The notes under the pieces were generated by a model. It had not been told where the DNA came from. It worked only from the letters and a program-made list of their open reading frames with translations, and made no database searches. Of a stretch of 26,465 nt of DNA, positions 1 through 26,465 are shown in pieces. This stretch comes from Baffinella frigidus (taxonomy: Eukaryota > Cryptophyceae > Cryptomonadales > Baffinellaceae), in assembly GCA_026770585.1 (NCBI GenBank), contig MU647591.1, forward strand, positions 30,474 through 56,938. Direction: 5' to 3'. Every line of letters begins with the position of its first letter. Position 1 is the first letter of the stretch. The position numbers were made by a program, and so were the translations under genes.

Positions 1-71
1 CTTTCGCTGAGATTAGCTTTGTAAAGCGCAACGTTTGGCTTTGTAAAGCGCAACGTTTGGCGTTGTTGCAG

Positions 72-123
72 GTACCACGAGCGCGGGATCGCGTCGGTCT
101 CCTTTAGCAAGGACGGCACTAAG
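72..123 (+). CDS. EML exon 1 of window
   Basis: Acceptor GCAG at 68-71. One base completes the previous codon, then YHERGIASVSFSKDGTK. It matches the EML stretch ERGV..LDFS before the W-D-W repeat. Donor AAG/GTGGCG at 124. The intron's first bases (GTGGCG) nearly repeat the next exon's first bases (GTGGCC). Two 22-bp direct repeats lie just upstream. Confidence 0.8.
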
Positions 124-3100
124 GTGGCGGCCCCTGAACCTTCAACACCAAACACCAAACACTTAACACTTAACACCAAACACCAAACACCAAACCCTCA
201 ACACCAAACACCAAACACCAAAACACCAAACACCAACCCCCAAACCCCACCCCGCAGGTGGCCACGGTCGGGCTGGACCTCGACCACTCGATAGCCGTCT
301 GGGACTGGCGGAAAGGTGCTTCCCCCTCTCCCCTCCCACCAGCCCTCGAGGGAGCAACTCCTCTTTGTCGATCCCCTTGATTTGTACCGAGGGTCGCCGG
401 ATTCCGGCGACCTCCAGTGCAAATCAAGGGCGCTGGAAAAGGCGATTTGCTCGCAGTCTTGAGGGCGTTGGGTCTCTCTGGGGCTGGTCCTCGACCACTC
501 GATCGATGTCTGGGACTGGCGGAAAGGTGCTTCCCCCTAACACCCAAGACTACCCACTAAGTCCCACACCATACACCATAAACCATAAAACATAAACCAT
601 AAACCACAAACCATAAACCACAAACCACAAACCACAAACCACAAACCATAAACCACACACCACAAACCACACGCCACACACCACAAACCACAAACCACAA
701 ACCATAACGACAGGAACGCGGATCGCAACGTCGATGGGGTCTTCAGACAAGATCTTCGACGCGCGCTTTAACCCCGTCGACGACGTCCTCGTCACGTGCG
801 GCGTCCGCCACATCAAGTCTCAACCCTGAACCCTAAATCCTGAAATCCTCATCCCTAAACCCTCCGAAAGCCCTGATGTCGCTTTACTGTTAGAGTCGCT
901 TCTCTCTTCTCCAAACCCTAACCCCCTAAACCCTTACCCCTGGCCTCTAACCCCCTAACCCTAACCCCCCGAAACCCCAACCTCCGAAACCCTAACCCAT
1001 AACCCATAAATATCTAAGCCCCAACCCCCCCAACCCTAACTACCGCAGGTTCTGGAACATCATGGGAGACAACCAGCTCAAGTCCAAGCGCGGCATCTAC
1101 GGCCAGGTTCCAAACCCTACACCCTACACCCTAAACTATAAACCATAAACCATAAACCATAAACCATACACCCCAAACTCCCAACCCCACACCCTCAATC
1201 CTTCCAGCGCCCACGCTTGCAGGAGGGGGTGCAACACACGATGCTCCCGCAGAGCCCTAAACCCTAAACCCGGAACCCGGAACCCGGAACCCGAAACCCG
1301 GAACTCGCAACCCGGAAACCGGAAACCGAAACCCGGAACTCGCAACCCGGAACCCGAAACCCTAAAACCTAAACCCGGAACCCGGAACCCTCAGGAGGGG
1401 GTGCAACACACGATGCTATGCGTGGCCTTCACCGACACCCTAAACCCAACACCCCACACCCCAAACTTCAAACCCCACACCCCACACCCCAAACACCACA
1501 CCCTCAAACGTTCCCGCGCTCACGCTTGCAGGAGGGGGTGCAACACACGATGCTGTGCGTGGCCTTCACCGACGCAGGCCTCGCCCTCACAGGCGCCCAG
1601 GTACCTCAACCCAGGACCCTGACACCTGAGCCCTAACCTGTGTATACGATTGAGGGGTTCTGGGTTTGGGGGTTGGGGGATAAACGGTTGATGGGGTTGG
1701 GGGGTATACGGTCAGGGGGTTTGGGGGTATACGGTTGAGGGGTTTGGGGGCTATACGGCTGCGGGGTTGAGGGGGTGTTTAGGGTTTAGGGTTCAAGGTT
1801 TAGGGGAGGGGGTGCAACACACGATGCGGTGCGTGGCCTTCACCGACGCCCTCAAGGGTGCACAGGTCCACACCCCAAACACTGAACCCTGACCCGTTGA
1901 CACTGTCCGAACCCTACACCCTCAACTCTCCAGTTTGTACTGTCCCAACCCTCAACCCTCAAACCCCAGACCCCAAACCCCAAACCCCAAACCCCAAACC
2001 CCAAACCCTAACCCCCAAACCCCAAAACCCAAAACCCAAAACCCAAAACCCAAAACCTAACACCTAACCCGAAATCCCAAACCCCCAAACCCCCAAACCC
2101 CAAACCCCAAACCCCCCAAACCTCCAAACCCGAAAACAGTCGGGGGACATCTACCTCTGGAAGGGAGCGCGCCTCGAGTGGCAGTTCGAGGTCCATTCCC
2201 TAGCAGTCTATTTGGCTTCGCCAGTTTGTACCAGGAGGGGTACGATATCCGGTACCCCGCTGGTACAAATCCGCCTGCGCCTTAATCCGTCAAGTCCTTA
2301 AGCCTCGAGTGGCAGTTCGAGGTACACCCTAAAACCTAAACCCTAGAACCCAAACCCTAAACCCTAAACGCTTAACCTCTCAACTCTGAGTCCTAAACCT
2401 TGAACCCCTAAGCCCCTAAACCCCTAAACCCTGAACCCTGAACTCGAAACCCGAAACCGAGGCAGCGCCACCGCCGTGAGTGACAGGTCGATGGTAGACC
2501 TTAAACCCCAAACCCTCAACCCTAAATCCTAAACCCTAAACCCTCCCCCGATTCACTAGGACTTAAACCCTAAACCCTAAACCCTAAACCCTAAACGCCG
2601 CCCCTCTTTCCTCAACCCTAAATCCTGGAACCTAAACCCCTAAACCCTAGCCCCTGAACCCTGAACCCTAAACCCTGAACCCTGAACCCAAGGCCCTCAG
2701 GCGCACAATCTCATCTCGGACCATACCAGAATCTGTCCTGGTGAAAAGGCGTAAGATAGCATCATTTGGTGCCTAAAATAGTATACACCCTTACCTTCCG
2801 CGTGGGGAGCCTAAGATAGCGGGACAGATTCTGTCTTGGTCCGAAATTAAATCCCTCCCCGATTCGCTGGGATCTAAACGCCGCCTCTCGTGCCTCAATC
2901 CTCAACCCGAATTCCAAACCCCTAAGCACGAAACCCTGCACCCGAAATCCTGAACCCCAAACCCTGAACAAGGAGGGGTACGATTCCCGGGGACGCTTTG
3001 ACAGCAGAGCTCGGTCGCAGGTGCATCATACAATGCAGCGACAAGCGCGCAGCTGTGCTTCCTTAGGCTGCGAGACAATTGGGATCGGACCTTGTACCAA

Positions 3101-6100
3101 GCTGGAACAGGCCCGTGCTGGGTTCCTTGTTTTAACCCGAAACCCGAAACACCAAACACCAAACCCTCAACCCCAAACCCCAAACACCAACCCCGAACGC
3201 AGGAGGCGCCCGTGTTCGCCATCCCCACCTACCCACACAGCGGGCTTCGAAGGGATTTCGGATAACCCTTCCGCGATCAGACCTAGGACCCTACCATAGG
3301 CAACGCGCAGGGACATAGGGGGGTTCCTACGGGCAAGGTAACGGAACGTCGGCCGAAAATCTCTTCGTAGCTCGCCGTGTGGCCTGACGGCGTTGTTTCC
3401 GCACGAGAGAGAAGATAATCTCGAGGGACCTCCCCAGAGTCGTATATTACCAAGTATACAACGTATACGAAGTTGTTTTTGTCTATCTTCGTGTACGTTC
3501 TATACTTGTCTTCGTATACGTTGTATGGGGACTCACGTGGAAGAGGTCGGTATACGACGTATACAACGATGGTTCCAAAACCCGAAACCCGAAAGCAGGA
3601 AGCGCACATCGGGCCCGTGTTCGCCATCCCCACCTACCCACACAGCGGACTTCGAAGGGATTTCGGATAACCCTTCCGCGATAAGACCTAGGACCCTACT
3701 GTAGGCAACGCGTAGGGACATAGGGGGGGTCCCCAAACCCGAAACCCGACACCCGAACCCAGGAAGCGCACATCGGGCCTGTGTTCGCCATCTCCACCTA
3801 CCCTGACGGCTTTGTCTCCGGCGGTAAACCCTAAGCACCAAACCCCAAAACCCAAAACCCAAAACCCAAAACCCAAACCCCTAAACCCAAACCCCAAACC
3901 CCAAACCCCAAACCCCAAACCCCAAAACCAGGCAAGGATGGGCGGGCGCGGCTCTGGTCAGGACTCGACCCTGTCAAAGTACCACCCCCAAACCCTGACA
4001 GACACTTCCTCGAAAACGCACCTTTTCGACTCCGCGCGTCTTTCAAAACACACCTTTTCGAATCCACGCGTCTCTCAAAACACACCTTTTCAGCTCCGCG
4101 TCCCGCGAAACGCCGCGTTGCACCGTATTTATCTCTACGAAACGCTGCGTTACACCGTATTGATCTATGAAATTAGGCAAAGACGGGCTGGCGCGCCTCT
4201 GGTCAGGACTCGACCCTGTCAAGGTACCACCCTAAACCCCAAACTTCAAACCCTAAACCATAAACCATAAACCATAAACCCCAAACCCCAAACCCCAAAC
4301 CCCAAACCCCAAACCCCAAACCCCAAACCCCAAACCCCAACCCTACACCCTAAACCCTAACCCCTAAACCCTAAACCTTAAACTCTGAGATTTAAACTCT
4401 AAACCCTGAACCTTAAAACCCAGACTCTAAACCCTCAACCTTGGACTCCCTAACCCTTAAGCCCTAAACGCTAGACTCTAAACCCTCGACCCCAAATCCT
4501 CAACCCTAGACTCTAGACCCTAGACCCTAGACCCTAGACCCTAGACCCCAGAACCTAAACACTAGCCCCTAACGAATAACCCCTAAACCATTCCCCCTTC
4601 CCCCAAATCGCACCCGTTCGACTTCTCCTCGATAACGGTCACGTTCCGGTGCTGACAGAACCGTCCTCCAAAACACACCCTTTCGACTCCTCGTCCCGCG
4701 AAACAAGGCGTTAAATCGTATTTATCTTGACGAAACGCTGTATTACACCGTATTTATATATTGTTGCGGACTGGCGCGTCCGCGAAACGCCGCGTTTTTT
4801 ACCGTCGCGTCCGCGAAACCGCAGGTGTTCGACTTCTCGTCGACGACAGTCGCGTCCTCGATCTCGACGCGGATCCGCTCGGTCGCGTGGAAGGACGGTC
4901 ACGTGCTCGTCGGAACCATGTCCAACGAAATCTTCGAGGTGGCCACTCGAGGCTGGAAGGGGGGGCTTTTAAAATGTGGGGTTGTAGACATTTGTACGAG
5001 TCACGGGCGGGGTTGGTCACGTAGCCCGCGGATATCCGCGGGCTGGGGCAAATAACCTGACTATTTGGACGAGATGGTTGCGCGGAAGGATGGGCACGTG
5101 TCCGTCTGAACCATGTCCAACGCGATCTAATGTGGAAACGGTTTTAATTTAAACCCATTGGATGCAGTGAAAATTACTACACGATTGCTTTTATATTACT
5201 AGTAAAACTCTTTATGTGTAGTAAATTTCATTGCCAGAAAGTTTTAAATTAAAACCGTTTCCCTATGAGATCTTCGAGGTGCAGTCCCGCCCCACACAAG
5301 GCGGGCATTGACCTTTTCTTAAATGTTGGTTTTGAGGTCGTGTCCAGTATTTGTACGGGAATTGGTCACGTCCCCGGGGCTTAAACCCCCGGGGACGTGA
5401 CACTTACTACACAATGCAGAGACGACCTTCTTAAAATGGGGTTTTAAGAAAAGGTTGCGTGGTGCGTGGAAGGACGGTCACGTGCTTCCTTGGTCGGATA
5501 GCGAGGGGGCAAACGGATCTTTTTAATTCGGGTACGAATTTAAATTTTGGTACCAGTCGCGTCCAGTTTGTACTGGGCTTCAGCTCCCGATGGGAGCTGA
5601 AGGCAATAAATACCCGATCCATTTGCCCCCTCGCTATCCGAGCAAGATGTCGGGACCATGTCCATTGAAATCTTCGAGGTGATCTATTACGGGCATTGGA
5701 ACTGAAGTTTGGTCGATAAAGGGCATTGGAGCCGTTCCTGACGTTGGATCCATTCGTGACGTTAATAGGCGAACGGCCTGAAAATGGGGTAGTTAGGCAT
5801 ACGGCATTGCCTAGGACCTCCTACCGTAGGCCGAGAGATCCTAGGACCAAAAAGTCTCGGCCTACGGTAGGAGGTCCTAGGCAATGCCGTAGGCCTAAGT
5901 ACCCCATTTTTAGGCCGTTACCCTATTAACGTTGGATCCATTCGTGACGTTGAAACCATTCCTGACGCTTGATCCCTTTTCCTACCGCTTGATCCCTTTT
6001 CCGCTGTCGAGCGAGTTTGGCACGAAATCAAACGCCAAGGTCGAAAATCGACAATCGACCTTGGCTTTTCCATAGGAACCCCCTATGTCCCTACGTTAGG

Positions 6101-6515
6101 GCCTATGGATTACGTTTAGATGGACTGTTCCCTTCTCGCTCGGCAGCGGCTGACGCTTGATCCATTTTCCTGACGTTGGATCCATTCTTGTCGTTGGAAC
6201 CATTCCCGGCATTTGATCCATTCCTGACGCTGGATCCATTTCTGACTTTCCTGTAAAGCAACTCATGCACGACGGACGTTGGAGCTTTTTCTGACGCTGG
6301 CGCCGTTGTCATTTCAGGTGGACGGGCGGACAATGACGCAGCGTCTCATGACGCAATCGCACGCGGGCTGTTGCGAGCCTCTCTTTCCGCCAGCCTCAAC
6401 CCTTAACCCTACAACCTGAACCACAACCTTTCTGACGTTGGAACCATTCACTAGAGAGAGAGAGAGAGAGAGAGAGAGAGGCAGAGAGTGTGTGTGTGTG
6501 TGCGATGGAGAGAGT

Positions 6516-6547
<32 letters not shown>

Positions 6548-9500
6548 AATGGATTTTTTTGACGCTGGAGCCGTTGTCATTTCAGGTGGACGAGCGGACA
6601 ATGACGCAGCGTCTCATGACGCAGTCGCACGCGGGCGCTGAAGTGTGGGGGCTCGACACCCACCCCTCCCAGGCGGTAATTTCTACACTCGAAACCCTAA
6701 AACATAATACATAATACATAATACATAAAAAATCATAAATCATTTATTAAAACATAAGACATAAAACATGAAACTTTCAATATAAAATCTAGAAGCTAGA
6801 ACATGGTGCAGTCGCGCGCGGGCGCTGAAGTGTGGGGGGTCGACACCCGCTCGTCCGAGGCGGCAAGCCCCAAACACTGAACCCTGAACACTGAACACTG
6901 GCTGAACGCTGACTGAACACTGAACACTGGAACACTCAACACTCAACACTCAACACTCAACACTCAACACTCAACACTGACTGAACACTGAACACTGAAC
7001 CATCAACTCTTAACCCTGATCCCTGAACCCTCAACCCTCAACCCTCAACCCTGAGGGCCTAAAACGCAAAATACAAAACCTGTAACCTAAAACCTAAAAA
7101 ACTGAAACCTGAAACATGAAAGATGGCACATGAAATCAACATTGAAAATAAAATCAAAATAATAAAAACAGGTTTTCTTTACGGGCGGAGAGGACAAGAC
7201 CGTCCGAGTGTACATTTGATCTTAAGTGAACCGCTCTTAGAAGAGTTGACTTACAGTGAAATGTTCAAACCCGCTGGCTTTGCCTTCGGAGTGAAAGGTT
7301 TCGGGACGAGACGCCCTCTTTCGTCCCGAAAAACCAAAAACTTAAAACCACAACCTGAAACATAAACATAAAACATGACACAAACATAAAACATAAAACA
7401 TAAAACATAAGACATCACACATAAAACTCTTCTAAGAGCAGTTCACTTAAGATCAAATGTACACGATTACAGGTGTTCGTGACGGGAGGAGAGGACAAGA
7501 CCGTGCGAGTGTACCGAGTCTCGTCCCGAAAACCTCTCCTCGTCCGCGAGCTGGAAGGTCCGCCTATTCCCCCTGCGGCAGTTGACTAAACCGCGCAGAG
7601 TTTGTACCAGGATGGGGACGAGACCGGGCAGAGTCAGTACCCGAAAAGCGTGGATTAGTCAACTGCCACGGGCCTCTCGTTTCCTCGGAGGACAAGACCG
7701 TGCGAGTGTACCGAGTCTCGTCCCGAAAACCTCTCCTCGTCCGCGAGCTGGAAGGTCCGCCTATTTGTATTACATATTAGTTATACGACCCTCCAATTGT
7801 CCACTTTTACCGGTGGTAGACTGCTAGAGGGTCCGTCTATAACCCTCCGCGTGTCCACTTTTTCCAGTGATAGGCTTTTGCCGGATCCGAAAACCCTGAA
7901 CAACGAACCGCAAACCCAGCGGGCGGTCAGTAGCCGATAACCAAACCCTAACCACTAAACACCAAACCCTAAACCCTAGAACCCAAACCGTGAACCCTAA
8001 ACCCTAAACACCCTAAACCCGACCCGCTAAACCCTAAACCCTAAACCCTAAACCCTAAACCCTAAACCCTAAACCCCAAACCCTAAACCCCAAAAAACAA
8101 ACCCTCATTCCTAAACCCGACCCCATAAACCCTAAACCCTAAAACCTAAACCCTAAACCCTAAACCCTAAACCTCAACCGCAGCGGGTGGGCGATCGGTC
8201 GCCTGTCACCCCCAACCCCAAACCCCTATCTCCTAACCACTTTCCCCGAACCCTGAACTCCTAAACCCTTACCCCTAAACCCTAACCCCCAAACGCAGCG
8301 GGCGTGCGGTCAGTAGCCTACAACCACGACGCGTCACTCCTGGCGTGCGGCCTCATCACTGGCCAAGTAATTCCTACACGCTAAACCCTACACCCGAAAC
8401 CCGAAACCCGAAACCCGAAACTTTGAACCCGAATCCAGGCCTGGTCGCAGGCCAAGTAAACCCTACACCCGAAACCATAAACCCGAATCCAGGCCTCATC
8501 ACTGGCCAAGTACTCCCTACACCCCAAACCATAAACCATAAACCCGAATCTAGGCCTCGTCACATGCCAAGTAAACCCTACACCCCAACCCCTAAACCAT
8601 AAACCGTAAATTATAAACCATAAACCATAACCCATAAACCATAAACCATAAACCATAAACCATAACCTCGAAACCCTGAACCCTGGAAATTTCTGGTTGT
8701 CTGTAGTTTCGTGCAGTCAAGCCCAATCTCTACACCCCGAACCACAACCCCTAAACCCTGAACCCTGAACACTAAACCCGAAATCCTGAACCAGGTCATA
8801 ATTCTGGAACCCAAGCGTCTCGAACAGGTCCGAAACCTGAAACCCCAAACCCCAAACCCCAAACCCCAAACCCCAAACCCCAAACCCCAAACCCTACACC
8901 TTGAGCCTTCACCCGAAACCCTAAATCCTACACCCTACGAACCAGAAACCAGAAACCAGAAACCAGAAACCCGAAACTTGAAACCCAAAACCCGAAACCT
9001 GAAACCCGAAACCCGAAACCCTAAAACCTACACATTAGGCCTACACCCGAAACCCGAAACCTGAAACCCGAAACCCTAAATCCTACACCCTACACCTTGA
9101 GCCTACACTCGAAACCTGAAACCCGAAACCCTAAACCCCACACCCTACACCTTAAGCCTACACCCGAAACCCGAAACCCGAAACCCGAAACCCTACACCT
9201 TAACCCTACACCCTACACCCGAAACCCGAAACTCTCTCACCCACCTTTTCCCTCTAACCTCCCCCCCGCCGTTTCAATCTAAACTGCTCAACCTTACTTA
9301 CCCTAAACCCCAAACCCCAAACCCCAAACCCCAAACTCCAAACTCCAAACCCCAAACCCCAAACCTTGAACCCAAACCCCACACCCCAAACCCCCACAAC
9401 CTGAGCCCTGAACCCAAACCCCCACCCGCCCCTCTCTGTAAAGTGACTCTATTTCTCTGTGAAGCGACTCTCTATATTCACTCGTGGACTGCGGATCTTT

Positions 9501-11652
9501 CATCAAAAGTCAACTTGCCCAGGAGGCAGTTAACTTTCAGGATTTTCTAATGCAAATTTGGTCACATTACCGCTAAATCTAGGGGTCCCGAAACCTTCGT
9601 AGCCAACCGAGTGGGTAAAGCGACTAAACCCCAAACACCAAAAGGTGTGCGTGCAGCACGCGCGGTCGACGCCAATCCTTTTTCGTTACCTTATCCGTAG
9701 GAACCCCCCTATGGCCCTACGGGTTGCCTACCGTAGGGTCCTAGGGCTTATCGCTTGCCCAAAAACAACAGGTGTGCGTGCGGCACGCGCGGTCGTCGCC
9801 GATTCTCGACCTCAAGTTCTCTCCTGACGGACGCTTCCTCGCCACCTGTTCCCAGGTTTACTTCATACTAGCAGTTGCAGAGTAGTTTTACTATTGTCGA
9901 AATGGGCTTCGCGCGGAATCGAGGTCAGGTCAGGAAATCAGGAAAATTTCCAAAATGGACTTGTATGCTATCTTAGGCATGGTTTTATCTCAAAATAGCA
10001 TCTCCCACCCACAAGATGACGCAAAAAGGTGAAAAACTAAAAAATGTTGCTGACCTGACCTCGATTTTTTCCGCGCGGAGTCCATTTCGACAATAGTAGT
10101 TGTAGAGTACCTTTCCTGTAATTGTAGCGCAATCGTACGACTGAATTGGTGTTTCGGTATGAACATTACTGCGCGGAATCATACTAGTACAGTCCACCTA
10201 CCCTAACACAGGCTACCGTAACACATACTTACCCTCCACACATACTCCTTCGGCCGGCCCCCGATTTCCCCCTGCAAGGAAGTATGCCTGAAGGGTGGAC
10301 ACCATAACGCATACCTACCCTCCACACATACTCCATCAGTCCGGCCCCGACGGATATGTGTTAGGGTAGGTCCACTGTAGTATGATCCCGGAAACTACAA
10401 ACTACCTGTTCCTGGAGGAGGGCAAAACCCTAAACCCCAAACCACCAACCCCCAAACCCCAAACTCCAAACCCCAAACCCCAAACCCAAACCCCAAACCC
10501 CAAACCCCAAACCCCAAACCCCAAACCCCAAAAACCCAAACCCCAAACCCCACACTCCAACCCCCACACCCCAAACCCTAAACCCCAAACCCCACACCCC
10601 ACACCCCAAACTCCCAACCCCAAACCCCAAACCCTAAGCCCCAAACCCCACACCCCACACCCCACACCCCACACTCCAAACCCCAAACCTTACACCCCAA
10701 ACCTCCAACCCTACACCACACAACACACACAACACACACAACACACACAACACACACAACACACACAACACACACACCACACTCCCAACCCCCCAAACAC
10801 CCCAAACACCCCAAACACCCCAAACACCCCCCCAAAAAAAACAAGAAAGCAAAAAGAACAAAACCAAAACCGGGGGTTGGCCCACCGCTATGGGGCGCAG
10901 GTCCCCCAACCCCACACCCCAAACCCCAAACACCAAACCCGAAATCAGGAGGGGTCGCTGGATGTCTACGAGGCCCTCGTCGATTTCGAACTCGTACTCC
11001 CCCTAAACCCTAAACCCTAGACCCTAACTAAACTCGTACTCCCCCGCCCCTAAACCTAACCCCTAGACCCCTACCTAAACCCTAACCCATAGACCCTAAC
11101 TAAACCCTAAACCCTAAACCCTAAACCCTAAACCCTAAACCCTAAACCCGTGCAACCCTGACCCCTAACCCCTAAACCTTAAACCCTAAACCCTAACTCC
11201 TAAGCCACACCCGACACCCTAAACCCTAAACCCTAAACCCTAAACCTTAAACCCTAAACCCTGAACTCGTACCCCCCGCCCCTCGTAACTACGGTGTAGG
11301 AGTTAGGGTGTTAGAGTTCAGGGTTCAGGAGGGGGCGCTGGATGTCGACTTCGAACTTGTACTCCCCTGCCCCTAAACCCTAAACCCTTAACCCTAAACC
11401 CTAAAACCCAAACCCTAAACCCTAAACTTTAACCCCTGAACCCTAAACCCTAAATCCTAACCCCTAAACCCTAACCCCTAAACCCTGACCCCTAACTAAA
11501 CCCTAAGCCCTAAACCCTAAACCCTAAGCCCTTACTCCTAAACCACCCCTTACACCCTAAACCCTACACCCTACACCCTACACCCTACACCCTACACCCT
11601 ACACCCTCCGAACTTGTGCGTCCCCTCAATCCTAAACCCTCAACCTTGAAAC

Positions 11653-11690
<38 letters not shown>

Positions 11691-14600
11691 TACGAACACT
11701 ATTGGGCGCAGTCGCACCCACTCTACCTCTCTCTCTCTCTCTCTTTCTCGCGCGCGCGCGCTCTCCCTCTCTCCCTCTCTCTCTCTGGTAGTGGTCCCTA
11801 CACACTCAACCCGGCGCTCCACCGCAAGTAGCGAACCAGAACTGGGTGCTTGTGGGGCGCAGGTCTAATAAGAGACTATTGATTGCAGGTTGGGACCGTT
11901 TATGGTAAAAGTTGACTGGTTTGTACCAGATCCGTCAACTCTCATGATTTATGTGGCCAAAATCTCAGCACGTTTCTGATAAGGGACTATTGGGCGCAGG
12001 TCGGGACCGCGTCTACTACGGAGGGGTGCGCGCTGACACTCCTTGACTGGTTGGAACTCTCGAGCTTAAGAGACTATTGACGCGCGCGCCTTAAGAGACT
12101 ATTGGGCGCAGGTCTGATAACAGACTATTGGGCGTTGAGGGCTGATAAGAGACTATTGGGCGTTCAGATCTGATAAGGGACTATTGGGCGCAGGTCGGGA
12201 CCGCGTCTACTACCGAGGGGTGTGCGCTGACGCACCTCGACTGGTCCGAGGACGGGTTGTACATCCAGACTGATAACTCCGCCAAGCTGCACCAGGTTTG
12301 GGGTGTAGGGTTTCGGGTTTCGGAGTTTTACCTTCCTAGGGGTTTGGGGTGTAGGGTGTTGGGTGTGGGGCTCTAGGGGTGTAGGGTGTAGAGTGTAGAG
12401 TTGTACGGTTGCAGGGGTGTAGGGGTGCATGGTGTGGAGGTGTGAGGGGGTAGGGTTTAGGGGGGTAGGTTTTAGGGTTTCAGGGTGTAGGGTTAGGGTC
12501 GACGCACCTCGACTGGTCGGAGGACGGGCTGTACAGNNNNNNNNNNNNNNNNNNNNNNNNNNNNNNNNNNNNNNNNNNNNNNNNNNNNNNNNNNNNNNNN
12601 NNNNNNNNNNNNNNNNNNNNNNNNNNNNNNNNNNNNNNNNNCGCCCGTCGTGGGTTCGAGCCCACAAGACCCCTTTTTGCGAAAAAGAGGCCGTTCACGA
12701 GCCTGCCGGCGGGGCCCGTCCCGCCAAGCTGCACCAGGTCCTTGCTTGCCACACGAGGCTATTCAAGCGCCCAATTTACAAGTCGGTTGTAGGCGTTTTG
12801 AGGGGAGTTGGTCATGTGGCTACATGGAAAGCGTGCAGCCACGTGACCAAACATATGGAAATTAATGCACAATTTAAAAATGGTCTTTGAATTGGGGAAT
12901 GGGATAGCCTCGTGTGGTGGGGGTTCGGGTTTCGGGTGTCGGTCCTTCCTAGGGGTGTGGGGTGTGGGGTGTGGGTTGCAGGGTTCAGTTCAGGGTTTAT
13001 GGCCTGGGTTTCAGGGTTTAGAGTTTCAGGGTTTAGGGTTTCAGAATTGGGCAAGGTACAAGGTCCTCCTTAGTTCGTGTTTCTCGTGTGGATTCGTACC
13101 AGGGGCTACGGATTTCCGACCTCAGTTGCTTTACCATAGCGTTCGTAAACCCCTAAACCTTACACCATAAATCCCTAAACCCGGCAGTACTGGGACGCGC
13201 TCTCGGTGCTCGAGAAGAGAGACATGGAGGAGATGCTCTCTGTGCCGTATGAAGTTCAATCGTTTTGAAAATGCTACTGGTGTAACATCTTCACACCAGA
13301 CTCACCTTAAGGGGCAAGATGTTAAATTAATAGTTAAATAATGTGTTTCTTCCTGAAATCGCGCCGTTTGCTGAACCCGAAACCTTACCTCTCGCAGGAC
13401 TGAGACGCTAGATCGCTGGGCAGAGAAGGTGGCCACGGGAAATAATGGGAAATTGAGAAATTGGAGCCATTTTGTCCACTTTTGAGAAATTCATGGTACG
13501 CTACCGCACCCTGAAAGTGCCCAGTGTTCTCACCTCTGAACCATAAACCCAATCCAGTGTTGGGACGCGCTGTCCACACGAGGCTATCCATGCGAACAGA
13601 ATAAAAGGACATTTTAAAATTTGTGGGGAAATGATCACGTTTCCGTACGGATGTCCGTACGGAAACGTGATCAAATGCTGACTTTTGGCGTGTTTCCTGG
13701 GCAATAATCCGATAATTAACTTATGAATCTGTTCGCATGGATAGCCTCGTGTGGGTTGGTGCTGGAGAAGAGAGACTCTCTTGGAGGAGATGCTAGGCTC
13801 TCTCGCGGAGGAGAGCAGGGCGCTTTACAGTGAATCAGTTGCTTTACTATGAACGTCTGGTACCCCCCCCCCTCAGTACTGGGACGCAGTTGCTTTACAA
13901 TCTAGCTGAGCTTAAACCCCAATCCCTCTCTCTCGAACAGTACTGGGATGCGCTGTCGGTGCTGGAGAAGAGAGACGCGGAGGAGATGCTCTCACGCGCG
14001 GAGTGGGCTTCCTGGACGTGCATTTCGGGCTGGTCCGTCCAGGTTTGCCCCTGCCTCCTCTGTGCCAAGTACTGAGTACTCACCAGTTACCAAGTACTTG
14101 ATCACTTACTTATTAACAAACTAACTAATTAACTCACTAAGTATCTAAGTGCTTACTTACTTACTTACTGCTTCCTGGACGTGCATTTCGGGCTGGTCCG
14201 TCCAGGTGCGCCCCTGCCTCCTTCGTGCCAAGTACTTCGTGCCAAGTACTTCGTGCCAAGTACTAAGTACTCACCAGTTACCAAGTACTTGATCAATAAG
14301 TAAGTAAGTGAGTACTTAGATTGTTAGTTAGTTAATTAGTTAGTTTGTTGATAAGGTTTGAACCCCGAGACCCGAAACACCAAATAAAAAAACATAAACC
14401 ATAAACCATAAACCATAAACCATAAACCATAAACCCTAAACCCCAAACCCCAAACCCCAAACCCCAAACCCCAAACCCCAAACCCCAAACCCCAAACCCC
14501 AAACCTCAAACCGACTGGTCCTGCCAGGTCCTCAACCCGAAACCCTAAACCCCAAACCCTCGACAGGGGTTAATGCCGAAGCTGGGTCAACCTGTCGGCA

Positions 14601-17000
14601 TCAATCGACCTCAATCCTGAACCCTAAACTCCAAGCCCAAACCCTCAAAGCCCAAAACCCAAAACCCAAAACCCAAACCCCAAACCATAAACCCCAAACC
14701 CCAACCCCCAACCCCCAAACCCTAAACCCTAAACCCAAATCAAACCAAATCAAACATGGTTCAAACCAAATCAAACATCAAGTCAAACCGAATCATCACA
14801 CTGAAACTGCTCCCACTCGCACAGGGGCTGACGCCGAAGCTCGGGCAGCCTGTGGGCATCAACGCGGTGGCCCGCTCCAACGCACGCGACGTCCTCGCCG
14901 TCGCAAACGACATGGGCCTGGTGCGTTCTTATCGCCGCTCTTTGTACCAGGACGGCGGTTTAAAATGCATGTATATTGTATACAAGTACGTGTACGGCAC
15001 TGTCCTGGTACAAACCGCTGCCCGTGGAGACGCGAGCGGGGATTTATATTATTTATAGCGGTATTAGGTGGCGGGGGCAGCCTGGGGGTCAACGCGGTGG
15101 CCCGCTCCAACGCACGCGACGTCCTCGCCGTCGCAAACGACATGGGCCTGGTACGCGCCGTCCGATTTGTACCAAAACGGTGGTCCGTTTAGTACCAGGA
15201 CGTCCGTTTAGTACCAGGACGGCGGTTTAGAATAAATGTATATTGTATACAAGTACTTGTAGGGCGCTGTCCTGGTACAAAAGGCCTCCCGTGGAGACGC
15301 GAGAAGAGGTTATTAGGTGGGGGAGGCAGCCTGGGGGGGACGATGAGCGGGACCCCAAAACCCGGTTACCCTATAACCCGAACCCTGAACCCTGAACCCA
15401 TGTCAACCTAACCCTGAAACCCTGGAAACCAAACCCTGTAACCTGAAGCCCTATAACCTGATCCCTAAACCCTGAACCAGGTGCGGCAACCCTAAACCCT
15501 GAACCATGAACCCTGAGCCCTGAACCCTGAACCCTGAACCCTGAACCCTGAACCCTGAAACCTGAACCCTGAACCCTAAAACCTGAACCCTAAACCCTGA
15601 ACCTGGACCCCTGAACCCTAAACCCTAAACCCTGAACCTGGACCCCTGAACCCTGATCCCTGAACCTGGACCCCTGAACCCTAAACCCTGAACCCTGAAC
15701 CCTAAACTCTAAACCCTGAACCCTAAACCCTGATCTCTGAACCTTGGCCCCTGAACCCCTGAACCCTGATCCCTGAGCCTTGACCCCTGAACCCTGAACC
15801 CTGAACCCTAAACCCTAAACCTTGAATCCTAAACCCTAAACCCTAAACCCTAATCCCTAACCCCTTACCCCCTCACCACCCTGGACCGTTTCTCGAAACC
15901 AGGTACGGTTATACCAGCTCCCTGAACCCTGACCCCTGAACGCTAATTCCAATACTAATCCCGAAACCTCAAACCCGAAACCCGAAACCCGAAACCAGGT
16001 GCGGTTATACCGGTTCCCGTGCCCATACGTCGGATCCAAGCACAAGCGCTTCGCAGGCCATTCATCCCTCGTCTCGAACTGCAGGTCTTTCTCACGCCAA
16101 AAGTTGACGTGCTTGTACCACGAACCCCGGCTGTCAACTTGGGAATAGTCCGTCAACCCAATAGTCCGTGACCCCAATAGTCCGTGAACCCGAGAGAAGT
16201 CGGATCCAAGCACAAGCGCTTCGCGGGCCATCATCCCTCGTCTCGAATTGCAGGTCCGTCTCATTCCAGGGATGAAGTTTTAGGGGTTACCTGCCCTATT
16301 CAGCCCACCGCCAATCTCGTTTGCACAAGCAAGGCAATTCGAAAGTGTCTCAGTCTCTCTGGGCTCACCAATTTGGTGAGTCCGGGCTCGTTTTGCTCCA
16401 AAGTTGACCGGTTTGCAACACGAACCCAGCATGTCAACTTAAGAATAGTCCGTCAACCCGAGTGAGGCAGGGGCATTCCTCCCTGGTCTCGAACTGCAGG
16501 TCTTTATCACGCCAAAAGTTGACGTGTTTGTACCACGGACCCAGACTGTCAACTTGAGAATAGTCCGTCAACCCGCGTGAGGCGGGTTTGGGTCTTTGCC
16601 ATTCGAGACTTATTCGTGGTTTTGTTTGTGGCCATACAGCGGACTTCGAAGGGATTTTGAATCACCCATAAGCGATGAGACCTAGGACCCTACGGTAGGC
16701 AACCCGTAGGGACATGGGGGGGGGTTCGTACGGATAAGGTAACGGAACGTCGGCCCGATTTGGGCCGAAAATCCCTTCGTGGCCCGCTGTGTGGTCCTTA
16801 TAGATCGTTTGAAAAAGCGCGCGTTCCACAGAAGTTGACTTTCGTCTCCGCGCAGGTCCACCGTCACAGAAATTGACTTTCATCTCCGCATAGGAAGTTG
16901 ACTTTGGCCTGGGCGCAGGTTCACTTTCGACGACAAGTACCTGATCTCGATCGGAGCCCAGGACCGTTGCATCTTCCAGTGGGAACACGTCACGGACTGA
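72..17000 (+). CDS. EML-type WD40/TAPE microtubule-associated protein, 3' part of gene
   Basis: Multi-exon gene, open at the 5' end, TGA at 16998-17000. The joined exons read as the tandem WD40 (TAPE) region of echinoderm microtubule-associated protein-like proteins: AVWDWRKG, DKIFDARFNP, VRHIKFWNIMG, KRGIYGQ, TMLCVAF, GDIYLWKGARL, VLVGTMSNEI, AGAEVWGLDTHPS, DKTVRVYRV, LKFSPDGRFLA, THLDWSEDG, WASWTCISGW, GINAVARSN, AGHSSLVSN and IFQWEHVTD, in the family's order. EML proteins bind microtubules through this region and act at spindles and cilia (family knowledge). About 505 codons are visible; the N-terminal part is missing. Every junction is phase-consistent except around exon 15. Third codon positions are strongly G/C, unlike the A/C-rich introns. 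Family assignment is from recognition, not a search. Confidence 0.9.
258..315 (+). CDS. EML exon 2
   Basis: Acceptor CGCAG at 253-257, phase 0. Encodes VATVGLDLDHSIAVWDWRK plus one base. The DHSIAVWDW motif is diagnostic of EML propellers (compare S.EHMLTVWDWQK in animal EMLs). Donor AAAG/GTGCTT at 316. A second copy of its 3' half lies in the next intron at 484-526. Confidence 0.9.
374..430. repeat. Small palindromic element in intron 2
   Basis: Arms CCCTTGATTT and AAATCAAGGG enclose an inner hairpin GTCGCCGGA/TCCGGCGAC. It sits between exon 2 and its echo. No coding capacity. MITE-like by structure only. Confidence 0.7.
484..526 (+). pseudogene. Echo of exon 2, 3' half
   Basis: Copy of exon 2 from LDLDHSI to the donor (LVLDHSIDVWDWRKG), followed by the same GTGCTTCCCCC intron start. 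The frame upstream of it contains a TGA, so it is unlikely to be used as a full exon. It follows a small palindromic element at 374-430. Confidence 0.85.
714..816 (+). CDS. EML exon 3
   Basis: Acceptor ACAG at 710-713. Two bases complete a Gly codon, then TRIATSMGSSDKIFDARFNP and on to VLVTCGVRHI, ending with two bases of a Lys codon. Donor AA/GTCTCAACC at 817. DKIFDARFNP...TCGVRHIKFW is the best-conserved EML signature in the window. Confidence 0.93.
1049..1106 (+). CDS. EML exon 4
   Basis: Acceptor CCGCAG ending at 1048. One base completes Lys, then FWNIMGDNQLKSKRGIYGQ. This continues HIKFW and the EML K.GIFGK motif. Ends in phase 0 at CAG/GTTCC. Confidence 0.93.
1107..1531 (+). repeat. 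Intron 4: heptamer array with two exon 5 echoes
   Basis: Filled with CCATAAA, CCCGGAA and CCCTAAA heptamers. Two partial copies of the start of exon 5, each with the acceptor (CAG then GAGGGGGTGC), lie at 1223-1244 and 1395-1437. The second reaches TMLCVAFTD and has a synonymous CTA for CTG before dissolving into heptamers. Confidence 0.8.
1532..1600 (+). CDS. EML exon 5
   Basis: Acceptor TTGCAG ending at 1531. 23 codons, EGVQHTMLCVAFTDAGLALT then GAQ, phase 0 at both ends. Donor CAG/GTACCT. Matches EML ...QTMLC.AF....TGA.NGD. Chosen over three nearby copies because it alone has acceptor, full length and donor. Confidence 0.88.
1806..1863 (+). pseudogene. Echo of exon 5, nearly complete
   Basis: Reads EGVQHTMRCVAFTDALKGAQ and ends CAG/GTCC. 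Relative to exon 5 it lacks three codons in frame, has synonymous changes (GGC/GGT, GCC/GCA), a Leu to Arg and a Thr to Lys change. The AG directly before it is two bases off, so use as an exon would shift the frame. It follows a G-rich, reversed-orientation heptamer tract (about 1640-1800). Confidence 0.8.
2140..2190 (+). CDS. EML exon 6
   Basis: Acceptor AACAG ending at 2139. 17 codons SGDIYLWKGARLEWQFE, phase 0-0. Donor GAG/GTCCAT. Continues GAQ|SGDIYLW, the EML (N)GDVY.W strand. Confidence 0.9.
2302..2321 (+). pseudogene. Echo of exon 6, last 20 bases plus donor
   Basis: An exact copy of GCCTCGAGTGGCAGTTCGAG followed by GTAC. Between exon 6 and this copy lies a palindromic insert at about 2230-2272 with arms of the GTTTGTACCAG..CTGGTACAAA type. 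Confidence 0.85.
2717..2852. repeat. MITE-like inverted repeat in intron 6
   Basis: Arm GGACCATACCAGAATCTGTC is matched by an inverted GACAGATTCTGTCTTGGTCC about 90 bases later. The interior carries a duplicated TAAGATAGC. No coding capacity. Confidence 0.7.
3203..3400 (+). pseudogene. Echo of exon 7 split by a family A element
   Basis: GCAG followed by an exon 7-like start (EAPVFAIPTY) at 3203-3232. A 150-base palindromic element follows (3233-3382, ends CACACAGCGGGCT/CGCCGTGTGG). The exon then resumes as CCTGACGGCGTTGTTTCCG, matching PDGFVS of the real exon. The element clearly inserted into an existing exon copy. Confidence 0.85.
3233..3382. mobile_element. MITE family A, copy 1
   Basis: Terminal inverted repeats CACACAGCGG.../...CCGTGTGG. 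The interior is itself hairpin-rich (CTAGGACCCTACCATAGG, GGGACATAGGGGGGTTCC) and ends GCCGAAAATCTCTTCGTAG. Other copies or pieces lie at 3639-3727, 9682-9758, 16633-16794, 20957-20993 and 24570-24728. No transposase: non-autonomous. Confidence 0.8.
3599..3727 (+). pseudogene. Second echo of exon 7 with half a family A element
   Basis: GCAG then EAHIGPVFAIPTY (3599-3638), then the 5' half of a family A element starting at the same exon position as in the first echo, breaking off in the G run near 3727. Sharing the insertion point implies that the exon copy was duplicated after the insertion. Confidence 0.8.
3763..3823 (+). CDS. EML exon 7
   Basis: Acceptor CCCAG ending at 3762. EAHIGPVFAISTYPDGFVSG plus one base. 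Donor GGCG/GTAAAC. Equivalent to EML AH.G.VF......G..(S/T)GGKD. It is the only uninterrupted copy of three. Confidence 0.9.
3932..3978 (+). CDS. EML exon 8 (copy a)
   Basis: Acceptor CCAG ending at 3931. Two bases complete Gly, then KDGRARLWSGLDPVK. Donor AAA/GTACCACC. Together with exon 7 it gives the GGKDG...LW WD40 blade edge. A second intact copy of equal length is at 4177-4223. Confidence 0.87.
4177..4223 (+). CDS. EML exon 8 (copy b), candidate alternative exon
   Basis: 47 bases, the same length as copy a, with acceptor ATTAG and donor AAG/GTACCACC. Encodes the same peptide except Arg to Leu (KDGLARLWSGLDPVK). Of five base differences four are third-position synonymous. Including both copies would shift the frame (94 bases), so use must be exclusive if both are real. 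The separating 198 bases hold three copies of AAAACRCACCTTTTCG. Confidence 0.6.
4240..4590 (+). repeat. Heptamer-rich stretch of intron 8
   Basis: CCCCAAA units (about 4280-4345), then CCCTAAA, then CCCTAGA units (about 4500-4550). Local blocks share one variant before switching to another. No gene seen. Confidence 0.8.
4825..4938 (+). CDS. EML exon 9
   Basis: Acceptor CCGCAG ending at 4824. 38 codons: VFDFSSTTVASSISTRIRSV then AWKDGHVLVGTMSNEIFE. Phase 0-0, donor GAG/GTGGCC. Matches the EML blade ...IRAV......LVGT..N.I. It is the longest exon of the gene here. Two element-split echoes follow. Confidence 0.92.
5010..5045. repeat. Hairpin with GGTCACGT arm start
   Basis: AGCCCGCGGATATCCGCGGGCT palindrome following TTGGTCACGT. 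It shares the GGTCACG beginning and flanking GTACNAGTCACGGGC with hairpins at about 5370-5403, 12810-12850, 22778-22810 and 24971-25008, pointing to one element superfamily. Confidence 0.6.
5080..5278 (+). pseudogene. Echo of exon 9 split by an element
   Basis: KDGHV-like start at 5080-5128 with an in-frame TGA, then an element at 5131-5264 (arms GGAAACGGTTTTAATTTAAA and its inverse), then the exon end GAGATCTTCGAG/GTGCAG. GATCT occurs on both sides and may be a target duplication. Confidence 0.8.
5464..5678 (+). pseudogene. Second echo of exon 9 split by a different element
   Basis: GCGTGGAAGGACGGTCACGTGCTT (5464-5487), then an unrelated palindromic element at about 5490-5646 (arms GGTCGGATAGCGAGGGGGCAAA/ inverse), then GTCGGGACCATGTCCATTGAAATCTTCGAG/GTGATC. 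Both ends match exon 9; one base in the 3' piece is synonymous (GGA/GGG). Confidence 0.82.
5725..6315 (+). repeat. Degenerate 18-base minisatellite before exon 10
   Basis: Units of the type CTGACGTTGGATCCATTC recur at about 5735-5765, 5930-6000, 6150-6250 and 6275-6300. The unit resembles the 3' end of intron 9 itself (CTGACGCTGGAGCCGTTGTCATTTCAG), which suggests it grew from the acceptor region. A hairpin GCCAAGGTCGA/TCGACCTTGGC lies at about 6032-6064. Confidence 0.7.
5761..5930. mobile_element. MITE-like element, long palindrome
   Basis: Arms of about 77 bases starting GTTAATAGG and ending CTATTAAC, with a CTAGGACCTCCTACCGTAGG inner block. The 18-base sequence GTTGGATCCATTCGTGAC flanks both sides (5743-5760, 5931-5948). 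Because this is also the local minisatellite unit, it may not be a target-site duplication. Confidence 0.75.
6318..6368 (+). pseudogene. Echo of the start of exon 10
   Basis: The same GCCGTTGTCATTTCAG acceptor as exon 10, then VDGRTMTQRLMTQSHAG, one Glu to Gly and one synonymous CAG/CAA change. It then diverges into CTGTTGCGAGCC. Confidence 0.88.
6453..6547 (+). repeat. AG and GT/CG dinucleotide microsatellite
   Basis: (AG)n, then (GT)n, then (GC)n and (AG)n again, just upstream of the exon 10 acceptor. No gene. Confidence 0.95.
6586..6675 (+). CDS. EML exon 10
   Basis: Acceptor TTTCAG ending at 6585. 30 codons: VDERTMTQRLMTQSHAGAEV then WGLDTHPSQA. Phase 0-0, donor GCG/GTAATT. Equivalent to EML ..QGH.(D/E)GE.WGLATHP. 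I chose the upstream AG, which adds VDERTMTQRLMTQ in frame, over the AG at 6623-6624. Confidence 0.9.
6803..6862 (+). pseudogene. Echo of exon 10, 3' part
   Basis: Reads QSRAGAEVWGVDTRSSEA and ends GCG/GCAAGC, so the donor would be GC. Unlike other echoes, its changes are mostly amino-acid changing, so it looks unconstrained. Confidence 0.8.
6870..7120 (+). repeat. CACTGAA/CACTCAA heptamer block in intron 10
   Basis: AACACTG and AACACTC units replace CCCTAAA here, with a CAACCCT run near 7020-7045. No gene. Confidence 0.85.
7172..7213 (+). pseudogene. Echo of the start of exon 11
   Basis: Acceptor AACAG, then VFFTGGEDKTVRVY. Differences from exon 11: three synonymous (GTG/GTT, GGA/GGC, GTG/GTC) and one Val to Phe. 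It is interrupted after GTGTAC by an inverted-repeat element. Confidence 0.88.
7214..7460. mobile_element. MITE-like element between echo and exon 11
   Basis: Arms ATTTGATCTTAAGTGAACCG and the inverse GTTCACTTAAGATCAAAT, about 35 bases each, with TGTAC next to each end. It fills most of the space between the echo and exon 11. The interior is heptamer-rich (CATAAAA units). Confidence 0.75.
7473..7557 (+). CDS. EML exon 11
   Basis: Acceptor TTACAG ending at 7472. VFVTGGEDKTVRVYRVSSRK then PLLVRELE plus one base. Donor GAAG/GTCCGC. GGEDKTVRVY is a textbook WD40 D-x-T-(V/I)-(R/K)-(V/L) strand, matching EML ..A.DRQV.LW. Confidence 0.92.
7686..7754 (+). pseudogene. Echo of exon 11, 3' part
   Basis: The exon from EDKTVRVY to its end is copied exactly, followed by the same GTCCGCCTATT. 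Between exon and echo sits an element at about 7572-7671 with arms GGCAGTTGACTAA/TTAGTCAACTGCC. Confidence 0.9.
7920..8207 (+). pseudogene. Two echoes of the start of exon 12
   Basis: CAG then CGGGCGGTCAGTAGCCGATAAC at 7920-7943 and CAG then CGGGTGGGCGATCGGTCGCCTGT at 8184-8207 both imitate exon 12's CGGGCGTGCGGTCAGTAGCC. Both fade into pure CCCTAAA arrays (about 8030-8170). Confidence 0.7.
8299..8366 (+). CDS. EML exon 12
   Basis: Acceptor ACGCAG ending at 8298. Two bases complete Ala, then GVRSVAYNHDASLLACGLIT then GQ. Donor CAA/GTAATT. WD40 strand pattern S(V)AY..D...LA.GL, matching EML ..C.DFHPSG.VVA.G...G. Confidence 0.9.
8438..8570 (+). pseudogene. Three echoes of the end of exon 12
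   Basis: GGCCTGGTCGCAGGCCAA/GTAA (8438-8455), GGCCTCATCACTGGCCAA/GTAC (8492-8509) and GGCCTCGTCACATGCCAA/GTAA (8553-8570) each repeat exon 12's final GLITGQ and donor. They recur about 55-60 bases apart with telomere-like spacers. Confidence 0.85.
8795..8827 (+). CDS. EML exon 13 (33-base exon)
   Basis: Acceptor ACCAG ending at 8794. Eleven codons VIILEPKRLEQ, phase 0-0, donor CAG/GTCCG. Fits the EML strand (W)FVLDA....(V) after the G..(S/T)G turn. The short length lowers confidence, but phase and homology agree. Confidence 0.75.
8828..9460 (+). repeat. Telomere-like heptamer array, intron 13
   Basis: CCCCAAA, CCAGAAA, CCCGAAA and CCCTACA blocks, each locally homogeneous. No gene seen. The tail (about 9440-9640) is unique-looking with short direct repeats TGTAAAGTGACTCT/TGTGAAGCGACTCT. 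Confidence 0.85.
9645..9758 (+). pseudogene. Echo of the start of exon 14 plus family A fragment
   Basis: AAAAG then VCVQHARSTPI (9645-9679), then the inner/3' half of a family A element (CTTATCCGTAGGAACCCC through CTAGGGCTTATCGC). The real acceptor and exon 14 follow at 9772. Confidence 0.85.
9772..9855 (+). CDS. EML exon 14
   Basis: Acceptor CAACAG ending at 9771. 28 codons: VCVRHARSSPILDLKFSPDG then RFLATCSQ. Phase 0-0, donor CAG/GTTTAC. LKFSPDGRFLA is a canonical WD40 blade strand. Confidence 0.93.
9891..10096. mobile_element. MITE family B, copy 1
   Basis: Arms CTATTGTCGAAATGG/CCATTTCGACAATAG, then GCGCGGAATCGAGGTCAGGTC on the left and GACCTGACCTCGA..TTTTTTCCGCGCGG on the right. A second copy lies at about 21012-21234. 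The central part holds TATCTTAGGCATG. No ORF of note. Confidence 0.85.
10180..10384. mobile_element. MITE-like element abutting exon 15
   Basis: Arms CATACTAGTACAGTCCACCT..CCTAACACA and TGTGTTAGGGTAGGTCCACTGTAGTATG. Inner copies of ACACATACTTACCCTCCACACATACTCC are also inverted. Its right end runs straight into the probable exon 15, and CTGTAG in the arm is the only AG close to that exon. Confidence 0.8.
10391..10420 (+). CDS. EML exon 15, probable, borders unresolved
   Basis: The reading ETTNYLFLEE fits the EML strand (S)HDN.IYLY between exon 14's ATCSQ and exon 16. The only nearby acceptor (CTGTAG at the element end, 10380) would put it in the wrong frame with phase-0 exon 14, and the 3' side (GAG/GGCAAA) has no GT. 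GC or other non-canonical splicing, or damage by the abutting element, are possible. Left border chosen at the frame-supporting codon only. Confidence 0.35.
10421..10900 (+). repeat. CCCCAAA array and ACACAACAC microsatellite
   Basis: About 260 bases of CCCCAAA, CCACACC and related units, then ACACACAACAC repeats (about 10715-10775) and CCCCAAACA units. Long frames across it on both strands are repeat translations, not genes. Confidence 0.9.
10949..10993 (+). CDS. EML exon 16 (copy a)
   Basis: Acceptor ATCAG ending at 10948. 15 codons EGSLDVYEALVDFEL, phase 0-0, donor CTC/GTACTC. It supplies the short variable loop before the next blade (compare Y.R.G.C.GHSS.I in EMLs). Support comes mainly from phase, splice sites and a conserved second copy. 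Confidence 0.7.
11000..11700 (+). repeat. CCCTAAA telomere-like arrays, intron 16
   Basis: The purest stretches lie at about 11100-11150 and 11218-11270, then CCCTACA units (about 11560-11608) and CCCTCAA units (about 11635-11690). Interrupted by exon 16 copy b. No other gene. Confidence 0.85.
11329..11358 (+). CDS. EML exon 16 (copy b), candidate alternative exon
   Basis: TTCAG then EGALDVDFEL, donor CTT/GTACTC. Relative to copy a it lacks 15 bases (five codons) in frame, has two synonymous changes (GAT/GAC, CTC/CTT) and one Ser to Ala. Both splice sites are kept, and either copy alone keeps the frame. Confidence 0.5.
11865..12193 (+). repeat. Repeated acceptor-region module before exon 17
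   Basis: At least seven copies of (CTGATAA)GAGACTATTGGGCGCAGGT or near variants (about 11866, 11978, 12068, 12090, 12118, 12143, 12168), some followed by the exon 17 start GTCGGGACCGCGTC (12000-12053 is the longest). The module is the branch/acceptor region plus exon edge. An element with arms GTTGACTGGTTTGTACCAG... lies near 11907-11945. Confidence 0.8.
12194..12295 (+). CDS. EML exon 17
   Basis: Acceptor GCGCAG ending at 12193. 34 codons: VGTASTTEGCALTHLDWSED then GLYIQTDNSAKLHQ. Phase 0-0, donor CAG/GTTTGG. (I/L)THLDWS.D...I.(S/T)(N/D)S is one of the most conserved EML blades. Confidence 0.95.
12296..12500 (+). repeat. G-rich, reversed telomere-like tract
   Basis: GGTGTAGGGT and GGGTTTAGG units: the heptamer is on the opposite strand compared with most introns of this gene. 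Other reversed tracts lie at about 1640-1800, 12915-13045, 18200-18440 and 22965-23065. Confidence 0.85.
12537..12641. other. Assembly gap (Ns)
   Basis: 105 consecutive Ns in intron 17, inside an insert within an exon echo. Both flanks are GC-rich and hairpin-prone, a common cause of such gaps. Confidence 1.
12642..12686 (+). other. tRNA-like T-arm (box B) next to the gap
   Basis: CGTCGTGGGTTCGAGCCCAC contains a GGTTCGAGCCC close to the Pol III box B consensus in a GTGGG/CCCAC stem, followed by a TTTTT run. The loop is six bases, one short of a normal T-loop, and everything 5' is in the gap. It may be a tRNA-derived SINE or pseudogene, or chance. Confidence 0.25.
12749..12917. mobile_element. 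MITE family J, copy 1
   Basis: Ends CCACACGAGGCTATTC and GGATAGCCTCGTGTGG, with a central hairpin of the GTCACGTGG type (GTCATGTGGCTACATGG/ CAGCCACGTGACC) flanked by CATATGG and TTTAAA-like words. Copy 2 is at 13574-13754. Confidence 0.8.
13188..13241 (+). pseudogene. Echo of the start of exon 18
   Basis: GGCAG then YWDALSVLEKRDMEEMLS. Differences from exon 18: four synonymous (GAT/GAC, CTG/CTC twice, TCA/TCT) and one Ala to Met. It diverges after CTCTCT. Confidence 0.9.
13558..13793 (+). pseudogene. Echo of exon 18 split by a family J element
   Basis: CCAG then TGTTGGGACGCGCTGTC (13558-13573), element 13574-13754, then GTTGGTGCTGGAGAAGAGAG continuing to GAGGAGATGCT with a frameshift. Another short copy, TACTGGGACGCAG, is at 13877-13889. 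Confidence 0.88.
13574..13754. mobile_element. MITE family J, copy 2
   Basis: 26-base arms CCACACGAGGCTATCCATGC... / inverse. The centre is a perfect hairpin at 13633-13672 (GATCACGTTTCCGTACGGA/TCCGTACGGAAACGTGATC). It sits inside an exon 18 echo. Confidence 0.85.
13941..14042 (+). CDS. EML exon 18
   Basis: Acceptor GAACAG ending at 13940. 34 codons: YWDALSVLEKRDAEEMLSRA then EWASWTCISGWSVQ. Phase 0-0, donor CAG/GTTTGC. (D)W.(T/S)WTC..G(F/W).VQ is an EML landmark. It follows exon 17's LHQ as in Y.ILYWD.... Confidence 0.94.
14070..14350. repeat. Inverted/direct repeat around an exon 18 echo
   Basis: CTCACCAGTTACCAAGTACTTGATCA occurs twice (about 14080, 14268). The TTACTTAC/AACTAACTAATTAAC tail of the first is inverted as GTAAGTAAGTGAG/GTTAGTTAATTAG in the second. 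Between them lies an exact echo of exon 18's end, GCTTCCTGGACG..GTCCAG/GTGCGC (14169-14206). Confidence 0.85.
14380..14520 (+). repeat. CCATAAA then CCCCAAA arrays, intron 18
   Basis: Two homogeneous heptamer blocks back to back. No gene. Confidence 0.9.
14567..14605 (+). pseudogene. Echo of the start of exon 19
   Basis: ACAG then GLMPKLGQPVGIN. Over 13 codons it has six synonymous codon changes (CTG/TTA, CTC/CTG, GGG/GGT, CAG/CAA, GTG/GTC, AAC/AAT) and one Thr to Met. It then becomes CGACCTCAATCC. Confidence 0.9.
14825..14920 (+). CDS. EML exon 19
   Basis: Acceptor GCACAG ending at 14824. 32 codons: GLTPKLGQPVGINAVARSNA then RDVLAVANDMGL. Phase 0-0, donor CTG/GTGCGT. Matches EML .GTDINAL.RS.....(I/L)AVADD...(V). 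The intron begins GTGCG and the next exon also begins GTGCGG. Confidence 0.95.
14943..15020. repeat. Palindromic element of the TTTGTACCAGGACGG type
   Basis: TTTGTACCAGGACGGCGGTTTAAAATGCATGTATATTGTATACAAG...CTGTCCTGGTACAAA. A second copy lies at about 15198-15282, each just downstream of an exon 19 3' end. Confidence 0.8.
15078..15150 (+). pseudogene. Echo of exon 19, 3' part
   Basis: From QPVGINAVARS onward the copy is exact except for a two-base deletion and changes near the start that break the frame; donor CTG/GTACGC. A shorter third piece (GGCAGCCTGGGG) is near 15325. Confidence 0.88.
15350..15880 (+). repeat. CCCTGAA-dominated telomere-like array, intron 19
   Basis: About 500 bases of CCCTGAA/CCCTAAA heptamers. 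Short exon 20-start echoes (CAG-GTGCGGCAA at 15481; CAG-GTACGGTTATACCAGCTCCC at 15903) are embedded. No other gene. Confidence 0.88.
15999..16084 (+). CDS. EML exon 20
   Basis: Acceptor AACCAG ending at 15998. VRLYRFPCPYVGSKHKRFAG then HSSLVSNC plus two bases of an Arg codon. Donor GCAG/GTCTTT. Matches EML V.L(F/Y).(Y/F)PC.......K...HSS.V(T/S)N. Confidence 0.95.
16095..16580. repeat. Three copies of an AAAGTTGAC...GTCAACTT element
   Basis: CGCCAAAAGTTGACGTGCTTGTACCACGAACC..GGCTGTCAACTTGGGAATAGTCCGTCAACCC at about 16097, 16403 and 16512. Each follows an exon 20 3' end or echo, so exon edge and element were duplicated together. Confidence 0.8.
16199..16253 (+). pseudogene. Echo of exon 20, 3' part
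   Basis: GTCGGATCCAAGCACAAGCG through GAATTGCAG/GTCCGT, with synonymous GCA/GCG and AAC/AAT changes and a frame-breaking 1-base loss in CATTCATCC. A further echo, CAGGGGCATTCCTCCCTGGT..CTGCAG/GTCTTT, is at 16468-16499. Confidence 0.88.
16633..16794. mobile_element. MITE family A, copy 4 (full length)
   Basis: ATACAGCGGACTTCGAAGGGATTTT ... AAAATCCCTTCGTGGCCCGCTGTGTGG with the conserved core CTAGGACCCTACGGTAGGCAACCCGTAGGGACAT. Confidence 0.85.
16919..17000 (+). CDS. EML exon 21, C-terminus and stop
   Basis: Acceptor GCGCAG ending at 16918. One base completes Arg, then FTFDDKYLISIGAQDRCIFQ then WEHVTD and TGA. Matches the EML C-terminus (V.FT..D..LIS.GG.D..I.QW). The end of the protein is therefore at the family's usual place. 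Confidence 0.95.
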
Positions 17001-17009
17001 GCACCCACC

Positions 17010-17131
17010 AGCCCTCCGAGACGGACCAAATCGAGGCTGGAGCATGTGCCAATTCCTCGGGCGGCACCTTCGAAAACGAATGTGCCGCCCGAGGAAATGG
17101 CTCCAAACAATCGTCGATTTGGTCCGCCTCG
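17010..17131. mobile_element. MITE family K just after the EML stop codon
   Basis: Arms CCTCCGAGACGGACCAAATCGA and TCGATTTGGTCCGCCTCGGAGG with an inner hairpin CCTCGGGCGGCAC/GTGCCGCCCGAGG. The ends resemble the GACCAAATCGAC..GGAGCCATTTT repeats at 23508-23985. Confidence 0.85.
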
Positions 17132-17173
17132 GAGGACCGTTGCATCTTCCAGTGGGAGCACGTAACCGACTGA
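17132..17173 (+). pseudogene. Echo of the EML C-terminus
   Basis: EDRCIFQWEHVTD followed by TGA at 17171-17173. Against exon 21: three synonymous changes (GAA/GAG, GTC/GTA, ACG/ACC) and Gln to Glu. It starts immediately after the family K element, so the element lies between or inside two copies of the last exon. Confidence 0.9.
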
Positions 17174-17315
17174 AAATCAAATATATTTGATTACAAATAT
17201 GTTCAGTTCTAGGACCTAAAACCTGGGAGGGGGGGCGTCTCCTTATAAGCGAGGTACCCGTGTATGCCTCGAGGCATAGGAACCTAGGGTGGTCCTAGCA
17301 CTCTGTGAGGACGTA

Positions 17316-17432
17316 CAGGGGTGCCTTGCTCATAAGAAACTGCCTCCTCCTAGGACCCTACAGTAGGCCTATGCCTGGGGCCTTACGGTGGTCCTGGGGG
17401 GTGGGTAGTCTCTTATGAGCGAGGTACCCCTG
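17316..17432. mobile_element. MITE family C, copy 1
   Basis: Ends CAGGGGTGCCTTGCTCATAAG / CTTATGAGCGAGGTACCCCTG, flanked by TA on both sides, as expected of Tc1/mariner-type MITEs. The core CCTAGGACCCTACAGTAGGC is also palindromic. A 3' fragment precedes it at about 17228-17260. Confidence 0.85.
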
Positions 17433-17506
17433 TAAGGCGTCATTCGCGAACAACGACACGCACCGCCCTACGGTAGGGCTAGTCCTAGGAGCATAGGACC
17501 ACCCTA

Positions 17507-17636
17507 CAGGGGTGCCTCGCTCATAAGAAACGTGCATAAGAAACGTCCACCCCCCTAGGGTCCCCACATGGCCCTAGGCATAGGCCTCCTGTAGGGTCCT
17601 AGGGGGGTTTGGTTTCTTATGAGCGAGGTGCCCCTG
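17507..17636. mobile_element. MITE family C, copy 2
   Basis: CAGGGGTGCCTCGCTCATAAGAAACGTGCATAAGAAACGTCC: the left arm has a short internal duplication. TA on both flanks. Confidence 0.85.
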
Positions 17637-17668
17637 TAGGCACGGTGCATGTCCATTTTCGCGAGTAT

Positions 17669-17767
17669 CCCACAAGTGGCGAGTAGGCTCATACGCCCTA
17701 CCGTAGGGCCCTAGGACCTGCCTAGGACCTCTTTGCGGTCAAATTTGACCGCCTCGCCACTTAAGGG
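17669..17767. mobile_element. MITE family E, copy 1
   Basis: CCCACAAGTGGCGAGTAGGC ... CGCCACTTAAGGGG, with an inner GCGGTCAAATTTGACCGC palindrome and the family core GCCCTACCGTAGGGCCCTAGGACCTGCCTAGG. Related copies are at 18910-19008 and 24159-24256. Confidence 0.75.
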
Positions 17768-17849
17768 GTGTATACCCTGTAGACTAGGATGGGCCCGCCT
17801 CGGGACGGGGTCTGGGACGGGCCCGCCTCGGGGCAGGAGGCCCGCAGCG

Positions 17850-17912
17850 CGACGTTTAGCCCGGCTGGATTTGGGGTAAGACGTTTTAGCCCGGCTGGAT
17901 CCGGGGTGAGTA
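17850..17912 (+). repeat. Tandem copies of a donor-like edge
   Basis: CGTTTAGCCCGGCTGGATTTGGGGTAAG is followed at once by CGTTTTAGCCCGGCTGGATCCGGGGTGAG. Both end in good donor consensus (GTAAG, GTGAG). No gene could be recognised, but it looks like another duplicated exon end. Upstream (17786-17838) GGGACGGGCCCGCCTCGGG is also duplicated. Confidence 0.55.
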
Positions 17913-17954
17913 GAGTGATGTAAACGCACGGGGTACACGTGCGATAAGAGGGGA

Positions 17955-18192
17955 ATGGCTCAAACGTTTCGCCTGATAGATGATGAGGGGCAGGCGCACT
18001 GCAGACACGCCACGGGAATCTGCAGGGGTACCTCGCTCAGAAGAAACCGCCCCCCCCTAGGACCCTACAGTAGGCCTATGCCTAGGGCCCTATGGTGGTC
18101 CTATGGGGGGGGCAGTTTCTTAGGAGCGAGGTACCCCTGTAGCTTTGACTGAGCCGTGTTGTGTACCATCTCGCCTGCCGGAACCGAGTTGA
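17955..18192 (+). CDS. Possible two-exon ORF with a family C element as intron
   Basis: ATG at 17955 opens MAQTFRLIDDEGQAHCRHAT then GICR, up to a family C element. Splicing from GTACCTCGC (18028) to CCCTGTAG (18142) would join to ALTEPCCVPSRLPEPS and TGA at 18190-18192. No family recognised; the reading rests only on the open frame and the element's GT/AG. Confidence 0.2.
18023..18139. mobile_element. MITE family C, copy 3
   Basis: CAGGGGTACCTCGCTCAGAAG / CTTAGGAGCGAGGTACCCCTG. The right flank is TA, the left flank TG, so the TA duplication is imperfect. Confidence 0.85.
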
Positions 18193-18199
18193 TGCTCGC

Positions 18200-18440
18200 T
18201 GGCTTGGGGTTTAGGGTTCTTCGAGGGTTGAAGGTTGAGGGTTGAGGTTTTCGGGGTTAGGGGTTAGGGGTTAGGGGTTGGTGTTTAGGGTTTAGGGTTG
18301 AAGGTTCAGGGGTTAGGGTTCAGGGTTTCGAGTGTAGGGTGTAGGGTGTAGGGTGCAGGGTGTAGGGTGTAGGGTGAAGGGTGAAGGGTGTAGGGTGTAG
18401 GGTGTAGGGTTTACCGTTCACGGTTTAGGGTTGGGGGTTC
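18200..18440 (-). repeat. Reversed (G-rich) telomere-like tract
   Basis: GGGTTTAGG, GGGGTTA and GGTGTAGGG units. The orientation is opposite to the EML introns, as expected for an intron of a minus-strand gene, but no flanking exon could be confirmed. Confidence 0.7.
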
Positions 18441-18464
18441 CTCGGATGGCAACCAACATGGGTA

Positions 18465-18580
18465 CAGGGGTACCTCGCTCATAAGAAACCGCCTCCTCCT
18501 AAGACCCTACAGTAGGACATGCCTAGGGCCCTATGGTGGTCCTAGGGGGGTGGGCGTTTCTTATGAGCGAGGTACCCCTG
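18465..18580. mobile_element. MITE family C, copy 4
   Basis: Full-length CAGGGGTACCTCGCTCATAAG / inverse with perfect TA flanks. Confidence 0.88.
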
Positions 18581-18782
18581 TAGCATGCCCCCTTATGAGG
18601 AGGCTGTGTTTGATGAGGAGCTACACGCCCCAAAGGGAATGCAAAGACTTCGGGTGTGTGTATTAGCAATGGTCTATCTGGAAACAGGAGAGACTTTCGA
18701 TTTAGGGTTTAGGGTGTTCTAGGGTGTTTGGACTCTCTCCGCCCCGCCCCCACTTCACACTTTCAACAATCTTTACTCTTTT

Positions 18783-19070
18783 ATGACGGACACCGGAACT
18801 TGTTCTGTAGAAAGACTATGCTTCCTTCCGGATCACATCAAGCCCCCCAGTACAGAGGATCGCGGCAGAAACCGGCTAAAAGGTATCCTCATCGGGCATG
18901 TGAAGGTATCCCTTAAGTGGCCAGGCAGTCAGATTTTGACGGGCAAGAGGTCCTAGGCAGGTCCTAGGGCCCTACGGTGGGGCGTATGAGCCTACTGGCC
19001 ACTTAAGGTATACGACATCGTGCCTCAGTCTTCTGGACAGGGGTCGCCTTCTCCGTGCGGACTACTCTAG
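18783..19070 (+). CDS. Small two-exon gene, unknown product
   Basis: ATG at 18783. Exon 1 (18783-18905, 41 codons) reads MTDTGTCSVERLCFLPDHIK then PPSTEDRGRNRLKGILIGHVK. Exon 2 (19008-19070) reads VYDIVPQSSGQGSPSPCGLL then TAG. The 102-base intron consists almost wholly of a family E palindrome; AAG/GTATCC and CTTAAG/GTATAC give canonical GT-AG and a phase-0 join. A partial copy of exon 1 (24476-24536) supports it being a real sequence unit. The frame may continue upstream; no family recognised. The stop lies a few bases from the stop of the convergent minus-strand gene. Confidence 0.45.
18910..19008. mobile_element. MITE family E, copy 2, acting as an intron
   Basis: CCCTTAAGTGGCC ... GGCCACTTAAGG. 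GTAT precedes the left end and GTATAC follows the right end, so the flanking duplication provides donor GT while the arm end TTAAG provides acceptor AG. Confidence 0.75.
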
Positions 19071-19704
19071 AGCTGCTTGAATCTCCTTGAAGAGCTGCAG
19101 CATCTCCTTCCATGCTCCACCTGCGCACACGCGCGACGCAGCGCGTCAGCAAAGCAGAACATGCGACCCTGCTCGCACGCGGATCGCTCACTGCTCGTGT
19201 CAGCACCCACCGGAGGTGCTCAGTAGAGAGGGAGGTGTTGCTCCGATGCAGGCGCACAGGCACGGACAACGCTTTTCGAGACCTCCACCTGCTCCTCGAG
19301 GTTCTCGAGGCGCTGCTTCTGCTTCGCGATGTCTTGCTCCTGCTCGCCGCACTTGCGCAGCACGTCTTGCACCTGGACCAGGCCCTGCAACCTGCGGAGA
19401 GAGGGACATCAGTCAGCCTCATACGAGTGCAGCAGCGGTCAAGAGGGTTGACGGTGCGGTGGCACTGCTGAAGGATTCAGACACACCCCACGAACGCCTG
19501 GGTGTAGCTGCTCTCACGTTGCAGAAAGTTCCGCCCTGCGACGTGCGTGCAGCCACACCCGACATTCTCCATTCTGAATGTGATGATCCTTCGCAAAGAG
19601 TGTCCTTGTCCAAGGAGATCCCGACTGTCCAAAATTTCGATAGATTTGACCATCAATGTCAGCAACGTCTTATCCAGGTAACCGCGGCGATTTAGGGAGT
19701 CCAT
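19062..19704 (-). CDS. Coiled-coil protein, dynactin subunit 3-like C-terminus (tentative)
   Basis: Minus-strand gene. Last exon 19120-19062: GAWKEMLQLFKEIQAALE then TAG. Preceding exon 19391-19264: LQGLVQVQDVLRKCGEQEQD, IAKQKQRLENLEEQVE, VSKSVV, a clear heptad coiled coil. Its acceptor is preceded by a pyrimidine tract (CCCTCTCTCCGCAG) and its donor is C/GTGCCTG; phases join (1 then 2). Upstream, an open frame from ATG 19704 to donor GG/GTGTGT at 19486 (MDSLNRRGYLDKTLLTLMVK...SSYTQAFVG) joins in phase, but may include a further intron or be wrong. The order RLQ.L.Q ... LE ... SK..V...W.E.L...... resembles the end of dynactin p24 (DCTN3), which stabilises the dynactin shoulder. The family is a guess by eye. 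Confidence 0.45.
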
Positions 19705-20029
19705 CTAAATTCAAACCCAAATATTTTAAGAAAGTCTCTTCAAACGTGAACGGTTTTGAAAGAGATGCGACCTTTGCTGACCGCGTCGTTCAACAAATCC
19801 ACGCAAGTCAACTGAAGGATCCATAAGCTCCATAAGCTCCACCGAGTGCATCCGAAAGAACGAGGGAGCATTCGTTTGGCATCGGGAGAGGTTGGGAGGC
19901 TCGACGAGGGAGACACGTGCCGCGAAAAGCGTCGACGGGGAGCATCGAGGTGGGCTGTAGCGGGGGGCGAGGCAGCACAGAAAACGAGGGTTCGTTTCTG
20001 ACCCGTCGGAGCTCTCTTGAGCAGTCTCG

Positions 20030-20581
20030 ATGGGGGGCTGCTGTACATCTATGAAGGAGGCAGAGCTCGCACATGCCCACGACTTCGCCCTGGCGGTCAG
20101 CATGCTCCCCTTTCCTGCCCACGCACTTTCGTCCTCTCCTTTTCAACGCCAACTTCTCCACTTGGTTGCGCAGGTGAAGAAGAAGCACGCGGAGGATGAG
20201 TTGCTGCGGATCAAGAACGCGCACGATAAGGGGATGGGACTGGTACTCCCGTCCCTGGCGATCCGCGCCCAGAGTTCACAAACGCTTCATTGGGTCTATT
20301 GAAGCTTCAAGGATCAGACTGAACCAACCAACCCGAACACTCCTAAAACCCACTCAGCTGATGCGTCGGACTGGGTCTGCTAGGTGTAGAGCTCGCGGTC
20401 TCTTCTCCGCTCTCCTCCTCGCAGGGAAAAACTCGGCACTCGCACGTTGCTCCGCTCGCGTAGCAACGCTCTGCTCTCAACCTCTCGACGCCGACCATCG
20501 CAGGAGGCTCAGGTGCAACGCATCAAAGAGGAAGCACACGGCAAGCAGTTGGAAACGTCGACGGGCACGCGCTCAGCCCAG
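20030..20581 (+). CDS. Lipid-anchored (MGGCCTS) helical protein, 5' exons
   Basis: ATG at 20030. Exon 1 (20030-20095) MGGCCTSMKEAELAHAHDFA then LA, donor GCG/GTCAGC. Exon 2 (20174-20242), acceptor TTGCGCAG, VKKKHAEDELLRIKNAHDKG then MGL, donor CTG/GTACTC. Exon 3 (20504-20581), acceptor ATCGCAG, EAQVQRIKEEAHGKQLETST then GTRSAQ, donor CAG/GTTCC. All phase 0. Gly2 with Thr6 fits N-myristoylation and Cys4/Cys5 fits palmitoylation; the rest is charged amphipathic helix. The 3' end was not found; downstream exons at 21256-23493 may belong. Head-to-head with the minus-strand gene, about 325 bases apart. Confidence 0.55.
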
Positions 20582-20629
20582 GTTCCACGAGAGTCTCCCC
20601 TTCTCTCTCAGAGGGAGGGGCGCTGGCCC

Positions 20630-20631
20630 TC

Positions 20632-20664
<33 letters not shown>

Positions 20665-20665
20665 C
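20630..20665 (+). repeat. CT microsatellite
   Basis: (CTCTCTCTTT)n run inside the probable intron after exon 3 of the MGGCC gene; a matching GGAGGGAGGGG/CCTCTC context lies on both sides. Confidence 0.9.
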
Positions 20666-21011
20666 GGAGGGAGGGGGTCGCGTGGGCACAATTCCCAAGT
20701 TGGATTTAAGCCGTATGGCATCTAATGCGAAATCAGATTCGATTTAAAACACCGCGTGTTGCCATCTTCAGAGTGTACTTCGCTACCTTCGCCTCGACAT
20801 AGCTTTGCCATAGCACAAAATCCACCCTCGGATAGCCAAACGGTGATTCAGATTGGATATTTTCCGCATGGGATCTGTTCTTCTGAAACCCAGCTCGGCC
20901 TTATCATCGCCAACTGGTGCTAAGTTTACAAAAGCCACGAACCAACCCGTACCAAACAGCGGGCTACGTAGGGATTTTCGGCCCGATTCTGACCGAGTAA
21001 CACCAGACGTA

Positions 21012-21234
21012 TCGTAGAAATGGACTCCGCGCGGAATCAAGGTCAGGTCAGGAAATCAGGAAATTTGATTAAAAATCGTCGAAAATGAACTTTTGTGCAA
21101 TCTTAGGCATGAGCAAGATACCCAAAACAGAATTAACCACCCGTAACATAGCACAAAACGTGATCGTTTTTTCGAGCTCCTGACCTCCTTACCTCACGTT
21201 CTAAAATTCCGCACGGAGCCCATTTCTACAATAG
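21012..21234. mobile_element. MITE family B, copy 2
   Basis: TAGAAATGGACTCCGCGCGGAATC AAGGTCAGGTCAGGAAATC ... ATTCCGCACGGAGCCCATTTCTACAATAG. The core retains TATCTTAGGCAT-like (CAATCTTAGGCATG). It is preceded by a family A scrap at 20957-20993. Confidence 0.82.
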
Positions 21235-21255
21235 GCTTCACTTCCCTCCTTTCAG

Positions 21256-21512
21256 TGCGTTGCCGTATGAGCATGGATTGTCGCTCACCGGTCCGTGGGA
21301 GCTCATCCGGGAACATGTTTAATCTAGAAGAAAATGGCCTTTCAAACAGGATTCTGGCCCTAATTAAATTTACCTAGGGCCCTAATAAACCTTCGTCCAA
21401 TTCCTATGCACGAATAGGGATTCATTTTCTTTTAAATTAAACATGTCCCCGGATTAGAGCAGGTTGCTGCGGGTGCTGCCACCAGCCGCCCGAAGTTGAC
21501 CAGATCGGGATG
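21256..21512 (+). CDS. Candidate exon(s) of an unknown + strand gene
   Basis: A strong acceptor (CCCTCCTTTCAG ending at 21255) is followed by one base and ALPYEHGLSLTGPWELIREH. An inverted-repeat element (about 21315-21450, arms ACATGTTTAAT..GAAAATG and inverse) follows directly. After it, GAGCAG then VAAGAATSRPKLTRSG and TGA would continue in phase if GTTTAATC...GAGCAG were spliced out. No family recognised; the end may be spurious. Confidence 0.3.
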
Positions 21513-22028
21513 ATCACCCTGTAGTAAATTTCACAGGAGGTACACTCTCAGAGAGTACCTCTGGGGGGGAAACATAGTCATCGCTGGTACACTTCCCACA
21601 AACCCTCACGGGCTGAGCAAAGCAAATCGACGGTTTTCGGTTTTCGATTTCAAGGCAAAATGGCTCCACGGACGCCGGAATCCGGCGGCCTCCAAGGGAA
21701 ATACGTGTCCTCAAATTCGACGATTTGCTCAGGCTGTGAGGGCTGGTGGTGACTGTGGTCAGGTGGCATGCTCGTATGAGCGGCCGACACGGGGTACAGT
21801 AAGTGGCACAATGCGTAGCATGTGCGGCGCTGACGCTGGTTGTTTGGCAATAAAAGCATCCATCTCTCAGGTGGCTGGGGCTGAGGAACGGGTAGCGTCG
21901 GATGCCACGACAATCAGCACCTGCTCCGAGCGGTCGCAACGGTCATCCACCAAACTCTTTTAGTCAACTCACCTAAAATTTACCACAGCGAAATTTACGG
22001 GGCAGGCACGCCCCCCCCCCCCACCGTA

Positions 22029-22278
22029 CTTCTTCTTCTTCTTCTTCTTCCCAACCGTTGCGCCGGCTCGGAGCTGGTGCTGATTGTCTTGGCATTCGAC
22101 GCTATCCGTTCTTCTTCTTCTTCTTCTTCTGCTTCCGCGTCTTCTTCGTCTTCGTCTTCGTTTTCTTCTTCGTCTTCTTCGTCTTCTTCTTCGTCGTCTT
22201 CGTCTTCTTCTTCGTCGTCTGTTTCTTCTTCTTCGTCTTCGTCTTCTTCTGCTTCGTTGTCCTCGTCTTCTTCTTTTG
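22029..22278 (+). repeat. TTC/GTCTTC trinucleotide microsatellite
   Basis: Pure (TTC)7 at 22029-22050, then about 170 bases of TTC/GTC triplets. Frames across it give poly-Ser, poly-Phe or poly-Lys runs; not treated as genes. A C12 run precedes it at about 22010. Confidence 0.95.
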
Positions 22279-22434
22279 CTTTATCACCCTCAGAAAGGAC
22301 CTGGAGAGGCCCCTCACCCTTTAAGGGACCAGCTACTCACCCAATACCGCTACTCAAGTAAATCCATCTAGTGGTTCCGCGTAGTTATCTTGGGAATCAA
22401 TAAAACCTAACGTTCCTGAAGGTCTCTCTCTCAG

Positions 22435-22478
22435 ACGGCAAGTTCGTGGCGGGTGTTGGGCTGGCAAACCCACGCCAG
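22435..22478 (+). CDS. Candidate exon GKFVAGVGLANPRQ
   Basis: Acceptor GTCTCTCTCTCAG ending at 22434, two bases then GKFVAGVGLANPRQ, donor CAG/GTCATT. The pattern (D)GKFVA is typical of a WD40 strand, but this is too short to assign. Confidence 0.4.
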
Positions 22479-22683
22479 GTCATTTGTCAGAATTTCAGTT
22501 AGAAGACTTTTTAAAAAGAATAAACCGTCACATATCGCCGGGTCAGTACGTACCATTTAGAACCAATAAACGAACCGCTGCGTCCTGAAATTATCATTAA
22601 CGACCTGCCGTGGCCCTAAACCCTACCTCCTAAATCCTGAACCCGAAAACCGAAACCCTCGAACGCAGGACCAACGTCGCAGG

Positions 22684-22723
22684 CGAAGAGCTTTCTACCC
22701 CACACCAGGCTGTTCAGGTCCTC
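22684..22723 (-). pseudogene. Inverted echo of the 23201 exon
   Basis: On the minus strand it reads EDLNSLVWGRKL, with two synonymous differences (CTG/TTG, GGT/GGC) from the + strand exon at 23201. It is the only echo seen in opposite orientation, about 480 bases away. Confidence 0.7.
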
Positions 22724-22724
22724 A

Positions 22725-22900
22725 ATTTAAAACCCGAAGAGCTGTACAAGTGATCGTTGTGTAGTAACTTTCATATGTTTGGTCACGCTTTCCGTGTAGC
22801 CACGTGACCCACTCCATACAAAACGCATACAATCGACATTTAGAAAGGGTGCTTTAGTGGCCTCGCAAAAACACTTCAACGGGTCGCGCAACACCGCCGG
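22725..22900. repeat. GGTCACG-hairpin element
   Basis: GTGTAGTAACTTTCATATGTTTGGTCACGCTTTCCGTGTAGCCACGTGACC: the same words as the centre of family J copy 1 in inverse orientation (GCAGCCACGTGACCAAACATATGG). Confidence 0.65.
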
Positions 22901-22959
22901 CTGGTCCCGCACCTCCCCCCTATAAAAAAAAGGACTGGACTCTTGTAAGGTGGCCTGCC

Positions 22960-23195
22960 GTGTTTAGGGTTTGGGGGTGAGGGGGCAGGTGTTAGGGGTT
23001 GGGGGTGAGGGTTCAGGGGTTTGGGGTTAGGGGATATGGGTTAGGGGTTAGGGGTTAGGGGGAAACACTCAACCCTAACCCCTATAACCCCTAACCCCTA
23101 ACCCCTAACCCCTAACCCCTAACCCCTAACCCCTAACCCCTAACCCCTAACCCCTAACCCCAAACCCCTAACCCCTAACCCCTAACCCCTAACAC
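22960..23195 (+). repeat. Telomere-like array with an orientation switch
   Basis: GGGGTTA units to about 23062, then GGAAACACTC, then CCCCTAA units to 23195: a head-to-head pair of octamer/heptamer arrays able to fold into a long hairpin. Confidence 0.85.
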
Positions 23196-23200
23196 CTGAG

Positions 23201-23266
23201 GACCTGAACAGCTTGGTGTGGGGCAGAAAGCTCGTGAAGGCGCACCGTGGAGAGGCGCTCGTTGCC
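23201..23266 (+). CDS. Candidate exon DLNSLVWGRKLVKAHRGEALVA
   Basis: Acceptor CTGAG ending at 23200 (or CAG at 23211). 22 codons in phase 0, donor GCC/GTCCTC. Joins in phase after the 22435 exon. A conserved inverted copy supports coding. Product unknown. Confidence 0.4.
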
Positions 23267-23454
23267 GTCCTCAATCCCTAAACCCTAAGCCCTCAACCCC
23301 TGAAAACCTAAACCCTAAACCCTAAACCCCTAAAAACCTAAAACCCTAAACCCTTGCCAGCGTTCCCGCATGCGGCGCCGAAACCTTAAACCCTAAGCCC
23401 TAAACCCTAAACCCTAAACCCTAAACCCTGAACCCCTAAACCTTCAAGCCACAG

Positions 23455-23493
23455 GCGACAGGAGTGACAGTCGGGGCAGGGAGGAAAGCGTAC
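23455..23493 (+). CDS. Candidate exon ATGVTVGAGRKAY
   Basis: Acceptor GCCACAG ending at 23454, phase 0, possible donor TAC/GTCAGA. Composition matches the preceding candidate exons; weak on its own. Confidence 0.3.
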
Positions 23494-23507
23494 GTCAGAG
23501 GAGGACA

Positions 23508-23848
23508 CATCACCTCCACCAAACCTCACGGTCAGAACAAATTGACGTTTTTATTTTTTGAGCCATTTTCTTCAGACTGAGGTTCGAACTCGCATCACCT
23601 CCACCAAACCTCACGGTCAGACCAAATTGACATTTTTATTTTTGAGCCATTTTCTTCAGACTGAGGTTCGAACTCGCATCACCTCCACCAAACCTCACGG
23701 TCAGACCAAATCGACTCTTTTTGATTTTGGAGCCATTTTCTTCAGACAGAGGTTCGAACTCGCATCCCCTCCATCAAACCTCACGGTCAGACCAAATCGA
23801 CAATGATGAGATTCTTTTGAGCCATTTTCTTCAGACAGAGGTTCGAAT
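23508..23848 (+). repeat. Four tandem copies of an ~85-base unit (family K arm)
   Basis: Units start at 23508, 23593, 23677 and 23763 (CATCACCTCCACCAAACCTC). Each runs through CACGGTCAGACCAAATCGAC and GAGCCATTTTCTTCAGACTGAGGTTCGAACTCG. The single inverse arm GTCGATTTGGTCCGGCCGTGAGGGTTGGTGA lies at about 23954-23984, so one terminal arm of an element has been tandemly amplified. Confidence 0.88.
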
Positions 23849-24158
23849 TCGAAACAAAAACGATTTTTAAAAACGATTAAAGGATGAACGTCCCATCTCG
23901 GTACGAAGGTCAAGTTTTGGGAGTTTCAAAACAATGCTCAAAAGGTCGAAAATCGTCGATTTGGTCCGGCCGTGAGGGTTGGTGACAGTGAGAGCAGGCA
24001 TGCCAAGCCTGCCGAGAGAGAGCCAAAAGGCAAGCAAACGCCCCTCTCCAAGAGAGATTGGTAATTTATTGCCAAACAACCTGCACACGCCTTGAGCATT
24101 GTGCTACATGCTGTACCCCGTGTCGACCGCTCTTACGAGCGTTTCACAGATGAATTAT

Positions 24159-24256
24159 CCCTTAAGTGGCGGACGGGCGATTAATCGGCCTAAGTCGCCC
24201 TAGGCAGGTCCTAGGGCCCTACCGTAGGGCGTATGCACCTACTCGCCACTTAAGGG
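24159..24256. mobile_element. MITE family E, copy 3
   Basis: CCCTTAAGTGGCGGACGGGCGATTAATCGG ... GCCACTTAAGGG with AT on each side; the same core CCTAGGCAGGTCCTAGGGCCCTACCGTAGGGCGTATG as copy 2. Confidence 0.85.
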
Positions 24257-24299
24257 ATATCTCCACCTCCTACGTAAACCCTCACCCCTAAACTCCTAA

Positions 24300-24390
24300 C
24301 CCCAACCCCTAAACCCTAAACCCTAAACCCTAAACCCTAAACCCTAAACCCTAAATTCCTCACCCCAACCCCTCAACCCTAAACCTCCTC
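24300..24390 (+). repeat. CCCTAAA array
   Basis: Pure telomere-like heptamers (about 24310-24352) between the family E element and the partial copy of the 18783 gene. Confidence 0.9.
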
Positions 24391-24475
24391 CCCCAGCGGG
24401 CGGCCCACACGATTCGCGGAAGACAGACTCCGGAGATCCGTTAGGTCCGTTAGGTTCTTCGAGCTCCCAACATAG

Positions 24476-24536
24476 GCGGACACCGGAACTTGTTCTGTAG
24501 AAAGGGCATGCTTCCTTTCGGATCACATCAAGCCGA
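24476..24536 (+). pseudogene. Partial copy of the 18783 gene's first exon
   Basis: GCGGACACCGGAACTTGTTC onward reads ADTGTCSVERACFLSDHIKP: two residue changes and one synonymous change against 18786-18842. The ATG is replaced (ATAGGC). It runs on into CGAGAAGACCTCGG. Confidence 0.8.
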
Positions 24537-24569
24537 GAAGACCTCGGGGCTTGGGGCCGGATAGTGCAC

Positions 24570-24728
24570 CACACAGAGGGCTACGAAGGGATTTTGAATA
24601 ACCCTTGAGCGATGAGACCTGGGACCCTACGGTAGGCAACCCGTAGGGACATAAGGGGGTTCCTACGGATAAGGTAACGGAAACTCGGGCTCTCAGCGCC
24701 CGAAAATCCCTTCGTAGCCCGCTGTGTA
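24570..24728. mobile_element. MITE family A, copy 5 (full length)
   Basis: ACACAGAGGGCTACGAAGGGATTTTGAATAACCC ... CGAAAATCCCTTCGTAGCCCGCTGTGT. The middle is highly similar to copy 4. Confidence 0.88.
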
Positions 24729-24970
24729 GGAGGTGGTGACAGAATCCATCCGGGGAAAGCTCGTAAGAGCGGCCGATACGGGGTACAGTAAGTAGCACAG
24801 TGTGTAAGGCATGTGCGGCGCTGATGCTGGTTGTTTGGCAATAAATTACCAATTTTTCTTCGCGCATAGCGTGACCCACTCGATGCTAGAAGTGTGACTA
24901 TTTTAAAACAGGATTTGTTTTACCACTGAGGGGGGAAAACGAAGTGTGTAGTAATTTCCACACAAACAGG

Positions 24971-25008
24971 GGTCACGTAGCTCAAGGAATTCCTTGAGCT
25001 ACGTGACC
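24971..25008. repeat. Perfect 38-base palindrome
   Basis: GGTCACGTAGCTCAAGGAA followed by its exact reverse complement. It belongs to the GGTCACG hairpin group and is flanked by GTGTAGTAATTTCC and GCCCGTGACTGGTACTAAATTT. Confidence 0.95.
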
Positions 25009-25074
25009 AAGCCTGCCCGTGACTGGTACTAAATTTAACAACCACGCATTCAAAACGCTCCCTGTTCCAGCCTC

Positions 25075-25200
25075 AAGTGGAAGGGCTCAAATTCCGAAAG
25101 GGCCCACGTTCCGAAACGGCTCAAATCCCAAAATGGCTCAAACCAAAGGGCTCACACCAAATGGCTCAAACGAAATGGCTCAAACCACAGGGCTCTTTCA
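25075..25200 (+). repeat. AATGGCTCAAACC minisatellite
   Basis: About nine degenerate units of (A)AATGGCTCAAACCAAA/GGGCTCA. In inverse it resembles the GGATCCATT units near exon 10. No gene. Confidence 0.75.
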
Positions 25201-25683
25201 GCCTCGAGTTGACCGACTCCGTGACCGACGCCAACCTTGCCCGAATTTCCGGATAAGAGTGGTCACGTTACTGGCGGAAGGATTCGCGATTTGTACGGGG
25301 TTCGTTCGGCCGCTAAGTAAGACGTAGCCAGAACATTTCGCCTAAGTCAACTCCCACTGAAAACCAGCGCCTTAAGTCAAATGCCTGCCATGGTGGCAGG
25401 GTCCATCTAAACGAAATCAGGGGAAAGTTGACTTAGGTGAGCTGGTTGACTAAGCTGAAATCTTGTGGCTCGGAGTGAAATGGGACGTAGCCCAGCCTCA
25501 GGAGAGAGAAGCAACAATATTGTACAGTGGTAGACGCGAGAGAGCAAACGATGCTCTAGAGAGTCACCTACCCAGATTCATATATCACAGAGTATACAAC
25601 GTATACGAGGATTGTCCGCTCAGTCTAAGCTTAAAGGACCAAAGGTCCCGAGGCGGGCCCATGGGCCACCTCAATCGCTATTA

Positions 25684-26016
25684 CAGGGGTACCTCGCTCA
25701 TCAGAAACCGCCCACACCCTAGGACCACCATAGGGCCCTACGCATAGGCCTACTGCAGGGTCCTAGAGCGGCGGTTTCTTATGGGCGAGGTACCCCTGTA
25801 CCTCGTTCATCAGAAACCACCCCTAGGGTCCTACAGTGGCCCTAGGGGGGGGGGCGGTTGCTGATGAGCGAGGTACAGGGGTACCTCGCTCATCAGAAAC
25901 CGCCCCCCCCCCCCAGGACCCTTCAATGAGTGTGTTACAGTAGGACTCTTCCCAGGGTCCTCAGGTGGTCCTGGGGGGGGGGGCGGTTTCTTATTAGCGA
26001 GGTACCGGTACCCCTG
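25684..26016. mobile_element. MITE family C cluster, copies 5-7
   Basis: Copy 5 at 25684-25798 (TA flanks), copy 6 truncated and sharing TAC termini (25799-25876), copy 7 at 25876-26016 (GGTACCGGTACCCCTG end, partly duplicated arm). They are directly adjacent, one ending where the next begins. Confidence 0.85.
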
Positions 26017-26221
26017 TATTCGGAGCCAGACTGAGCGCGGTCGGTCATGGACCGGTCGTACAGGGGTACCTCGCTCATAAGAAAGCGCACCCCCCCCGGA
26101 CCCTACAGTAGGGCTATGCCTAGGGCCCTACGGTGGTCCTAGGGAGGTGGGCGTTTCTTCTCAGCGAGGTACCCCTGTATTCGGAGCCAGGCTGAGCGAG
26201 GTGGGTCATGGACCGGACGTA
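26017..26221 (+). mobile_element. MITE family C copy 8 between 44-base direct repeats
   Basis: TATTCGGAGCCAGACTGAGC...GACCGGTCGTA (26017-26060), element 26061-26177 with TA flanks, then TATTCGGAGCCAGGCTGAGC...GACCGGACGTA (26178-26221). The unit element plus flank is tandemly duplicated. Confidence 0.85.
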
Positions 26222-26338
26222 GTCTTATCCGGGGAAACCTATTTTGCTTTCATTTGATGGCAATCAAAATTAATACACAAGTGCTTAATGTTAGAGCGTT
26301 TGCGGTAATTGTTGTCCGTTTTGGACCTCCGATTTTCC

Positions 26339-26465
26339 AATTTTCCAATTTTGAAAGGGATTTGTAGGACGTGACAAGGATTTTAAATTGTACCAAGAGG
26401 CGCAATTCTGGTACTATTTAAAATCCTTGTCACGTCCTACAAGTCCCTTTCAAAATTGGAAAATT
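26339..26465. repeat. Near-perfect inverted repeat at the window end
   Basis: Left arm 26339-26387 (AATTTTCCAATTTTGAAAGG...) and right arm 26417-26465 are reverse complements over 49 bases with one mismatch; spacer about 29 bases. Probably another MITE-like element. It may continue past the window. Confidence 0.9.

Follow-up and report, generated by a model that had tools for sequence, protein, structure and literature searches.

Copies of exon edges, mostly separated by inserts, in the introns of a predicted EML-type WD40 gene of Baffinella frigidus

Results

A predicted EML-type gene with long introns

The window analysed here is a stretch of 26,465 nucleotides (positions 30474-56938, + strand, of a contig of 56,938 bases) from an assembly of 382 Mb in 1364 contigs, with contigs of up to 2 Mb. 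Judged by its sequence, the gene at 72-17000 is a predicted EML-type WD40 protein gene. Its 20 exons were placed by reading (Table 1) and the stretch upstream of position 72 reads N. When joined, the exons give a single open frame of 494 amino acids with its stop at 17000; they total 1486 bases, against 15,443 for the introns. Both EML beta-propellers are present in the product, with Pfam PF23409 and PF23414 above the cut-off, and the nearest solved structure is that of EML1 (4ci8). The JGI protein P0001 is 85% identical along the entire length of the product in an alignment that crosses the exon junctions, the sole exception being an insertion of 22 residues at the junction of exons 2 and 3. 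A Hanusia phi protein is among the homologues.

The phycoerythrin alpha family (PF02972), which is typical of cryptophyte nuclear genomes, has matches at 11 places in the assembly; together with the Hanusia phi homologue these indicate that the source is probably a photosynthetic cryptophyte. A passage of one source describes cryptophyte genomes as able to pass 500 Mbp, often with more than half of the sequence in repeats (PMC12220804). Repeat content is high in the window, which has a run of N at 12537-12641, and in 17 of the 19 introns of the gene the match at lag 7 is at least 0.05 above that at neighbouring lags.

Table 1. Exons of the EML-type gene and copies of their edges (window coordinates)
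Feature	Region	Strand	Details
EML-type WD40 gene	72-17000	+	20 exons seen
Exon 1	72-123	+	
Exon 2	258-315	+	
Exon 2 end pair	270-538	+	270-327/481-538; 58 bp, 93%; spacer is foldback element 335-472
Exon 3	714-816	+	
Exon 4	1049-1106	+	
Exon 5	1532-1600	+	
Exon 5 copies	1221-1860	+	start copies ~1221-1245 and 1392-1434 upstream, heptamer-repeat spacers; copy 1805-1860 downstream
Exon 6	2140-2190	+	
Exon 6 end pair	2174-2327	+	2174-2195/2305-2327; foldback core 2225-2269 in spacer
Exon 7	3763-3823	+	intact exon; region with two upstream copies, A and B, 3179-3823
Exon 7 copy A	3179-3401		3179-3234 and ~3383-3401, split by complete F1 (3235-3380)
Exon 7 copy B	3575-3639		followed by right-truncated F1 (3640-3732), then intact exon 7
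Exon 8	3932-3978	+	
Exon 8 pair	3925-4239	+	3925-3995/4170-4239; 87%
Exon 9	4825-4938	+	
Exon 9 end and two downstream copies	4881-5681	+	5076-5128 and ~5267-5283; 5464-5486 and 5649-5681; each copy split by foldback element
Exon 10	6586-6675	+	
Exon 10 start pair	6286-6636	+	6286-6368/6554-6636; 83 bp with acceptor, 95%; simple repeats in spacer
Exon 10 end pair	6615-6888	+	6615-6701/6802-6888; 79%; simple repeats in spacer (exon 10 region 6286-6888)
Exon 11	7473-7557	+	
Exon 11 start copy	7172-7514	+	copy 7172-7213; inverted-repeat element 7208-7464 between copy and exon
Exon 11 end pair	7491-7765	+	7491-7568/7688-7765; 78 bp, 100%
Exon 12	8299-8366	+	
Exon 12 copies	7917-8598	+	start copies ~7917 and 8182 upstream; end copies within 8404-8598 downstream
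Exon 13	8795-8827	+	
Exon 14	9772-9855	+	
Exon 14 start pair	9630-9806	+	9630-9679/9758-9806; 86%; 78-bp spacer is internal F1 fragment
Exon 15	10949-10993	+	
Exon 15 and shortened copy	10949-11369	+	copy 11327-11369; heptamer-repeat spacer
Exon 16	12194-12295	+	
Exon 16 start pair	11855-12739	+	11975-12051/12169-12245; 94%
Exon 16 end copies	12490-12739	+	12490-12535 and 12721-12739, on both sides of the N run
Exon 17	13941-14042	+	
Exon 17 start copies	13123-14318	+	13123-13240 and 13755-13810
Exon 17 end pair	14007-14318	+	head-to-tail, 14007-14159/14170-14318; 75%, gap 10
Exon 18	14825-14920	+	
Exon 18 start copy	14561-15337	+	14561-14610
Exon 18 end pair	14843-15337	+	head-to-tail, 14843-15088/15075-15337; 71%; copies adjoin, spacer duplicated too
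Exon 19	15999-16084	+	
Exon 19 end pair	16056-16574	+	16056-16159/16471-16574; 104 bp with following intron, 91%; further copy 16190-16268
Exon 20	16919-17000	+	
Last exon end pair	16960-17173	+	16960-17000/17133-17173; 41 bp, 93%
Last-exon spacer	17001-17132		F3 foldback, left end complete, right end truncated

Exon edges are echoed in the adjacent introns

To quantify the echoes, probes of up to 40 exonic bases were compared with the adjacent intron (or the 600 bp past the stop) and with 17-18 non-adjacent introns. As many as 28 of the 40 exon edges align better to the adjacent intron than to any non-adjacent one, which confirms the claim of the initial annotation that exon edges are echoed in neighbouring introns. 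Starts are copied in the preceding intron at 11/19 exons and ends in the following intron at 13/20, against 7/20 for starts in the following and 1/19 for ends in the preceding intron; part of the class of starts copied downstream consists of short exons duplicated almost whole. The order described in the initial annotation, starts before and ends after, is therefore upheld. Our exon numbers differ from those used there by one from exon 15 on (its exons 16-20 are 15-19 here) and, once shifted, all 10 exons listed with start copies are recovered, together with exon 9. The listed end copies are likewise found with the exception of the end of exon 15, with a score of 12 versus 13 elsewhere, and the copy of the last exon after its stop is present. 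Duplication across the exon-intron junctions is dense, as had been claimed, and the introns have been enlarged by it.

The same order had been taken as a sign of tandem duplication. It is not specific evidence for this, because a duplication over an acceptor leaves the spare copy upstream and one over a donor leaves it downstream if one intact exon is required; any junction-spanning duplication combined with selection gives the same order, selection for an intact exon being sufficient alone.

For the copies themselves we used 25 pairs that touch an exon, from which heptamer-rich pairs had been filtered out beforehand and which are not all independent, as several share one exon. Their identities range from 65% to 100%, so that the pairs differ in age. 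The run of N and the high repeat content could point to an assembly artefact, but this graded divergence, the recurrence of the structure on unlinked contigs and contigs of up to 2 Mb in length make misassembly scarcely credible.

Most copies are separated by inserts

The initial annotation proposed repeated tandem duplication as the general unit, which the arrangement of the pairs does not support. Only two of the 25 are head-to-tail (exons 17 and 18), while in the other 23 the copies stand 78-707 bp apart and the widest of these gaps pass over a further copy; a simple tandem arrangement, with insert-free copies lying head-to-tail, is absent from these 23. A purely tandem model was accordingly rejected as a general account and retained for exons 17 and 18. 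If plain tandem duplications over the junctions had been followed by later insertion of elements between the copies, this would account for these two exons and for the elements found in the interior of the exon 7 and 9 copies. As an explanation of the whole it seems improbable to us: the 23 spaced pairs are not head-to-tail even with overlapping pairs allowed, and later insertions would not be expected at the joint, nor would flank copies be expected specifically at truncated elements. In a wider sample 4/263 pairs have a gap below 12 bp, a figure of little weight, since WD40 blades are part of the sample and pairs with an overlap above 5 bp had been left out.

Spacers were tested for foldback in 25 pairs delimited by hand, one being left unscored with a spacer above 600 bp. 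Of the 24 scored spacers, 10 hold an inverted repeat beyond those of 200 base shuffles (p<=0.02); other spacers hold heptamer repeats (exons 5 and 15) or other simple repeats (exon 10). Telomerase was considered as a conceivable source of the heptamers. The spacers at exons 7 and 14 are truncated copies of one family, F1; in the two upstream copies of exon 7, F1 lies at the same position, complete in copy A and shortened in copy B. Downstream of exon 9, each of the two spare copies of its end is interrupted by a different foldback. At the end of exon 11 the spacer is made up of a foldback at ~7578-7666, its borders set where most family matches in the genome begin or end, plus 9 and 21 nt.

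Similar measures were taken beyond the gene. Among 137 inverted-repeat elements from 14 sources, 17 have flanks whose match surpasses the 99th percentile for mismatched flanks, against ~1.4 expected, and the flank match of the other 120 stays within the threshold. Repeats abut both ends of 8/137 elements, compared with 0.19 expected, although in one of the eight (window 5759-5932) the flanks may belong to the element itself. A survey of spacer ends started from 112 pairs in 247 kb and 43 sources, from which six with high heptamer content were dropped. Both ends are assessable in 18 of the remaining 106: 12 are truncated at the flank copy at one or both ends, four have two natural ends and two are unclear. 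The spacers of 59/106 pairs have too few relatives for either end to be judged, and some of those judged lie in WD40 genes. An intergenic copy of a second family, F2, at 26061-26177 has a 44-bp flank copy, from which it follows that exons are not required.

Flank copies and truncated element ends

The foldback elements are 90-160 bp long. F3, the family of the last-exon spacer, was scored at 40 of 321 candidate places, namely the window's own and 39 others with 93-97% identity. The inverted ends are complete in 26 of the 30 copies with flanks (25 by script, L022 by eye), and these 26 show no clear long repeat abutting the element; L042 has a weak or borderline one, and in L027, L029 and L038 flank repeats are present but do not abut. 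The other four, including that of the window, lack the last 11-13 bases of the right end, and beyond the break each of them continues with a direct copy of the opposite (left) flank, 41, 9, 28 and 20 bp long. The 28-bp copy was read by eye, the script having chosen a longer and more distant repeat there. Inspected by eye, the joint has 3-7 matching bases in three of the four, and the fourth, L049, has an extra base; the L049 flank, again judged by eye, reads as the end of an exon of another gene with GT after it. Identical 2 bp are found on both sides in 17 of 25 scored copies, and F3 has the terminal inverted repeats, short target duplication and many copies of a MITE.

An abutting flank copy was found at 1/16 complete and 6/16 truncated F1 copies, counts that supersede a smaller one of 0/8 and 3/9. 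For F2, which has TA flanks, the corresponding figures are 3/25 complete and 1/7 truncated. Pooling F1 and F2 gives 7/23 truncated versus 4/41 complete (Fisher p=0.046; mismatched flanks expect 0.9%), while F3 rests on its separate 30-copy count with a different criterion. On the per-family counts the link between flank copies and truncated ends is strong in F3, present in F1 and absent in F2, so that two of the three families show the association of flank copies with shortened ends. Apparently complete elements lie between copies at the exon 11 end, in L029 (F1) and at the intergenic F2, and many others are truncated. Because the exon 11 spacer looks complete and F2 behaves differently, we gave up the general rule that a flank copy always accompanies a truncated element.

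Age and size of the introns

The initial annotation also invoked intron gain by duplication of AGGT-containing exon segments, and many junctions are indeed of the AG|GT type, as is common for introns. The match between donor and acceptor contexts was compared with that of mismatched pairs, whose 95th percentile is 8 bases. None of the 19 introns lies above this null, the best (intron 18, 8 bases) being equal to the threshold, and intron gain of this kind was rejected as showing no signature above chance. We regard it as very improbable as an explanation, and the predicted proteins of relatives also speak against it: three of the junctions have, in these proteins, an insertion resembling a read-through intron at the junction or no more than a codon away, namely the 22 residues at 2/3 in P0001 and ~58 at 16/17 and ~14 near 18/19 in P0026, which has insertions away from the junctions of the EML-type gene as well. 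This suggests that the introns at these three junctions are old. If the insertions are retained introns, they would be ~42-174 nt long in the relatives versus 398-1645 nt here. With echo status assigned by hand from the edge test, introns with echoes are longer than the four without (134, 232, 108 and 1093; one-sided p=0.03). Both enlargement and gain of introns are reported for another alga, in a paper whose section 3.4 is silent on exon-edge copies (PMC12730881).

Echoes in other genes

Analyses of other genes of this genome, as the initial annotation had recommended, revealed echoes there too. At least one one-sided pair at >=85% identity was found in 6/11 WD40 loci; 9/60 WD40 matches have an echo, and 7/10 such pairs follow the same order. 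These matches are not exact exons, and only one-sided pairs were counted because DNA self-comparison is confounded by the WD40 blades. The chaperonin genes give a cleaner check, with nine exons placed by eye in three regions (8 of 10 matches). Compared with 300 shuffles, 5/18 edges score higher in the expected direction, two of these with a margin of a single point, and 0/18 in the opposite one; one of the five echoes is a copy after a stop codon. The WD40 and chaperonin echoes make the EML-type gene the extreme of a wider phenomenon of the genome. By these unlike measures it is the densest of the genes examined, though the echoes are not confined to it.

Discussion

A proposed route to longer introns

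Our preferred reading, to which we give about an even chance of being right, is that old introns have grown by aberrant insertion or repair at foldback (MITE-like) elements. Each event would leave a flank copy, an insert and a second flank copy over an exon-intron junction, the insert often being a short foldback DNA element and elsewhere an array of heptamers or other simple repeats. An element might enter an exon or its border, or a break might arise at one element end. One end of the element would be kept exact and the other, often shortened, would be rejoined to the target tens of bases back by means of a few matching bases and either a second copy of the target, on the element-free sister or homologous chromosome, or a staggered break; the intervening stretch would hence occur in two copies. 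As long as one exon stayed whole and its splice sites functional, an event would be unseen in the mRNA and persist; the others would be purged by selection.

We infer aberrant insertion or repair, with one end exact and the other rejoined upstream through a few matching bases, and an unoccupied chromosome as the repair template. The interrupted copies of exons 7 and 9 beside intact exons are as expected if elements struck exon sequence and the intact exon was kept or regenerated. On the side of this reading we counted these interrupted copies, the spaced pairs (23/25), the foldback spacers (10/24), the excess of matching (17/137) and abutting (8/137) flanks among the inverted-repeat elements, the truncation counts for F3 and F1 and the 12/18 spacers truncated at a flank copy. 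Against it stand the F2 counts, the apparently complete element with 30 nt of filler at exon 11, the head-to-tail copies at exons 17 and 18, the simple-repeat spacers of exons 5, 10 and 15, the 120/137 elements below the flank threshold, the 59/106 spacers with too few relatives to judge and the three complete F3 copies whose flank repeats do not abut.

The copies could instead derive, independently of transposition, from staggered breaks (paired nicks) in which both sides were filled in and DNA captured as filler was included on rejoining; foldback pieces and heptamer arrays would then be no more than this filler. In favour of it are the heptamer and other simple-repeat spacers, which are without transposon ends, and the exon 14 spacer, an internal F1 fragment lacking both ends. 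Fill-in at 3' overhangs is known to give small tandem duplications, as a passage of PMC8355091 describes. We consider this explanation unlikely, as it requires overhangs of 40-90 bases, and one element end is preserved exactly in F3 and in several further spacers, unlike random filler. Taken separately, hybrid element insertion would suit the complete elements found between copies, and filled-in breaks the heptamer spacers.

Intron growth is usually ascribed to ordinary transposon insertion and drift. We raise as a tentative possibility that exon insertion may be self-healing, in that a break at the failing end of the element would be repaired from the unoccupied sister or homologous chromosome, with the intact exon and its splice site regenerated. 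If so, exon hits would be nearly neutral, each lengthening an intron and leaving an exon echo, which would give a lineage a general means of intron growth. It would also explain how the gene survives repeated hits on its short exons. At the exon edges single events have left legible scars, with both copies and the insert preserved, so that their mutational course can be retraced one by one and the events ordered by age.

Comparison with known systems

The phenomenon somewhat resembles alternative transposition, break fill-in and introner biology but could not be assigned to any of them, and such dense exon-edge duplication is not named in the titles and abstract openings listed by searches of an open-licence library. 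In hybrid element insertion of P elements, aberrant use of the ends produces a direct duplication next to the element. Passages on alternative transposition of maize Ac/Ds describe a local direct duplication beside the element through aberrant use of transposon ends, one such duplication carrying an element without 12 bp of one inverted end (PMC3744419). The likeness lies in a direct duplication close to an element. In the maize product from reversed ends the element is itself duplicated, and the example quoted in those passages has repeats of ~1.2 kb, whereas in our gene a single element sits between copies that are tens of bases long.

Short direct duplications at breaks have reportedly been the subject of work in rice by Vaughn and Bennetzen. 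Direct duplications below 100 bp at breaks are attributed to Pol alpha-CST fill-in in a passage of PMC8355091. Patch-mediated or Pol alpha-CST fill-in, so described, shares the short direct duplications, but here an insert lies between most copies, often with an exact transposon end.

Introners are described, in excerpts of two papers, as short inverted-end elements tied to introns (PMC9860276; PMC7789003). According to these they give rise to new introns, and their direct repeats measure 3-9 bp (3-5 nt in Amoebophrya), while in our case introns already present have lengthened and the repeats run to tens of bases. No examined element covers an intron from end to end and provides the splice sites; the elements lie inside introns with other sequence at the borders. 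Direct repeats around splice sites are attributed to insertion in a passage of Rogers and Bendich 2025 (PMC11782384). The repeats given there are 4-30 bp long and lie at or near both borders of one intron, in contrast to the copies here, which reach 100 bp or more and are internal to the introns.

With MITEs and foldbacks our elements share the short foldback, the many similar copies, the 2-bp target duplications in F3 and the TA flanks in F2. Ordinary MITE insertions carry only short target duplications, and unlike these a minority of the elements here have long flank copies.

Heptamer repeats in the introns

A 7-base periodicity runs through the introns of the EML-type WD40 gene (17 of the 19, across 124-16918). 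The periodic heptamers are AAACCCT-like, mostly with the C-rich version on the coding strand, and such arrays form the main content of the two shortest introns (108 and 134 bp). The copy of the end of exon 16 in the neighbouring intron is interrupted by an N run (region 12537-12720). The sequence just beyond the N run contains GGTTCGAGCCC, which resembles a tRNA B-box, and is perhaps a SINE. The 10 kb immediately upstream of the window (L001; contig C1106, 20474-30473) are all N and the 5′ part of the gene is therefore outside view.

Duplications at other loci and downstream repeats

In a chaperonin gene on L052, another stretch of the same assembly (reverse-complement coordinates, from about 1503 on), the end of the last exon is copied past the stop codon, as it is in the window gene. 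Elsewhere in the assembly, a coding-looking 90-bp segment is present twice with 98% identity and a foldback element between the copies (L016, 7824-8133). Downstream of the window gene, 17306-26214 holds numerous copies of the MITE-like foldback family F2, which starts with CAGGGGTACCTCGCTCATAAGAAACC; those whose flanks were read have TA on the flanks. The intergenic F2 copy at 26061-26177 sits between direct repeats of 44 bp.

Other repeats in the downstream part of the window
Feature	Position	Remarks
Tandem repeat, 84-bp unit	23508-23851	About four copies
Inverted partner of the 84-bp unit	23922-23991	
Two-copy sequence, roughly 60 bp	18785-18845 and 24480-24535	Starts GACACCGGAACTTGTTCTGTAGAAAG; intergenic, by eye
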